From assembly GCF_033095945.1 (NCBI RefSeq), contig NZ_AP026800.1, positions 1,674,001 to 1,738,000 on the forward strand: a stretch of DNA of 64,000 nucleotides, in the 5' to 3' direction. A program made the position numbers and the translations under genes. Source of the stretch: Bombiscardovia apis. Lineage in GTDB: Bacteria > Actinomycetota > Actinomycetes > Actinomycetales > Bifidobacteriaceae. Positions 1 through 64,000 of this stretch are shown in pieces (the stretch's first letter is position 1; the number at the start of each line of letters is the position of its first letter). The notes beneath the pieces are model-generated. The model had not been told where the DNA came from. It saw only the letters and a list, made by a program, of their open reading frames with translations, and did no database searches.

Positions 1-1633
1 CTTGCTTAGGCCAAGCATTCCAGATAGCAGCGAAGACGTTCTCATAGTCAGTGCTGAGGTTGTTAGTAAAGGGCTCCCAGTGCTTCAAATCTGTGCTGCG
101 TGCCCAAGCCCGGTGAGAGCCAAACACATAGTACTTGCCGTTGGCTTTCACAATTGATGGGTCGTGCGAAGATACGCGGGTGTGACTCGTGTCAGCTCCG
201 GCGGAGAGCGGCTGCACACTAACATTCACTTGCTTAGTCACTGGCCTGGGCAGGTTGGCAGCGCTCACGGTTGCCGTAAGGGCCACACTGATCGCATCGC
301 CACAGTCAGGGCGCTGTACTTTAACTGCCACATTCTGGGAACCAGCAATAGGCCCCTCCACGCTTAGCGCCTTAGAATTGGCTGATTTCCAAGCAATAGT
401 GCCTTCAATTTGGTAGGCAGGCAAGCTCAGAGTAGTCGGCAGCAGGAAGTCGCCGCGCACATCGTTTGCACCATCTATTTGCACAGCATCGGCAACTTTT
501 GCTGCCAGCCCATCGGCATCTACTCGCTGAGGAATCACAATCTCGAAGGTTCGTGTCACAGCTTGAACCGGCTGAGCCATGCCCGCTAGAGGCTGGGCGC
601 TTACAGTCAGCTCTACACGCTGATCCTGGCTTGATTGGTGCACCCGAGCCTGATGCTGGGCAGAGTCAATAGATACTGCAGCCGGGTTTGATGAAGTCCA
701 CTGCAACTGAGAAGCAGCTGTAGAAGCAGGCAGGGCGAAATCAGTCTGCGCAGAAGCAGGCAAGCTTAGCTCCTGCAACTGGCTCGCCAACAGTCGACTC
801 ACCCCTTCTGCGGGCAGGCTTTCAGCAACCTGCTCGGGAGTGAGAGCCTGGTCAAATACAGCAAACGATTTGACACTTCCATGAAAGAACCCATCGCCAA
901 CTCCGGGATAGCGCGACTGCCCGATGACGTTATGGGTATGGTTGCCAAACTGGGCAGGATTCACCGAAGCTCGCGCGGAACCAACCTTACTGCCGTCCAA
1001 GTAGAGCGTTACCTCGTTGGTACTGCCGTCAATGGTAGCAGTAAGCGTTTGGTATTCATCGATAGAAAGATTTTGGGAAGCCGAGAAGAAGGTTTCTCCA
1101 GCGCCGTTGCCGTGAGAAGTAATCGACGTATAGAGCGAAGTGTGCGTAGAAGTGGCCCAAGAGCCTTGATTTGCCTGCCCAGTGCCGCCAAGAGACCACA
1201 AGTAGGTCCAAGGACCAGAGGCGTTAAAGGTATCGTTTTTCACGACAGTCGAGATAGTCACGCTTGAGCGCTGAGCCAAGAGCCCGTCCGGCAACTTTAC
1301 GTAATAGTCGCCCTGCATAGCCAAAGCCCCATTTTCCAATACTGCCGAAGCCGCCCCATCTTGCGCATTGAGCAAGCGGGCCGAGCCTATTGCCGCCTCA
1401 GAACCGGAATTCGCTAAAGTCTGGTCTCCAGCCCGTAAACTCGCAAAATTATAGTCAACTATAGGGGCTGGCAGTGGTTGCCCGGAGCGCGGCGAGGTCT
1501 GCGATGCCAAAGCCGACGGGGCCAACATGGCAAAAGCCAGAGCCAGAGCCAAGCAGCTTGCCCAAGCCAGCATCCATGCCGCTTTGAGCTTGCCCGGGCT
1601 TATTCCCTTGCGATAGTTACTTATATGCCTCAT
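1..1633 (-). CDS. Secreted GH43 arabinanase-like enzyme with LamG domain (partial, C-terminus outside window)
   Basis: The frame stays open from an ATG at 1633 to the window edge, so the stop and most of the catalytic domain are missing. The N-terminus is a signal peptide (basic start, hydrophobic stretch ending SALA-SQ). Next comes a LamG/concanavalin-like domain (roughly residues 45-270), then an atrophied bacterial Ig-like domain with the typical KSANSKALSV pattern. Around residue 490 the GH43 blade begins: HDPSIVKANGKYYVFGSHRA, whose Asp is the expected GH43 catalytic base. This blade is very close to that of the genes at 5280 and 6947, so arabinan or arabinose-decorated glycan is the likely substrate, acting outside the cell. 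GGAGGAG precedes the start. An operator at 1726 and a strong stem-loop lie in its leader. The family call is firm, the substrate inferred. Confidence 0.85.
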   Translation of the reverse strand, partial: MRHISNYRKGISPGKLKAAWMLAWASCLALALAFAMLAPSALASQTSPRSGQPLPAPIVDYNFASLRAGDQTLANSGSEAAIGSARLLNAQDGAASAVLENGALAMQGDYYVKLPDGLLAQRSSVTISTVVKNDTFNASGPWTYLWSLGGTGQANQGSWATSTHTSLYTSITSHGNGAGETFFSASQNLSIDEYQTLTATIDGSTNEVTLYLDGSKVGSARASVNPAQFGNHTHNVIGQSRYPGVGDGFFHGSVKSFAVFDQALTPEQVAESLPAEGVSRLLASQLQELSLPASAQTDFALPASTAASQLQWTSSNPAAVSIDSAQHQARVHQSSQDQRVELTVSAQPLAGMAQPVQAVTRTFEIVIPQRVDADGLAAKVADAVQIDGANDVRGDFLLPTTLSLPAYQIEGTIAWKSANSKALSVEGPIAGSQNVAVKVQRPDCGDAISVALTATVSAANLPRPVTKQVNVSVQPLSAGADTSHTRVSSHDPSIVKANGKYYVFGSHRAWARSTDLKHWEPFTNNLSTDYENVFAAIWNAWPKQ

Positions 1634-1657
1634 TACACATCTCCTCCTTGAACATGT

Positions 1658-1700
1658 GCCGCATACACGGAGACATCTGTGCACCCCCCGTATATGCGGC
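1658..1700 (-). other. Stem-loop in the 5' leader of the secreted GH43 gene
   Basis: Two 13-base arms at 1658-1670 and 1688-1700 pair with one mismatch (GCCGCATACACGG against CCGTATATGCGGC) around a 17-nt loop. There is no T-run, so this is more likely an mRNA-stabilising or start-site-controlling structure than a terminator. It sits just upstream of the ribosome binding site on the minus strand. Confidence 0.55.
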
Positions 1701-1725
1701 TGCTCATCACTGAGCACAACTCATG

Positions 1726-1739
1726 TTACAACGTTATAA
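1726..1739. promoter_or_regulatory. LacI-type operator (site 1)
   Basis: TTACAACGTTATAA is a near-palindrome centred on AACGTT in the promoter region of the secreted GH43 gene. Closely similar sites occur at 5137 and 5217 in front of the other GH43 genes. The LacI-family gene at 1813-2892 is the obvious candidate regulator. Confidence 0.65.
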
Positions 1740-1812
1740 AGATGTGATACAAGAAAGGCGCAAATAGAGGCGATTGCCGCTGCCCTCTGCACCTAAGCTG
1801 CAGAAAACTCAC

Positions 1813-2892
1813 CTAGTTCCGTTGAGAGGCTGGGAGCTCGCGTGTGGAGTTGCGGATCACTAGCGTTGAAGTTACCTTGCGGAAGACGTGCTCGTCTGGG
1901 GCGATGCCGAGGGGCTGAACGCCATCGATGCGGTCTTTTAAGACGCGCACTGAAAGCCGGGCCACAGCCTCCAAGCCCGGCGAAATTGAAGTGAGCGCGG
2001 GAGAAAGATACTGCGAATCCTCGGAATTATCGAAGCCAATGACCGAGATGTCGTCGGGCACCTTCAGGCCGCGCATCTGAATCGCATGAAGGGCGCCGGA
2101 GGCCAACATGTCATTGAAAGCCACCACTCCATCGGGCACTAGCCCCGAGTCCAGGAGTTCATTCATGGCATTTTCGCCGTCGAGCCGATGCCACATACGG
2201 GCCGGCACTGCTAGACGCGGATCAAACTCAATCCCCGCCTCGTCAAGCGCCTCCTTGTAGCCATTGAAGCGCAGGGCAGCAGAGCCCAATTCTTCGCCCG
2301 GATGAGTACCTATTACTGCAATCTTGCGGCAGCCGGAGTTAATCAAATACGTAGTGGCATGCTTAGCACCTTCAACATTTTCCGTTGCCACATGGTCGGT
2401 ATCAGGCGTAAAAATACGCTCACCCAAGAGCACTAGCGGGTAGGGAACATCGAGCTCGCGCACATCGTCCATCCCCAGCTCAAGCGGACTGTAAATCAAG
2501 CCATCAATCATGGAATGCTGGGCGCCGTGAAGGGCCTCCAGTTCGCCCTCGCGTGAGTAGAGCGTTGGCTCAACCAGCACGCGCAGTCCTAGCTTCTTGG
2601 CCTCTTCGATGACCAAAGACGATAGCTGAGCAAAGTAGGGCAGGGTCAAGTCGGGGATAGCGAGCGCAATCATGCCCGTGTGCCCTAAGCGCAAGTTGCG
2701 AGCGGGAACGTTGATAACGTAGCCCAACTCTTGTATAGCCTTGTTGACTTTCTTCCGCGTGGCTTCTGAAACGAACTCGTAGTTGTTTACAACGTTAGAA
2801 ACGGTTTTAATCGAAACGGCTGCCCGCTTCGCCACGTCTTTCATCGTTGGCATAGAGCTCTGCTCACTACCCATCTCAGAAGCCTTAGGCAT
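1813..2892 (-). CDS. LacI-family transcriptional regulator of the GH43 arabinan locus
   Basis: This 359-residue protein has an N-terminal LacI helix-turn-helix (about residues 15-60, MKDVAKRAAVSIKTVSNVVN, hinge-helix region PARNLRLG) followed by a periplasmic-binding-protein-like ligand domain (GMIALAIPDL to about residue 345). The start overlaps the upstream GH43 stop as TGATG, with GGAGGTG eight bases before it, so the two are translationally coupled. An internal ATG at residue 14 is a possible shorter start. Three copies of a TTAyAACGTT operator flank the surrounding GH43 genes, which fits a local repressor sensing arabinose or an arabino-oligosaccharide. The ligand is inferred from context only. 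Confidence 0.9.
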   Translation of the reverse strand: MPKASEMGSEQSSMPTMKDVAKRAAVSIKTVSNVVNNYEFVSEATRKKVNKAIQELGYVINVPARNLRLGHTGMIALAIPDLTLPYFAQLSSLVIEEAKKLGLRVLVEPTLYSREGELEALHGAQHSMIDGLIYSPLELGMDDVRELDVPYPLVLLGERIFTPDTDHVATENVEGAKHATTYLINSGCRKIAVIGTHPGEELGSAALRFNGYKEALDEAGIEFDPRLAVPARMWHRLDGENAMNELLDSGLVPDGVVAFNDMLASGALHAIQMRGLKVPDDISVIGFDNSEDSQYLSPALTSISPGLEAVARLSVRVLKDRIDGVQPLGIAPDEHVFRKVTSTLVIRNSTRELPASQRN

Positions 2893-5078
2893 CAGACATT
2901 CACCTCCACGAGGATCTGCGCGTTCGCAGGATCAAGTTCTTCACTACATTGCATGTCGAGAACCGGCATCCCCTCTTGAGACCAGTGAATGCGCCTGACT
3001 TGCGCATCCCGACCACCGTACTCTCCCCCACTATATTCGGCATTGTGGAAAACATATAACTGGTTGCCATCTTCGTCTTGGCTCCACATGCCGTGGCCTG
3101 TACCCAACTGCCAGGAGCCATTGTAAATACTAGACTTTTGCGCCGGATAATCCAGTTTGGTCCACGATGTGGGATTACACAAATCTGCGCCCTGCCCTGC
3201 CGGAGCAGTCACCAGGCCAGTTGTGTAGTCAATTCCTACGAGCGAGCCGGAATAAATCAAATACAAGAGGCCATCGTGGGCAATGACGTTGGGCCCCTCG
3301 GCAATCATGTTATCCCAAGCAAACTCGGGCACGACAATCTGCCTGGGCTCGCTGGTCAAACGCTCGGGTTGAGCTGGGTCGAAGCGCGCAATCCACACCG
3401 ATCCCACTTGCTGCCAAGCGTAATACCATGTGCCCGAATCCTCGAAGACAGTCATATCCAAACTGATGCGTTGCACCGGGTTGAGGGGCGAGCCGTCTGC
3501 CCTAGTAATCGGCCGTGGAGCATCCCAATTGGCAGGTTCGCGCGGGTCCAAGTCTTGCCCAAGCTCATCTTGTTTGAGCTGCATAATATGACAAGATCCC
3601 GTCCACATATCTGGCTTGCCAGCACGTTCGTTGGGCATGCCGTCTGGATTGGCAAGGTCGCCGTCAAAGCAGGGCATAAACAGGATTGAGAGTCGCCCGC
3701 CGATGATGTGGAGTTCGGGCGCCCAGAAGCAGCCCGTCATGGGCCGGCCTTCACTGTTGAGATCGCCGCGCTTGAGCAGGTCGATTTCGCGCTCACGGCC
3801 GCCAGCTTCGTCACAAAGTCCCGCAATGGTTTCGGCCACACGCAAGGGCATGTGGGTGTTCCCGCCGCGAGGATCTACGCAGTTACCGGCCTCATCTTCG
3901 GTTGCAATAAAGAGGAAGAGGCGATGACCCCGCCAAGTGTAGGGGAAAACTGAAGGGTCCGCGCGCTCCCTAGCAAAAGGCACCGGGTATGTCTGCTGGC
4001 GAATCTTAGCCCGAAGCAAGCGTCGAGAGCCCGACTCTAGTTTTCCGGCAACTAAGTCTGACTCTAGGGCCGCAACTTGCCCTCTATCTACATCGATGTA
4101 TCGCCGTGCCGTAGACCCGTCACAATAGCTCAGCTGGGCGCGCACATGGGCTAGTTGTTCGCCAATTGATTTCCCTGCACCGGTCTGCAATTGCACCGGT
4201 TCCACACTTACTGTCGTATTGTAGATGCGCCCGAATCGTTCTTTGAGCACCGCAGCCTCGCGCTGGCTGATAGCCATTACATTGCTGGGCTCAACGTCTG
4301 CAATTGCAAACTGCGAGGGACTCAAATCTTGACTTGGGTCTAGCGCCGCCAGGGCCTCAGTCATACTGAGCATGACTAGCGGATGCTCACCAGCGGCAGC
4401 AATCTCGGGCATGGCAGCGCAAGCGAGGGCACCTTTATCGTTGTTAAAAAACACTAAGTAGCGACTGCTGGCACTATCCCACAAGACGCGCGGTTTATAT
4501 ACGCCTTGGGCTCCATCGATGTAGACCTGCCCCAAGCGGTCAAAGGAACGCAAATCGTACGACACTGCCAGAAGGAAGGAATCCCGCTGGGAGCCATCGA
4601 GTACCCCTTCGCGGTCTGTGCGGGTGGCAGCAATACCGAAACGACCATCTGCCAAGCGAAAAAGCCAAGGATCGATGAGGCTTTTCAACGTTATATCTAT
4701 GCCTGGCATGACCGCATCCCACCCAACCGCAGGTGAAACCGAAGCCGACTCAGAAGCAGCTTGGTCGTGACCGGCAAGACCCGGATTCGTAGCAGCTCGA
4801 GTTTTGGGCTCAGGCGGGAAGCGGCGGGCGGCAGAGCAGGCAGCCCGGGCCGAATTCGTGACTCCATCAACGGGCACACCGGCCGCGAAGAAGATGCCGT
4901 AATTATCGTTAAGCGGGTGCCAAGCGCCATCGAGAGGCGAACGCAAAGCTAAATGCATACTCAATGCCACGTCCGCATTGTTGGCTTCTTCTCGCGAGGT
5001 GGGCCGCCTAGTGTAGCACAGCAATGACCAATTTCGAGCTTCTGAGCCCTGCCATCGTGCTTCCTGAGTTGCTTCCAT
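2892..5078 (-). CDS. Cytoplasmic GH43-like glycoside hydrolase (long form)
   Basis: A protein of about 728 residues with no signal peptide. It contains repeated five-bladed-propeller elements typical of GH43/GH32: DGRFGIAATR and KPRVLWDSASSRYLVFFNND in the first half, then ADPSVFPYTW (candidate catalytic Asp), FWAPELHIIGGRLSILF and IAEGPNVIAHDGLLYLIYSG (candidate catalytic Glu) in the second. The length, about twice a minimal GH43, suggests an N-terminal accessory propeller-like part. I chose the ATG at 5078 because GGGGAGGA lies nine bases upstream; the frame is open to 5132 without a ribosome site. It is probably an exo-acting arabinofuranosidase or xylosidase on imported oligosaccharides. 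The operator at 5137 lies directly upstream, and the gene is coupled to the LacI gene. Confidence 0.8.
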   Translation of the reverse strand: MEATQEARWQGSEARNWSLLCYTRRPTSREEANNADVALSMHLALRSPLDGAWHPLNDNYGIFFAAGVPVDGVTNSARAACSAARRFPPEPKTRAATNPGLAGHDQAASESASVSPAVGWDAVMPGIDITLKSLIDPWLFRLADGRFGIAATRTDREGVLDGSQRDSFLLAVSYDLRSFDRLGQVYIDGAQGVYKPRVLWDSASSRYLVFFNNDKGALACAAMPEIAAAGEHPLVMLSMTEALAALDPSQDLSPSQFAIADVEPSNVMAISQREAAVLKERFGRIYNTTVSVEPVQLQTGAGKSIGEQLAHVRAQLSYCDGSTARRYIDVDRGQVAALESDLVAGKLESGSRRLLRAKIRQQTYPVPFARERADPSVFPYTWRGHRLFLFIATEDEAGNCVDPRGGNTHMPLRVAETIAGLCDEAGGREREIDLLKRGDLNSEGRPMTGCFWAPELHIIGGRLSILFMPCFDGDLANPDGMPNERAGKPDMWTGSCHIMQLKQDELGQDLDPREPANWDAPRPITRADGSPLNPVQRISLDMTVFEDSGTWYYAWQQVGSVWIARFDPAQPERLTSEPRQIVVPEFAWDNMIAEGPNVIAHDGLLYLIYSGSLVGIDYTTGLVTAPAGQGADLCNPTSWTKLDYPAQKSSIYNGSWQLGTGHGMWSQDEDGNQLYVFHNAEYSGGEYGGRDAQVRRIHWSQEGMPVLDMQCSEELDPANAQILVEVNV

Positions 5079-5136
5079 ATCGCATTCCTCCCCGTCTACT
5101 CTGACACTCGCGGGCTCATCATACTCGCCCAAACGT

Positions 5137-5150
5137 TTCTAACGTTATAA
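5137..5150. promoter_or_regulatory. LacI-type operator (site 2)
   Basis: TTCTAACGTTATAA matches site 1 in 12 of 14 bases. It sits in the divergent promoter region immediately upstream of the minus-strand GH43-LacI operon. Confidence 0.6.
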
Positions 5151-5216
5151 ACTATACAATGATACTGGTGGGTTAGCTTACATAAACGCCGACGCAGAAG
5201 GTCCGTTTTTCGCGAT

Positions 5217-5230
5217 TAACAACGTTGTAC
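5217..5230. promoter_or_regulatory. LacI-type operator (site 3)
   Basis: TAACAACGTTGTAC contains the perfect palindrome ACAACGTTGT and lies 50 bases upstream of the plus-strand GH43 lipoprotein gene. Together with site 2 it would let one repressor control both divergent units. Confidence 0.65.
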
Positions 5231-5279
5231 ACCCTCAAGTATTTGGGAGGCTCACGCTGAGCCGGAAAGAGAGGAAGCC

Positions 5280-6887
5280 TTGTCTTCACTACGCAGAAAA
5301 CCACTACGCACGGGGTTCGTGGCCCTCGCAGCCAGCGCTGCCCTACTACTCACAGGCGCATTAGCAGGCTGCGGCAGTACTAATGGCACTAGCAGCAGCG
5401 AAAGCAGCAAGACCAAGGCAGCCTCAAGCGCCTCCCTCTCAGAGCCCAAGCGCGCCTCCGTCCACGATCCTTCCATAGTCAAGTCCGGCAACGAATACTA
5501 CGTATTTGGCTCCCACCGCGCCTACGCCAAGTCCTCCGACATGGTCAACTGGACGCCATTTACCAACAATTTGAGCACCGACTACGAAAAAATCTTTGCA
5601 GACATTTGGAAGGATTGGCCCAAGCAGTCCTCCAACCCAGATGTCAAGGGCAATATGTGGGCGCCCGACGTGATCTACAACAAGGCCCTCAAGAAGTGGA
5701 CCATGTACTTGAGCTTGAACGGGGCCGAATGCCGCTCCGTTATCGTGATGCTCACCGCAGACAAGGTCGACGGCGACTGGACTTACGTAGGCCCCGTGGT
5801 CTACTCCGGATTCAATCGCGGCAACTTCTCCTCCACCGACGTAGGCGAAGTCTTGGGCGAAGACGCCGACCTCTCCCGCTACCAGTCCACCACCGACACC
5901 GGCATCAACGCCATCGATCCCACAGTCAAATACGATGAAAATGGCGACTTGTGGATGACCTTCGGCTCCTGGTTTGGCGGTATTTGGATGCTGAAACTCG
6001 ATGCCAACACCGGCTTGCGCGACTACGCCACTACTTACCCCACCGAGCCCAACGCTTCCGACAGCTACTACGGCCACAAGATTGCAGGCGGCTTCGGTAA
6101 CTCCGGCGAAGGCTCCTATCTGATTCGCGACAAGGACTACTGGTATCTCTTCCTCTCCTACGGCCACCTAGAGCAAAAGGGCGGCTACCAGATTCGCATG
6201 TTCCGCTCCAAGTCCATCACCGGCCCCTACCTCGACGAAGCGGGACACCCAGCCGTTTCCACCTCGTCTTCGGCCAACAATTGGACCGACACTACCGGCG
6301 TAAAGCTCCTCTCCTCCTACCAATGGTCGGGCAACAAGAAGAACGATATCGAAGTTTCTCAGGGCCACAATTCCGCGCTTGTCGACACGGACGGCAGCAT
6401 CTACCTCGTTTACCACACGCGTTTTAGCGATAAGGGCGAAGAGCACCAGATTCGCGTGCGCCAGCTCATGCCCACTGCCGACGACTGGCTGGTTGCCGCA
6501 CCCTACGAATACCGCGGAGCTAAAGCCAATCCCAAGGGTTATAAGGCTGCCCAGGAAGCCGGATCCTATGAGCTCTTGACCCATGAGCAAGACAAGTATT
6601 TCAAGGGTCCGCGCAAGGCCACGCAGAAGGATTCCATCGATTACCGCGGCGTCAATAAGCCCCAAAAGATTGAACTCAAGGCCGACGGCTCCATTACGGG
6701 CGACGTGCACGGCAGCTGGAAAGCCAGCGAAGGCAGCAATCAGGTAGCTATTGAGCTCACCGACGGCGACCATCCCGGCTCCTACCAAGGCGTTTTTGCC
6801 AAGCTCCCGCGCGAAAGTGACGGCAAGCAAGTCATGACCTTCTCTGCTATCGGCTCCAACTTGTGCATCTGGGGCTCCCAATACTGA
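5280..6887 (+). CDS. GH43 arabinanase-like lipoprotein
   Basis: This 535-residue enzyme is exported and lipid-anchored: the signal peptide ends in the lipobox LAGC with Cys31. After a Ser/Lys-rich linker, the GH43 domain starts at HDPSIV (candidate base Asp63), continues with GNMWAPDV and NAIDPTVKYD, and has the probable acid Glu in IEVSQGHNSAL. The last ~110 residues form the small beta-barrel domain common at the C-terminus of endo-1,5-alpha-L-arabinanases. No ATG is available; TTG with AGAGGA six bases upstream is the best start. A second GH43 follows after 59 bases, probably co-transcribed. Its expected role is surface attack on arabinan releasing oligosaccharides for uptake. Substrate is inferred from family resemblance. 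Confidence 0.88.
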   Translation: MSSLRRKPLRTGFVALAASAALLLTGALAGCGSTNGTSSSESSKTKAASSASLSEPKRASVHDPSIVKSGNEYYVFGSHRAYAKSSDMVNWTPFTNNLSTDYEKIFADIWKDWPKQSSNPDVKGNMWAPDVIYNKALKKWTMYLSLNGAECRSVIVMLTADKVDGDWTYVGPVVYSGFNRGNFSSTDVGEVLGEDADLSRYQSTTDTGINAIDPTVKYDENGDLWMTFGSWFGGIWMLKLDANTGLRDYATTYPTEPNASDSYYGHKIAGGFGNSGEGSYLIRDKDYWYLFLSYGHLEQKGGYQIRMFRSKSITGPYLDEAGHPAVSTSSSANNWTDTTGVKLLSSYQWSGNKKNDIEVSQGHNSALVDTDGSIYLVYHTRFSDKGEEHQIRVRQLMPTADDWLVAAPYEYRGAKANPKGYKAAQEAGSYELLTHEQDKYFKGPRKATQKDSIDYRGVNKPQKIELKADGSITGDVHGSWKASEGSNQVAIELTDGDHPGSYQGVFAKLPRESDGKQVMTFSAIGSNLCIWGSQY

Positions 6888-6946
6888 GGCAAGCAGGTAA
6901 ACGCTATACACATCGACATGTGCACTAAGAAAGAGAGTGAAGCAGC

Positions 6947-8623
6947 ATGGAAGAGCACGCGGCAGCAGAGGGCGGCAGGGCCTACATCCACGATCCAGCC
7001 ATTACCAAAGAGGGCGAGCGCTACTACATATTCGGCACCCACCGCCGTTTTGCTTCCAGCTCCGACTTAGTGCACTGGGAACCGCTTGAAAACAACATAA
7101 CGCGCGACTACGAAGCCATGTTTGCTAAGCTCTGGCAGGCCTGGCCCAAACAGGAAAGCAACCCTAGCATTGCCGGTAATATGTGGGCGCCAGATGTGAT
7201 TTGGAATCCTGTAATGGGCAAGTGGTGCATGTATATGAGCGTGAATGGCGACCAGTATCGCTCGCTCATTGCCCTACTCACTGCCGACCATCTCGACGGC
7301 GACTGGGAGCTGGTTGGACCGGTGATTTACTCGGGTTTTGAGCCGACCAACGTAGAGCGCACCGACGTGCCGCGCGTTTTGGGGGCGGGCGCTGATTTGC
7401 AACGTTATCAATCGCTGAGCGACACCCGTATTAACGCCATCGACGCGGGTCTAGAGTTCGACGAGCGCGGCCAGCTGTGGATGAACTTCGGCTCTTGGTT
7501 TGGCGGCTGCTGGATGATTCGCCTAGACCCTGCAACCGGCCTGCGCGATTACAAGCAAAGCTATGAGAGCGTGCCCGACGTTTCCGACGCTTACTACGGC
7601 ATCAAACTGGCCGGCGGATATTGGAACTCGGGCGAAGGCACCTATCTTTTGCATTACGGGGATTGGTGGTATCTCTTCCTATCGTATGGCTGGCTGGGGC
7701 GCACCGGAGGCTACCAAATTCGCATCTTCCGATCCCGGAGCATCACTGGGCCCTACCTGGATCAAGATGGCAACCCGGCCGTCTCAACCGCAAAAATGGA
7801 GGCCAACTGGGCTTCTGCCACCGGCATCCGCCTACTCTCCACCTATCGCTGGGCTGCCGGACCACGCGAGGCGGCGGGCGTCGAAATCTCCCAGGGCCAC
7901 AACTCGGCTTTCATCGATGAAGACGGCAGCGCATTCATCGTGTACCACACCCGTTTTGCAGGGCTGGGCGAAGATGACTACCGGACTGAAATACGCCAAC
8001 TCCTCCCCACCGCCGACGGCTGGCTAACCGCAGCTCCCTTCACCTACCAAGGCGTGCGGGCCGGAGTGGAGAGCGATGCTGTCCGCATAAGAGAATCAGA
8101 TATCGCCGGAGATTGGGAAATCGTTGTACACCGCCCAGAGACCTTCTTTGATGACGGTCGCGATGAGGCCAAGAACCAGCCCGGAGTAGGTCTGGAAGCA
8201 GCGCAAGGCATCAATCAGGCGCTCAAGGCTCAGGTAGGCAGCAATGGCAGATTTGTAATCGAAACTGAGCAGGGAAGCGAAGAGGGGCTTTGGCGAGGGG
8301 AAAGCGAGAGCACAGTAAACGAGAGCGAGGTAAAAGAGAGCACAGAAGGCAACGCTGAGAGCAAGGCAGCCGGCAACACTGAAAACAAAGCTGAGGACAG
8401 CAAAGCAGAGAGCAGCGCTGAAGGCAGCAAGCGCGCCGATTCTGAAAGCACAGAAGGGAGCCCCCGCACGCAAGGGAACATGGCCCAGATTTGCATCAAC
8501 TTCCGGGGCATCAGCTACCACACCTGCTTAGCCAGCCTTCCTGACGAAGCCAGCGCCCAGCCCCACTTAACGCTCTCAGGCATTGGCAACAACCAATCCC
8601 TCTGGGCAGCCAAACTTAGCTGA
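6947..8623 (+). CDS. Cytoplasmic GH43 arabinanase-like paralogue with a low-complexity insertion
   Basis: A 558-residue paralogue of the preceding gene, lacking a signal peptide: HDPAIT begins at residue 15 (candidate base Asp16), and GNMWAPDV, NAIDAGLEFD and VEISQGHNSAF follow in order. It probably finishes imported arabino-oligosaccharides in the cytosol. The C-terminal barrel domain is interrupted by about 65 residues very rich in Glu, Ser, Lys, Ala and Asn (from about residue 440), after which the barrel resumes and ends LTLSGIGNNQSLW, matching the end of the lipoprotein paralogue. AAAGAGAGTGAAGC precedes the ATG. The insertion is unusual for this family. Confidence 0.87.
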   Translation: MEEHAAAEGGRAYIHDPAITKEGERYYIFGTHRRFASSSDLVHWEPLENNITRDYEAMFAKLWQAWPKQESNPSIAGNMWAPDVIWNPVMGKWCMYMSVNGDQYRSLIALLTADHLDGDWELVGPVIYSGFEPTNVERTDVPRVLGAGADLQRYQSLSDTRINAIDAGLEFDERGQLWMNFGSWFGGCWMIRLDPATGLRDYKQSYESVPDVSDAYYGIKLAGGYWNSGEGTYLLHYGDWWYLFLSYGWLGRTGGYQIRIFRSRSITGPYLDQDGNPAVSTAKMEANWASATGIRLLSTYRWAAGPREAAGVEISQGHNSAFIDEDGSAFIVYHTRFAGLGEDDYRTEIRQLLPTADGWLTAAPFTYQGVRAGVESDAVRIRESDIAGDWEIVVHRPETFFDDGRDEAKNQPGVGLEAAQGINQALKAQVGSNGRFVIETEQGSEEGLWRGESESTVNESEVKESTEGNAESKAAGNTENKAEDSKAESSAEGSKRADSESTEGSPRTQGNMAQICINFRGISYHTCLASLPDEASAQPHLTLSGIGNNQSLWAAKLS

Positions 8624-8628
8624 TAGGA

Positions 8629-8664
8629 GCCTGACCGAAGGTGCTCGCGCGCTCTCAGTCAGGC
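8629..8664. terminator. Hairpin between convergent GH43 and acpS genes
   Basis: GCCTGAC (8629-8635) pairs with GTCAGGC (8658-8664) directly after the GH43 stop and overlapping the acpS stop. There is no clear T-run on either strand, so a role as a weak bidirectional terminator is tentative. Confidence 0.35.
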
Positions 8665-9119
8665 AGCCCTAATATCACCACGGCCGCAGCGAGCGGGCCA
8701 TCGTGGGTGAGCGAAAGCATCCATACCGGGGCCTGCTCCAACTCAAGTGAAGTTATGAGCTCCTTCTCAACTTCCTGAGTCAAATAAACGCTAGGTCGGC
8801 CCCGCGAATCGTCTAATATTTCAATACCTGCGTAAGGGAAACGCTCTTGAGAGTAGGGGTCAGGTCTGCTTCCCAAGGCGGAGGACCAGGCTTTCAAAAC
8901 ACTTTCTTTGCCAGCCCAGCGTGCCGCCAAGTGAGGAAGCTCCCCGTCAGCCTTGCTCTGCCCCAGCTGGTCGGCCTGCCGCAGCTCCCGCGCCGAAAAG
9001 AGCGACCGTATGCGCGTACCCGTTTGCCCTAGCTGCTCCCCAAAGCCCGCCAGCTCCACCAGGTCGTTGCCCACGCCCAAAACCCGGCCCATACCCTCAA
9101 AAGACTCACCATGTTCCAT
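8655..9119 (-). CDS. acpS: Holo-[acyl-carrier-protein] synthase
   Basis: AcpS moves 4'-phosphopantetheine from CoA to the acyl-carrier domain, here presumably that of the type I fatty acid synthase at 31019-40465, which has no built-in transferase domain. Family motifs are all visible: GVGNDLVEL at the N-terminus (Mg-binding Asp), FSARE, ARWAGKESVLKA (catalytic Glu/Lys helix) and SLTHDGPLAAA near the C-terminus. The 154-residue length is normal or slightly long. An in-frame ATG at 9092 (MGRVLGVGND) matches the usual family N-terminus better and may be the true start. About 22 kb of accessory genes separate it from fas. Confidence 0.93.
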   Translation of the reverse strand: MEHGESFEGMGRVLGVGNDLVELAGFGEQLGQTGTRIRSLFSARELRQADQLGQSKADGELPHLAARWAGKESVLKAWSSALGSRPDPYSQERFPYAGIEILDDSRGRPSVYLTQEVEKELITSLELEQAPVWMLSLTHDGPLAAAVVILGLPD

Positions 9120-9269
9120 ACCCTAAGTATGACCCAACCCCCACACCAACTGCCCAAACCCACTTGCTGGCTGCGGTTTGCGCGATTACGGTTTGCACCG
9201 ATTGGAGCTCGCATGTTTACAGTTTGCATGCTTGTGGTTTTGGTGGAATGCGGCGGGCTGAGCGGGTGG

Positions 9270-9433
9270 TAGGATAAGTTTTATAAGCATGCACAAAGTG
9301 CTCTACCGCTTGAGGCAAAGGTTGGGGAACCTACAAAAACGCAACGCCTCACACGGCAACACGCAGCACACATATATGAGTTTTGACAGGCCGAGCTCTA
9401 CGCGGTGCTCACAGGCCTTGCAGAGGGGTTATT
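9270..9433 (+). promoter_or_regulatory. Promoter and structured leader of surface-protein gene 1
   Basis: TAGGAT at 9270-9275 is a likely -10; the same promoter-leader arrangement recurs before surface gene 6. The leader contains the core hairpin GGTTGGGGAACC (9320-9331) inside an outer stem TGAGGC (9311-9316) / GCCTCA (9346-9351). The SD-like AGAGGGG lies just before the ATG. The stretch 9120-9269 holds no gene; it contains short GGTTTGC-type direct repeats also seen upstream of surface gene 6. Confidence 0.55.
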
Positions 9434-12116
9434 ATGCGAAACGTACGAGCCATCAGCGCTACCGTACTAGCACTATCCTTGACCATCCTGGGGGGGGGGG
9501 TCCGCTAGTTTAACGCACCCAACACTTGCTCACGCAACACCACCCGCGCCCATAACCCCGCCAGCACCGCCAGCCTGTAACATCACGACCGACCCCATAT
9601 CGCAATGCTTCAGCCCCAGCCTTGGGCGAGCGCTTGCCAGCAGATACACATCCGGCAACACCAGCACGCCACTACCCAGCTATGTAACAACTCTTACAAA
9701 TTTGGAATTCCGCAGCAGCGCCATCACGGATTTGAACGGAATACAACACCTGACTCAACTCACTCGTTTAGATTTGTGGAACGATCCGAACGCCAGGGGA
9801 GAAATCCTCGTTTATAACAATAAACTGACTGACGTAACCCCATTGGCCGCCCTGTCTAATCTCACTTATCTTGACTTGCGAACAACCGGCATCGCCAATC
9901 TCAACGGCCTACAGAATCTAACCAATCTTACCGATTTATTGCTTGGCAATATCAGCCATATGAGGCCGTCGCCCTTGGCGTTCAGCGACATCAGCCCGCT
10001 CGCAGCGCTCACCAATTTAAAGAGTCTCGACCTGAGCGTCACCACGGAAGACACATACATACTTGATACGCCTAGCAGAATCAGCGATCTGTCGCCGCTG
10101 AGCAACATGCCGCGGCTACGCACACTCAAGCTCGTCGGACTCGAACTCACCGACGCAAGCTTCGACCAACTTGCCAGCTATCCAAACCTCGCTAACCTCA
10201 CGGCCATCACGCTCGGCGGCTACAAAACCGGGAACATACCCAGCAATCTCAACCCCATACGCAAGCTCACCAAGCTGCAAGACATCACCCTCCTCAACTG
10301 GAGTATGACTGACTTGAGCCCCATAACCTCAATCACAGGACTCACCCAACTGTCCATCACCAACCTAGGAACAACCCGGGCCAACACATTTGAGCAATTA
10401 ACCCCACTGTCTGGACTCACCAGCCTAACGAGCCTGAGCATCATCAACGAATACGACAAAGACGAGTCAACCAGCGCGGATATTCAAAGCCCCATTACCG
10501 ACATAAGACCGCTGCGCAATCTCACAAATCTTCAAAGCCTAACCTTGGACGGGCATAAGATTAGCGACATCAGCCCCTTAAGCGGGCTAACTAGCCTAGG
10601 CTTTTTGAACCTAGGCCACAACGGCCCAGGAAATCGTATAAGCGACATCACACCCTTGAGCAACCTCAACAATCTGATGGAATTGTACTTATGTAACAAT
10701 CAGATTAGCGACATACACGCACTTAGCTCTATACCACGAATGAGGATGCTCGACCTAAGCAATAACCTGCCGAACCGAATGCACTCGCGGCCAGAGTTCA
10801 ACCCCAATCTTCCCCATAATCAGATTGTCGACATCAGCCCTCTAGCCAGCAATCCTTCTTTAACTCAGCTATGGGCTTCAGACAACCACATTCAAGATGT
10901 CACCCCACTGGGCAGCATGAATCAAATAGGACTCGTATGGCTCGAGAATAATCAGATTAGCGACTTAAGCCCCATACAGCATTCGAGCTCCATCTATGGG
11001 CTCTTTCTAGCTGGCAACCGTCTTACCGACAGCCAGGTCGGCATAATAGCCCAGATGCCCTTTGCCAGCCACCAGGGCGGCATCAACCAGGTGAGCCTCG
11101 GCGACGACATCACCGACATAAGTCCTCTCATCGGCACCTACATCATGTCGCTCACCCTCCAGGGCAGTCATCTCGATGCCGACAAACTCACCAGCACCAT
11201 AAGCAGTCTGTCTACCTTGAGCGGATTGTACACCCTAAGACTGCGAAACAATGGCTTTACCAACGAGCAATTCCGCCAGATCATGGGCCAAACCAACTTC
11301 GGTCCTATGAGCTACTTCGCCGTCACCGGCAGCCATGTCACCGACATCACGCCGGTCATGGATAACGCAGCCAGCCTCAACCGCATGAATCAGATGGATC
11401 TATCCGGCAACGAGATCCAAGACATCACCCCCCTCACCAAGAACCTAGGAGCTTTAACGAGCATCACCAATCTCGACATCAGCAATCAGAACGTCCGCCT
11501 GCCAGCCAAGCCCGACTTCGATCCGAACAATCCCATGCGCCTAGGGCCAGCCACCATCGACTCGACAGCCACGCCAAAACGCTACGCGCCCATCGACCCC
11601 ACCAAACCAAGCACGCCGGCAGGCAGCAGCTACGACGCCAACACCGCTACCGTCACATGGCCGGCCACCCTACCCGGCGACTATGCATACAGCTTTAATT
11701 ACGAGGACAGGCTACCTCACGGCGATTTCAAATTCTCCGGTACCATCGCTCAGGAGGTGCCCGGCATCACCGTCAGCTTCGACCCCGACGGCGGCAGCCC
11801 CAGGCCAGCTGACCAGTACCTCCACATTGGAGAAAAAATCGGCATGCCCAGCGGCCCCCACAAACCAGGATTCGTTCTCGGCGGCTGGACCGACAGCGGG
11901 ACCGGCAGCATGTGGGACTTCGCCAACGATACCGTCAGCGCAAACATCACGCTCAAAGCCTACTGGACCACGCCCATGAACCTGCCCAGCGCAGGCAGCA
12001 TACCCCTCGCACGGCTCAGCGGCCTCACCATACTCCTCAGCTCCGGAGGAGCCCTCGCCCTCTACACCCACATACCCCGCCGCTCACGAGGCAAACACTT
12101 ATCCAGCAAACAATAA
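9434..12116 (+). CDS. Phase-variable LRR surface protein 1 (OFF: frameshifted at G11)
   Basis: The ATG at 9434 gives a signal-peptide start (MRNVRAISATVLALSLTIL) that runs into 11 G and then TAG at 9506, so this copy is OFF. Removing one G joins it in frame to the stop at 12116, giving 893 residues with no other interruption. The mature part would have an N-terminal cap with paired Cys (PACNITTDPISQCF), many SDS22/internalin-type 22-residue LRRs (LTxLxLxxNxIxDIxPL) to about residue 690, a C-terminal all-beta region with one InlB-type repeat (VSFDPDGG to ITLKAYW), then LPSAG, a hydrophobic segment and a basic tail. LPSAG plus TM plus RRSRGK reads as a sortase-type cell-wall anchor. The long frame alone starts at a TTG inside the LRRs and would lack secretion. 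Confidence 0.85.
9490..9500 (+). repeat. Poly-G tract (11 G) in surface gene 1
   Basis: Codons CTG GGG GGG GGG GTC CGC TAG are read in this register, giving a stop. Ten G gives TCC GCT AGT and an open frame to 12116. Twelve G also stops, at TAA. Confidence 0.9.
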
Positions 12117-12134
12117 AATACCCACATAAACAGA

Positions 12135-12230
12135 TTCTTGTATGAAAGAAAATCTCCCCTAATCCTAGAGTTTTCTTTTCATACAAGAAAAACTCTGTAA
12201 AAGCGAGTATAATTTCTTGTATGGAAGAAA
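12135..12230. promoter_or_regulatory. Three-copy operator and leaderless promoter of DUF4143 ATPase 1
   Basis: The motif TTCTTGTATGAAAGAAA occurs at 12135-12152 (+), inverted at 12171-12189, and again at 12214-12230 (+), where it overlaps the start codon. TATAAT at 12208-12213 lies only seven bases before the ATG at 12221, so transcription should begin at or next to the start codon, giving a leaderless mRNA. The first two copies form a large inverted repeat after surface gene 1 that could also act as its terminator. The layout suggests autorepression. Confidence 0.6.
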
Positions 12231-13441
12231 CTGACAAGCAGCTGGTTGATCGCCCTCTCTATGTGGACCGTATCATGGAGTTCGCCGATACGGACTTGAT
12301 TAAGGTGCTAACCGGGTTACGCCGTAGTGGCAAGTCGGACCTGCTCAAACTCGTACGCCGCCGCCTGATTGCGCAAGGTCGGAGCCGCGAGCAGTTCATC
12401 TCCCTCAATTTTGAAGACTACGCCCTAAGCCCCTTACGCGATGCCAGCAAGCTCTACGCGCACTTGGAAGAGCGCATCGCCAAGATTTCCGGCAAGCCTT
12501 ACATTTTCCTCGACGAAATCCAAGAAGTGCCCGGCTTTGAAAAGCTCGTAAACTCCCTGCGCGTCGCCCACCAAGCCGACGTCTACATCACCGGCTCCAA
12601 CTCCTCCCTACTCTCCGGCGAGCTCGCCACCTACCTAGCTGGGCGCTATGTACAATTCACCGTTTACCCCTTCGGATTCGCAGAATTCCGCGCAGCCCGC
12701 CAATCCCTAGGCGCCGATGACTCCTTCAAGGCCTTCTTGCAGATGGGCGGCATGCCATTCGCTGCCAGCGGCAATCTGAGCGAGGAAAGCCAGCGCACCT
12801 ACCTTACTGACATCTACCATTCAGTCGTTTTGAAAGACATCGTGCAGCGCTACCGTATCCGCGATATCGCCTTGCTGGAGCGCATTGTCCGCTTCGCACT
12901 CAGCAACGTGGGCAATGTCATTTCGGCCAACTCCGTCGCCTCATATTTGAAGTCCGAGCGCATCGAGCTCAGCAGCCAGACCGTGCTCAACTACTTGAGC
13001 TACTGCCAGCAGTCCTTCCTCTTGGAGCGCCTGGACCGGGTTGACATCATCGGCAAAAAGCAGCTCAAAACCCTGCAAAAATACTACGTGGCCGACCTCG
13101 GACTGCGGCAGGCAATCCTCGGCGACGGGCAGACGCAGATTCAAGGGCTGCTGGAGAACGTGGTCGCACTCGAAGGCCTACGCCGCGGCTACCAAGTGAG
13201 CGTAGGCACCGCCGGCAGCCAAGAAGTCGACTTCATCTTCCGCAAAGGCGAGCGCAAACACTACATCCAAGTCGCCTACCTACTAGACTCCCCCGAAACC
13301 GCCGACCGCGAATTCGGCGCCTTCGCCCCAATCCGCGACTCCTACCCCAAAACCGTCCTAACCCTAGACCCCATCCCCCAACCCCGCAACGGCATCTCCC
13401 ACCGCCACATCGAAGAGTTCCTCCTCGGTAATGATTGGTGA
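12221..13441 (+). CDS. AAA_14/DUF4143 ATPase 1
   Basis: A 406-residue ATPase: Walker A LRRSGKSDL (about residues 33-41), Walker B YIFLDEIQE (about 104), sensor-like YITGSNSSLL and the basic PFGFAEF segment typical of this family. A winged-helix-like segment follows (VISANSVASYLKSERIELSSQTVLNYL, about 225-255), then the C-terminal DUF4143 domain with its PD-(D/E)XK-like strand EVDFIF. The usual EVK is IQVAY here, so nuclease activity is doubtful. The molecular role of the family is not established. It lies about 100 bases after surface gene 1 on the same strand, has a leaderless promoter, and is one of three such ATPases in the window. Confidence 0.85.
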   Translation: MEETDKQLVDRPLYVDRIMEFADTDLIKVLTGLRRSGKSDLLKLVRRRLIAQGRSREQFISLNFEDYALSPLRDASKLYAHLEERIAKISGKPYIFLDEIQEVPGFEKLVNSLRVAHQADVYITGSNSSLLSGELATYLAGRYVQFTVYPFGFAEFRAARQSLGADDSFKAFLQMGGMPFAASGNLSEESQRTYLTDIYHSVVLKDIVQRYRIRDIALLERIVRFALSNVGNVISANSVASYLKSERIELSSQTVLNYLSYCQQSFLLERLDRVDIIGKKQLKTLQKYYVADLGLRQAILGDGQTQIQGLLENVVALEGLRRGYQVSVGTAGSQEVDFIFRKGERKHYIQVAYLLDSPETADREFGAFAPIRDSYPKTVLTLDPIPQPRNGISHRHIEEFLLGNDW

Positions 13442-13500
13442 ACAAACCGCAGGTAACTCCATTTCTATATCTTGCCTATAACTAGATGTGTTGATGTTAT

Positions 13501-14379
13501 TTACTGGCTTATCCCCAGCCATTTAGGCATACTTTCATAACAGAACCAGTCGCTCTTTAGCGCTGCTTTCAGAGCCCATTTTTGATAGTAATTTTTATTG
13601 CCGTAATCATCACAATACTTATATTTCCTTTTTAAAATCTTTCTTGCAGGATTTTTTTTGTCACGGTATTTATCCCAGAGTTCGCAGAATGAAGTACTCC
13701 AAGAATTGCAATCATCAACCCACAGTTCAGAATATTGCTCGGAAATTTTCAGGGTTGAGAAGCTATGTCGTAATCTCTCAAATTTTTCTTTACTCCAACC
13801 ACTTGGCTTAACCGCTGTGACCGAAAAGATAAAAGCGGGCAGTTTGCCTTTTTCCGTTGGAGTCTCTGCTATAGAAACTGTGAGCCAACGCTCATCATCA
13901 AAATCCTCGATATAGGGGTTAAAAAGGACAGTCTCAGCCTGCTGGGCAGTAAATGCTGTAGCTCGTTTTACACCATTACAGCGTTGGCAACATGGGATTA
14001 AATTCAAAGGAGTCACCGACAAGTATTGGTAATCAGCTTTGGGAAGGTAATGATCAAGCTGATTCGCATGATTAACGCCACAATACGGACATCGCATATT
14101 CCCTTTAATCTGCTCAAATTCTCCAAGCCTGGATCGTTGACGTTGATATAATGCCTTCGCTACGTCATTGTCGTCTTTCGAACTACCAGAAAAAGAGGCT
14201 TTGTTTATTTGACATATTGACGATGCTCCATTGCGGACAACATTCTCGTATGTAGCAGAGGCTGAAAGCATGGGTGCTATCAACCGTTCAGCAGATTTTT
14301 TATTACTCTTGCTGCTCCTATCTACGCATTTTCTAATGAGATTTTCTGCCGAAAGAGTCGGCTCATCAATCCTCTTCAT
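13501..14379 (-). CDS. ptuB: Septu defence HNH nuclease PtuB
   Basis: A 292-residue HNH-endonuclease protein. The zinc-finger-type HNH is intact: CPYC (about residue 97), LDHYLPK with the metal/catalytic His, then LIPCCQRCN. It is the second gene of a two-gene unit with the ATPase at 14366-15925, overlapping it by 14 bases; this order and pairing define Septu (PtuA ATPase plus PtuB HNH nuclease), an anti-phage system in which the nuclease cuts DNA when the ATPase complex is triggered. Base composition is clearly more AT-rich than in the flanking genes, a sign of horizontal transfer. Other ATPase-HNH defence pairs look similar, but Septu fits best. Confidence 0.82.
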   Translation of the reverse strand: MKRIDEPTLSAENLIRKCVDRSSKSNKKSAERLIAPMLSASATYENVVRNGASSICQINKASFSGSSKDDNDVAKALYQRQRSRLGEFEQIKGNMRCPYCGVNHANQLDHYLPKADYQYLSVTPLNLIPCCQRCNGVKRATAFTAQQAETVLFNPYIEDFDDERWLTVSIAETPTEKGKLPAFIFSVTAVKPSGWSKEKFERLRHSFSTLKISEQYSELWVDDCNSWSTSFCELWDKYRDKKNPARKILKRKYKYCDDYGNKNYYQKWALKAALKSDWFCYESMPKWLGISQ

Positions 14380-15925
14380 CAGACAAGTCCGTTTCTTCTT
14401 GCTCCATCAAGGTCAGATACGATAAGGCTTCACTCCCCAATTGCCCGGAAAAATCATCCTTGACTTCAGAGTATCCACGCCCCTTATCTGTCTCCTTTTT
14501 GAGAAGACTATAAAAACCAGTCTTCGTAGGATCGTATCTGAAAATCTCTCGAGTTAGTACAGCAAGATTTTCCCCGAAAGTCTCTAAATCTGGTTCCCTT
14601 ACAGAAGTATGGCCTTCTTGTCGTTCAATTATTTTTACAGATGACGCTGGAATCTCTTGAACCACTATCGGAGAATGCGTGGCAATAATTACCGCACCGT
14701 TCATTTCGGTCGCCAAATCAGATAAGGCACGGATCCATGCACTAAGCAAAGGAGGATGCAAGAATGACTCCGGCTCATCAAGAAGAAGCAGCGAACCTTC
14801 TCTCATATACCGCGCAGCAACAGTCATAGTCAGCAGTATCGCCTTTTCACCTGTACTAAGAATTTCAAATCGATTTTTTAATCTCTCAGTTATGTCGTTT
14901 ATGTCCAGCTCATGGCTTCCATTATTATCTGTTTCATCTTCCGGATTATATAATTCCATACCAAACAGATTCCCCCAAAACGGTTCCGATATCGTTTCAA
15001 GCATATGTTTTAGACGATCCCTCGAGGAAATAACAACTTGGTCTATTTGGTCGGAGAAATCCTTCAAGTTATTGATTTGCGCAAGAGTGAACTGTGTTAT
15101 TAAATCCTCTCCCCTCTCTTTATTAAGGCGAACAATCATATCCTTCTCCACGAACTCACCATCGAGACTGCTTGAAGAAACGAGCACTAGATTAGGGAAT
15201 TCATTATCTTCATCATCACCTGTAAAAGTGAGATCCGCATGTGACTCCCCTACCTGCCACTTGTAATACTGCTCAATTATAGTTTTTAAAATACGAGTTT
15301 TACCTACTCCATTCTCTCCGATTAAAGCTTGAACGTTTGTTGGTGGTTTTGAATCATGTTTCAAACTAAACGAAACTGATTTCGTGGAACAACCGTTATC
15401 TAAATCTTTACCTTTTCGATTAAATGTTACTGAAAACTCGTAATTAACTTTTTCTTCTTTCCCTATCGCTATCCTGTGATATTGACGTTTAACCGTCGCT
15501 AGTGGAATAGTGCGCAATAGTGATGTATGCAAAACATCTTCATCTTGGAAACGGTCAATTAGGGGTTTTTCATATGCAATGTCCCTCAGCGCAGTCATCA
15601 CTTCCTTTGCAATCCCTGCTCCATGCGCATTTAAATTCTTGTAATACTCGATATCTTGCCCCAAAGAGAAGTAGGAGTCATCCAACACTTCAAATTGGTC
15701 AGGGAGCCTAGTTACCATGCCTTTACCAAGCCCCATATTAGACATACCCGATCTTCCAATTTTTACATTTGAAATTGCTATAGAACGTTTATGCTCGACA
15801 AGATACAGACAAAACATCGTTACATAGTTGTAGTCATTCCATCCGTCCTTCTCAAGCAGACAATAAGGTTCCTCTACTCCAGGTTCAGGACCCGTTTGCT
15901 TTCTCTCGCGCACAAAAAATCGCAT
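14366..15925 (-). CDS. ptuA: Septu defence ATPase PtuA
   Basis: A 519-residue SMC/ABC-like ATPase of the OLD/AAA_21 type: Walker A GENGVGKTRIL (about residue 205), signature-like STGEKAILLT (about 358), Walker B LLLLDEPESFLHP (about 380) and H-loop IIATHSPIV (about 417). There is no transmembrane segment, so it acts in the cytosol, probably complexing with PtuB. Codon and base use are AT-rich compared with the neighbours, and the operon sits between two DUF4143 ATPases, inside the accessory island. No clear ribosome site precedes the ATG at 15925; an AAAGGAG lies about 40 bases upstream. Reading frame and core motifs are intact, so the system looks functional. Confidence 0.82.
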   Translation of the reverse strand: MRFFVRERKQTGPEPGVEEPYCLLEKDGWNDYNYVTMFCLYLVEHKRSIAISNVKIGRSGMSNMGLGKGMVTRLPDQFEVLDDSYFSLGQDIEYYKNLNAHGAGIAKEVMTALRDIAYEKPLIDRFQDEDVLHTSLLRTIPLATVKRQYHRIAIGKEEKVNYEFSVTFNRKGKDLDNGCSTKSVSFSLKHDSKPPTNVQALIGENGVGKTRILKTIIEQYYKWQVGESHADLTFTGDDEDNEFPNLVLVSSSSLDGEFVEKDMIVRLNKERGEDLITQFTLAQINNLKDFSDQIDQVVISSRDRLKHMLETISEPFWGNLFGMELYNPEDETDNNGSHELDINDITERLKNRFEILSTGEKAILLTMTVAARYMREGSLLLLDEPESFLHPPLLSAWIRALSDLATEMNGAVIIATHSPIVVQEIPASSVKIIERQEGHTSVREPDLETFGENLAVLTREIFRYDPTKTGFYSLLKKETDKGRGYSEVKDDFSGQLGSEALSYLTLMEQEETDLSDEED

Positions 15926-16019
15926 AACTCAAACACTTCCATTCAACCGTATTCCCGGTTCTCCTTTATCAATATTTTCTAAGACCCCTCAAATAAGAGT
16001 ATTTAGTATTTTATTTCAC

Positions 16020-17201
16020 CTATTCCCCCTCCACCAACTGGCCTAGGTCGGAGAGGGTTAGGACTTGGCCGTGGCGGGTGGGGAAGGATTCGGGGCCGCC
16101 GTAGACTAGGACGCGCTGCTCGGGGGGGATGCCCATGAGGTCGCCCAGGGAGTTGATGGTGGCGAAAGCGTGGGGATTGTAGGTGGCAGAGGCTTTGACT
16201 TCTACTAGGTAGCGAATTTGGCCGCCGTGCTCGATAACGAGGTCGACTTCCTTGCGGTTGGAGTCGCGCCAATAGTAGAGCTGGGGCCGTTTGCCCTGAT
16301 TGTAGTAGTGCTTGAGCAGCTCGGAAACCACCAGATTCTCGAACAAGTGGCCGCGCAGAGGCTGGTTGAGCAGTAGGTCTTCGCTGGAAGTCAGGCCAAG
16401 CAAATGGCAGGCTAGGCCCGTGTCGTAAAAGTAGAGCTTGGGCGTTTTGACTAGGCGCTTGCCAAAGTTGCGATAGTAGGGCCGCAAGCGGAAGGCAACG
16501 AACGACGCTTCGAGCAGGGAGAGCCAATCCGACGCCGTGGCAGGGCTGATTCGAGCTTCGACCGCCAGCGTTGAACCAGCGAAAAGCTCACCAATTCGGG
16601 TGGCACACAGACTCAGGTAACGCTCAAAATCAGCGATTTTTCTTACTCCCAGCTCGTCTCGAATATCGCGCTCCAAGTATGTCTGAATGTACGCCTGGAA
16701 GAAGTCGCTAGACGGCACGCCGCTGGCATATAAACGCGGGTAGCCACCCTTGAACATGTAGTCGTCGACTGAGACAGGCACTTGGCCAGACCGGCTCGCT
16801 TCGGCGTAGGAGAAGGGCAGCAGGTGCGCAATCCCCACTCGCCCAGCTAAGGACTGCGAAATCGTCTTGAGCAACAGAAAATTCTGCGAGCCCGTCAGCA
16901 CGAACTGACCTGGCTCGTTAGTTTCATCTACGATTTCTTGCAAGTAGGAGAACAAAGACGGCACGCGCTGGGCTTCATCGAAAATGACATGACTGCGGTA
17001 TCGGGCAAGAAAAGCGCGCGGATCGTCGAGCGCCAACTGGCGGGCATCCGGATTTTCTAGCGACACATACTCGAAGTCGCTAAACAGCTGTCGGGTCAAC
17101 GTTGTTTTACCGCTCTGTCTCGGACCAGTTAAGCTCACCACCGGAAACCACTGCATATACTGAGAGAGCACCGGCCCAATAACCCTTGAAACAAAAGCCA
17201 T
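16020..17201 (-). CDS. AAA_14/DUF4143 ATPase 2
   Basis: This 393-residue ATPase has Walker A GPRQSGKTTL (about residues 26-35), Walker B HVIFDEAQRV (about 74), the sensor region FVLTGSQNFLL and the LLPFSYAEA segment. The C-terminal DUF4143 domain shows the full PD-(D/E)XK-like set: FENLVVSEL, EVDLVIEHG and YLVEVKAS, so a nuclease-like fold is plausible. It belongs to the same subgroup as the ATPase at 52906-54135 and differs from that at 12221. Four direct repeats at an exact 23-nt period lie immediately upstream (17215-17299). It is divergent from surface gene 2. Cellular function is unknown. Confidence 0.85.
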   Translation of the reverse strand: MAFVSRVIGPVLSQYMQWFPVVSLTGPRQSGKTTLTRQLFSDFEYVSLENPDARQLALDDPRAFLARYRSHVIFDEAQRVPSLFSYLQEIVDETNEPGQFVLTGSQNFLLLKTISQSLAGRVGIAHLLPFSYAEASRSGQVPVSVDDYMFKGGYPRLYASGVPSSDFFQAYIQTYLERDIRDELGVRKIADFERYLSLCATRIGELFAGSTLAVEARISPATASDWLSLLEASFVAFRLRPYYRNFGKRLVKTPKLYFYDTGLACHLLGLTSSEDLLLNQPLRGHLFENLVVSELLKHYYNQGKRPQLYYWRDSNRKEVDLVIEHGGQIRYLVEVKASATYNPHAFATINSLGDLMGIPPEQRVLVYGGPESFPTRHGQVLTLSDLGQLVEGE

Positions 17202-17214
17202 CTCAGCCCCTTAC

Positions 17215-17299
17215 TTACAATTCAGCATAATCCCTATTTACAATTTAGCATAACCTCTACTTACAATTTAACATAACCTCTGCTTACAATTTGGCATAG
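17215..17299. repeat. Four direct repeats at 23-nt period upstream of ATPase 2
   Basis: The 16-base unit TTACAATTYRRCATAR occurs at 17215, 17238, 17261 and 17284, always 23 bases apart, starting 13 bases before the ATPase ATG on its upstream side. Near-identical copies make up the orphan array at 21561, and a related unit occurs upstream of ATPase 3. It resembles an iteron-type protein binding array. Confidence 0.85.
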
Positions 17300-17415
17300 A
17301 AACGAAATGGAAATCCAAATACTCAGCAGGCACTCCAGATGCCGCATCTTTCATGTGACCTACTACACAACAGCTGTGTTCAATTGAAACGCTGAAAACA
17401 GGGCAGCAAGTTTGG

Positions 17416-17534
17416 TAGACTGGCTTGTACAGGCTTTAAGCGCTGTATAGCAGGGATTCCGAATTAACGTTTAAGCGTCATGCAATGGCGTCGGCCCCTG
17501 CAGGGGTAGGCTGCCGAAAGACGGCCTACCTTTT
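17416..17534 (+). ncRNA. Candidate small RNA or relic leader ending in a terminator
   Basis: TAGACT at 17416-17421 matches the -10 of the surface-gene promoters (GGTAGACT). About 110 bases later there is an intrinsic terminator. Between them there is no ORF with a ribosome site, but there are paired segments such as CCCCTGCAGGGG (17495-17506). It may be a free small RNA or the truncated leader of a lost surface gene. Confidence 0.3.
17505..17534 (+). terminator. Rho-independent terminator
   Basis: GGTAGGCTG pairs with the CGGCCTACC side (nine base pairs, one G-T) around an eight-base loop and is followed by TTTT. It would stop transcription heading towards surface gene 2. Confidence 0.6.
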
Positions 17535-17634
17535 ACATTAAAGACATTGATTTGACCGTTTGCTCTCCCGCATTTTTACAGCACAGACGAACGAGTCCAT
17601 AGGATTCAGGCACAGGGGTGCAATTCGGTGGTTG

Positions 17635-17774
17635 TAGGGTTGGGTTTTAGCGGGGTAGCCTGGTGTGAGGTTTAATGTTTGTTGTGGTGCCTTCGGTTGG
17701 GGAATCTTTTGGGCACGATAGTTTGTAGCGATGGAACGCTTGGCTCTTGCCCGTTTCAGAAGAAGGGGTGTTGT
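17635..17774 (+). promoter_or_regulatory. Promoter and structured leader of surface-protein gene 2
   Basis: TAGGGT (17635-17640) is a possible -10. The core hairpin GGTTGGGGAATC (17695-17706) is enclosed by GTGCC (17687-17691) and GGCAC (17712-17716). The stem bases differ from those of the other leaders, but pairing is kept. Confidence 0.5.
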
Positions 17775-20433
17775 ATGCGCGGGGTTCGTGGGTTTAACGC
17801 TATGGTTCTTGCCCTAGCCTTAACTGTCCTGGGGGGGGGGGTCCGCTAGTCTAGCGAACCCAGTAACTGCCCACGCAACACCACCCGCACCCATAACCCC
17901 ACCAGCACCACCAGCCTGCAACATCACAAGCGACCCCATATCACAATGCTTCAGCCCCAGCTTGGGCCAAGCTCTCGCATATCTTTATACGGGAAGCAAC
18001 ACCGGTGTTCCGCTGCCCGGAGCCAGCTCCATGACCCGTCTTGAACTCCGATCGCAACACGTCACGGATTTAAGCGGCATCCAACATTTGACTAGTCTTA
18101 CCAATCTTGACTTCAGCAGCATCGGTGGCACAAGTATGGCTGATTACAACGCAATAACCGACATCACACCTTTGGCAGCTCTAACCCATTTAACTTCTCT
18201 GAATCTTTCTGGCACCGCAGCCCTCTACCTGACTAATCTGAACGGTCTGCAAAACCTGACCAAACTCAAGACATTGCAACTTGGCAATAGCTCGATTTGG
18301 CGTTTACAACCTCTGGCTTTTACCGACATCAGCCCGCTCGCAGCCCTCACCGATTTGGAAACCCTCGATCTCCATAATCGTTCGGTCTATCTTTTAGATA
18401 CGCCAAGCCGCATTCAGGATTTATCGCCACTTAGCAACCTTACGAAACTAACCACATTAGATCTCATAGGACTTGAGCTAGACGACACCAGCCTCAACCA
18501 AATCGTCAGTTATCCAGCCTTGCACAACATAACCACACTGCGTCTAGGCGGTTACCGAAGCGGCAGAATTCCCACCAACCTCAATTTTCTCAACCGTCTT
18601 CCGAATCTGAAAGACTTAACCTTCAATAACTGGGGAATTACCGATTTCAGCATACTGAATTCGCTATCAACATTGACCGACTTGTCCATAATTAACTGGG
18701 GAACGGTGCGAGCAAACAATTTCAATTCCCTCGATTTCATCTCCAACCTCACCAACTTGAACAGTCTCCTCATCAGCAATGATAGAGATGCGGATCAGCC
18801 AGCGAACTTAGACATAAACGGCAACCTCAGCGATATTTCAGCACTGAGCAGCATGCATAACTTACGGAATCTGACCATTACCGGGCAGAAGGTAAGCGAC
18901 ATAACGGCCCTCACCAACCTCACCAGCCTCACCGAGATCAACTTCGGAACGGGAATAATGAGCACTGTCGGCAATCTGGTAAGCGATCTCACACCGCTCG
19001 CAGGACTCACAAACCTAACAACATTACAATTAGACAACAACAATATAAGCGACCTAAGTCCACTGGCAGGACTCACAAACCTACAAGCCCTTTACGTCGG
19101 GAATACTCAGCCGGGCCACACCCCTTCTCTGCCAGATTACAATCCTGGACTAGCTCACAATCACGTTAGCGACGTAACCCCGTTAGCAGGACTCATACAG
19201 CTCGGACAGCTCTGGCTTCCTGACAATCAAATCACCGACATCACCCCTTTATCCGGACTCAATAATATCTACAACCTTTTCTTGCAAAACAATCAAATCC
19301 GAGACCTTACACCGATTGGGAATACACCTGCGGCTCAATTCTGGGTATATGGTAATCCCCTAGACAATGCCCAGATGGGTATTGTCTCTCAAATGCCGAA
19401 CCTTCACTTTTTAGGAGTGGGAGACGATAGCCTCACCGATATCACCCCGCTCACCAGCATGAATCTCACTCAGCTTACTCTTCAAGGCAGCAATCTCGAC
19501 ATCAGCAGACTATCCAGCAACATCAGCCAATTCCGGACCCTCAGAGATCTAGCCTTGCAAAAGAACAAATTCTCCGATCAACAGTTCTCGCAAATAATCA
19601 GCCAAGCAAATCTCAACTATATTACTACTCTGTCGGTCACCGGCAGCCACATAACCGACATCACACCCATAACCGACAATGCCGCCAAGTTCAGCAACAT
19701 GTCATACCTAACTATGAGCGATAACGAAATAGCAGACATCACGCCACTCACCATTCACATGTCTGATCTGCCAGGAACCATTACCATCGACATCAGTAAG
19801 CAACGCATCCGATTGCCAGACAAACCCGACTTCGATCTCAACACTCCCATGAGCTTAGGGCCTGCCACCATCGACTCAGCAAGCACGCCCAAACGCTACG
19901 CACCAGCGGACTCAAATGATTTATCAACACCGCTAGGCGGAGGATACAGCCCTGCCACTGGCACTATGACATGGCCTGCAACCCTGCCCGGCACTCACAA
20001 CTTCAACTTCTACTACGCGGAAGCACTTAGTCTAGGAGGAAACCTCACTTTCTCCGGCACCATAACCCAAGGCGTGCCCGGCATCACTGTCAGTTTCGAC
20101 CCCGACGGAGGCAGCCCACAACCAGCAGTCCAATACCACCATGTAGGCGAAAAAGTTGACCTGCCCATTAGCCCAAGTAAAAACGGAGTCCTCCTCGGCG
20201 GATGGACCAATAGTGAAACCGGCAGCATGTGGAACTTCGGCAGCGACACCGTCAGCAAAGACATCACCCTCAAAGCCTACTGGACCACACCAATGACCCT
20301 CCCCACCGCAGGAGCAATACCCCTCACCCGGCTCAGCGGACTCACCATACTCCTCACCTCCGGCGGCGCCCTCGCCCTCTACATACTCATGCCAAAGCGC
20401 TCACGCGGCAAACACTTGTCACGTAGGCGATAG
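17775..20433 (+). CDS. Phase-variable LRR surface protein 2 (OFF: frameshifted at G11)
   Basis: The ATG at 17775 begins a signal peptide (MRGVRGFNAMVLALALTVL) that meets 11 G and TAG at 17847. With 10 G it would read through to 20433 as one 885-residue protein: signal peptide ending near TAHA, a Pro-rich stretch, the Cys-paired cap (PACNITSDPISQCF), about 20 internalin-like LRRs, a beta-rich spacer, one InlB-type repeat (VSFDPDGG to LKAYW), LPTAG, a hydrophobic helix and the tail KRSRGKHLSRRR. It is the closest paralogue of surface gene 1 over most of its length, with the same C-terminal anchor region. The expected place is the cell wall; a binding partner cannot be read from sequence. Confidence 0.85.
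17831..17841 (+). repeat. Poly-G tract (11 G) in surface gene 2
   Basis: The tract starts at the third base of codon 19, as in the other copies. Eleven G stops at TAG 17847-17849, twelve G at a TAG two codons further on; ten G opens the gene. Confidence 0.9.
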
Positions 20434-20502
20434 GCAAAACTCATACTCATTACACCGTTTTTTGCGGGTAGCGAGCAGTACTTGTCTAACTTGATATTCT
20501 AT

Positions 20503-20520
20503 TTTGACTATTTAGTCAAA
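20503..20520. promoter_or_regulatory. Palindromic operator overlapping the tetR promoter
   Basis: TTTGACTATTTAGTCAAA is a perfect 8+2+8 inverted repeat. Its TTGACT also forms the -35 box, with GCTAGA 17 bases downstream as a weak -10, which puts the transcript start within a few bases of the regulator ATG at 20542. The arrangement suggests autorepression and a nearly leaderless mRNA. Confidence 0.6.
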
Positions 20521-20541
20521 TATTGTGCTAGAGTGCTGAGT

Positions 20542-21066
20542 ATGGGAAGACATAGAAGCTTTGATGAAGGGGCGGTGCTCAAGCAGGCGCGGGCGGTGTT
20601 TTGGGCGCATGGGTATGAGGGCAGCTCCGTGGACGACTTGGTGGAGGCCACCGGGCTCTTGCGCGGGAGCTTGTACTCCACCTTTGGCAGCAAGCGCGGC
20701 ATATTCCTGGCGGTTTTGCGGACAAGCTTACTGCCGGGCGAGACCAGCAGCGAATCGCTGGGCATGGCCCTGGTGGCAATGATGGAGCTCTCAGCGAGCG
20801 ACCACGAAGTCCATGCCCTGCTCACGGATTACCTTGTCTCACTGCCTGAATCCGAGCAACCCGCAGCCGTGGCCAGACTATTAGGTCAACAATTGCTTGA
20901 GCGAGCTGACCTGCAAGCAGTTGGCGCCGCGAAACTGAATACGGAGCGGAACGATGTGTCAGAGACTCCAGCAGTAACGGCAAAGCGCTACGGTGAGCAC
21001 GCACACGTCAGCAAAACAGCGAATCAGCAGACAATACAGCCGCTCGAAAGCAGCACCAAACTCTAG
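20542..21066 (+). CDS. TetR-family transcriptional regulator
   Basis: About 174 residues from the ATG at 20542. The frame is open back to 20482, but that stretch contains the promoter and operator, so the longer start is unlikely. The TetR DNA-binding domain is at residues 5-50 (GAVLKQARAVFWAHGYEGSSVDDLVEATGLLRGSLYSTFGSKRGIFLAVL), followed by a short helical ligand domain; the C-terminus is low in structure signals. The end looks shorter and less helical than in typical 190-210-residue members, so partial decay is possible. The next gene lies 41 bases downstream and may be its target. Ligand unknown. Confidence 0.8.
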   Translation: MGRHRSFDEGAVLKQARAVFWAHGYEGSSVDDLVEATGLLRGSLYSTFGSKRGIFLAVLRTSLLPGETSSESLGMALVAMMELSASDHEVHALLTDYLVSLPESEQPAAVARLLGQQLLERADLQAVGAAKLNTERNDVSETPAVTAKRYGEHAHVSKTANQQTIQPLESSTKL

Positions 21067-21107
21067 ACATCACCAAATAAGTAATCACAAATCACAAGGA
21101 GATTGCC

Positions 21108-21476
21108 ATGAGTTACAGCAACGACGTGGAATTGAGCGAGACGACCCTCGTGGTGGAGCCGCGGGGCATCAACAAAGTGCTCGCCCTCAAGGGTCGGCTC
21201 GAAATACCGCTGGAGCATATCCTCGGTGCCACGGAAGATCCGGGCATTCTCGACCAGCCCAAGGGCCTACGCGACCCAGGCACGGCGGTGGGCGGCAAGT
21301 GGGCCGGCACCTTCGTGCAAGACGACGAAAAATCTTTCTGGAACGTGACCCGCCCCGAGCGCCCGGTCGTCATCCAACTGGTCGGCGAGCGCTACGCCCG
21401 CTTGATCTTAGGTGTAGAGCACCCCCGCGAACTGGTGGACCATATCAACGCCCTTCTCGTCAGCAACCAGCAGTAG
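21108..21476 (+). CDS. Conserved actinobacterial protein of unknown function (PH-like)
   Basis: This 122-residue soluble protein has a good ribosome site (AAGGAG eight bases before ATG). The pattern of alternating beta strands, with IPLEHILGA, DPGILDQPKGLRDPGTAVGGKWAGTF and RYARLILGVEHPRELVDHINALL, matches a family of small actinobacterial hypothetical proteins that look like a PH-type barrel. No catalytic motif is visible. It follows the TetR gene by 41 bases on the same strand, so the two are probably one operon. No function is proposed. Confidence 0.7.
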   Translation: MSYSNDVELSETTLVVEPRGINKVLALKGRLEIPLEHILGATEDPGILDQPKGLRDPGTAVGGKWAGTFVQDDEKSFWNVTRPERPVVIQLVGERYARLILGVEHPRELVDHINALLVSNQQ

Positions 21477-21556
21477 CAACAGGAGCCAGCAGGAGTGACC
21501 GACAACCGCTACAGCAGTCCGGTCACAATGCCTGCTATTCTGCCGATCCTCAACCT

Positions 21557-21688
21557 CTACTTGCAATTCAACATAAGGTCTACTGATAATTCAACATAGG
21601 CCCTACTTACAATTTGGCATACAGGCACGTCGCCAACCGCTCCGCCCCACTGCACCCGGTATGTGTACCTATCCTGCGCCTTCGTCAT
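21557..21688 (-). pseudogene. Short ORF, possible truncated HicB-like N-terminus
   Basis: A 43-codon frame starting ATGA-overlapped with the previous short ORF. Its start (MTKAQDRYTYRVQWG) resembles the first strand of HicB-type antitoxins, but after about 24 residues the frame runs straight into the 23-nt repeat array at 21561-21622 and ends there. It is best seen as a gene cut off by the repeat array. Identification is weak. Confidence 0.3.
21561..21622. repeat. Orphan array of three 23-nt-period repeats
   Basis: Units at 21561 (TTGCAATTCAACATAA), 21584 (TGATAATTCAACATAG) and 21607 (TTACAATTTGGCATAC) are 23 bases apart and match the array upstream of ATPase 2 in sequence and period. No DUF4143 ATPase gene lies next to it, so it is either a remnant or a site acted on in trans. 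Confidence 0.8.
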
Positions 21689-21840
21689 CTCTCGCCCCTC
21701 AATCTGTCAATGGCCGCTAGAACCCGCCGAACCTGGTAAGCGTTCGTGTCCCCATATTCATTCCGAAATCTCAGCGGCGGAGCACTTTCCTTATAAACGC
21801 AATACGCTGCCCAGGAGCTCTTCCACATATTTACACTCAT
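21685..21840 (-). CDS. Small ORF of unknown function (51 aa)
   Basis: It starts with an ATGA overlap onto the end of the 69-residue ORF and ends with another ATGA overlap onto the next. The product (MSVNMWKSSWAAYCVYK, then RRVLAAIDRLRGER) is basic with a helical C-terminal end. Both overlaps suggest a translationally coupled set; no family is recognised. Confidence 0.35.
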   Translation of the reverse strand: MSVNMWKSSWAAYCVYKESAPPLRFRNEYGDTNAYQVRRVLAAIDRLRGER

Positions 21841-22046
21841 GCGCTGTGCAGCACGTCCTTCATCGCTTGCGCACCGCCAGCGTAATGCACCGGCGATGCC
21901 TCGGCCTCCTGCATATCGCGGTCAAGACCCGAGACTCTGGCCTGCAATTCTTCCTCGACTATGTTGTCAAAAAAGGCTCGCGTCTGCTCGGGAGCGAGCG
22001 AAACGAGGCCATCATCGGGGCTGTCCTCGTCATTCAAATTATGCAT
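21837..22046 (-). CDS. Small acidic protein of unknown function (69 aa)
   Basis: It starts at ATG 22046 with GGAG nine bases upstream. The protein (MHNLNDEDSPDDGLVSLAPEQ, then FFDNIVEEELQARVSGLDRDMQEAEA) is strongly acidic with a predicted helix. It is the second of four short minus-strand ORFs (22196 to 21557) linked by short gaps or ATGA overlaps. The acidic small protein followed by basic small proteins is reminiscent of antitoxin-type or mobile-element operons, but nothing definite can be named. Confidence 0.4.
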   Translation of the reverse strand: MHNLNDEDSPDDGLVSLAPEQTRAFFDNIVEEELQARVSGLDRDMQEAEASPVHYAGGAQAMKDVLHSA

Positions 22047-22052
22047 ACGTAC

Positions 22053-22196
22053 TTACTCCAGCTCAGTCTTCGTCAGCCCCCCACGCCGAAGGCTCACCTC
22101 ACCATGTTCCAAATCAGGAGAATCCACCGGAACCGTAGAATCCGCCCTCGCAACGGCAGCGACCATAAGAGCCCCTTCCCACGAATTTCCCATCAT
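22053..22196 (-). CDS. Small ORF of unknown function (47 aa)
   Basis: ATG ATG start at 22196 preceded by GGAGAGAAG. The product ends LRRGGLTKTELE six bases before the start of the 69-residue ORF. It could be the first gene of the short-ORF chain or the tail of a lost gene. 22197-22451 holds no further gene that I can support. Confidence 0.3.
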   Translation of the reverse strand: MMGNSWEGALMVAAVARADSTVPVDSPDLEHGEVSLRRGGLTKTELE

Positions 22197-22451
22197 TTTA
22201 CCCGACTTCTCTCCGAGCTGCTACGCACAGAGCACACTTCTTGATCCTCGTTCTTCACGACGAGAGTTCGCTTCTTTTCTCAACAGATAAGCAAAAATAA
22301 AAATCGATGCTGAAATTCATAAAATCCTGGTTGAAATCGCGTAATTCATAGTGTTTACGCGCACATTCCCAGTTTTGCGGGCGTAGCAAAAAATCCCAAA
22401 TCTAAGCGGAGCATCAATTTGGACGCATAGAGATGTTGAAAGGAGTTTAAA

Positions 22452-23075
22452 ATGAACCTCACTCTAGACAACATCCTGCAGGATATAATCTGCTTAGCTC
22501 TCATCTTCACAGGTGCGCTGATAGACAAGATCTGTGAACATATCATTGAAAGACTGCTGACATGGTTGGAGCAAGCATGGGAAACCCGACTCACAAAAAT
22601 CAGACAGCATTTTTTTCATGCCAAGCATGCAAAAAAGAGGATCTCATTATCTGCTGCGTCTACAGAAAAACCTATTCATACCGATAATGACAATCTGGCA
22701 GCAAACACAGCTCAAATGCCATACGATCGGCATACAATTGATGGCATGGCTACTACTACTATTCGCATGAATGACGAGCTCAAGGCGCGGGCGAGCGCGG
22801 TTCTGGAGTCGATGGGGTTGAACTTTAACACGTTTGTCAACATGGCCAGCGTGCAGTTAGTCAACCAAAAGCGCATCCCTTTTGACATCATCGAACCTGG
22901 CAGCACCGCCCCCGCCGTGGGTCACACTGCCGCCAATAGCATCCGCTTCGAGTGCACCAGCGACGACGGCTACCCCATAGTTGCTATCCCTAGCGGCCTA
23001 GTTTTCGAACCCCGCCGCAGCAAGGACGGCACAGCAGTACTGCCCAAAGAATGGAAGGACGATGCTGAGCAGTGA
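22452..23075 (+). CDS. RelB/DinJ-type antitoxin domain fused to an N-terminal membrane segment
   Basis: A 207-residue frame with a strong ribosome site (AAAGGAG) before ATG 22452. Residues 10-25 (LQDIICLALIFTGALI) form a hydrophobic, possibly membrane-inserted segment, followed by a basic linker. Residues ~99-150 (MATTTIRMNDELKARASAVLESMGLNFNTFVNMA) are a classic RelB/DinJ ribbon-helix-helix N-terminus. An internal ATG at this point could give a normal-length antitoxin of about 109 residues, but with no obvious ribosome site. No RelE-type toxin follows: the next gene is surface gene 3. It is either an orphan antitoxin or an unusual membrane-tethered regulator. The last ~25 bases are duplicated upstream of surface gene 5. 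Confidence 0.65.
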   Translation: MNLTLDNILQDIICLALIFTGALIDKICEHIIERLLTWLEQAWETRLTKIRQHFFHAKHAKKRISLSAASTEKPIHTDNDNLAANTAQMPYDRHTIDGMATTTIRMNDELKARASAVLESMGLNFNTFVNMASVQLVNQKRIPFDIIEPGSTAPAVGHTAANSIRFECTSDDGYPIVAIPSGLVFEPRRSKDGTAVLPKEWKDDAEQ

Positions 23076-23134
23076 ATATGCGCTGTTTACATTGGTGTGA
23101 TTGGTAGCAGGCGCGGGCTTTGCTGGGGCGATGC

Positions 23135-23272
23135 TAGACTAGTGAACAAAAGTAGGGCTTCTAGAGCCCTGTGCGCGCCGGGTTGGGGAATCTGAGGCGC
23201 GAGCATAATACGGTTACGAAGATGAGGAATCGGCGCGGATACGCGGGGTTCCGGGTGAATAAGGGGTAACAG
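23135..23272 (+). promoter_or_regulatory. Promoter and three-hairpin leader of surface-protein gene 3
   Basis: TAGACT at 23135-23140 is the likely -10. The leader holds hairpin 1 GGGCTtctagAGCCC (23155-23169), then CGCGCC (23174-23179) and GGCGCG (23196-23201) enclosing the core GGTTGGGGAATC (23181-23192), then a GGAA...TTCC stem around GCG/CGC. AAGGGG precedes the ATG. Confidence 0.6.
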
Positions 23273-25601
23273 ATGCGTCGGGTACGCAACATCAGCGCCA
23301 TGGTCTTAGCGCTAACCTTAACTGTCCTGGGGGGGGGGGTCCGCTAGTTTAGCGCGGCCCACACTAGCCCACGCTGACCAATCAGCACCCATAACACCAC
23401 CCGCACCACCAGCCTGCAACGTAGCAACCGACCCCATCAGCCAATGTTTCAGCCCAAGCCTGGGTCAAGCCCTCGCCAACCAATACACATCAGGCAACAT
23501 CAACACCCCACTGCCCAACACCGCACTCATCACCAGCTCCCTGGATTTTAGTGATTGCGGAATCACCGACCTGAGCGGCATCCAATATTTCAGCAATCTT
23601 CAAACGCTCTCTTTAACCAATTCCAACTCGTTCTCAGGAGTTGCGCCCAACCTGCTCCGAGACCTTACGCCGCTAAGCGCACTCACCAACCTCACAGGAC
23701 TCACGGCATGGAACTGCGGCATCCGCAGCCTCAATGGCTTACAAAACCTCACCAAGCTTAAAGCACTCGACCTGCAAACCAATTACATAAAAAATGCACG
23801 CGGCTCTCTTACCTATGAGAATTTCAATGACTACACCGACCTCAGCCCCCTCTCGGCGCTCACCCGACTTGAAAAGCTCGATCTTTCCCGCGAAATCGTC
23901 ATACACGACGGCGACAGCAGGCCTGGCAACCTCTCCAATATTCAGCCCCTGTCCAGCCTTCATTCACTCGTCGAACTCTTCCTCGGCGGCAATCAAATCA
24001 GCGACGTGCGCCCGCTCAGCTCCCTAAGCAATCTGAAAACGCTGCACCTCGGCAGCCTATGGCTAACCACCAGCGGCAATATGGTAAGCGATCTCAGCCC
24101 CTTAAGCGCTCTGCCGAATCTCATAAGTCTAAACGTGTCAAACAATCAAATCACGGATCTCAGTCCGTTGTCCTCGATCACGAGCTTATCCATCTTGTTC
24201 GCAGGCAACTTATCCGGCAACTACATAAGCGGATCTACTACGAATAAGCCAGGCAATCGCATCACCAGCCTGGCGCCACTTGCCAGCCTCACCAACCTCA
24301 CCAGACTCTGGTTCAGCAACACGGGCGTCGGGTACGACAAGGCCCAGCCCGGCTATGATCCCAACAAGCCAGGCAACCGCATCACCGATCTCAGCCCACT
24401 GACCACGCTCGCCAACCTCAGAGAGATCAGCGTTGACGGACAGCAGACCCTCACCGACCTCAGTCCCCTCGCCGCACTCACCAACCTCACAGCCATAGCG
24501 GCGGGGTCGAACAACGTCACCAGCATCACATCCCTGGAACACCTCACCAACCTCACAACACTCTTACTGGACAGCAACCATCTGGGAGACGACGTCTTCG
24601 CCACCATCCAGAACATGCCCAATATCACAAGTTTAGGTCTGGGTGATCAGATTACCGACATCAGCCCCATCACCAACCTCAATCTCCAATTTCTAACGCT
24701 CTCCGGCAATCACGGCATCACCGACTGGAGCCTGCTCGCCCGCAACATCGGACAATTCCCAAGACTCGAAGGGCTCACTCTCGCAGACGACAGCATCGAC
24801 ACCGCAGCATTCAACACCATCGTCCAGGAAGGCAACTTCAGCAAACTTCATTTCCTCAGCATGCCGAGCAATCAGATCAGCGATGTCACGGCGGTGCGCC
24901 AGAACACAGCCAAATTCAGCAACCTCTGGGCATTCAACGTCAGCAACCAGAACTTTAGCCTGCCAGACAAGCCCGACTATGACGAGCACACGCCCATGAG
25001 CCTGGGAGCGGCCACCATCAACAGCGCCGTCAGCCCGGCCCAATACGCCCAGCCCAACCCAGACATGCCATCCCGGCCCGCCAAAGGCCAGAGCTTCGAT
25101 GCCAACACCGGCATCATGACATGGGACAAGACCATGCCAGGCGACCACCAGTTCAACTTCTACCACTCCAGCCCGATGGGCTTCGGCAACTTCGTCTACT
25201 CCGGCAACTTCTCCCAACGAGTGCCCGGACATCTGGTCAGCTTCGACCCCAACGGCGGCAGCCCCGCCCCCGAAGACCAGGCCCACCACACCGGAAATCT
25301 CGTCACACCACCAAGCCGACCTACGAACGGCAACCAGATCATCGAAGGCTGGTACGACACCGCCACCGCCACCAAATGGAACTTCGCCACCGACACCGTA
25401 ACGGCCGACATCACCCTCCAAGCCCACTGGATACCAGCAATGAACCTCCCCAGCGCAGGAGCCACGCCACTGGCACGACTCAGCGGCGGCGCCCTACTAG
25501 CCAGCAGCGCAGGAGCACTAGTCATCTCACTGCTCTTGCCGCAACGCCGACGCCCAGCACCTGCCCGAAAGAACTACAACCAACGAAAGAGCAAACGCTG
25601 A
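23273..25601 (+). CDS. Phase-variable LRR surface protein 3 (OFF: frameshifted at G11)
   Basis: The signal peptide (MRRVRNISAMVLALTLTVL) meets 11 G and TAG at 23345. Ten G gives an unbroken 775-residue protein to 25601, although the long frame has no usable start before 24006 on its own. The ON protein has the Cys-paired cap (PACNVATDPISQCF), about 16 internalin-like LRRs, a beta spacer (SFDANTGIMTWDKTMPGDH), one InlB-type repeat (VSFDPNGG to TLQAHW), LPSAG, a hydrophobic helix and a basic tail PQRRRPAPARK. The LRR array differs in length and sequence from genes 1 and 2, while signal peptide, cap and anchor are conserved. It lies after the RelB-like gene and ahead of abiEi. Confidence 0.85.
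23329..23339 (+). repeat. Poly-G tract (11 G) in surface gene 3
   Basis: Same position and flanks as in the other OFF copies: stop at TAG with 11 G and with 12 G, open with 10 G. Confidence 0.9.
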
Positions 25602-25636
25602 CAGAAAGAGATACTGCCTGCCCTAGGACGGAGGGC

Positions 25637-25800
25637 TTATACCCACTGTACAGACTCCATCACGCCTGCTATGGAGCGGCAGACGTCCTCGAACGATATG
25701 TCTTGAGCAAACTCGTTGCTCTTACGATAAGCCTGCCAACGTTTGTGCGCTGCTTCGTCGGGGGGGGGGCATGCTGGCAGACATTGGCAAAAGATTTCAT
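25637..25800 (-). pseudogene. AbiEii toxin remnant (internal deletion, frameshift at a G10/C10 tract)
   Basis: Its ATG (25800) overlaps the abiEi stop as ATGA, the usual abiEi-abiEii coupling. Only the N-terminal MKSFANVCQHA and a C-terminal piece (RWQAYRKSNEF, then SFEDVCRSIAGVM) that resembles the end of AbiEii nucleotidyltransferases remain. The roughly 230 residues with the catalytic centre are gone. The two pieces are joined by ten C on this strand and are out of frame; eleven C would fuse them into a ~53-residue peptide. The toxin cannot be active. Confidence 0.55.
25760..25769. repeat. Poly-G tract (10 G) in the abiEii remnant
   Basis: Ten G on the plus strand (ten C in the coding sense) at the junction of the two abiEii pieces. 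It is the only long G-run in the window outside the surface genes, and has a different length, showing that the 11-G value elsewhere is not a fixed base-calling artefact. Confidence 0.8.
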
Positions 25801-26393
25801 AGGAGTGCCTCTAGGTAGGGCCTTATTTTGGTCTCAACTTTGAGCTCTTTAGCATAGCGCACGAGCTTGGGAATGTTCTTGTCTCGCCGCCGCACGTAAG
25901 CGCGCAGAGCACTTGCAGTCACATCGACTGCGGCTGGGCGAGGCGGGCGCAGTATGTCGCACAAGGTTCGCTCCAGGTCGTACGCCTTGACTTCGTGGCC
26001 AGCCGGGGTTGCAAGGGTTGTAACGCCCAAACTATAGAGCGTTCGGATTTGATGATAAGCCACCACGCCCAGCTCCCCCGCTGACTGCGCGTGCACACCA
26101 GCAGGAAAATTCATCTCCAGACTTGCGGGTGTCAGGTCGGTCATATCATGCAAATACAAGGCCGTCTGCCTGCAAAATACGCCACCCGAAAGCCGCAACT
26201 GCACCAGCGCAAAATCATCGTCCAACTCGTTGGGATCACCGTAAATACCAGGCCCCAGGCGCTCAACCAGACCCGCTCGCACCATCCGACTTAAGCTCGT
26301 ATAGGAAGCAGCACCGCTCGCCACCGCTACCTTAGCCGGAATCAAACCCTCATATTCGCGCAAGAGTGCTGCTGCCTGCTCACTTAGACTCAT
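25797..26393 (-). CDS. abiEi: AbiEi-family type IV antitoxin
   Basis: This 198-residue protein has the AbiEi layout: an N-terminal winged-helix domain (LIPAKVAVASGAASYTSLSRMVRAGLVERLGPGIYG, about residues 16-52) that binds operator DNA, and a C-terminal antitoxin domain with LPPRRP-like DILRPPRP and the helical end DKNIPKLVRYAKELKV. In type IV systems it represses its promoter and counters the nucleotidyltransferase toxin AbiEii. Here the partner is reduced to fragments, so this is an orphan antitoxin. GGGGGTT precedes the ATG. It lies on the opposite strand to the flanking surface genes 3 and 4. Confidence 0.8.
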   Translation of the reverse strand: MSLSEQAAALLREYEGLIPAKVAVASGAASYTSLSRMVRAGLVERLGPGIYGDPNELDDDFALVQLRLSGGVFCRQTALYLHDMTDLTPASLEMNFPAGVHAQSAGELGVVAYHQIRTLYSLGVTTLATPAGHEVKAYDLERTLCDILRPPRPAAVDVTASALRAYVRRRDKNIPKLVRYAKELKVETKIRPYLEALL

Positions 26394-26505
26394 AGCAACC
26401 CCCTCGCTTGTTTGATATGAACTATTTCTATAACTTAAATATAGCTCATTTCAAACAAGAACATGGGTGCAAGCAGTCTAAACGAAGTCTGCGAAGCATT
26501 GGTGC

Positions 26506-26642
26506 TACACTAGCTCACATACTAGGGCATAGTATGTGCCTTACGCGCCGGGTTGGGGAATCTTGAGCGCAAGCATAATACGATTACGAAGACGAGGAAT
26601 CAGCGCGAATACGCTAGGTTCCGGACGAATAAGGGGTAACAG
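26506..26642 (+). promoter_or_regulatory. Promoter and leader of surface-protein gene 4
   Basis: TACACT at 26506-26511 is the -10 equivalent. GGCA/TGCC forms hairpin 1, GCGC (26545-26548) and GCGC (26567-26570) enclose the core GGTTGGGGAATC (26551-26562), and a GGAA...TTCC stem around AGCG/CGCT follows. AAGGGG precedes the ATG at 26643. Confidence 0.55.
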
Positions 26643-28392
26643 ATGCGTCGGGTACGCAACATCAGCGCCATGGTTCTCGCCCTAGCTTTAACTGTCCTGG
26701 GGGGGGGGGTCCGCTAGTTTAGCGAACCCGGCACCAGCCCAAGCCAATTCCAGCCAAACCAGCTCACCCCAAGAAAAATCGGATAAGTCTCACATGGCAG
26801 GGCAGAAAAATGCCAAGCAGACGATTACCACGCGCGACAGACCCTGCAATCGAGACAGAGACACGATAGCCCAGTGCTTCCCCGATCCTCAACTCGCCAG
26901 CTGCATCGCCAGGTCACAGAACACAACCGTTAACGGCTATCTCACTTCGACCAATCCTGGACCAGACCTGTACTGCAGCGGGGTGAGCTCCTTGAAGGGA
27001 TTGGAAGCATTTTCTCGCATCTCACGCATTGATCTCTCCAATGGAACGATTACCAGTCTGGAGCCGCTCCGCCACGTCTCGATAACTTTCATCACATTCG
27101 ATAACAATCTCGTCTCAGACATATCACCCTTGGTATCTATTTTAGACGACTCAACAAAAATGGGACTCAATAAAATATCCGGGGTTAACAATTGCATATA
27201 CGACATGAGCCCTTTCTATGATCATCGCCCATACGACGGGACGCGTCCATGGGAAATGAACTTCCGCAATCAAAAGGTTGTGCTCCCTGACATCGTACTG
27301 CCCACAGGTAGGTATACCCTCCCCCGCGCTAAGTACGCCACCTGGAAAACAGCACAGGGTCCGGGCACCCCTCATAAGAAATACTCGTCGTCGTTTTCTT
27401 CGCCGCGCCCCAGCAGTCCGAATACAACAACCGATGATGTTCTAGTGTGGAACAATGCTAGAGCAGGCACCTACTCCTACACCTTTGAAAACCACTACGT
27501 AATATCCCACGATTATGACATCCACAGCACCCCACACTGGTGCCACTTCACCGGCACCGTCTCCCAAACGCTCTACACTACCTACGAAGTCAAGCTTGAC
27601 CCCAACGGCGGAAACCCTGGCACACAGACTATGAATGTACGTTCCAACACTGCCATTGGTAGCATCCCCGTCCTGCCTACTCGCGACCATTATGAGGTGA
27701 CTGGATGGTCGCTAGACAAATACGGACGCTCACCCTGGAATTTGGCCACTAATATCGTCACCCAACCCATCACCCTATACGCCCAATGGAAGGTACGCAC
27801 CTATACAGTCACCTTCGACCCCAACGGCGGAAGCCCGACCAGCACCCAGCCAGTTGTTTATAACAACACCATCAGCTCAGTAACGCAGCCTCCCAACCGC
27901 AACGGAAATTGGAGGCTGACCGGCTGGGCCAAGGATCGAACAGGCAATCAGCCATGGAACTTAGCATCAAACCGAGTGACAGACGATCTCACTCTTTACG
28001 CCCAGTGGATTAAACAATACCACGTCAAGTTCGACGTAAACGGCGGGTCGGCCTTGGCACCCGACATAGCTGAGAGCAACGTCGACACCGGATCAGCACT
28101 TGTCGCACCAACAACCGTAAAACAGGGATGGCTCGTGGTCGGCTGGTCGCAACAGGCAGACGGCACTGGCCCCATGTGGAACTTCTCAACCAACCGTGTC
28201 CGCGCGGACATCACCCTGTATGCAATATGGGAGAAGATGGTGCCCATGAGTCTACCAAAGGCCGGAGTTTTGCCCATACAACGCCTGACTGCTGGCGGTC
28301 TGCTGGCGCTCAGCTCATTAGCAGCCCTGATTTACTCAGGCCACACCATAATCCGTCGGCACCGGCACAACAACCACCTGCCACAGCAGTGA
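26643..28392 (+). CDS. Phase-variable InlB-repeat surface protein 4 (OFF: frameshifted at G11)
   Basis: It has the family signal peptide (MRRVRNISAMVLALALTVL), the 11-G tract and TAG at 26715. With 10 G it codes for 582 residues; the downstream frame also has an ATG at 26794 but this would drop the signal peptide. Unlike the other six, it keeps only two or three degenerate LRRs (about residues 105-170) after the Cys-paired cap. It carries three InlB-type repeats (LDPNGGNPG, FDPNGGSPT, FDVNGGSAL), each ending in YAQW/YAIW, before LPKAG, a hydrophobic helix and RRHRHNN. It is therefore a stalk-like member with a different exposed region. Cell-wall anchoring is inferred from the LPKAG-TM-basic end. 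Confidence 0.82.
26699..26709 (+). repeat. Poly-G tract (11 G) in surface gene 4
   Basis: Same codon position and same flanking bases as genes 2, 3 and 5; the current length gives TAG four codons after the tract starts. Confidence 0.9.
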
Positions 28393-28405
28393 TTGCCAGA
28401 GGAGT

Positions 28406-28623
28406 TGGAAGGACGATGCCGAGCGAATACATGACTGTTTACATTGTTGTGTTTGGCGGCAGGACCGAGCTTTGCTGGGGCGATGGTAGACTAGTGGGCA
28501 GAGTCGGGCTTTTAATGCCCTGTGCACGCTGGGTTGGGGAATCTGAAGCGCGGACATAATACGCTTACGAAGACGAGGAATCAGCGTGGATGCGCTGGGT
28601 TCCGGACGAATAAGGGGTAACAG
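28406..28623 (+). repeat. Duplicated segment: relB 3' end plus leader of surface gene 5
   Basis: This segment aligns with 23052-23272: it begins with TGGAAGGACGATGC from the end of the RelB-like gene and runs through the promoter and leader. TAGACT (28487-28492), GGGC/GCCC hairpin (28506-28520), CGCT (28527-28530) / AGCG (28547-28550) around GGTTGGGGAATC (28532-28543) and the GGAA/TTCC stem are all present. The relB piece is a footprint of the duplication. Confidence 0.7.
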
Positions 28624-30919
28624 ATGCGTCGGGTACGCAATATGAGCACCATGGTTCTAGCGCTAGCCTTAACTGTCTTGGGGGGGGGGGTCCGCTAGTC
28701 TAGCGAACCCGGCACTAGCCCACGCCAACCAATCCGCACCCATAACCCCACCAGCCCCACCAGCCTGCAACATAGCAACCGACCCCATCAGCCAATGCTT
28801 CAGCCCCAGCCTCGGCCAAGCCATCGCCAAGCACTACACCCTCGACAACAACATCAACACACCACTTCCCACCTATGCACTCTATTCGAAGAGCATGGAT
28901 CTTAGAACCGAGGGCATTACTGACCTCAACGGCATCCAATACTTCACCGACCTCATCGACCTCAACCTCAGCAATAACCCAAATCCAACCTCTACGACCA
29001 CGATGAACTCGCTCACTGACCTCACTCCATTGAGCGCTCTCACCCAACTCAAAATTTTCAACGCGCAGAATGCGAACATTCACAGTCTCAACGGACTGCA
29101 AAACCTCACTCAACTCAGCAGTCTTGGCCTCGAGAATATAGGGACTGCCAGTAGAAACACCATCACTGATCTCAGCCCACTCACAGGACTCACCCAACTC
29201 ACCAGTCTCCGACTTACAGGCAACCAGATCAGCAACATCCAACCACTCGCAGGCCTCACCAACCTCACCAACCTCGAACTCGGCAATCGCAGTTCCTCTG
29301 TTGGAGGAAGTATTGGAGGAGGTAATCTTGTTACCAGTCTGGCACCCTTAAGCGGTCTTACCCGACTCACTACTCTTGACGTAAGCAATAATCGAGTCAG
29401 CGATCTTACACCCTTGCAAGGCCTCACCAACCTCACATCACTCTCCATTGCCAACTCGATGTCTCACCCCAAAACAGGTGAAGTCAACCACGTCACCGAT
29501 CTCACCCCCATAGCCAATCTCACTAACCTGAGACGATTAAACCTAGCAAACTATAATTGGGGCACCTACGAATCAGCCTTCCCCAACTACGAACCCAACC
29601 TACCCGGCAACAGGGCCAGTAACTTAGCTCCACTCGCCAACCTCACCAACTTAACCCACTTATACCTCGACAACAACGGAATCAGCGACATTAGCGTTCT
29701 AGCCAACATGACAAACTTAACCGGCCAACTCTGGCTCAGCGACAACAACATTAGCAACATCACACCACTCGCCGGACTACCCCTCAAAGGAGAACTACTC
29801 CTCTTCGGCAATCCAGTCGGCTCAGACTCAGACCTAGCCATCATCGCCAGCATGACCGACCTCTGGGGACTCATGATCGGCAACAAAATCACCGACATCA
29901 CACCGCTCACAGGCCTCAACAAACTCAACGAACTCTTCCTCGTCGGCTGCCACAACCTCGACATTGATAAAACAGCAGCAGCCATACCCCACTTCCCTGC
30001 ACTCGCTGACTTCGGTCTCACCGATGACAACATCGACAACGCAAAACTCTCCACCATCATCACCAACACCGACCTCAACAAACTCAAAATCCTCAGTTTC
30101 ACCTACAACAAAATCACCGATGTCACACCCATACTCCAAAACCCCAGCAAACTCACCCACCTCCAACGTCTCGAAGTGAGTACCCAATACATTCGATTGC
30201 CAGATAAACACGACTACAACGTACACAACCCCATGAGCCTAGGACCCGCAACCATCAACGACACGATCACACCACATCAAATTGCGACAGAAGACACTAT
30301 CAAACCGTCAACACCAACCGCAGGTAAAAGTTTCAACGCCACTACTGGAATCATGACATGGGATAAAACCATGCCCGGCGACCACGAATACAACTTCAAC
30401 TACCAAGCCACCATCGCCACCAGCCCAGTAACCAACTTCAACTTCACATACTCCGGCACCATCGCACAACGAGTACCAGGCATCACCGTCATCTTCGACA
30501 CCGACGGAGGCACACCACAACCAGACAACCAAGCCCACCACCAAAATGAAAAAGTCACACCACCAATCCAAGTTAACAAACCCAACTGGCACCTCGACGG
30601 CTGGTACAACACCACCACGGGGACCAAATGGGACTTCGACAACGACACTGTTACCGCTGACATCACACTCAAAGCCCACTGGAAAGCCTTCGTTCCTATG
30701 ACCCTACCCATAGCAGGGGCTATTCCGTTGGCTCGATTGGGCGGGATTACGATACTGAGCAGTAGCGCGGGGGCTTTGGCTTTGTTCTTGTTGTTGCCGC
30801 AGCGGCGGCGCAGGGAACATGCCCGGCAGAGTTATAGCTTTGGACGGAACACGGGTGAGGTAGCTCTTAGCGAAGCGGGGAGCTCGGTGGACTTTCCCTC
30901 GCATAGGAACATTGAATAA
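28624..30919 (+). CDS. Phase-variable LRR surface protein 5 (OFF: frameshifted at G11)
   Basis: The family signal peptide (MRRVRNMSTMVLALALTVL) is followed by 11 G and TAG at 28696. Ten G restores a 764-residue frame to 30919. The ON product has the Cys-paired cap (PACNIATDPISQCF), about 16 internalin-like LRRs including a Gly/Ser-rich loop (SSVGGSIGGGN), a beta spacer (TGIMTWDKTMPGDH, shared with gene 3), one InlB-type repeat (VIFDTDGG to LKAHW), LPIAG, a hydrophobic helix and a basic PQRRRREHARQ. About 30 further residues follow the basic stretch, longer than in the paralogues. Its upstream region is a copy of that of gene 3, and a strong terminator follows. Confidence 0.85.
28680..28690 (+). 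repeat. Poly-G tract (11 G) in surface gene 5
   Basis: Preceded by CTT (TTG codon here instead of CTG) and followed by TCCGCTAGTCTAG; OFF at 11 and 12 G, open at 10 G. Confidence 0.9.
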
Positions 30920-30941
30920 GAGGCATCTATAGAGGTGCAAG

Positions 30942-30986
30942 AGGCCCCCGAATTCGCGCGCTTATGCGAGTTCGGGGGCCTTTCTT
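30942..30986 (+). terminator. Strong rho-independent terminator after surface gene 5
   Basis: AGGCCCCCGAATTCGC pairs with GCGAGTTCGGGGGCCT (one mismatch) around an eight-base loop, followed by TTCTTT. It separates the accessory island from the convergent fas gene. Confidence 0.85.
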
Positions 30987-31018
30987 TGGCCACGCTAGCG
31001 GCTCAGACTACTGGGAGG

Positions 31019-34000
31019 TTACACCTCGAAGTAGCCGGAGGGGGATAGGCGGGCGTTGGGGTTGAGGAGCATAGACTTTTCGACTTCGTGGGCGCTGTAG
31101 GCGGGGGTATCCTCGTGGAAGCGGCGGTTGTCGATGGGCTCGTAGAGGGCGGCCCGGCCCATGCGGCCTTCTTGCAGGCGGCGCTGACCGGCGGCTAGGC
31201 GGGCGTTGGCGCGAGTCCTCCACTCCTCCAGGGCCGCTGAGCCTGCGCTCTTGGCTACTGCCGCCTCGAAAGCACCAGGGTTGACGATGGCACCGATGCC
31301 GGAGACGTGGCCGAAACCGAGCGAAGTCACCAAACCGGCCTTAACCGTGCCGACGTGGAGGGGCTGCTCCAACCAGACCATGTGGTCGTCTCGGCGCAGG
31401 GCTGGGTCCACGCAGTCGAGGGCCGCGTTGGCCGGAATCACGCCAGACCGGAAGAGCTGAGTCAATCCGTTCACCTGGAAGATGCAAGCACCACCCTTGG
31501 CGTGGCCGGTCAGCGTCTTCTGGGAGATCACGTAGAGGGGGTTGCCCTCGGCGCGACCAATAGCGCGGGCCAAGCTGTTGTGGAGCTCGGATTCGTTGGG
31601 ATCATTGGCATTGGTAGACGTATCATGCTTGGAAACCACCGCAATCTCGTCTGGCGCAACGCCGAGAGCGGCCAGCGAGCGCACCAAGTCCGAATCCTTG
31701 CCTCCCATGCCAGCAGCCAGCGCACCCAAGCCCGGAGCGGGGATGGAGGTGTGGGCACCGTCGGCGAAGGAGTGAATATATCCCACTACTCCCGCCACAG
31801 GCAGACCCATCTTGAGCGCAATGTCGCCGCGAGTCAAGAGAATCGTGCCGCCTCCTTGAGACTCCAGGAAGCCGCCGCGACGCCTGTCGTTGGCCCGGGA
31901 GAAGAAGCGCGGAGCAATTCCCTTGGCATACATCTCGCCGGAATTGGCCGTGGCGTTCATGTTGCCGAAGCCAATGACCGATTCCACGCCGATGTCGTCG
32001 ATAGCGCCGGTGACCACGAAGTCAGCCTTGCCCAGGGCAATCTTGTCGGCGCCCTCTTCCAGCGAAACCGCTGCCGTGGCGCAGGCTGAGACCGGCTGAA
32101 CCATGTTGCCATAGCCACCGATGTAAGACTGCATCACGTGAGCCGCTACCACGTTGGGCAGGGCCTCTTGGAGGATGTCGGTCGGGATTTCGCGGCCCAA
32201 GTAGCGGTCCAAGTAGAGCTTGCGCATGGAGGCCATACCGCCGAAACCGGTGCCCTGAGTGGACGCCACCTTGGAGGGATGCACGGCTTGCAAAATCTCG
32301 GCCGGCGTGAAGCCCGCAGACAGGTAAGCGTCGACGGTCGTTACGATATTCCACAGGGCAATCGGGTCTACATCGCCAACCATCGAAGCAGGAATGCCCC
32401 ACTTGACAGGGTCGAAGCCCTTGGGGAATTGTCCTCCAACCGTGCGGGTCATGGTTGCCCGGCGGGGCACGCGAATCTTGGAACCGGCCTGGCGGGTAAC
32501 GTTCCACTCGCCCGATTCCTCATCTTGCGCCACGCTCGTATGGTCCGGGTCGAGCTTGACATACTCCTGAGCCATGTCGGCGCTCGGAACAGAGAAGGTC
32601 ACATCGTGGTCGAGGAAGACATCAACTTCCTCCTCATCGGTGCCGTCCTTGTAATCCGAGCCCATGCCCTCCTCGAAGGGGCGAATGCCGGAGCGGGCCA
32701 CCACCTCGGCCTGGTAGCGCTCGGCAATATCTTCCTCGGGAACCAGATTGCCGTCGGCATCGTACCAGCCGGGCTTGGGCGAATCCTGCCACTCGATAAG
32801 CCCCATATTCCAAGCCAATTCGAGCACGGCAGCCGCGGAAAGGTCCACTTGGCCGCTGGAATCGATGCCCAGCTCGGCCTCGAAGCGGGTGCGGCCGGAG
32901 CCCCAGGGTCCCATCTCGCCAATGGAGACAATCACAATCTGGTCTTCGGGGCGGGTGGTGACACCTTCCCAGAGTGCCAAATCTACCTTGGGCTGGGCGG
33001 GCACATGCGGGGTGGGCAGGGCCTTCAGGAGGCGCTCGCTGGAGGCCGCGTTCTGGCCAGCCGCGCTCTCTGCCGCACTTTCTACCGCGCTCTGGACTGC
33101 ACCTTCCACCGAAACGCCAGAAGCCTGAGCACCGGAAGCCTGGGCATTCTCGGCCTCAGCGTCCTGTGCCGCCTGTGCCTTGAGCGCGCGCAGGTCGATA
33201 GGAGCCGAGCCCAAGCCGCCGGTCAAATCAGCAGAAATCGGAGCTTTCGCCGCCTGAGAGCGGGCCTGAGCAGAGCACAAGTCCAGAAGCTGGCCAGCCA
33301 TCTCCTCGGTGGAGTAGGTCCGCACGCCTTGGCTCTCAACGGCTTTGACGAGCGGATCGTTGCCACCCATGAGGCCAGTGCCGCGCACCCAGCCAATCAG
33401 CGGGTGAGCGAAGGTGACCCTGCCGGACCAGTCCGTCTCGCTCTGGGCACGGTTGACGATAGCGTCCATAGCGGCCTTAATCTCGCCGTATGCGCCGTCG
33501 CCGCCGAAGGTACCGCGGTTGGGCGAGCCGGGTAGGACTACGTGGAGCTTGTGGTCCACGTCGGTGTCTGCGCTAATCTGGCTGAAGCCTGCAATCATGC
33601 GCTCCAAGCCCCAGAGCATGAGCCGGGCCTGAGACTCGAAGAGCCTACCCGAATCAGCCATCGTGCCGTGCATGGGAGGCGCGGCGAAGGGCAGCAAAAT
33701 ACTGGGCTCCAGGGCCGGTTTCAAGATAGTGGTGGAGGCACCGGTGGTCTTCTTTTGCACCGAACCGACCCAGTCCACCAGCGCGTCAACATCGCGGAAG
33801 CTCGACAGATTCGCAGGCACAATCCACAACTTGGCACCGGCTACGGCATGCTGACGGTAGAGACCCTTAGCCCACTGGACGGTCTTCTGGTTGAAAGTAT
33901 GGAAGACAGCCACAACGGTTGCGCCGCCTTCCAGGAGCCCTGCAACCAAGGAGCCAGCGATGGAATGAGCCGAAACGCCAGTCACCACAGCCACGTCGGA

Positions 34001-37000
34001 GGCAAAGCGGGAGGCGGACTGGCTGCTCGCAGCGGATTGTCCAGCCTCGGCAGCAATGCGGTCGTAGGTTTGAGCCAGTTCGGCCTTGCCCTCCGCTTGA
34101 GCCTTGCGTTCGTACCAGAGGGCTTGCGCTTGCACATCTGCCCCGGCCCCAAGGAAGTGAGCGGACTTGCTGGCATCGCTCCCCTCAAAGTAGATGCGGG
34201 CCAAGTCCTCGCGGGCGGTGGCCCAACGGTCGTCGAAGAGCACAGCCCGGCGCTCGTCGAACTCAGGCTCCACCTGCTGGGGCCAGTCCGAGCCCAACTC
34301 AGCGTCGACCGCAGCCACGACCGCAGCATCTTCATCCGAGCCAGGAACCGAGACGGGCGGCTTCAGGCCGAGCTGGTCCAAAACATAGCGGGCAGTAGAG
34401 GCCAGCAGGCCCTGCGAACCAGTGACCTTGGCCGCGAAAGCATCGAGAGCCGCCGAATCGACCACCGAACCGCCAGCAGCTCCACCTGCGCTCGGCAGCG
34501 CTACAGAAACGCCATGCGCTTGGGCCACATTTTGCACAGCCTGGTCAATCAGAGCCTTAGCTGCGGCAGCGGAGGAGACCGGCTGCGTAGGCAGCTGAGC
34601 TAGGTCGCCACCGCGAGCGGAAGCACCTTCGCGGGTGCCCAAAACTAGCTCGGCAACTACAGCTGCAACCCAACCGGGCCCGAGGAGCCAGTCATTGCTG
34701 ACGCGATCTTCCACCTGCTTGAGCTTCATACCGGCAGGACCAAAGAGAGCCTTGATGCGGTCGCGGACGATGTCGGACAATACAGGACCGAAGGGCTTGT
34801 AGGTCGGGGCTACCTTGTTGACCAGAGCGCCCAAGTCGACCATCGAAGCCTCGGCAGCACCGTCGACCGAAGCCACGCCCAGCTCGGAGGAAATATCCAT
34901 CAAGAGCTGATTGCGGCGGGAAGATACGCCGTTGGTGAGGGTGTCGGTGGTGTCGGTTGCGCCGATTTGGTCGGTTCGCAGCTTGGCAGAGTAGGCCAAA
35001 AGCGCAGCGATAGCGTCCGATGCTTTGAAGGGGATATCTGCTACATCAGCGCCCGAAGCAGCACCGGCTGCGGGAGCAGGAGCGGCAGCAACCGGGGCCT
35101 GAGCAGCGGCAGGAGCGGACTCTTGAGCGGTTTGGGCAGATTGAGCAGACTGGGCAGACTGCGCTGAATCGGCAGCAGACTCGGTAGCAGCAGCACTATC
35201 CGCCTGCTGACCGGCGGGAGCAGACTGCGCGGGCTCGTCATCTTCAATAGCAGCGATGGGGTCAGAATCAGTAAGATAGACCCGCGCTTCGTCGCGACCC
35301 AAGTTGTAGACGCTCACCTGCCGCTCGCGGAAGTCGGGCAGAAGCAAGGTCTTCGCAGCCATGTTGGCCAAAGTAGGCGAATGACCCAAACCAACCTCGA
35401 CCAGCTGCTCAACGCCCAATCCGCCCTGCTCGCGCGAGCCAAACATGAGCGCCTGCGTTTCAATCCAGCGCACCGGAGAAGCGAACTGCCAAGACAGGAG
35501 TTCCGTCAAGAGCAAGCGCCCCAACTTCTGTTTATCAGTCGCATACGAATCCCACAGGGCCGGGTCGTCCAGCGCAGCCTTGATGCGCTCAGAGGGCACC
35601 ACTTCGAGAATGGAGGCCGCAAATTCGCGGGTCATCTCGAAGGGGCGAGCTACCAGATTAGGAATATAGCGCCCTTCTAAGCGGGAGTAGTCGATGTATT
35701 CGGGCAGCAAGGCATCGAGCGTATCGCGGAATTCGGGCACGCCCTTGCGCAAGCGCGAGGAGTGGAAGGGCACGTCGATACCGGGCACATACATGAAGGC
35801 TGGCTTGCCGCCCGCTTCCTTGGCCCGGCGGTTGGAATCGCGCTTGAGGAACTCCAGGCCTGCGATAGTTCCGGCAACCGCATACTGCTGGCCCGCCAGA
35901 TTATAGTTGACAATTTCAAGGAATTCGCCGCACTCGGCAGCCACAGAAGCCACATAATCCCTGACTTCAGCGTCGCCCAGCCCAAACTGGTTGGGGCGCA
36001 GAGCTCCCATCCGATAGTTGGAACGGCCCTGCTCGTCGCGCTCAATCAGCGAATGCATGGTGGAGCCGCGGTGGAAGACCAGTTCTAGAGTCGTTTCCAA
36101 AGGAATTACCCCTGCAAAAGAGCTCAGCGCGTTGTACTCGCCCAAGGAGTGACCGGCGAAGTAGGCGGGCCAGATGTCGGATCCGGACTCGCGCAGGCGG
36201 GAGGTCTGAGCGAAAGCCACCGTTGCCAAGGCCACTTGAGTGAACTGCGTTAAGTTGAGCAGGCCTTCGGGGTGGTGGTAGGTAACGCCCTTAGCCGTGA
36301 GTGTCTTGGGGTTATCGCGTACGACTGCCAGTATGGAGAAGCCCAGCTTGGCGCGGGTGAGCGCGTCGGCTCGTTCCCAAGTGTCGCGGGCGGCGGCAGA
36401 CTTGGCACGCTCGTCTAAGACCATACCCTGCTGCTGAATGCCCTGGCCTGGGTACACATAGGCAGCGCGGGGGGCGCGAGCGATGGATGTTCCACGTGAA
36501 ACTAATTGGCCATCAATGCGGCAGGTGACTTCCAAAACTAGGCCGCCGTGGTTGACTTTGCCCACTCGCTCAACAGAAATCTCCACCTTGTCGCCCAGCT
36601 GCACCATGCCATACATGTTGTAAGTCCAACCAGCAATCTCGTAGTGGTTGCCCTTCTCGTCGCTGGCTTGCGCTGCGTGCTGGGCAGTTGCAGAAAGCCA
36701 CATGCCGTGCACCAACGGGGCCTTGAGGCCTGAGATGGCAGCACCGCGAACCGAGGTGTGAATGGGGTTGAAATCGCCGGAAGTACGGGCGAAAGCAGTC
36801 ATATCGCTGGGAGCTGTGACCGTGACTTTGCGCAGCAAGCGGCGGGGAGTATCGACTCGGTCGGCCTCAATCCCACCAAAATCGGGGGCAGGAATAGGCA
36901 GTTGATCGGAGTAGGCGCGGCCGCGAATGGCGAAGCGCTCTACTTCGTTGGCCAAAACCTTGCCATTTTGCGTTTCGTGGCGCACGTGAATCGTAACCAC

Positions 37001-40000
37001 GCGGCCCGAAGCGGACTCCTGGTAATTCTCGGCCCAAGAGCTGAGCACAATGCGTTCGCCCGTGTGCGCAAGCAGTTCGTCTTCGCTCACTTCCAACTCA
37101 ATTAAGTGATCAAGGTGGACGGCGTTGAGTAGACCCTCAATAACAGGGAAGCCCTCAACATATACCGAGCCTAAAGCCGTGTAAATCGCTGGCCAAGCTG
37201 GGCCAACCAAAGCATCTGGAGCAATTGCAGAAGGCATCAAACTCGGAGGAAGAGCAGCACCAGTGACAGCCTCGTGGTCGAAGCCCAAGTTGGCAGAAAG
37301 CGTATAGGCCGCATGCGCCACACCAAAGGGATAGCTGACTTTGTCATCTATTTGTTCGATGGCTGGCATGGCCGTCAACTGGTCGCCTGTAATAGCAGTG
37401 TTGCTAATACCAGCAGTCGCAGCCAGCATAGCGTACACATCTTGGGGCAAGCGCTGGCGATCCACCACCGGGAAGGAACCTGGAGTGCTTGGATCCACCG
37501 TCAGTGGCACGACGATATGACGAACTGCATGCTTACTGGCCCCACCGTCGGAATCGTTGTCCCAGAAGGTATCCAAGTGAATATCGAGGTCAAAACGCTC
37601 CAAGCCCTGCTCTGAACCAGCCGAGCGAATCTCATAATTGCGATCCCCAAGCTCGGTGCCATAGGCAGGATTATCCATCAAATGGCCCACCCAAGAGACG
37701 TGAGGACTACGGCGGATGAACTCCTCAGCAGAGCGAGCACAGGCCAGCTGCGAATAGGCCTCAGCAGGAGCACTCCCCGACTCTTGCGCCACCCGGTTGA
37801 GAGCCACTTGTTCAAATCTGCCCAAAATAGAAGCCACCGGCTCGTCGACAGTAGTGATGCCAGCTACCGAGATGGGTCCGGGAATAGCGCGGACAGAATC
37901 GGCACTATAGCGCGAATCTTCGGACTGCCAGAGCTGGTCCTGCCCCCACCAGCGCAGGAGGTCGTTGTCGATAATCGGTACGAAAGGCATGGGCTTGGGG
38001 TATTCGCGCACCAAAACAGGGAACCAAGCCACATCAGCGGGAGTCACCTTGAGATCGCCAGCCTGCGGGTAGGCCTGACTCAAGCGCTGCAAGGCCTGCT
38101 CGGGCTCGCGCACATCCTCGCGGCCCACAAACATAGACTCAAACTCGCCCGTCTCCTTACTGCACACACGAGCTTCCACCCGGCGCAGCAAGTGCAGGAA
38201 GCGGTCAACGTAGGTATCATCGGCCCAAGGGCAGGCCAACTCAGCAAAGCGCTGGGCCCACTGGAGGTAGGTCATGGATTCCAAATCACCAAAGTAGGGC
38301 TTGGCCGTCTTGCTGAGGGCCGTAATAATCTCCGCCCGGCGGGTTTCCAACTCTTCCGGATGCTTCATCACGCGCACCAGCAGACGTCCGCAGGCAGCCG
38401 AAGCATTCTCCAACTCGTAAATATCGGCATGCAAGTGACTTAAGCCGGAGCCCACGCCGCCCACCGACTCACCTGAGGGCACCCAACGCTCGCCAATAGG
38501 AGCGAAAGGATCAGGGTCTCGCTGAGTCATATCAATACCGGGAGTGGCCACCAGAGCCTGCTTGACTTCCGGGCTGGTGTGAGCCTCCTTAGCGGTCATA
38601 GCCGCAGTACCAATCATGACGGCATCGACTGGCATATCTGGCAGACCATAGGCGCGCGACCAGGAGCCGGAAATATAGTCGGCAGCACGCTCAGGAGTAC
38701 CAATTCCGCCACCCGCAACCAAGATGATGTTCTCACATTCACGCACTTGGGCATAAGTAGTTGAAAGCAGGTCGTCGAGCGATTCCCAAGAGTGGTGACC
38801 GCCCGCAGCGCCACCTTCCACCTGCATCATCACAGGCTTGGGAACTACTTTCTTGGCAATCGCCACTACCTGACGAATTTGATCAACCGTGCCCGGCTTG
38901 AAAGCCACGTAGGGGAAGCCGTCCGCGTTGAGCTGGGAGATAAGCTCCTGAGCCTCATCGAGTTCGGGAATGCCGGCGGAGACCACCACACCGTCAATGG
39001 GAGCGCCGGACTCGCGCTTTTTCGAGACGATGCGCTGGGAACCAAATTGCAGATTCCACAAGTAGCGGTCCATAAACATAGCGTTAAATTCGACTGTGCG
39101 GCCTTCTTCGAGCTCATGCTCCAACTCTTGCATGTGCTTGTCGAAAACTTCAGCGGTCACCTGACCACCGCCAGCCAGCTCGGCCCAATAACCAGCGTTA
39201 GCAGCAGCAGCCACGATTTGCGGGTCTACCGTGGTGGGCGTCATGCCAGCCAGCAGCACCGGAGGCTTGCCCGTGAGCCTGCTGAAGGCTGTGGAAATCT
39301 TCTGCCCCGCAGGCGTATTGATAAGAGCGGGCTTGAAGTTGGCCCAATTCTGGCTGCGCTCGGGCTGGCCTTCGAGAGTAGACAGGGCCGCGCGCTGAGC
39401 GTTTGTGCCAGCTTCAACCACGCCCACGCCCGTGCCTTGCGTCAGGTTACCCACCAATTTGCCCAAGGTCTCCCCCGGCCCAAAGTCCACCAACCACAGC
39501 TTGCTAGGCTCACTCTGCGCCAAGACCGCACTCACCTGACCGGCCCAATCAACCGGGCGCACCAAGACTTCATCGGCCAAAAGCCGGGCCCGCTCAGCGT
39601 CCAAACCGCAGCTGGTAGCCCAAGCCGTGGCCTCTTCAACCGCGTCTTGCATGAGCGGAGAATGGAAGGGCAGGCTGACTTCCAAATATTCGAGCACCGG
39701 AGCGAAGGGGGTGCCGCCGCGCACCTTGCTCTCGCGCAATGCGGCCTGACGCTTGGCTTCTTTGCCCGCTTCGATAGCGAAAGCAGCCAAATCTTCCGGA
39801 TACCCAGAAAGCACCAAATGACGCTGAGAATTGGTAACCGCTACCGAAATCGGGCCCCGCGGCGAGTTTACGCGGCCCACCAAAATCTCCACCTGCTGAG
39901 CAGTCGCCCCGCGCACCGAAAGCATGGGAGTGGCCTGGCCTTGGGCATGAATACCGAGGCGGCGCAACTGCCGAGTACCAGCGGCACCAATAAGCATGGC

Positions 40001-40465
40001 AGTAGCGAGAATCTGGTCAATTTCGCGGCTGGCAGCGCCTAAAGAACCGGCAGTTTGTATGGCCCGAGCCATGTGTACAGGCAGAACTCCCTGAGAGTGG
40101 CCCAGTAGCGCCAGCGGGCGAGAATCTGCCAATCGGTATCCCATCTGGTCCATGTCAATGAGGGCACCCAGCTGGGCGAGCGCAATGCCGGGCACCGAAG
40201 CGGAAGCGTCTGCCGCAGCACCCAGTTTTGCCGGATTGGCCTGATAGGAGAAGAGGTCGAGCGGGCGGCCGTTGGTGGCCAGCAGGTCCGCAGACACGGC
40301 GCTGAGCAGACGTGAAGCCGACTGCGCATGCTCCTTCAAGAGCCCTTCCATGTTCGGATCGCGCACCAAATCAGATAGAGCCGAGGTCCAGGGCGTGGAT
40401 TGACCAGCGAAGAGTAGGGCGTGGGGCTCCTGAGCGAGTCGGTCAATGAAGAGTGGGTTTGTCAT
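31019..40465 (-). CDS. fas: Type I multifunctional fatty acid synthase
   Basis: One 3148-residue chain carries all fatty acid elongation activities, as in bifidobacterial and mycobacterial FAS-I. The order follows the fungal beta+alpha plan: acetyl transferase (GHSQG, Ser124), enoyl reductase (PVLLAGMTPTTV, about 405), hot-dog dehydratase (LVHGMW, about 1255), malonyl/palmitoyl transferase (GHSLGEY, Ser1440), a Gln/Ala/Ser-rich linker (about 1720-1790), acyl-carrier domain (GVSSRRNQLL, modified Ser near 1848), ketoreductase (VAVVTGVSAHS, about 2159), and ketosynthase (VSACATAA with Cys2795, later KHDTSTNANDP and LTGHAKGG). No phosphopantetheine transferase domain is seen; AcpS at 8655 would do this. 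It lies 69 bases after the carboxylase gene, with AAAAAAGGAAATC before the ATG, so it ends a birA-acc-fas transcription unit. Confidence 0.97.
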   Translation of the reverse strand: MTNPLFIDRLAQEPHALLFAGQSTPWTSALSDLVRDPNMEGLLKEHAQSASRLLSAVSADLLATNGRPLDLFSYQANPAKLGAAADASASVPGIALAQLGALIDMDQMGYRLADSRPLALLGHSQGVLPVHMARAIQTAGSLGAASREIDQILATAMLIGAAGTRQLRRLGIHAQGQATPMLSVRGATAQQVEILVGRVNSPRGPISVAVTNSQRHLVLSGYPEDLAAFAIEAGKEAKRQAALRESKVRGGTPFAPVLEYLEVSLPFHSPLMQDAVEEATAWATSCGLDAERARLLADEVLVRPVDWAGQVSAVLAQSEPSKLWLVDFGPGETLGKLVGNLTQGTGVGVVEAGTNAQRAALSTLEGQPERSQNWANFKPALINTPAGQKISTAFSRLTGKPPVLLAGMTPTTVDPQIVAAAANAGYWAELAGGGQVTAEVFDKHMQELEHELEEGRTVEFNAMFMDRYLWNLQFGSQRIVSKKRESGAPIDGVVVSAGIPELDEAQELISQLNADGFPYVAFKPGTVDQIRQVVAIAKKVVPKPVMMQVEGGAAGGHHSWESLDDLLSTTYAQVRECENIILVAGGGIGTPERAADYISGSWSRAYGLPDMPVDAVMIGTAAMTAKEAHTSPEVKQALVATPGIDMTQRDPDPFAPIGERWVPSGESVGGVGSGLSHLHADIYELENASAACGRLLVRVMKHPEELETRRAEIITALSKTAKPYFGDLESMTYLQWAQRFAELACPWADDTYVDRFLHLLRRVEARVCSKETGEFESMFVGREDVREPEQALQRLSQAYPQAGDLKVTPADVAWFPVLVREYPKPMPFVPIIDNDLLRWWGQDQLWQSEDSRYSADSVRAIPGPISVAGITTVDEPVASILGRFEQVALNRVAQESGSAPAEAYSQLACARSAEEFIRRSPHVSWVGHLMDNPAYGTELGDRNYEIRSAGSEQGLERFDLDIHLDTFWDNDSDGGASKHAVRHIVVPLTVDPSTPGSFPVVDRQRLPQDVYAMLAATAGISNTAITGDQLTAMPAIEQIDDKVSYPFGVAHAAYTLSANLGFDHEAVTGAALPPSLMPSAIAPDALVGPAWPAIYTALGSVYVEGFPVIEGLLNAVHLDHLIELEVSEDELLAHTGERIVLSSWAENYQESASGRVVTIHVRHETQNGKVLANEVERFAIRGRAYSDQLPIPAPDFGGIEADRVDTPRRLLRKVTVTAPSDMTAFARTSGDFNPIHTSVRGAAISGLKAPLVHGMWLSATAQHAAQASDEKGNHYEIAGWTYNMYGMVQLGDKVEISVERVGKVNHGGLVLEVTCRIDGQLVSRGTSIARAPRAAYVYPGQGIQQQGMVLDERAKSAAARDTWERADALTRAKLGFSILAVVRDNPKTLTAKGVTYHHPEGLLNLTQFTQVALATVAFAQTSRLRESGSDIWPAYFAGHSLGEYNALSSFAGVIPLETTLELVFHRGSTMHSLIERDEQGRSNYRMGALRPNQFGLGDAEVRDYVASVAAECGEFLEIVNYNLAGQQYAVAGTIAGLEFLKRDSNRRAKEAGGKPAFMYVPGIDVPFHSSRLRKGVPEFRDTLDALLPEYIDYSRLEGRYIPNLVARPFEMTREFAASILEVVPSERIKAALDDPALWDSYATDKQKLGRLLLTELLSWQFASPVRWIETQALMFGSREQGGLGVEQLVEVGLGHSPTLANMAAKTLLLPDFRERQVSVYNLGRDEARVYLTDSDPIAAIEDDEPAQSAPAGQQADSAAATESAADSAQSAQSAQSAQTAQESAPAAAQAPVAAAPAPAAGAASGADVADIPFKASDAIAALLAYSAKLRTDQIGATDTTDTLTNGVSSRRNQLLMDISSELGVASVDGAAEASMVDLGALVNKVAPTYKPFGPVLSDIVRDRIKALFGPAGMKLKQVEDRVSNDWLLGPGWVAAVVAELVLGTREGASARGGDLAQLPTQPVSSAAAAKALIDQAVQNVAQAHGVSVALPSAGGAAGGSVVDSAALDAFAAKVTGSQGLLASTARYVLDQLGLKPPVSVPGSDEDAAVVAAVDAELGSDWPQQVEPEFDERRAVLFDDRWATAREDLARIYFEGSDASKSAHFLGAGADVQAQALWYERKAQAEGKAELAQTYDRIAAEAGQSAASSQSASRFASDVAVVTGVSAHSIAGSLVAGLLEGGATVVAVFHTFNQKTVQWAKGLYRQHAVAGAKLWIVPANLSSFRDVDALVDWVGSVQKKTTGASTTILKPALEPSILLPFAAPPMHGTMADSGRLFESQARLMLWGLERMIAGFSQISADTDVDHKLHVVLPGSPNRGTFGGDGAYGEIKAAMDAIVNRAQSETDWSGRVTFAHPLIGWVRGTGLMGGNDPLVKAVESQGVRTYSTEEMAGQLLDLCSAQARSQAAKAPISADLTGGLGSAPIDLRALKAQAAQDAEAENAQASGAQASGVSVEGAVQSAVESAAESAAGQNAASSERLLKALPTPHVPAQPKVDLALWEGVTTRPEDQIVIVSIGEMGPWGSGRTRFEAELGIDSSGQVDLSAAAVLELAWNMGLIEWQDSPKPGWYDADGNLVPEEDIAERYQAEVVARSGIRPFEEGMGSDYKDGTDEEEVDVFLDHDVTFSVPSADMAQEYVKLDPDHTSVAQDEESGEWNVTRQAGSKIRVPRRATMTRTVGGQFPKGFDPVKWGIPASMVGDVDPIALWNIVTTVDAYLSAGFTPAEILQAVHPSKVASTQGTGFGGMASMRKLYLDRYLGREIPTDILQEALPNVVAAHVMQSYIGGYGNMVQPVSACATAAVSLEEGADKIALGKADFVVTGAIDDIGVESVIGFGNMNATANSGEMYAKGIAPRFFSRANDRRRGGFLESQGGGTILLTRGDIALKMGLPVAGVVGYIHSFADGAHTSIPAPGLGALAAGMGGKDSDLVRSLAALGVAPDEIAVVSKHDTSTNANDPNESELHNSLARAIGRAEGNPLYVISQKTLTGHAKGGACIFQVNGLTQLFRSGVIPANAALDCVDPALRRDDHMVWLEQPLHVGTVKAGLVTSLGFGHVSGIGAIVNPGAFEAAVAKSAGSAALEEWRTRANARLAAGQRRLQEGRMGRAALYEPIDNRRFHEDTPAYSAHEVEKSMLLNPNARLSPSGYFEV

Positions 40466-40534
40466 GATTTCCTTTTTTCTCGAATCTAACTGTTCTGGTC
40501 TGGTTTGCTAAGCGTTTCTATGGTTTACCAGCCA

Positions 40535-42166
40535 TCACAAGGGCTGATTTCCGTGGTGTTTGTCCACTAATCGCTTCCTGCGCTTGGAGGCGAGGGTGCG
40601 CAAAGCGTCGACGATGGACTCGCGGGTCTGGTCGGGGTCGATCATGGCGTCTATCTCGCCCATTTCCAGCGAAAGATTGGCGTTGACGGTACTGCTCTCA
40701 TAATCGGCCACCAGCTGCGAGCGCAGAGCGTCTACATCTTGGCCTGCCTCCTTGGCTTTTTGCAGGTCGCGCCGGTGGATAATATTGACGGCTCCCTGAG
40801 CACCTAGCACGGCAATTTGCGAGGTGGGCCAAGCGAAATTGATGTCTGCGCCAATCGACTTTGACCCCATCACAATGTAGGAACCGCCGAAAGCCTTGCG
40901 CAAGACCACCGTCACCAGCGGCACTTGAGCGTTGGCATAGGCGTATATGACCTTGGCTCCGCGGCGAATAATGCCCGCGTGCTCCTGATCCGAACCAGGC
41001 TTGTAGCCGGGCGTATCTACCAAAGTGATTACTGGCAGGTTGAAGGCATCGCACAGGCGCACGAACCGGGCCACTTTTTCGGAAGAGTCTACGTCCAAAC
41101 TGCCCGCATTTACTAGCGGCTGATTGGCTACTATGCCCACCGGATGCCCCTCCAAGCAGGCAAAACCAACCACTGCTGAAGGGGCAAACAGCTCGTGGAC
41201 TTGCACAAATTCGCCGTAATCGGCAATGTTGCGCACCACGTCGAGCACGTCGTAAGGCTGGCGGTCGCTCTCGGGCACCACGCTCACCAAGCGCTTAGCA
41301 GCCTCGCGCTCAGCATGGCCGGAAGCATAGGCGTAAGTGGGCGCATCCTCGTTAGCATTGGCAGGCAAATAAGCCAGCACCGTGCGCGCGTAGTCGATAG
41401 CATCAGCCTCGTCCGCGCCCAAATAGTGGGCCACGCCCGAGGTGGAGGAGTGCACTTGGCCGCCGCCCAGCCCGTCCATGCTAATCACCTCGCCTGTTGC
41501 CGCCTTCACCACGTCGGGGCCGGTGACGAACATGTTGGAGTTTTCGCGGGTCATAATAATAAGGTCAGTCAGCGCTGGGCAGTAGACCGCTCCCCCGGCG
41601 CAAGGCCCTAGAATTAGGGAAATCTGCGGCACAAAGCCTGAGGCTTGGCAGGTTTTGCGGAAGATGTGCCCGTACTGGGTAAGCGCCGCCACGCCCTCTT
41701 GAATGCGTGCGCCGCCCGAGTCAATCAGGGCCACTATCGGCACCCTAATCTCCATAGCCAAGTCCATGAGACGGCAGATTTTTTGCCCTTCTGCCTGCCC
41801 TAGTGTGCCGCCGCGCACCGAAAAGTCTTGCGCGTAAACGGCCACTTTACGCCCGTAGACCTGCCCGAAACCGGTGATAACCGCCGAACCAGCTTTGCCG
41901 CCTGCGATGTCGCCGCCTGCGAAACGGCCGACTTCTTCGAAGGTGTCCGAGTCAAAGAGCAGGTCGAGGCGCTCTCGGGCGGTGTGCTTGCCCTTGGCGT
42001 GCTGGCGGTCGCGGGCCCGCTCTTCGGCTTCTTTAGCGAGGCTGGCTGCTCGGGCTATGGCCTGCCGCACGGGCTGCTTGTTCTCGGAAGCAGGCTCAGC
42101 TGCGCCCGGCGCTTGCGTCTTGGGAGTAGGGTTAACGGTTCTTACCGCTGCCGCACTTGCTCTCAT
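40535..42166 (-). CDS. accD: Acyl-CoA carboxylase carboxyltransferase (beta) subunit
   Basis: A 543-residue carboxyltransferase of the propionyl/acetyl-CoA carboxylase type. It moves the carboxyl group from biotin to acetyl-CoA to make malonyl-CoA for the neighbouring FAS. Diagnostic stretches are KHTARERLDLLFD, IDSGGARIQEG (N-terminal half, acyl-CoA oxyanion site), GPCAGGAVYCPAL, GFACLEGHPVGIVANQP and the C-terminal GAQGAVNIIHRRDL plus DPDQTRESIVDAL. About 40 extra Ala/Pro/Gln-rich residues precede the conserved region. It starts by an ATGA overlap with the biotin carboxylase gene. Because family members vary in acyl-CoA preference, acetyl-CoA is inferred from position next to fas. Confidence 0.93.
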   Translation of the reverse strand: MRASAAAVRTVNPTPKTQAPGAAEPASENKQPVRQAIARAASLAKEAEERARDRQHAKGKHTARERLDLLFDSDTFEEVGRFAGGDIAGGKAGSAVITGFGQVYGRKVAVYAQDFSVRGGTLGQAEGQKICRLMDLAMEIRVPIVALIDSGGARIQEGVAALTQYGHIFRKTCQASGFVPQISLILGPCAGGAVYCPALTDLIIMTRENSNMFVTGPDVVKAATGEVISMDGLGGGQVHSSTSGVAHYLGADEADAIDYARTVLAYLPANANEDAPTYAYASGHAEREAAKRLVSVVPESDRQPYDVLDVVRNIADYGEFVQVHELFAPSAVVGFACLEGHPVGIVANQPLVNAGSLDVDSSEKVARFVRLCDAFNLPVITLVDTPGYKPGSDQEHAGIIRRGAKVIYAYANAQVPLVTVVLRKAFGGSYIVMGSKSIGADINFAWPTSQIAVLGAQGAVNIIHRRDLQKAKEAGQDVDALRSQLVADYESSTVNANLSLEMGEIDAMIDPDQTRESIVDALRTLASKRRKRLVDKHHGNQPL

Positions 42167-44121
42167 TGCTGCCCTCCTTGCTGCTCATCATTCGCGCCGG
42201 CCTCGCCGCTTTTGCCCGCCTGCGCTTGCTTGCCCGATTCTCTCGATTCAGCCGACTTACCCGACTCTGCGCCCGCACCACGCTCCTTGTTGCCACTGTG
42301 CAAGTCGAGCTCCACCAAGGTTTGGCCAGGATCTACACCGTCGGCGACCCCTACGTTTATCTTGCGTACCCGCCCCTTGGCCGGAGCGTACACATAGTTT
42401 TCCATCTTCATCGATTCGAGCACCACCAGCAGGTCGCCCTTGTCGACTTCCTGCCCTTGAGCCACCTGAATACGGGTCACGACCGCCTGCATGGTGGCCA
42501 CAATCACGCCAGAGCGGGCCGCATCCTCACCCTCGTTGCGACTGCGCCTGTCCTTCATTCCCTGCCCACGCAAGGGTTGCTGCAAACGCAAGTTCGCCCT
42601 ACTGCCGCCGTTTCCGCTGGCTCGCGCCGCCACGCCGACCGCGCCCGCAATCATCGATTGGGGTAGGGTGAGCGTCACGCGCTTGTTATCAACCTCAATA
42701 TTGAAGGTCTCAACTGGCTCTTCCTCTTCTTCTGCCCCACTCACCGAAGCTGGCTGGCCCGCCTTGACTGCTTGCGGCTCCATAGTGAGATAGTTGCGCT
42801 CCACCCATTTGGTTGAAATATCAAAGGAATGGCCGTGCTCGGCAGTAAATTCCGGGTTGGCGAATATCTGTTTGAAAAGGCTAATTGGCGTGGGCACACC
42901 CTCCACGCTTATCTCTTTCAAAGCCCGGCGCACGCGAGCCACGGCGGCCTCGCGGGTCTGTGCGCTCACAATGAGCTTGCCCATCATCGAATCGTCTCGC
43001 GGAGAGACCGTATTGCCTACGTCCACGCCCGAATCGATGCGAATACCAGGGCCGGAGGGCCAGTGCAGGGCTTCAATCGTGCCCGAGCTGGGAGTCAGAT
43101 TCGTAGCCGGATCCTCGGAGGTAATACGTAGCTCGAAGGAGTGCCCACGCGGTGCGGGAGCTGGGGTGAGCGGCCCTCCCGAAGCGATGACCAGCTGCTC
43201 GCGCACCAAGTCCAGTCCACTCACTTCCTCGCTGACCGTGTGCTCCACTTGCAAGCGCGGGTTGACCTCTAAAAAGTAGATTTTCTCTAGCGGAGTCACC
43301 AAAAATTCGCAGGTACCCAATCCCACGTAGCCCACCGCTTCGAAGAGCCTGCGCGAGTACTCCTCCAACTTGGAGGCCACCACATACGACAGATAGGGCG
43401 CGGGGGCTTCCTCTACCAGCTTTTGGTTGCGGCGCTGGAGGGAGCAGTCGCGGGTGGAGTAGACCGTGAAGGAGCCGTTGCGGTCGCGGCCAGACTGCGT
43501 TTCCACATGCCGGGCCCTATCCACAAACTTCTCGATGAAATAGTCGCCCAAATCCCCGCCCTGCAAGGCATCGTGGTTCATGTAAAAGGTGCGCAGCTCG
43601 TCGTCGTCGTGAATGAGCGTAATGCCTCGCCCGCCGCCACCGTCCGCCTTCTTCATCATGACCGGATAGCCCGCGCTCTGAGCAAAGTCGAGCAGGGTAC
43701 GAATGTCGGTCACGGGCTCGCTAATGCCCGGAACGGTAGGCACTTTGGCGCGCTCAGCCACTTTGCAGGCTTGTATCTTATCGCCCAAATCGACCAAGAC
43801 TTGAGCCGAAGGCCCCACCCAAGCAATGCCCACTTCGGCTACTTTACGGGCAAAAGAGGGCACTTCGGAGAGGAAACCATAGCCAGGATGGACCGCGTCA
43901 GCCCCCGAACGCTTGACAAGGTCGAGGATGGCATCTTCGTTCAAATAGGTCTGATTGTTGGTTTCACCGGGAAGCAGGTATGCCTCGTCGGCCATACGCA
44001 CGTAGGCAGCGTCGCGGTCCTGATTGGCATAGACGGCAACGGTAGCGATGCCCATTTCTTGGGCCGTACGCACCACGCGCAGCGCAATCTCGCCCCTATT
44101 CGCAATAAGCAGCTTCTTCAT
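42163..44121 (-). CDS. accC: Acyl-CoA carboxylase alpha subunit (biotin carboxylase plus BCCP)
   Basis: About 652 residues from the ATG at 44121, chosen because GGGAGG lies five bases upstream; the frame continues to a TTG at 44139. Biotin carboxylase occupies residues 1-450: KKLLIANRGEIALRV, the ATP-grasp loop KADGGGGRGITLI, FLEVNPRLQVEHTVSE and RITSEDP. After a Gly/Arg-rich linker, the biotinyl domain has LESMKMENY with Lys572 as the biotinylation site. A further ~60 charged residues (Lys/Glu/Gly/Ser) trail the domain, an unusual tail. BirA directly upstream is the matching biotinylating enzyme. Together with accD it forms the malonyl-CoA-producing enzyme. Confidence 0.94.
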   Translation of the reverse strand: MKKLLIANRGEIALRVVRTAQEMGIATVAVYANQDRDAAYVRMADEAYLLPGETNNQTYLNEDAILDLVKRSGADAVHPGYGFLSEVPSFARKVAEVGIAWVGPSAQVLVDLGDKIQACKVAERAKVPTVPGISEPVTDIRTLLDFAQSAGYPVMMKKADGGGGRGITLIHDDDELRTFYMNHDALQGGDLGDYFIEKFVDRARHVETQSGRDRNGSFTVYSTRDCSLQRRNQKLVEEAPAPYLSYVVASKLEEYSRRLFEAVGYVGLGTCEFLVTPLEKIYFLEVNPRLQVEHTVSEEVSGLDLVREQLVIASGGPLTPAPAPRGHSFELRITSEDPATNLTPSSGTIEALHWPSGPGIRIDSGVDVGNTVSPRDDSMMGKLIVSAQTREAAVARVRRALKEISVEGVPTPISLFKQIFANPEFTAEHGHSFDISTKWVERNYLTMEPQAVKAGQPASVSGAEEEEEPVETFNIEVDNKRVTLTLPQSMIAGAVGVAARASGNGGSRANLRLQQPLRGQGMKDRRSRNEGEDAARSGVIVATMQAVVTRIQVAQGQEVDKGDLLVVLESMKMENYVYAPAKGRVRKINVGVADGVDPGQTLVELDLHSGNKERGAGAESGKSAESRESGKQAQAGKSGEAGANDEQQGGQQ

Positions 44122-44218
44122 GGAACCTCCCGCAGTCAACCATTTGTATAACGTTTCTTGGGCTTATTTTTGAGGGTTAACCGCCCACCCCACCCGCGCC
44201 GGGATCAAAGCAAGCACC

Positions 44219-45223
44219 CTACGTTTGCTTCATATCCGAACCTTGGGTAGGCAAACTCGGCAGCACGCCCACATCCGCAGTAGACACCGAGACCCGCTCG
44301 CCGCTGCCATCTTCAACCAGCAGCGTGGCATCCGCCGCAATCTGCACGGCCGTACCCTTCAAGTTCGGCCCAGCAACCGGGCGCACTTCCACCGGCTTGC
44401 CCAAAGTCCAAGACCGCTCAACCACGCGCTCATGCAAATCGCAAAAGGCCTGCTGCGCCTCATCCCCGCTCTGAGCAAGCGCAGTCAACTCCCGGCTAAT
44501 ATGCTCGCTTACGCTTACTGCCAGCTGGTTTCTTAAGGATTCATACCCAGACAGCGGCCAATAGTGATATTGCAAAGAAGTTGACTCAGCAGTCGGCAGC
44601 GAATCGGCAGGAACGAAAAGGTTCAGCCCTACTCCCGCCACAAGTACGGACCACTGCGGCCCCACCGGCAGCGCCTCGCAGAGCACGCCAGCCAGCTTGC
44701 GACCCGAGCAGAATAAGTCATTGGGCCACTTCAACCGCAAGGCTTGGTCAAAGCGCTTTCCGGTCAGGTTGCGAGCGCCGCAAGCGGTCAAAGTCTGCTC
44801 AAGTCCGCCTGCAACAGCCATGCCCACAGCCATCGGAAGCCAGCCAGCAGTGGGCCCGGTAAGCAAGTCAGTCGGCACCGCAACCGCCCAAGACGCCAGG
44901 AAGGACTGCCCAGATTGGTTGTACCAAACGCGGTCTAAGCGCCCCCGGCAGCGAGTCTGCTGGTCAGCAATTGCTAGAGCGAGGGGAAGAACTGGCGGCG
45001 CACCTACACCTACTTGGTTGGGCTCTTGCAAGGACTGCCAGCCCGGCTCTAAGCCCAGTTGGCGCAGGCGCTCGCGGGCATCATCGCCCGGCAAAGCAGC
45101 AAGCGTGCGCGCAAGGTAAGTATTGGTGGAATCCACGCTTTCCATAAGGCGCAATGAGCTGAGCGCGGGTGTCGATATGCCCCACGCCCCCTCCTGATTC
45201 ACCTCTTGCGCTTGTTGGTTCAC
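44219..45223 (-). CDS. birA: Biotin--[acetyl-CoA-carboxylase] ligase
   Basis: The 334-residue protein attaches biotin to the BCCP lysine of the gene product just downstream. Visible motifs are VDSTNTYL, CRGRLDRVWYNQSGQSFLASW (biotinoyl-AMP loop), LKWPNDLFCSGRKLAGVLCE (catalytic Lys/Asp) and VLVAGVGLNLF. There is no N-terminal DNA-binding domain, so it is a pure ligase rather than an E. coli-type BirA repressor. The C-terminal SH3-like cap is present (KGTAVQIAADATLLVEDGSGERVSVSTADV). It is the probable first gene of the birA-acc-fas unit and is divergent from the FasR-like gene. Confidence 0.92.
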   Translation of the reverse strand: MNQQAQEVNQEGAWGISTPALSSLRLMESVDSTNTYLARTLAALPGDDARERLRQLGLEPGWQSLQEPNQVGVGAPPVLPLALAIADQQTRCRGRLDRVWYNQSGQSFLASWAVAVPTDLLTGPTAGWLPMAVGMAVAGGLEQTLTACGARNLTGKRFDQALRLKWPNDLFCSGRKLAGVLCEALPVGPQWSVLVAGVGLNLFVPADSLPTAESTSLQYHYWPLSGYESLRNQLAVSVSEHISRELTALAQSGDEAQQAFCDLHERVVERSWTLGKPVEVRPVAGPNLKGTAVQIAADATLLVEDGSGERVSVSTADVGVLPSLPTQGSDMKQT

Positions 45224-45369
45224 AAGTCACCAACCTAATCAGCTGGAGCGCTGCCCAAAAGCCAGCCAGCTACAAAACCGGCCGGCATGTTTTGTATATT
45301 CCCACAAATTCGGTTCCACCTTTTGGTCAATTCTTTACCTCTTCCAGCGAAGGTGGCTATGCTAAGGGC

Positions 45370-46788
45370 ATGGGTAAATCTGGGGCATCACCGAGCCGCT
45401 CGAATAGTCGCAAACCGGCTAAGAGCAAGAGCCGGGGCGGTAGCGGTTCTGTGGTCGAGCACAACTTGTGGCATGTCTTGCAATGGCATACTAAGGCCAA
45501 AAACAGCACCGCTGACAGTACTAGCATGCTGGGCGAAAGCACCCATCGCAATCTGCCCAAGCGCGATGCCCCCAGCCAGCAGCCCTTGCCCGCTCCGGTC
45601 CAGCAGATTTTGCAGCAGGCGCAGGAGCATCTGAGCGAAACCCTGCCTTGGTACCAATCCTTGGCAGACGACGACAAGGCTACGCTCAACGTTGTTATTG
45701 AGACGGCAGTAGCGAATTTTGTCTCTTGGCTCGACGAGTTGGAGGCCAACTCGGCCGCCGAAGACGCGCCCCGCCCCTCTCTCGACCACATTTTCTTTAT
45801 TGCACCGCTCGAATTCACGCAAGTAGTGAGCCTGCGCCAAACCCTCGACGTGACGCGCGTAATTGTGGACCTGCTCGAAGGCAATGTTGCCACCTTCGCC
45901 AAGCCGGGCCGCGAGCGCCAAACCCTCGACGCTATCTTGTATTACGCGCGCGAAGTGGCCTTCTCCGCTGCCGCGATTTATGCGGACACCGCCGAGATGC
46001 GCGAAAACTGGAACGTGCGCACCGAGACTTTCGCCATGGAGAGCCTGGCTCAGGGCACGGCAGATAGCAAAGTCGCCTCGCAAATGGCAGTTTTAGGATG
46101 GCCTAACACATACTCCTGCTTTGCATTAGTGGGCAAACTCAGCCGCAGCGGCAAGCTCAGCTCCTCCGCTATCGCCAGCCGCATCCGCCGCAAGGTGCAG
46201 TCTACCGGCGGCCAGTGCTTGGTTTCAGACCACAACGATTTAACTATCGTGCTGGTAAACCCGCGAGATCAAAGCAGCCCCGAAGAAGCAAGCATCGGCC
46301 TCCTCCACTTCTTCTCCCAAAGCGCGCCCGTCTGCTTAGGCCCCCTGCGCCAAAATGTGGAAGGAGCAGCCGAAACAATCCAAGCCGCACTCACCACTTA
46401 CCAAGTGGCACCAGCTGCCGAAGATGCTACTTTCGCCGGTGGAGCGATGCGCCCCCTGCATGCCGACGACGTATTGCCCGAGCGAGCGTTAGTGGGCGAC
46501 CAGTTCGCCGTTGACCAGCTCTACCGCGAAGCCTACTTGCGCCTCAAGCAGGGCGACCCGCACGGCATCATGCTCGCCACCTTAAGCGCCTTCCTCACCT
46601 GCGGCCGCTCCCTAGAACTGACCGCCAACAAGCTGAGCGTGCACCCCAACACCGTGCGCTACCGCCTCAAGCGCTCCATCGAAGTAACCAACTGGGATCC
46701 CACCAACCCCCGAGAAGCCTTCACCCTACAAATAGCCCTAAAACTAGGCCAAATCCGAGACATCAGCGGCAGTGACGCAGACGAATAA
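45370..46788 (+). CDS. PucR-type regulator next to fas (FasR-like)
   Basis: About 472 residues from ATG 45370 (AAGGGC upstream); the frame is open to 45169 but that stretch overlaps the start of birA. The C-terminal ~60 residues are a PucR helix-turn-helix: LRLKQGDPHGIMLATLSAFLTCGRSLELTANKLSVHPNTVRYRLKR. Ahead of it lies a GGDEF-like/CdaR-type middle domain, and a basic N-terminus rich in Lys/Arg/Ser. In streptomycetes a PucR-like FasR activates fatty acid synthesis genes; here the divergent position next to birA-acc-fas points to the same role. That role is inferred from context, not from conserved effector residues. Confidence 0.82.
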   Translation: MGKSGASPSRSNSRKPAKSKSRGGSGSVVEHNLWHVLQWHTKAKNSTADSTSMLGESTHRNLPKRDAPSQQPLPAPVQQILQQAQEHLSETLPWYQSLADDDKATLNVVIETAVANFVSWLDELEANSAAEDAPRPSLDHIFFIAPLEFTQVVSLRQTLDVTRVIVDLLEGNVATFAKPGRERQTLDAILYYAREVAFSAAAIYADTAEMRENWNVRTETFAMESLAQGTADSKVASQMAVLGWPNTYSCFALVGKLSRSGKLSSSAIASRIRRKVQSTGGQCLVSDHNDLTIVLVNPRDQSSPEEASIGLLHFFSQSAPVCLGPLRQNVEGAAETIQAALTTYQVAPAAEDATFAGGAMRPLHADDVLPERALVGDQFAVDQLYREAYLRLKQGDPHGIMLATLSAFLTCGRSLELTANKLSVHPNTVRYRLKRSIEVTNWDPTNPREAFTLQIALKLGQIRDISGSDADE

Positions 46789-47031
46789 AAGTCTTGCAAT
46801 TGCCTTGGTTTGCTTCCCAAAAGTACGGTTTACACCGATCCACAGAACTGCATGGCAACGCCATCAGCTAAGAATCGGAAGCTAAGCAAAGGAAACTACG
46901 CATGCGTCAGCTGGGTGTGAGACACGTCGAACGGGCATACTGGGCAACGCTTTTGGGGTATTTGCTGGTTGTGAATTGTGGTGATTTGCACGGTTGTAGT
47001 TTTGGGGGGAGGTGGGGGGATGAGCGGATGG

Positions 47032-47190
47032 TAGGATAAGGTCTTAAAGCGTGCAATGAGTGGTTTTGCGAGTGTGGGTTGGGAAACTTGCAAAAGTGCC
47101 GCGCCTTATTGGGCTACGCACAGCGCAAATGTATGAGATTTGATAGGCCGGGCACTACGCAGCGCTCACAGGCCTTGCGGAGGGGTTTTT
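47032..47190 (+). promoter_or_regulatory. Promoter and leader of surface-protein gene 6
   Basis: TAGGAT (47032-47037) is the likely -10. The leader has TTTTGC (47064-47069) pairing with GCAAAA (47090-47095) around the core GGTTGGGAAACT (47077-47088). The region down to the ATG (GGCCTTGCGGAGGGGTT) is nearly identical to that of gene 1. The stretch 46789-47031 contains no gene; it shares TACGGTTT-type segments with 9170-9250. Confidence 0.55.
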
Positions 47191-50014
47191 ATGCGTACCG
47201 TACAAGCCATTAGTGCTACCGTACTTGGGCTGTCCTTGAGCATCCTGGGGGGGGGGGTACGCTAGTTTAGCGGCTCCCACCCCGGCCTACGCCAACCCCG
47301 CATCCGATAACGCTCAACCTGCACCCAGCGAAGACGCTCCCGCACACGATTCACAACCAGCACCAGCACCAACTCCGGCGCCCGCACCAGCTCATTCGGC
47401 CCCTCACTTAAGCCCCCGCGGCGGCAACTGCACCATCGACAGCAGCAGCATCGCCACCTGCGTTCCCGACCCTAAGCTCGCCGCAAAAATCGCCACAGCA
47501 CTCGGCACCACTAGCTCGGCAACGCTCACCAGCACTCTCATCGACAGTCTCACCAACCTCAGCGCATCTCGTGGCGGCATAACAAACATTGAGGGCATAC
47601 AACACTTCACCAAACTCCAAACACTCACCATAAACAATAACCAAATCACCGACCTCAGCCCAGTCACCGACCTACCCAGCCTCACCAGCATTATGGCAGT
47701 CTCCAATCAGATCACGAACGCAGGCAACCTCAACAACCCCAACCTCACGTCGATCAACTTGGGCAGTAATAGCCTCACCAGCGTAACCAGCGTCAACTGG
47801 GCTAGCCTCACCAAACTCCAAACACTCACCATAAACAATAACCAAATCACCAATTTCAGCCCAGTCACCGCACTACCCAGCCTCACCAGCATAGATGCAT
47901 CCAGCAATCAGATCACAAGCGCAGGCGACCTCAACAACCCCAATCTCACCACCCTCAACCTCAGCAGCAATAGCCTCACCAGCGTAACCAGCATCAACTG
48001 GGCCAACCTCACCAAACTCCAAACACTCAGCCTCATCAATAATCAAATAACTAACCTCAGCCCGGTCACCGGACTACCCCGCCTCACCAGCTTGACAGCA
48101 AGCGCTAATCAGATTACAAACGCAGGCAACCTCAACAACCCCAACCTCACCACCCTCAACCTCAGCAACAATAGCCTCACCAGCATAGGCAGCATCAACT
48201 GGCCCGCCCTCACCAAACTCCAAAGTCTCGACCTAGGCACTAATCAAATAACAGACCTCAGCCCCGCCACTGGACTGCCCCGCCTTATCAAATTAGTGGC
48301 GGTTAGCAATCAGATCTCAAGCGTGGGCAACCTCAACAACCCCAACCTCACCACCCTCAGCTTAGGCAACAATAATCTCGCCAGCATAGGCAGCATCAAC
48401 TGGCCCGCCCTCACCAAACTCCAAACACTGACCATCAACGTTAATCAAATAACTGACATCAGCCCCATCACTGAACTACCCAGCCTCACCAGTTTGAACG
48501 CTTCCAACAACCAAATCACAAGCGTAGGCAACCTCAACAACCCCAAACTTCTGAATTTGGCTCTGTCTTACAATACAATCCCCAGCATAACCAGCATCAA
48601 CTGGACCAACCTCACCAAACTCCAAAACCTCAGCCTCAACAACAATCAAATAGGCGATCTCAGCCCAGTCACCGGACTACCCCGCCTCACCAGTTTGAAC
48701 GCTTCCAACAACCAAATCACCAACGCAGGAAACCTCAACAACCCCAACGTCACAAGCCTCATACTCAACAACAATAACCTCACCAGCATAGCCAGCGTCA
48801 ACTGGAGCAACCTCACCAAACTCCAAAACCTTAGCCTCAACAACAATCAAATAAGCAATCTCAGCCCGGCAGCAAGACTACCCAGACTCACTCGTTTGAA
48901 CGCTTCCAACAACCAAATCACCAACGCTGGCAACATCAACAGCCCCGAGCTCGCCTACCTCAGCCTAGATAACAACAGACTTCCCAGTATTTCCAGTATC
49001 AGCTGGACTAACCTCCCCAAACTCCGCGAACTCGACTTGCACACCAACAAGATAGGCGACCTCAGCCCAGTCACCGGACTGCCTCGCCTCACGCACTTGA
49101 ACGCTTCTTATAACCAAATCACCAACGCAGGAAACCTCAACAACCCCAACCTCATATATCTAAATCTGAGCAACAATACAATCGCCAACATAGAAAGCAT
49201 CAGTTGGAACACCGTCACCAAACTCACTGAGCTCTACCTAGACAGCAACCAGATTACGGATATCAGTAGCATCAACTGGAACAAACTCACTAGCCTCAGG
49301 AACTCAAGCAAAGTCAATCTATCCAATCAAAACGTACGTTTACCAGCTCTCCCTAGCTACACCGACACACCCCTTACGCTCGGCCCAGCCATTATCAGCT
49401 CAAACCCAAACATCTTCGCCGTGCCAGACATAGATGCCGTAAACAACACCAATAGTCAAACCCCCTGCGGCGGCTATTACAATCCCAGCGACGGCACCTA
49501 TATTTGGTCATGCTCTTACCCAATAAACCATCGATATGCCTTCAAAGGCAACGTCATCCTGCCTTACATTGCCGACCCCATCGTATTCAGCGGCCTTATT
49601 TCCCAAGGCGTATCCGGATACGCAGTAACCTTCGACCCCAACGGCGGCTCCTTGTTCTCCCCCACAATCGTGGCCGTTCCCACTGCCGGAGGCTATATCA
49701 GCGAGCCAAGTGACGAACCAACGAAGGGCGCCGCGAATGAATTCCTGGGCTGGTACACAGCAATCGAGGGCGGCCGCAGATGGAATTTCTCTACTATGAC
49801 GGTGAACAGCAACATGACCCTCTATGCCCGCTGGACTCCAGCCGTCGCTCTTCCACCGGCCGGGAATACCCCGATTCAGCTGTGGAGCGGAGCGGGTTTT
49901 CTAACAACTAGCGCACTGGCAGCAGCAGGATACGGGAGTTATGCAATAAAGCAGCGCTCCAAAACCAGCAGCAGGCACGCAGTCAAACGCAATTCATCAC
50001 CCTTACTGGCATAA
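47191..50014 (+). CDS. Phase-variable LRR surface protein 6 (OFF: frameshifted at G11)
   Basis: The signal peptide (MRTVQAISATVLGLSLSIL) runs into 11 G and TAG at 47263. Ten G yields the largest member, 940 residues, ending at 50014. It would contain a Pro/Ala-rich stretch, a Cys-paired cap of a second type (GGNCTIDSSSIATCVPDPKLAAKI), and about 24 highly regular LRRs of two alternating forms (NQITNAGNLNNPNLTTLNLS and SINWxxLTKLQxLxLxxNQI). A beta spacer, one InlB-type repeat (VTFDPNGG to TLYARW), LPPAG, a hydrophobic helix and a basic tail follow. Cap and repeat type pair it with gene 7, which begins 80 bases downstream, so these two form a separate subgroup. Confidence 0.85.
47247..47257 (+). 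repeat. Poly-G tract (11 G) in surface gene 6
   Basis: Followed by TACGCTAGTTTAG. With 11 G the frame is GTA CGC TAG; with 12 G it stops at TAG two codons later; with 10 G it is open to 50014. Confidence 0.9.
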
Positions 50015-50094
50015 AACCGGCGACCGCACATGCACTTTTCCAGCTCTAGCCATTCTTCATTACACGCTCAGATAATCGTCCGTTAGGAGTTACC

Positions 50095-52755
50095 ATGCGA
50101 AACACACGAGCCCTCGGCCTTGCGGCATTTACCTTATTCTTAACTCTCCTGGGGGGGGGGGTAGCGGTCAGCACACCAGCCCACGCGCAACCCGCTTCTA
50201 GCGGCACTCAACCAGCGCAGCGCATAGATACTTCGGCCCATCATGCCCAACCAGCACCAGCCATTCCGGCCATTCAGCTGAGCCCTCGCGGCAGCAACTG
50301 CACTATCAACAGCAGCAGCATCGCCACCTGCGTTCCCGACCCCAAGCTAGCCGCAAAAATCGCCACAGCACTCCGCACATCTACATCTGCAACCCTCACC
50401 ACCGCCCTCGTCGATAGCCTCGACACTCTTAAAGCGCAAAGTGCAGGAATCGTAAGCGTTGAGGGCATTCAACACTTCACCAAGCTCAGAGAAATCCGTA
50501 TCGACAACAACCAGATAACCGACATCAGCCCCATCACCGGACTACCCGACCTCAGCACGCTGAGCGCAAACTCTAACCAGATAACAACCGTAGGCGCGCT
50601 CGATAACCCCAGCCTCCAAAGTCTCCAATTACAGATAAATAAGATATCGAGCATAGCCAGCATCAACTGGACCAACCTCACCAAACTCCAAAACATCGAC
50701 CTCGCCAACAACCAGATAACCGACATCAGCCCAGTCACCGGACTACCAAGCCTCACCGGGCTGCGGGCGCAGAATAATCAAATAACAAACCTCGGCAGCT
50801 TTGACAATCCCAATATCGAACACCTCTATCTGAAAAACAACAAGATAACGAGCGTAAGCAGTGTCAACTGGAGCAACCTCACCAAACTCCAAAACATCGA
50901 CCTCGCCAACAACCAGATAACCGACATCAGCCCAGTCACCGGACTACCAAGCCTCACCGGGCTGCGGGCGCAGAATAATCAAATAACAAACCTCGGCAGC
51001 TTTGACAATCCCAATATCGAACACCTCTATCTGAAAAACAACAAGATAACGAGCGTAAGCAGTGTCAACTGGAGCAACCTCACCAAACTCCAAAACATCG
51101 ACCTCGACAACAACCAGATAACCGACATCAGCACCATCACCGGACTACCAAGCCTCACTAGGATAGATGCTAACGTTAATCAGATAACGAACGTGGGTAA
51201 CTTCAACAACCCAAATATCACAATACTCAACCTATGCCAGAATAAAATATCGAGCATAGCCAGCATCAGCTGGACCAACCTCACCAAACTCCAATCACTC
51301 GGCCTCAACAACAACCAGATAACCGACATCAGCACCATCACCGGACTACCAAGCCTCACCCATCTAAACGTAGATGCTAATCAGATAACGAACACCGGCG
51401 CCCTCAACAACCCCAACCTCACATACATAATCCTGAGCCATAATAAAATATCGAGCATAGCCGATATCAGCTGGACCAACCTCACCAAACTCCAAACACT
51501 CAGCCTCTACAACAACCAGATAACCGACATCAGCACCATCACCGGACTACCCGACCTCAGCACGCTGAGCGCAAACTCTAACCAGATAACAACCGTAGGC
51601 GCGCTCGATAACCCCAGCCTCCAAGGTCTCCAATTACAGAGAAATAAGATATCGAGCATAGCCAGCATCAACTGGAGCAACCTCACCAAACTCCAAAGCC
51701 TCGACATTAGCAACAATCAAATAACCGACATCAGCCCCATCACCGGGCTACCCAACCTCAGCAGGATAGAAGCATACCGTAATCAGATAACAACCGTAGG
51801 CGCTCTCGATAACCCCAGCCTCACTTATGTTATCTTATTTAAGAATAAAATAGCGAGTATAGCTAGCGCCAACTGGAGCAACCTCACCAAGCTTCAAGTT
51901 CTCTCTTTGTTTGATAACGAGATATCTGATATTAATTGCGTCAGTTGGAACAGCCTCACTGAATTACAACTAATACAACTACACAACAATCAGATTACTG
52001 ATATCAGCAGCATCGACTGGAACAGACTCACTAAAATTACCTCATCTGATTTAGTCACACTATCTGGGCAACAGCTGATCCTACCAGATTCGCCCGGCTA
52101 CACAGACGACCCATTCGTCCTAGGCCCCGCCACCATCAGCCACAATCCGGACACCTACTCGCCTGCAGCTAAAGACGAGCATAACAACGATCGGGTAGGG
52201 CCAGCCGGCTACACATACAACGCCAACAATGGCACCTACGAGTGGGAATGCTCCTACCCAGGGCATTATAGCTACACGTTCGGCACCAAGCTCTCCTTGC
52301 CCTACGCCTCAGGCACTGTCAGCTTCGACGGAAGCATTGCTCAACAGGTTCCCGGTCTCGCTGCCCTGTTTGACCCCAACGGCGGCACACTAAACACGCC
52401 AAAAGGAGTCGCAGTACTCACTGCCGGCAGCACCATAAGCGAACCCAACCCCAAACCCACCAAAAGCGGCCACGTACTCCTCGGCTGGTACACCACCCCC
52501 ACAACAGGCGGCAGCAAATGGGATTTCGCCGCCATGCCAGTAAACGGCAACATGACCCTCTACGCCCGCTGGGCACCCACCTTCACCCTCCCCCAGTCCG
52601 GAGCTATCCCCCTACAACAATGGGGCGGCGGCGGACTACTAGCCACCAGCGCACTAGCCGGACTCACCTACGCCAGCCGCCACATCAGGCACCACAGCAC
52701 AAAGCGCAAGCAGCCCGCCCCAACCCAAGAATCAAACCAACCAACCACCAACTAA
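50095..52755 (+). CDS. LRR surface protein 7, the only copy in the ON register
   Basis: An intact 886-residue frame: signal peptide MRNTRALGLAAFTLFLTLL-GGGVAVSTPAHA with cleavage expected after AHA, a Pro/Ala-rich stretch, the Cys-paired cap (SNCTINSSSIATCVPDPKLAAKI), about 22 LRRs alternating SINWxxLTKLQ and NQITxxGxLxNPxL forms, a beta spacer, one InlB-type repeat (ALFDPNGG to TLYARW), LPQSG, a hydrophobic helix and KRKQP tail. The 11 G are in frame because the following bases (GTAGCG) differ from the other copies; 10 G would give TAG at once, and 12 G a TAG about 15 codons on. The gene lacks the structured leader and lies 80 bases after gene 6, with TTAGGAG before the ATG. It contains a perfect 201-base internal duplication. 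Confidence 0.92.
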   Translation: MRNTRALGLAAFTLFLTLLGGGVAVSTPAHAQPASSGTQPAQRIDTSAHHAQPAPAIPAIQLSPRGSNCTINSSSIATCVPDPKLAAKIATALRTSTSATLTTALVDSLDTLKAQSAGIVSVEGIQHFTKLREIRIDNNQITDISPITGLPDLSTLSANSNQITTVGALDNPSLQSLQLQINKISSIASINWTNLTKLQNIDLANNQITDISPVTGLPSLTGLRAQNNQITNLGSFDNPNIEHLYLKNNKITSVSSVNWSNLTKLQNIDLANNQITDISPVTGLPSLTGLRAQNNQITNLGSFDNPNIEHLYLKNNKITSVSSVNWSNLTKLQNIDLDNNQITDISTITGLPSLTRIDANVNQITNVGNFNNPNITILNLCQNKISSIASISWTNLTKLQSLGLNNNQITDISTITGLPSLTHLNVDANQITNTGALNNPNLTYIILSHNKISSIADISWTNLTKLQTLSLYNNQITDISTITGLPDLSTLSANSNQITTVGALDNPSLQGLQLQRNKISSIASINWSNLTKLQSLDISNNQITDISPITGLPNLSRIEAYRNQITTVGALDNPSLTYVILFKNKIASIASANWSNLTKLQVLSLFDNEISDINCVSWNSLTELQLIQLHNNQITDISSIDWNRLTKITSSDLVTLSGQQLILPDSPGYTDDPFVLGPATISHNPDTYSPAAKDEHNNDRVGPAGYTYNANNGTYEWECSYPGHYSYTFGTKLSLPYASGTVSFDGSIAQQVPGLAALFDPNGGTLNTPKGVAVLTAGSTISEPNPKPTKSGHVLLGWYTTPTTGGSKWDFAAMPVNGNMTLYARWAPTFTLPQSGAIPLQQWGGGGLLATSALAGLTYASRHIRHHSTKRKQPAPTQESNQPTTN
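50151..50161 (+). repeat. Poly-G tract (11 G) in surface gene 7 (ON)
   Basis: Codons CTG GGG GGG GGG GTA GCG GTC: the current length keeps the frame open. Loss or gain of one G brings TAG into frame. Confidence 0.9.
50673..51106 (+). repeat. Perfect 201-bp tandem duplication inside surface gene 7
   Basis: Bases 50673-50905 are identical to 50874-51106, i.e. two exact 201-base copies plus 32 bases of a third. Each unit codes for 67 residues, three LRRs. Being a multiple of three, copy-number change would alter LRR length without breaking the frame. Confidence 0.9.
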
Positions 52756-52869
52756 CCCGCAATAGTTCCTTGCGCACACTCAACACCAACTACTCATCCC
52801 TGACTACGTTGAAAGGTCATAGGCGGAGGAACAGCGGAGGCAATGTAACGGTGACCCCGCCCAGCCCCT

Positions 52870-52893
52870 TCGCCTACGCCTACGCCTACGCCT
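52870..52893. repeat. Hexanucleotide repeat (CGCCTA)x4
   Basis: Four perfect copies of CGCCTA lie in the 150-base gap between surface gene 7 and the convergent ATPase gene. No gene or terminator is evident there. Confidence 0.7.
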
Positions 52894-52905
52894 ACGACAC
52901 AAACA

Positions 52906-54117
52906 TCAGCCAACCTCACTTAAGAGCCAATCAGCAGCAGTGAGGACTTGGGCTTGACGGGCGGCGAAGGAGTCTTCGACGCGAGAGACTACGAAGCGGC
53001 CGCTTTTGCCAACTCCCAGCAACTCACCTAACCGATTCAAGCCCTGTGCCCAGCTATCGCGGTAGGTCTGCCCCGATTTGATCTCAACCAGAGCAGGTTC
53101 CTCGGGATTGCTGTAGTCCAGCAAATCTACCTCGTTCTGCTCGGCGTCGCGGTAAAAATACAGCTGAGGCTCCTTACCGCGGTTAAGGTAGGACTTGAGC
53201 CGTTCGGCAACAATCAGATTCTCGAACACAGCACCCAAATACGGGCTCAACAGCAGTTGGCGCAAGTTAGAAATACCCAGCAAATAACAGAGCAAACCAG
53301 TGTCGTACCAGTACATTTTCGGCGTCTTGACCATGCGCTTGCCCGCATTCGCATAGTATGGCTCAATCGTGAATGCCAAGTAGGAGCTCTCCAAAATCGA
53401 GAGCCAGGCCTTTGCCGTGCGCGCGTCAACGTCCGCATCTCGGGCCAGAAGCGAATAGTTCATCAAGCTCCCGGTACGCAGGGCACACAAGCGAAGGAAC
53501 TTACGAAAACCAGCCAGATTACGCACATCTAAGTAATCGGCAACATCGCGCTCCACGTATGTAGAGAGATAGTTCGAGTAGAACAATTGCGCAGGCAGGA
53601 GCTCTCCAGCACTATCGACGCTCGCACACAGGCGCGGATAACCGCCCTTGAGCATGAATTCGTCAGCACTGAGCCCCGGCGTTAAACCTTCCGAACCCTC
53701 CGAAGTCAAGGCTCCGCTCGCCTCCCTATAGCTCAATGGCAACAGCTTCAACAGCCCCACCCGCCCGGCAAGAGACTGGGAAATATGCTTGAGCATAAGG
53801 AAATTCTGCGAGCCAGACAGCACATATTGCCCCGGTTGATTACGCTCATCCGCAGCAGTTTGAATCATAGAAAATAGCTCGGGAACATATTGAGCTTCGT
53901 CGATAATCAGATTGCTCGGGCGGTTACGAATGAACCCAACAGGATCTTGCGCGGCGGCAGTGCGCGTTTGCGGATTTTCCAAATTCACATACTCGTAGTC
54001 AGGGAACACAGCCTGCACAAGCGTAGACTTGCCACTTTGCCGAGGCCCAGTAACCGAAAGCACCGGAAACCAGCCCGCCATCTGCTTCAACAAACGCTCT
54101 TGCTCCCGAGGAATCAT
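52906..54117 (-). CDS. AAA_14/DUF4143 ATPase 3
   Basis: About 403 residues from ATG 54117 (AAGGGGCGGGG upstream); a GTG at 54135 would add six residues. Walker A is GPRQSGKSTL (about residues 20-29), Walker B NLIIDEAQYV (about 70), then VLSGSQNFLM and LLPLSYREAS. The C-terminal DUF4143 domain has FENLIVAERL, NEVDLLDYS and ALVEIKSG, an intact PD-(D/E)XK-like pattern. It is clearly related to ATPase 2 and, like it, is preceded by four repeats at a 23-nt period. It is convergent with surface gene 7. A role beyond nucleotide binding cannot be assigned. Confidence 0.85.
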   Translation of the reverse strand: MIPREQERLLKQMAGWFPVLSVTGPRQSGKSTLVQAVFPDYEYVNLENPQTRTAAAQDPVGFIRNRPSNLIIDEAQYVPELFSMIQTAADERNQPGQYVLSGSQNFLMLKHISQSLAGRVGLLKLLPLSYREASGALTSEGSEGLTPGLSADEFMLKGGYPRLCASVDSAGELLPAQLFYSNYLSTYVERDVADYLDVRNLAGFRKFLRLCALRTGSLMNYSLLARDADVDARTAKAWLSILESSYLAFTIEPYYANAGKRMVKTPKMYWYDTGLLCYLLGISNLRQLLLSPYLGAVFENLIVAERLKSYLNRGKEPQLYFYRDAEQNEVDLLDYSNPEEPALVEIKSGQTYRDSWAQGLNRLGELLGVGKSGRFVVSRVEDSFAARQAQVLTAADWLLSEVG

Positions 54118-54151
54118 GCCCCGCCCCTTTTCCACAAATCTACACCAACAG

Positions 54152-54243
54152 TTCTTACAATCCTACAATAGAAGTTCCGATAATCCTACATTAGAGTTAC
54201 CGATAATCCTACATTAGGATTGCCGATAATCTGACATTAGGCT
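54152..54243. repeat. Four direct repeats at 23-nt period upstream of ATPase 3
   Basis: Units start at 54152, 54175, 54198 and 54221, exactly 23 apart, with consensus near TTCCGATAATCCTACATTAG. The first unit (TTACAATCCTACAATAG) resembles the TTACAATnnnnCATAA unit of ATPase 2, so the arrays have a common origin. 54246-54405 shows no further feature. Confidence 0.85.
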
Positions 54244-54405
54244 TCCAAAAAGGGCGGCATATCGGGTTTTCTTTGAACTCTTGCATAGATTAAATCAATG
54301 AGGGGAATACAGACGGTTTTTACCATTTGCAGTCCGGTCAACATCTACATAATCTTGCTCCAAACCAGTGCATACAGACACAAAAGCTTTAGCTCCTGCT
54401 TGCGC

Positions 54406-55800
54406 TCACTCCTCGGGCTCGGTCGGATCTAAGGATAGCCAGGCGGTGCCGTGGGCTGGGATGGTGGCGGCGATAACTCGGTCGGGGCCTTCGCCTTCGA
54501 TGCGAGCGTCGGATTCCAGGGTTTCTAGGCCTTTCCAGAGGTTGGTTATGGCCCAGGGTTGGGAGGCTTTGGCGATGCCGACGATGCTTTGGAGGGCCAC
54601 TGAGAACTCGTGGGGCTCGGAGCCGGTCCAGAAGATAGCAGCGTAGAAGCCGCCAGCGTGGGCGGAGGGGGTGCCATCGGCCCAGTCAGCAGCCTCAGCC
54701 TTCCACACGATTTGGTCGCCCAAGTAGCTTTCGTCTTTGCCCCACTCGGCGCCGACTCGCTCGCGGATAATCTCACAGTTGCCCTTCGACCCGGCTGTCA
54801 CCTCTTGCAGGGCGGGATTGGCAAGCAATTCCAGTGTTGCAGGCTCACTCGTGGGCAGGTCGCCGCCCACCATGAGCGGCGAGCGCCCCATGGCCCACAA
54901 GGTCAGCAAGGTCCGCTGCTCGTTGGGTGTGAGCAAGGATTGGCGGTCGTCGCCGCGCTCAGCCCGCAGGCCAATGTGCCCTAGGGGAAGCATGTCTGCG
55001 TCGGCCCAGCTGCCGTTGCGTTGGAAGGGAGCCCAGCGAGCAAGGCGTGCAAACTGCTGGAAGATGTCAGACCAGCGATCCCACAAATCGTCGGAAATAC
55101 GCCACATTTGGGCATGCTCACGCAAAAAGTCCACGTGCGTAGTAGGCACCCAGCCGCCGGGCGAGAGGGAGAGCGTTATCTCGCAGCCGTGGGCGCGCTC
55201 AGCCTTCTCGATAGCGGCCGCATAGGAGGCGATTTCCTCCGAGTAGAAGGGAGTCTGCATATCGTCGACTTTGAGATAGTCCACGCCCCAGAGCGCAAAA
55301 AGGTCAACTTGCGCATCGTACCAGGCTTGGGCGCCGGGCTGGGAGTGGTCAATGCCGTAATTGTCGGGATTCCAAGAGCACACGTGGCTTGTGTCTGCAA
55401 TCTGGCTGGCGGTGTAGGGGGTGCCAAAAACGGGCAGATCACGCTCGACCGCTAGGCGGGGCAGGCCTCGCATCACGTGTATACCAAAGTTGAGCCCGAG
55501 CGCATGAATCTGGTCGGCGAGCGGCTTGAAGCCGGCTCCATTCGCAGCTGAGGGGAAGCGCTGGGGGTCGGGCAGTTGGCGGCCGTATTCATCTAAGACC
55601 AGCGGTGCGTTCTCGTTGTATCCGTGGGCGCGGGCGGTGGGGTCGTACCAGGCAATGTCTACAACAAGCGTGTTCCAGCCGGCGGGCAGCAGCTTATCGT
55701 GCATGGCTTGAGCATTGGCCAAGACCTCTTGCTCGTTGACAGTCGTACCGTATGAATCCCAGCTATTCCAGCCCATCGGTGGGCGCCATGCCTTGGTCAT
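54406..55800 (-). CDS. GH27 glycosidase (alpha-galactosidase or beta-L-arabinopyranosidase)
   Basis: About 464 residues from ATG 55800, chosen for GGAGGAAGC upstream. A (beta/alpha)8 GH27 catalytic domain is clear: PPMGWNSWDSYG near the N-terminus, YLKVDD with the probable nucleophile Asp179, and RISDDLWD with the acid/base near Asp237; a short beta domain ends the protein. No signal peptide, so it acts on imported sugars. GH27 includes alpha-galactosidases and, in some bacteria, beta-L-arabinopyranosidases; the arabinose-related context here leaves both open. It follows the GH43 gene at 55896 on the same strand, with a palindromic operator between them. Confidence 0.85.
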   Translation of the reverse strand: MTKAWRPPMGWNSWDSYGTTVNEQEVLANAQAMHDKLLPAGWNTLVVDIAWYDPTARAHGYNENAPLVLDEYGRQLPDPQRFPSAANGAGFKPLADQIHALGLNFGIHVMRGLPRLAVERDLPVFGTPYTASQIADTSHVCSWNPDNYGIDHSQPGAQAWYDAQVDLFALWGVDYLKVDDMQTPFYSEEIASYAAAIEKAERAHGCEITLSLSPGGWVPTTHVDFLREHAQMWRISDDLWDRWSDIFQQFARLARWAPFQRNGSWADADMLPLGHIGLRAERGDDRQSLLTPNEQRTLLTLWAMGRSPLMVGGDLPTSEPATLELLANPALQEVTAGSKGNCEIIRERVGAEWGKDESYLGDQIVWKAEAADWADGTPSAHAGGFYAAIFWTGSEPHEFSVALQSIVGIAKASQPWAITNLWKGLETLESDARIEGEGPDRVIAATIPAHGTAWLSLDPTEPEE

Positions 55801-55844
55801 GCTTCCTCCTTGAATGCGCATTGCGAGCGCGAATTTCCTTTTTC

Positions 55845-55857
55845 TTGACTTAGTCAA
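55845..55857. promoter_or_regulatory. Palindromic operator upstream of the GH27 gene
   Basis: TTGACTTAGTCAA is a perfect 6+1+6 inverted repeat 45 bases upstream of the GH27 start, of a type often bound by LacI-family regulators. It suggests an internal, separately controlled promoter. Confidence 0.55.
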
Positions 55858-55895
55858 CTAATTATGAGGCAGACAGCTAGCCGTCCCAACCACGC

Positions 55896-56984
55896 TTAGG
55901 CCATATCGGTCAGCGTCCGCAAGCGCTCATATTCAGCCCTCTCAAGCGAGAGCACACCGCCATGTTTAGTGTGGGGAGCCATCAAAAAGTCAGGGCTTTG
56001 CAGGGCTTCAAAACCGAGCTCGGGGCTGCTCGAAACCATAGGCCGGTAGCCAATCGAAGGAATCACATCTACGTAGAGATACCACAGGTCTCGGCTGTGC
56101 GAAGCGAAGAGCGCCGGCCCTTCTACGCCGCCCGGATCGCCGCCGACTGCAAAACTCGCACCCACCTTGCTCTGCGCTAGCTGCCACTGAGCTTCGGGCA
56201 GCCACCAACGCCGGTCATCGGTCCAGTCCAGCCATATCCCCTGCCCAAAAGCGTTGTCTTTAGTGGCCCGGTAAGTGCGCAACTTGCCCGAGGGCATTCG
56301 GCGTTGAACCATTGTAGTGTCGATAGCATTGCCTCCGGTATCAATGAAGACACCGCCGTAAGTAAAGCTCTCTTGGCTAAAGTCGCGCGTTGCTCCCCAC
56401 AAAATCTGATCGTAGGCTGCCGCGTCTTCATGTTTGCTGTCGCTATCTGCAAAGAGCTTTGACGCCCAATACAGCACAAAAGCGCCTTCGCCCGGCCCAT
56501 AGTAGTCACTCACCCACAGGCATTCGGGAGCCCAGGCCATGCCCAGCTGAGCATGGGAGCCATCTTCGCGTTGCGACACGTCGAGCTGCCAAGGCTGCGA
56601 AAAATGGACTAAGTCATCCGTTTGCCAAATTGTGAGCTTGGTGGAGCCGTGGTGGGACCAGTATTCCCAGCCGGAGCCGCCCGCGCCTTCATCGCCATAG
56701 ACCCGCAAATCGGTTGCAATTACGTAGACTCGGCCAGACTCAGGATTGCGCACCAGGTAGGGGTCGCGCACGCCAGTAGTACCAAGGTTTGAGGTGAGGA
56801 CGGGCTGGCCGCAGTTGAGCGGATGCCAACGCTCGGGATTGTCTCCCTCAGATAAGTCGAAATAAATGCGCTCAGCGTAGCCGTCAGGGTCTTCGAGAAA
56901 GTGGACCAGCAAGTAGCCGTAGGGATCACGGTCCGTATCGGGCTGGTTTGCCTGCCCGGCAGTTTCTTGGAGCAACCGACTCAT
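55896..56984 (-). CDS. Cytoplasmic GH43 glycosidase
   Basis: A compact 362-residue GH43 enzyme with AAGGAGAAAG before the ATG and no signal peptide. Propeller landmarks are VRDPYLVRNP (candidate base Asp, about residue 73), MAWAPECLWVSDYYG (about 150), then GVEGPALFASHSRDLWYLYVD with the likely acid Glu (about 293). It differs from the arabinanase-type GH43s of 1-8623 and is closer to exo-acting xylosidase/arabinofuranosidase forms. It is upstream of GH27 on the same strand and divergent from the LacI gene at 57246, with an operator in the shared region. Confidence 0.82.
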   Translation of the reverse strand: MSRLLQETAGQANQPDTDRDPYGYLLVHFLEDPDGYAERIYFDLSEGDNPERWHPLNCGQPVLTSNLGTTGVRDPYLVRNPESGRVYVIATDLRVYGDEGAGGSGWEYWSHHGSTKLTIWQTDDLVHFSQPWQLDVSQREDGSHAQLGMAWAPECLWVSDYYGPGEGAFVLYWASKLFADSDSKHEDAAAYDQILWGATRDFSQESFTYGGVFIDTGGNAIDTTMVQRRMPSGKLRTYRATKDNAFGQGIWLDWTDDRRWWLPEAQWQLAQSKVGASFAVGGDPGGVEGPALFASHSRDLWYLYVDVIPSIGYRPMVSSSPELGFEALQSPDFLMAPHTKHGGVLSLERAEYERLRTLTDMA

Positions 56985-57039
56985 CTTTCTCCTTCTTTGC
57001 AGATTGATAGGGCCAGCATCTTCCGCTAGCCGCCGTCAC

Positions 57040-57053
57040 TGTTAGCGCTCACA
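57040..57053. promoter_or_regulatory. LacI/GalR-type operator between GH43 and lacI
   Basis: TGTTAGCGCTCACA matches the classic TGTnAGCGCTnACA palindrome and lies 56 bases upstream of the GH43 start. The adjacent LacI-family gene at 57246 is the likely binder. The rest of 56985-57245 holds no other clear feature. Confidence 0.65.
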
Positions 57054-57245
57054 TCTTACGCTACAACCGCCACATTTTCCAGCTCAGCCCACTTGCAACT
57101 CACATCGCGCCAGCAGCGCGCCCTCCCCCAACACCTTTCTGCGCCCCTGCATTTGGGCATTTCTACGGCAGTTGCAGCTCGACTCCGCCGAGCATTCTTT
57201 CCACACAGAACGCAATAGGGGCCGGGGAGGTGAATAATAGGGAGT

Positions 57246-58259
57246 ATGACCGTACGAATTGAAGAGGTGGCCAGCGCCTGCCAGGTTTCCACCGCAACCG
57301 TCTCCAGGGCTTTGCGAGGCTTGCCAGGAGTCGGGGAGAAGACCCGACAGCATGTCTTAAAAACCGCGCAAGACCTCGGCTACACTCCCTCACCAACCGC
57401 CGCTTCTCTAGCCAGCGGCCACACTCATTCCATCGGTCTAGTCCAGCCGGATATGTCTCGCTGGTTCTTCGGCAAAATCCTCGAATCCGCCGAACGCACC
57501 TTCCGCAAAGCCGGATACGACGCCCTTGTCTACTCACTGCCCGACTACTTAGGCCCAGTCCGCGAGCGCTTTAACCCAGACGTTATCAAAGGCAAGGTCG
57601 ATGCCGTCGTCGTACTCTCGCTCTTCTTCGACCCGGAAGAAGAGGCCCAGCTCCGCGCTCTAGGCATTCCAGTTGTGTTCGTTTCCGTGCAACAGCCCGG
57701 TTTTGCATACGTTGGTATCGACGACGAGGAAGCCGCCGCGCGAGCTTGTCGCCATCTCATAACCCTAGGCCACAAGCGCATAGGTCATCTTTCGGGCCAA
57801 ACCAACGACAAATGCCCAGTCGCGCCCACTCAGCGCAGGCGAGAGGGCTGGTGCAAGACCATGGAACGCTTCCACCTAGAATCGTCCGAAGATTTAGACG
57901 AGGCAGTGACCATCATGACCGCCTCAAACGGCTACTTGGCTACCAACCGCCTCTTGGACCGCAGGCCCGACATCACTGCAATTTTGGCATCTTCAGACGA
58001 GATGGCCATGGGCGCTATCCACGCTATTCGCTCCCGCGGATTGCAACCCGGGCGCGATATTTCAGTGATGGGCATTGACGGACACGACCTGGGAGCAGCT
58101 TTCGATCTTTCGACCATGGCCCAGCCGGTCCACCAAGAAGGCACCGCCGCAGCCCGCCTAGCCTTAGATGCCATAGCGGGCAGAGGCTCAGAGTCTGAGA
58201 CAGTAGTGTTTCCAACTACTCTCGTCGAGCGCTCTTCCGCCAAATCTGCCCACAAATAA
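57246..58259 (+). CDS. LacI-family transcriptional regulator
   Basis: A 337-residue LacI protein: helix-turn-helix RIEEVASACQVSTATVSRALRG (residues 4-25), hinge PTAASLASG, then the two-lobed ligand domain from about residue 62 (SIGLVQPDM) to VVFPTTLVERSS near the end. GGAGG lies 13 bases before the ATG. It is flanked by a divergent GH43-GH27 pair and a convergent GH65/ABC importer operon, so it may control either or both. Bifidobacterial alpha-glucoside loci often pair GH65 or GH13 enzymes with such regulators. Effector unknown. Confidence 0.9.
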   Translation: MTVRIEEVASACQVSTATVSRALRGLPGVGEKTRQHVLKTAQDLGYTPSPTAASLASGHTHSIGLVQPDMSRWFFGKILESAERTFRKAGYDALVYSLPDYLGPVRERFNPDVIKGKVDAVVVLSLFFDPEEEAQLRALGIPVVFVSVQQPGFAYVGIDDEEAAARACRHLITLGHKRIGHLSGQTNDKCPVAPTQRRREGWCKTMERFHLESSEDLDEAVTIMTASNGYLATNRLLDRRPDITAILASSDEMAMGAIHAIRSRGLQPGRDISVMGIDGHDLGAAFDLSTMAQPVHQEGTAAARLALDAIAGRGSESETVVFPTTLVERSSAKSAHK

Positions 58260-58270
58260 GCAATACCGGT

Positions 58271-61200
58271 CTACACCAGCCGCATCTCTCCGTTTACTTC
58301 TATCTCCAGCTCGGGGCCAGATATGCGGTACAATTCCACGGCTTCTTGAGTCAGCTCTACCCGTATTAAACTGCCCTTGATGCTCAAGTGATAAGTCATC
58401 GACTTCCAGCCCTTGGGTAGGCGAGGCTGGAGGCTAATTCGAGTGCCGCCAGTATCTCGCAGACCGCCGAAGCCACCCACGAGAGTCATCCAAGCGCCGC
58501 CAGCAGCAGCCAAATGGATGCCATCTGCAGTGTTGGCATGCAAGTTACACACGTCAGCAAAGAGCGATTCCATGAAGTAACGCATGGCTAAATCATCGTG
58601 CCCAACTTCAGCAGCAATAATGGATTGTGAAGCCGCCGAGAGCGTGGAATCTCCGGTAGTGAGCGGATCGTAATAGTCGAAATCAGCCAGCTTTTGGTCC
58701 AGACTAAACCAAGAGGAGAGCAGATAAAGAGCCATTACCACATCGGTTTGCTTGAGGACCCTGTGTCCGTAGATGGCGAGCGGATGATAATGCAACAGCA
58801 AGGGACGAGCCGTGAAATGCTCAAAGTCCCACTCAGGTCGGCTCATAAACTGAGCATCCTGAGCGTGGACTCCCTCTTCTTGCGCGTAAGGCATGAACAT
58901 AGCTTCGCTGGCCTGGCCCCAACGCTCAATCTCGTCTTGGTCAAAACCGAGGCGGTCTTTTGCCTGATCGTAGAGAGTTGGACTCTTCTGCGCCAAACTT
59001 TGGGCTGCCATGCTTGCGGATTGGAGATTGAACCGAGCCATCTGGTTGGTATAGAGGTTGTCATCTACCATCGCCGTGTACTCATCGGGGCCCGTTACAC
59101 AGTGGATATGGAAGCATCCGTCGCTCTGGTAGGAGCCCAAAGACAGCCACATGCGGGCCGTCTCCACTAAGATGTCTATGCCTTCCTCTGCCAGATAATC
59201 GTCGTCACCGCTAACCTGCACATATTGGGCTAGAGAGTAAGCAATGTCACCGTCGATATGGTATTGGGCAGTACCGGTCGGGAAGTATGCCGAGCCTTCT
59301 TCGCCGTCGATGGTGCGCCAGGGGAAAAGGGCACCGGAAAGATTCATAATAGCGGCTCGTCTGCGGGCAGCGGGCAGCATCATGTATCGATAGTGGAGCG
59401 CCTTCCGAGCCCGCTCAGGGTCGGTATAAACCAAGAAGGGGAGGATGTAAATCTCGGTATCCCAGAAGTAATGACCGTCGTAGCCCAAGCCGCTCAAGCC
59501 CTTAGCACCTATACCGTTGGTAATGTGCGCAGTGGCTTGGGCCAGTTGGAAGAGCTCCCAGCGAGTCACTTGCTGAATTCGGCCGTCGTCTTCAGCATCA
59601 ATCACGATATCGGCCCGCTGCCAGAACTCCTCTAGCCACGATTCCTGCTGAGCTGAGACCTGGTCCAAACCCTGGTCGCAAGCCTTGTTCAAGGTCTCAT
59701 AGCAGCGCTCAACCAGCAGGCGAATATCTTCGCCCTCAGTTTGCACTACGAGCCCTTTAGTGATGCCCCTTGGCACCAGTGGGAAGCTCTGATATGCAGC
59801 GTAACGCTCAATCTCGGCTGGCTGGCCCTGGTGCACTTCTACATGCCACACGTCACCTTCGAGCCGGCGGCGGCCTTTGTCGCTATACAAGTACTGACGA
59901 ACCGCCATAGCCATAGTCAGTTGAGAATTATTGCAACGATACACATGCGTCTCGCCCTGGACTGGGTTGATAGCACTGGCGTCTAGGACTTCGTGGATAC
60001 CACAGCCGTCGATAGGCTGCGACTTACGGGGGTCGTCAGTAGCCGCCGCATTAGGCACTTCGGCGTTAATGCGACCCTCAACCTCAACTTCTAAGTCTCG
60101 CTCTTGGCACTGCAACCGCAGGCTGCACACAGCAAGGGCCGGATCAAAGAGGCAAGCCATGCGAGAAACCTCAACCGCGAGCATGGCGCCATCTTCCAAG
60201 CGATAGTAACTTCGGGTGGCAGATATACCAGCCCGGAAGTCTAAGCGCTGGGTAGTTGATTCGGGCTCACCTAAGAGCTTGCCGTCTACCCGCAGAGTGA
60301 AGCCGCAAGCGTCGGGCACGCCCTGAATCACCTGGCCCACTCGGGCGTATCCGTAGGCACCTTCGGCATGCTTAATAGCGTATGTGTCGTGGAAGCCACT
60401 CATGAAGGTACCAGAGCCGAGACTACGGTTAGGGTCGCCATTGGCTCTTATGCCCAGATTGCCGTTGGACACCGAGAGGAGGGTGGCAGACTCAGGCCTC
60501 GGCTGGCCTTCTTCTTGCAAAGCCCAAGGGTCAATTGGATAGATACCCTCGTCTAAATCAGGCTTTTGGTATATGGTGGTGCGCTTGGCTGAACCTTCAA
60601 TGAGCTCAACCAACTCTGACACCACCATATCGGCTCCAGAAGCAAGCAATGCGGAAGCGCCAACACCGCGGTCAACGCCAACTACCAAGCCAAAGTTGCC
60701 AGCCCTGCCAGCAGCCACACCAGAGAGCGCGTCTTCTACTACAACGCAATCGCTATTGTTGAGCCCCAGCAGGTCTGCCGCCCGACTGTAGGTGTCGGGC
60801 GCTGGCTTACCTTTAAGGCCCTCTTGGGCACGAATGTTGCCATCTACGATGACTTCAAAATAGTTGCGAATGCCGGCTGAACGCAAGACCGTATTCGTGT
60901 TGCGCGAGCTTGACACCACAGCCAAGTGAATGCCCATACCCATCAGATGCTCAAGCAAATCTACGGTATCTGGATAGGGTTGAATGCCCTCTTCGGATAG
61001 AAGCTGCTCAAAGACGGCATTCTTTCGATTACCGAGACCGCAGATTGTTTCGTCATCAGGCCCATCTGTGGGACTACCCCAAGGCAGGTTAACTCCCCTG
61101 CTCTTGAGGAGGGAAGCCACACCGTCGTAGCGCGGCTTCCCATCCACATACTGGTAGTAGTCCTCTTCTTGGTAGGGCTCAACGCTGGCAGGCAGGGTTT

Positions 61201-61306
61201 GCTTGAAAAGCTGAGCCCAAGCCTGCTTGTGCAAGCGCACGGTGGGCACTAAGACACCATCGAGATCAAAAAGAACAGCAGAGGACTGGGTAATTGTCAT
61301 AGACAT
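58271..61306 (-). CDS. Fusion of beta-phosphoglucomutase (HAD) and GH65 disaccharide phosphorylase
   Basis: This 1011-residue protein combines two consecutive pathway steps. Residues ~1-235 are a HAD beta-phosphoglucomutase: LFDLDGVLVPT (nucleophile Asp), AVVSSSRNT, GKPAPDTYSRAA and VEDALSGVAAG. Residues ~245-1011 are a GH65 phosphorylase with the (alpha/alpha)6 core and catalytic Glu742 in TGPDEYTAMVDDNLYTN. GH65 splits an alpha-glucosyl disaccharide (trehalose, maltose, kojibiose or nigerose type) with phosphate into glucose and beta-glucose 1-phosphate, which the HAD part turns into glucose 6-phosphate. The specific disaccharide cannot be told from the motifs. It lies nine bases after the MalG-like permease gene, the last gene of the import operon. 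Confidence 0.92.
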   Translation of the reverse strand: MSMTITQSSAVLFDLDGVLVPTVRLHKQAWAQLFKQTLPASVEPYQEEDYYQYVDGKPRYDGVASLLKSRGVNLPWGSPTDGPDDETICGLGNRKNAVFEQLLSEEGIQPYPDTVDLLEHLMGMGIHLAVVSSSRNTNTVLRSAGIRNYFEVIVDGNIRAQEGLKGKPAPDTYSRAADLLGLNNSDCVVVEDALSGVAAGRAGNFGLVVGVDRGVGASALLASGADMVVSELVELIEGSAKRTTIYQKPDLDEGIYPIDPWALQEEGQPRPESATLLSVSNGNLGIRANGDPNRSLGSGTFMSGFHDTYAIKHAEGAYGYARVGQVIQGVPDACGFTLRVDGKLLGEPESTTQRLDFRAGISATRSYYRLEDGAMLAVEVSRMACLFDPALAVCSLRLQCQERDLEVEVEGRINAEVPNAAATDDPRKSQPIDGCGIHEVLDASAINPVQGETHVYRCNNSQLTMAMAVRQYLYSDKGRRRLEGDVWHVEVHQGQPAEIERYAAYQSFPLVPRGITKGLVVQTEGEDIRLLVERCYETLNKACDQGLDQVSAQQESWLEEFWQRADIVIDAEDDGRIQQVTRWELFQLAQATAHITNGIGAKGLSGLGYDGHYFWDTEIYILPFLVYTDPERARKALHYRYMMLPAARRRAAIMNLSGALFPWRTIDGEEGSAYFPTGTAQYHIDGDIAYSLAQYVQVSGDDDYLAEEGIDILVETARMWLSLGSYQSDGCFHIHCVTGPDEYTAMVDDNLYTNQMARFNLQSASMAAQSLAQKSPTLYDQAKDRLGFDQDEIERWGQASEAMFMPYAQEEGVHAQDAQFMSRPEWDFEHFTARPLLLHYHPLAIYGHRVLKQTDVVMALYLLSSWFSLDQKLADFDYYDPLTTGDSTLSAASQSIIAAEVGHDDLAMRYFMESLFADVCNLHANTADGIHLAAAGGAWMTLVGGFGGLRDTGGTRISLQPRLPKGWKSMTYHLSIKGSLIRVELTQEAVELYRISGPELEIEVNGEMRLV

Positions 61307-61315
61307 GAGGGAGTT

Positions 61316-62209
61316 TTAACCTTTCACCGCGCCTGCGAGCATTCCGCGCACAAAGTATCGTTGCAAGAACAAGAAGACCGCCACCGGCACAATCATGGCA
61401 ATGAAGGCTCCAGGAGCTAGCAGATACCAAGCGGATCCACGCGATCCAACCATGTCTGAAAGCCTTGAAGTCAGCGGCGCTGTAGCCGGAGTATTGCCTG
61501 CAAAGGCAAGCGCCACGAGCAGGTCGTTCCAGACCCAGAGGAACTGGAATATAGCGAAGGACGCAATGGCCGGCACCATGAGAGGCAAGACCACCTTGAG
61601 GAAAATCTTTACATGGCCCGCGCCGTCGACCTTAGCGGCCTCGACCAGCTCCCGAGGAATGTCTTGCATGAAGTTGTGGAGCAGGAAGATTGCCTGCGGC
61701 AAACCGAAAATGGTGTGTGAAAGCCACAAGACCCAGAAGGTGGAGTTCAAGCCCCAGTTGACGTATTGAGTCAGCAGGGGAATCATCGTGACCTGGATGG
61801 GCACTACTTGCATGGAAAACACTGCAATGAAGAGGACGTGCCTGCCTCGGAAGTCGACCCACGCGAAGGCATACGCAGCCAGCAGAGCTAGGGTGATGGG
61901 AATGAGCACGCCGGGGATGGTGATGACGAACGAGTTCACAAAGTATGCGCCCAGGTTGTAATTACCGCCCAAAACCGACTCATAATTGCCCAAGCCGAAC
62001 TGATGCCAATTCGAGGGCAGTAAGGTCTCCCACCAACCGCTGCGAGAAATCGCCATACGGTCGTCTCTAAAGCTAGTGACCAACAGGCCCAGCGTCGGCA
62101 CGGTCCACACCAGAGCAATCACAATAGAAATCGCAGATGCCCATGGTGAGGAGAGCTTGTTTTTAGTGCGAATAAGCGCCTTTTCCTGACGCGTAAGTTT
62201 CCTGCTCAT
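61316..62209 (-). CDS. Sugar ABC transporter permease, MalG type
   Basis: A 297-residue inner permease with six predicted membrane segments, the first at about residues 22-44 (AISIVIALVWTVPTLGLLVTSF). The EAA loop that contacts the ATPase is ELVEAAKVDGAGHVKIFLKVVLPLMVPA (about 190-215). The start overlaps the MalF-like stop as ATGA. No ATP-binding subunit is encoded in the window; a shared MsiK-type ATPase elsewhere is usual in actinobacteria. The partner GH65 phosphorylase immediately downstream suggests an alpha-glucosyl disaccharide as cargo. Confidence 0.92.
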   Translation of the reverse strand: MSRKLTRQEKALIRTKNKLSSPWASAISIVIALVWTVPTLGLLVTSFRDDRMAISRSGWWETLLPSNWHQFGLGNYESVLGGNYNLGAYFVNSFVITIPGVLIPITLALLAAYAFAWVDFRGRHVLFIAVFSMQVVPIQVTMIPLLTQYVNWGLNSTFWVLWLSHTIFGLPQAIFLLHNFMQDIPRELVEAAKVDGAGHVKIFLKVVLPLMVPAIASFAIFQFLWVWNDLLVALAFAGNTPATAPLTSRLSDMVGSRGSAWYLLAPGAFIAMIVPVAVFLFLQRYFVRGMLAGAVKG

Positions 62210-63189
62210 CTTACTTCCTGCGACTTTCTCATCTGATGAACGTTGAAAACAATCAGCGGTATCACCACGATGAACATGACCACTGCCAACGAAGCACCAA
62301 GGCCGGCATTTTGATATTGGAAGGACTGGGTGTAAAACTCATTTGCAATGACCGATGTGCCGTAATTACCGGCAGTCATCGTCCGCACCACGTCGAAAGC
62401 CTTCAAGCCGCCCATAGCAACCGTTGTAGTTACCACCAAAATCGCGGGGCGAATCATAGGAATGGTCAGATAGAAGAACTGCTGGCGCCCGTTGAGACCG
62501 TCGAGTCTTGAAGCCTCAACAAGATCTTCAGGAATGGCCTTAATGGCAGCAGAGAGAATGGTCATAGAATACCCAGCATGCAACCAAATCATTACGAAAA
62601 TCAGCAGGAAAGTGTTGATGGGCGCACTCATGAGCCACTGAGGAGCTACTACGTGCTGGCCGAATAGACGGGCCACGCCCGTATACAGGGCCGAGAGCAG
62701 GCCTACCTTTTGGTCGTACACGAACTTCCACACGATGGAAGCACTCACCATAGAGATAGCCATCGGTAAGAAGAGTAGGGCCTTTTCTAGTTTTTCAAAT
62801 CGAGTACGGTCAACAAGAACCGCATAGACTAAGCCAATGCCCGTCGAGAAGAGAGGAACGAGAATCGTCCATAAGATGGTGTTGAGGAGCACTTGGAGGA
62901 ACTGAGGTTGGGTGAAAATGGTCACGTAGTTGGCGAAACCAACTGCATTCGTGCCGTCTCGACCATAGAAGGACGAGCGAACCGTCATCACCGTGGGATA
63001 CAAGAGGCCAAAACAGAGCAAAATGATTGTGGGCGTTAGGAACATAATCGCCACACCCCAGGAGGGCATTCGTTTCGGCAGATTCGTAAGGAAGAGTACC
63101 AAGGCCATAACTCCCACGAAGAGAAGGACAGCCAAAACCATGGCCAGCAACTTGGTCAGGTTGGTATCTGGATGCAGGATGGTGTCCAT
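62206..63189 (-). CDS. Sugar ABC transporter permease, MalF type
   Basis: A 327-residue permease with two N-terminal membrane segments (LLAMVLAVLLFVGVMALVLFL and VAIMFLTPTIILLCFGLLYP) and further ones to the C-terminus. The EAA loop reads DLVEASRLDGLNGRQQFFYLTIPMIRP (about 225-250). It forms a heterodimer with the MalG-type protein, whose gene it overlaps. A 14-bp stem-loop separates it from the upstream binding-protein gene, which probably lowers permease expression relative to the binding protein. Confidence 0.92.
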   Translation of the reverse strand: MDTILHPDTNLTKLLAMVLAVLLFVGVMALVLFLTNLPKRMPSWGVAIMFLTPTIILLCFGLLYPTVMTVRSSFYGRDGTNAVGFANYVTIFTQPQFLQVLLNTILWTILVPLFSTGIGLVYAVLVDRTRFEKLEKALLFLPMAISMVSASIVWKFVYDQKVGLLSALYTGVARLFGQHVVAPQWLMSAPINTFLLIFVMIWLHAGYSMTILSAAIKAIPEDLVEASRLDGLNGRQQFFYLTIPMIRPAILVVTTTVAMGGLKAFDVVRTMTAGNYGTSVIANEFYTQSFQYQNAGLGASLAVVMFIVVIPLIVFNVHQMRKSQEVR

Positions 63190-63216
63190 GCTGTATCAAG
63201 CCTTTCAATAATGAAC

Positions 63217-63255
63217 CCGGCAGTTGGGTGCCTGCTTTCAACACCCAACTGTCGG
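63217..63255 (-). terminator. Intercistronic stem-loop between binding protein and permease genes
   Basis: CCGGCAGTTGGGTG (63217-63230) pairs with CACCCAACTGTCGG (63242-63255), 14 bp with one G-T, loop of 11. Without a clear T-run it is more likely a partial terminator or 3'-end stabiliser that favours binding-protein mRNA. Confidence 0.65.
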
Positions 63256-63278
63256 TATTTGTCTAATGCTGTAGAGGC

Positions 63279-64000
63279 TTACTGCCCCTTGGGCCAAGAC
63301 TGCTCGATTGCATCAAGCACTTCTTGCTCAGACTTGTCTTGCGCGAAGTAGGAGATCATCTGCTTCCAGAAGGAGCCGGAGCCCACTTCCGAAGGCATGA
63401 GGTCTGAAGCATCGAAGCGGAAGGTGGTGCCCTTGTCAGTCAGAGATGAGTACGCCAACTTGGACAGACCCTTGAGGTTATTGGTATCAATACCTGAATT
63501 GGGGGTGATGGCGCTCTTCTTGAACTTGACATAGCCATTTGCAAACTCAGGAGAAGCTAAGAAGGCTTGGAACTGCTGCACTTCTGGCCTATCCGAGAAG
63601 GCCATAGCGAAGTTGCCGCCGCCGAGCATGGACTTGGTGTCCTTATCTTTTCCGGGCATTTGGAAGGCCCAAGCATCGCCGTCAGGAGCTATCTTTATGT
63701 CAGGATTCGAGGAGTCGTAGTTGTTCTCATAGAAGAGGGCCATGTGCATCATATAGCTGGTGCCTTCAACCAAGGGATTGCCTGCATCCTGCCAAGCAGT
63801 GGAAGCAATAGACTGTACATCACCAAAGCCACCATTGACATAGGCAGCGTTCTTTACAATCTTGCCAATTTCCTTGAAAGCATTGAGAATCTGAGGATCG
63901 TTGAAGGGAATCTCGTGGGAAGCCCACTTGCTGTAAGTCTCACCACCCGCGAAGCGAATCACGGCATCTTCCAGCCAATCAGTACCTGGCCAACCGGAGT
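63279..64000 (-). CDS. Sugar ABC transporter solute-binding protein (partial, N-terminus outside window)
   Basis: The frame is open from the window edge (SGWPGTDWLEDAVIRFAG) to the stop at 63279, about 240 residues, so the start, signal peptide and first lobe are missing. Features of a family 1 extracellular binding protein remain: DAWAFQMPGKDKDTKSMLGGGNFAMAFSDRPEVQQFQAFLASPEFA and the C-terminal helix KSEQEVLDAIEQSWPKG. It would be a surface lipoprotein delivering sugar to the MalF/MalG-type permeases. Ligand unknown; the GH65 partner hints at an alpha-glucosyl disaccharide. Confidence 0.88.
   Translation of the reverse strand, partial: SGWPGTDWLEDAVIRFAGGETYSKWASHEIPFNDPQILNAFKEIGKIVKNAAYVNGGFGDVQSIASTAWQDAGNPLVEGTSYMMHMALFYENNYDSSNPDIKIAPDGDAWAFQMPGKDKDTKSMLGGGNFAMAFSDRPEVQQFQAFLASPEFANGYVKFKKSAITPNSGIDTNNLKGLSKLAYSSLTDKGTTFRFDASDLMPSEVGSGSFWKQMISYFAQDKSEQEVLDAIEQSWPKGQ

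What the first reader, a model, noticed from the sequence alone, without database searches (positions are those of the whole stretch)
9434..52755. Seven-member family of surface proteins switched by a G11 tract inside the signal peptide
All seven genes (ATGs at 9434, 17775, 23273, 26643, 28624, 47191, 50095) carry exactly 11 G after codon 18. In six, deleting one G turns a 24-codon dead end into an open frame of 582-940 codons with no other defect. Six independent decays would not leave six otherwise perfect frames, so this is a contingency system. G-tract slippage is a known phase-variation mechanism, and has been described for bifidobacterial pili, but I know of no description of such an LRR/InlB-repeat family.
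Basis: partly seen in the sequence, partly recalled or inferred. Interest (0 to 1): 0.96.

Follow-up and report, generated by a model that had tools for sequence, protein, structure and literature searches.

The report
Thirty-nine-gene G-tract surface switch

Summary
In detail: all seven genes carry exactly G11 at the end of the signal-peptide core, six are closed, one (50095) is open, and the six downstream frames (560-918 codons) are intact. But the set is larger: 39 of the genome's 69 G>=10 runs sit 56, 57 or (once) 62 nt after an ATG in the same kind of leader. Behind them are two scaffolds: 27 RCC1-propeller and 10 LRR/InlB proteins, plus an InlB-only protein and a fragment. All 39 run against the replication fork. 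Honeybee bifidobacteria carry RCC1-like genes with G11-13 just after the signal peptide. Slipped-strand phase variation, known from bifidobacterial pili and Gardnerella, is the best explanation. Switching itself was not observed.

The parts
9434..12116 (+). Gene 1: leader ATG 9434, G11 at 9490-9500 (closed as assembled), downstream LRR/InlB frame 9501-12116 with LPSAG anchor
17775..20433 (+). Gene 2: leader, G11 at 17831-17841 (closed), downstream LRR/InlB frame 17842-20433 with LPTAG anchor
   Evidence: AlphaFold2 model of the body, mean pLDDT 71.5, LRR part mostly well predicted, end poor
23273..25601 (+). Gene 3: leader, G11 at 23329-23339 (closed), downstream LRR/InlB frame 23340-25601 with LPSAG anchor
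26643..28392 (+). Gene 4: leader, G11 at 26699-26709 (closed), downstream frame 26710-28392 with three InlB-type repeats, no LRR hit, LPKAG anchor
28624..30919 (+). Gene 5: leader, G11 at 28680-28690 (closed), downstream LRR/InlB frame 28691-30919 with LPIAG anchor; ortholog in B. nodaiensis is G10 and open, dN/dS 0.32
47191..50014 (+). Gene 6: leader, G11 at 47247-47257 (closed), downstream LRR/InlB frame 47258-50014 with LPPAG anchor
50095..52755 (+). Gene 7: leader, G11 at 50151-50161, open as assembled (886 aa), LRR/InlB, LPQSG anchor; ortholog in B. nodaiensis is G10 and also open, dN/dS 0.38

Best explanation
The seven genes are part of a genome-wide set of 39 genes for predicted cell-wall proteins that share a leader with a run of ten or eleven G at about codons 19-22, and slippage of that run during replication likely switches each gene on or off independently. 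In frame, the run codes for three glycines between the hydrophobic core and a region that ends like AHA, so a predicted Sec signal peptide leads into the mature protein; out of frame, translation ends within a short leader peptide. Shown here: the anatomy, the scale, the two scaffolds (RCC1 propeller and LRR, mostly with InlB-type repeats), largely intact frames, purifying selection in the ortholog pairs tested, different run lengths between orthologs, and one orientation against replication. Inferred: that length changes within a population, that sortase anchors the proteins, that the purpose is to vary the surface in the bee gut.
For: Seven of seven window genes have the run at the same codon. 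39 of 69 G>=10 runs lie in such leaders against 0 of 9 readable G9 runs. 34 of 34 bodies that are intact and were read to their end have an anchor-like motif, 30 of the form LPx[AST]G by script, one LPIAG further from the end and three variants MPKAG, IPSAG, MPQAG by eye. Orthologous-type leaders have runs of 10, 10-11, 12-13 and 12-14 in four species. Register differs among members (34 need 1 mod 3, four 0, one 2), so bases next to the run have changed while an openable gene was kept. RCC1-like genes of two honeybee-type species have G11-13 just behind the signal peptide. Replication slippage at such runs is shown for B. breve pili (PMC9187656) and length change between colonies for one Gardnerella gene (PMC11287997).
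Against: No length change within one strain was seen. Four of 30 closed genes have a further defect. Runs are nearly uniform in length within two genomes (22 of 22 leader runs G10 in G021; 38-41 of all its 44 runs), which independent random switches would not give; it points to consensus calling or to a common equilibrium. Five of 22 leader genes in G021 are closed at G10, so uniform length is not explained by selection for ON. 25 of 69 runs are not in such genes and were not explained.
Confidence: 0.86

Rival explanations
1. The runs are real switches or not, but their lengths in this assembly are mis-called: homopolymer compression in a PacBio consensus makes most runs read 10 or 11, so the ON/OFF states given are unreliable. 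This is compatible with the best explanation.
For: 46 of 69 runs are G11 and only one is longer; B. nodaiensis has 38-41 of 44 runs at G10; both sets include runs outside leaders. The paper on B. apis and B. nodaiensis used PacBio Sequel or RSII with CANU in the Methods and names a hierarchical assembly process in Results. Penno et al. report measured lengths that differ from the annotated ones.
Against: The modes differ between the two genomes (11 and 10), and G10 and G11 are both present here (22 and 46). That this genome is the PacBio strain KimH is itself inferred.
Confidence: 0.4
2. RNA polymerase or the ribosome slips on the G run, so that every gene gives some full-length protein whatever the DNA length; the run is a frameshift element and not a DNA switch.
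For: Uniform run lengths within a genome fit a fixed element better than independent switches.
Against: Run length differs between orthologs and species, and the best-studied relative switches by replication slippage (PMC9187656). Nothing in my calls tests transcripts or protein.
Confidence: 0.08
3. The closed genes are decaying paralogs that each lost the frame at a mutable run.
For: 4 of 30 closed genes have a further defect and 0 of 9 open ones do.
Confidence: 0.04

Closest known systems
G-tract replication-slippage switch of Bifidobacterium sortase-dependent pili (B. breve UCC2003 and others, PMC9187656)
   Same: A G run of 8-13 near the start of the first pilus gene sets the frame between a Sec signal and an LPXTG body; replication slippage measured by deep sequencing; same bacterial family.
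   Different: There one or two pilus operons per strain in the paper's Table 1; here 39 leaders in one genome in front of LRR and RCC1 proteins that are not pilins. The nearest thing in this genome may be the C11 genes at 384168 and 729204, each with a sortase hit about 7 kb on.
Variable homopolymers at Gardnerella surface genes (PMC11287997)
   Same: Long homopolymers at many surface-protein genes, InlB-repeat and LPXTG proteins among them; one run shown to vary between colonies.
   Different: About 70% of G/C runs there lie upstream of genes and about a quarter inside; no shared leader is described in the passages and section seen.
RCC1-repeat wall proteins of bee bifidobacteria (PMC4449606, PMC3447821)
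   Same: RCC1 domains with the Listeria-Bacteroides repeat and an LPxTG-type end; 7-24 genes per genome. Same architecture as the 27 here.
   Different: A word search of both texts found no homopolymer, phase variation or frameshift.
Listeria internalins (InlA/InlB)
   Same: LRR body, InlB-type repeat, wall anchor; best solved-structure match of 50095 is internalin A, E 1.6e-48, with a weak match of residues 78-149 to the start of that chain.
   Different: No Internalin_N (PF12354) or LRR_adjacent (PF08191) hit at E 0.001 in the seven; no G-run switch is known to me for internalins (recalled).
Neisseria Opa proteins
   Same: A multigene surface family in which each member is switched by a repeat early in the coding sequence; that the repeat lies in the leader is recalled, the five-base repeat in the coding sequence is mentioned in a passage of PMC11287997.
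   Different: Pentamer repeat, Gram-negative outer-membrane proteins, fewer loci (recalled).

Membership tests
Slipped-strand contingency locus (phase variation) | Homopolymer of slippage-prone length inside a coding frame, so that length sets the frame | tested here: met
   Seven of seven in the window; 39 in the genome
Slipped-strand contingency locus (phase variation) | Closed gene is otherwise intact and under selection | tested here: met
   Window: 6 of 6 closed genes intact. Genome: 26 of 30 closed. dN/dS 0.19-0.32 in the 8 closed pairs
Slipped-strand contingency locus (phase variation) | Run length differs between related genomes | tested here: met
   9 of 10 ortholog pairs are 11 here and 10 in B. 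nodaiensis, one is 10 in both; 12-14 in G026 and 12-13 in G001. Lengths as assembled
Slipped-strand contingency locus (phase variation) | Reversible length change within a clonal population | not testable with these tools
   No reads or further strains of this species at hand
Bifidobacterial pilus G-tract switch | Switched gene is a pilin with its sortase in the same cluster | tested here: not met
   Window genes are LRR/InlB proteins; the eight sortase hits of the genome lie between 69 and 736 kb, none in the window at 1674-1738 kb
Bifidobacterial pilus G-tract switch | G run between the signal peptide start and the body | tested here: met
Listeria internalin family | LRR domain plus InlB-type repeat | tested here: met
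   Six of seven window genes; 26643 has the repeat only
Listeria internalin family | Internalin_N cap and LRR_adjacent domain by Pfam model | tested here: not met
   No hit at E 0.001 in seven of seven; a weak sequence match to the start of InlA exists
Bee-bifidobacterial RCC1 wall proteins (genome set, outside the window) | RCC1 repeats, Listeria-Bacteroides repeat, anchor | tested here: met
   RCC1 in 26 of 26 scanned of 27; PF09479 in 18 of the 25 of the main set; anchor

The most novel reading that the evidence does not exclude
Bee-gut bifidobacteria run a combinatorial coat of about 40 wall proteins on two unrelated repeat scaffolds through one phase-variable signal-peptide cassette, and the cassette's G run is held head-on to replication so that fork direction tunes how fast the coat changes.
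Probability: 0.25. Interest if true: 0.82.

Novelty: new variant of a known kind. Interest (0 to 1): 0.64.

Why it matters
If it switches, a clone could show a very large number of combinations of its 35 not visibly broken leader genes, a scale of phase variation that I know mainly from pathogens (recalled), in an insect-gut bacterium. It would give a testable reason why RCC1 and LRR families multiply in bee bifidobacteria, would mean that genes annotated there as truncated or short may be switches, and offers a natural test of whether replication direction affects slippage.

Tried and rejected
Equal run length as evidence of function was rejected. Decay was rejected for the ortholog pairs tested. 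Membership in a pilus operon was rejected for the window genes. Free shuffling of leaders between scaffolds has one clear case: the 54-nt leader of LRR gene 645198 is 93% identical to that of an RCC1-like gene in B. nodaiensis and 91% to that of the neighbouring LRR gene, its ortholog; apart from the related 1522798, and three leaders closest to RCC1 ones at 74% or with a tie, leaders of the non-RCC1 genes are closest to each other. The search for the leader in other genomes covers only the form ATGCG-N50..54-G9, so other forms were missed. The one structure model had four sequences and is poor after about residue 660. The literature search is limited to an open-licence library.

Full report
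WHAT IS THERE. Six frames close at 24 codons; 50095 reads through for 886 aa. In the six, the frame behind the run is open for 871, 863, 753, 560, 742 and 918 codons and the two others close within 1-3 codons. Pfam gives LRR plus the InlB-type repeat PF09479 in six, and three PF09479 repeats alone in 26643. All seven carry LPSAG, LPTAG, LPKAG, LPIAG, LPPAG or LPQSG near the end, followed by a hydrophobic stretch and basic residues (sequences).

WHERE. The window is bases 1674001-1738000 of a 1,937,113-base single-contig genome. Its biotin carboxylase is 80% identical to Bombiscardovia coagulans and Bifidobacterium bombi, the best two of 80 loci listed (the own genome may be left out there). 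Relative G021 (2,288,291 bases) is B. nodaiensis by the name of its proteins, G026 is Bifidobacterium xylocopae likewise. The genome at hand is probably B. apis KimH: one chromosome, and 54.0% G+C in the 406 kb read against 53.9% stated; this is inference. Both Bombiscardovia strains came from a carpenter bee (PMC10433979: sections 6 and 15 and passages).

SCALE. The genome has 69 runs of >=10 G (either strand): 46 of 11, 22 of 10, one of 12, and 11 of exactly 9. A script asking for an ATG 50-69 nt before the run, an early basic residue and a hydrophobic stretch places 39 of the 69 in a signal-peptide-like leader, 56 (23), 57 (15) or 62 nt (1) from the ATG; 0 of the 9 readable G9 runs qualify, two were not fetched. 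Majority leader over 39 + 22 leaders of two genomes: MRRxRxxSAxxLALxLTV. Five more genes have a run in another leader type: 470350 (G11, TTG start), 242216 and 246585 (C11, large proteins), 384168 and 729204 (C11; a sortase hit lies about 7 kb on). The other 25 runs were not assigned.

TWO SCAFFOLDS. By BLAST score the 39 bodies form groups of 27, 10, 1 and 1. Of the 27, 25 were scanned in one set, all matching RCC1 and 18 of them PF09479; a 26th (696470) was in a set of seven, the one RCC1 match there; 691615 was not scanned because it crosses two fetched stretches. The ten are the LRR group, six of them in the window. Window 26643 and the fragment 562273 stand alone. Four bodies are broken (562273, 565877, 696470, 1522798); 92389 was not read to its end. 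The other 34 have an anchor-like motif: 30 LPx[AST]G by script, LPIAG in window gene 28624 further from the end, and MPKAG, IPSAG, MPQAG by eye.

STATES AS ASSEMBLED. 30 closed, 9 open: all 8 with G10, and 50095 with G11. 34 need a length of 1 mod 3, four 0, one 2, so the register beside the run has shifted in some members while an openable gene was kept.

SELECTION. 39 bodies against 22 of G021 give 10 reciprocal best pairs with dN/dS (NG86) 0.19-0.38. Window gene 50095: 0.38, open in both, with 11 and 10. dS reaches 1.43, so ratios are rough, and no pair was found for the other five window genes.

RELATIVES. The pattern ATGCG-N50..54-G9 was sought in 27 genomes of the genus and occurs in 8. 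G000, G021, G026 and G001 have leader-like sites; one site each in G010, G012, G015 and G016, and one of the sites in each of G001 and G026, do not look like the leader (by eye). The reversed pattern hits once each in G000, G017 and G026. Leader runs: 22 of 22 G10 in G021, 17 open and 5 closed; 14, 13, 12, 12, 12, 12 in G026, two open, and one of the four others has no long frame behind it; 12 (open) and 13 (closed) in G001. Runs there are 11-13, two of seven open. RCC1 was judged by motif there, not by Pfam. The layout is thus wider than the Bombiscardovia leader, at a different codon.

ORIENTATION. dnaA lies at 793 on +, 16S genes at 28 and 145 kb on +. GC skew is positive in 22 of 23 fetched stretches up to 0.9 Mb and negative in 15 of 16 after; the stretches were chosen around runs, so skew alone is not independent. 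All 39 leader genes lie on - before and on + after the turn, against the fork. By strand of the G run, 44 of 44 switch-like genes, 16 of 25 other runs and 4 of 11 G9 runs share this polarity (Fisher p 3.6e-5 for the first two); the 39 form 21 clusters more than 20 kb apart. G021 shows the same split, 10 on - below 894 kb and 12 on + above 1286 kb, with 16S on + at 16 and 201 kb; its turning point was not measured. The four C-run genes run with the fork but keep the polarity of the G strand; they are two related-looking pairs. Whether selection on slippage or shared descent is the cause is open.

CAVEAT ON LENGTH. G021 has 44 runs of >=10 (55 minus 11 windows), two of exactly 11, hence 38-41 of exactly 10. 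Such uniformity over unrelated runs suggests consensus calling or a common equilibrium; PMC10433979 used PacBio Sequel or RSII, and Penno et al. found measured lengths to differ from annotated ones (PMC9187656 Discussion). Single ON/OFF calls should not be trusted.

NOVELTY. Known: G-run replication slippage in bifidobacterial pili (PMC9187656: abstract, sections 12, 21 and 22, and part 1 of 3 of Results), homopolymers at Gardnerella surface genes (PMC11287997: passages and section 11), RCC1 wall proteins of bee bifidobacteria (PMC4449606 and PMC3447821: passages). Nine searches of an open-licence library (one search listed 20 of 46) showed no title or abstract opening on a shared leader switch of LRR or RCC1 families. 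I file it as a new variant of a known kind.

Noticed in passing
window 13501-15925 (-): An AAA ATPase (PtuA model E 3.7e-112; PDC-M01A) and an HNH-type protein (PDC-M01B) lie together between genes 1 and 2: a Septu-like candidate defence pair.
   Followed up: partly
window 12221-13441 (+), 16020-17201 (-), 52906-54135 (-): Three AAA_14/DUF4143 ATPases among the surface genes; the first two match candidate defence model PDC-S01, the third was not scanned against PADLOC.
   Followed up: partly
window 25760-25769: A G10 run downstream of gene 3 that is not in a leader of the shared type; the ORF 25797-26393 (-) beside it has a just-below-cutoff AbiEi_4 hit.
   Followed up: no
G000:C1 384168-384178 and 729204-729214: Two similar genes with C11 in the leader, closed as assembled, each with a sortase hit about 7 kb downstream: possible pilus switches.
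   Followed up: partly
G000:C1 0-1.94 Mb: All 39 leader genes are oriented against replication; cause unknown.
   Followed up: partly
189 genomes of the family: G10-window counts differ widely between genomes, from 0 to 394 (G026); G062, G098 and G157 also exceed 200.
   Followed up: no
G000:C1 839723-839755 and 863149: A C10 and a G10 run 13 bases apart, with a near copy of the surrounding sequence at 863149; the run at 831580 likewise has a near copy at 860787.
   Followed up: no
L224 (G002:C1:63440-68400), base 401: A G13 run near the start of a 298-codon frame without RCC1 motifs that looks like a membrane protein in a honeybee-type bifidobacterium, closed as assembled; possibly another switch.
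   Followed up: no
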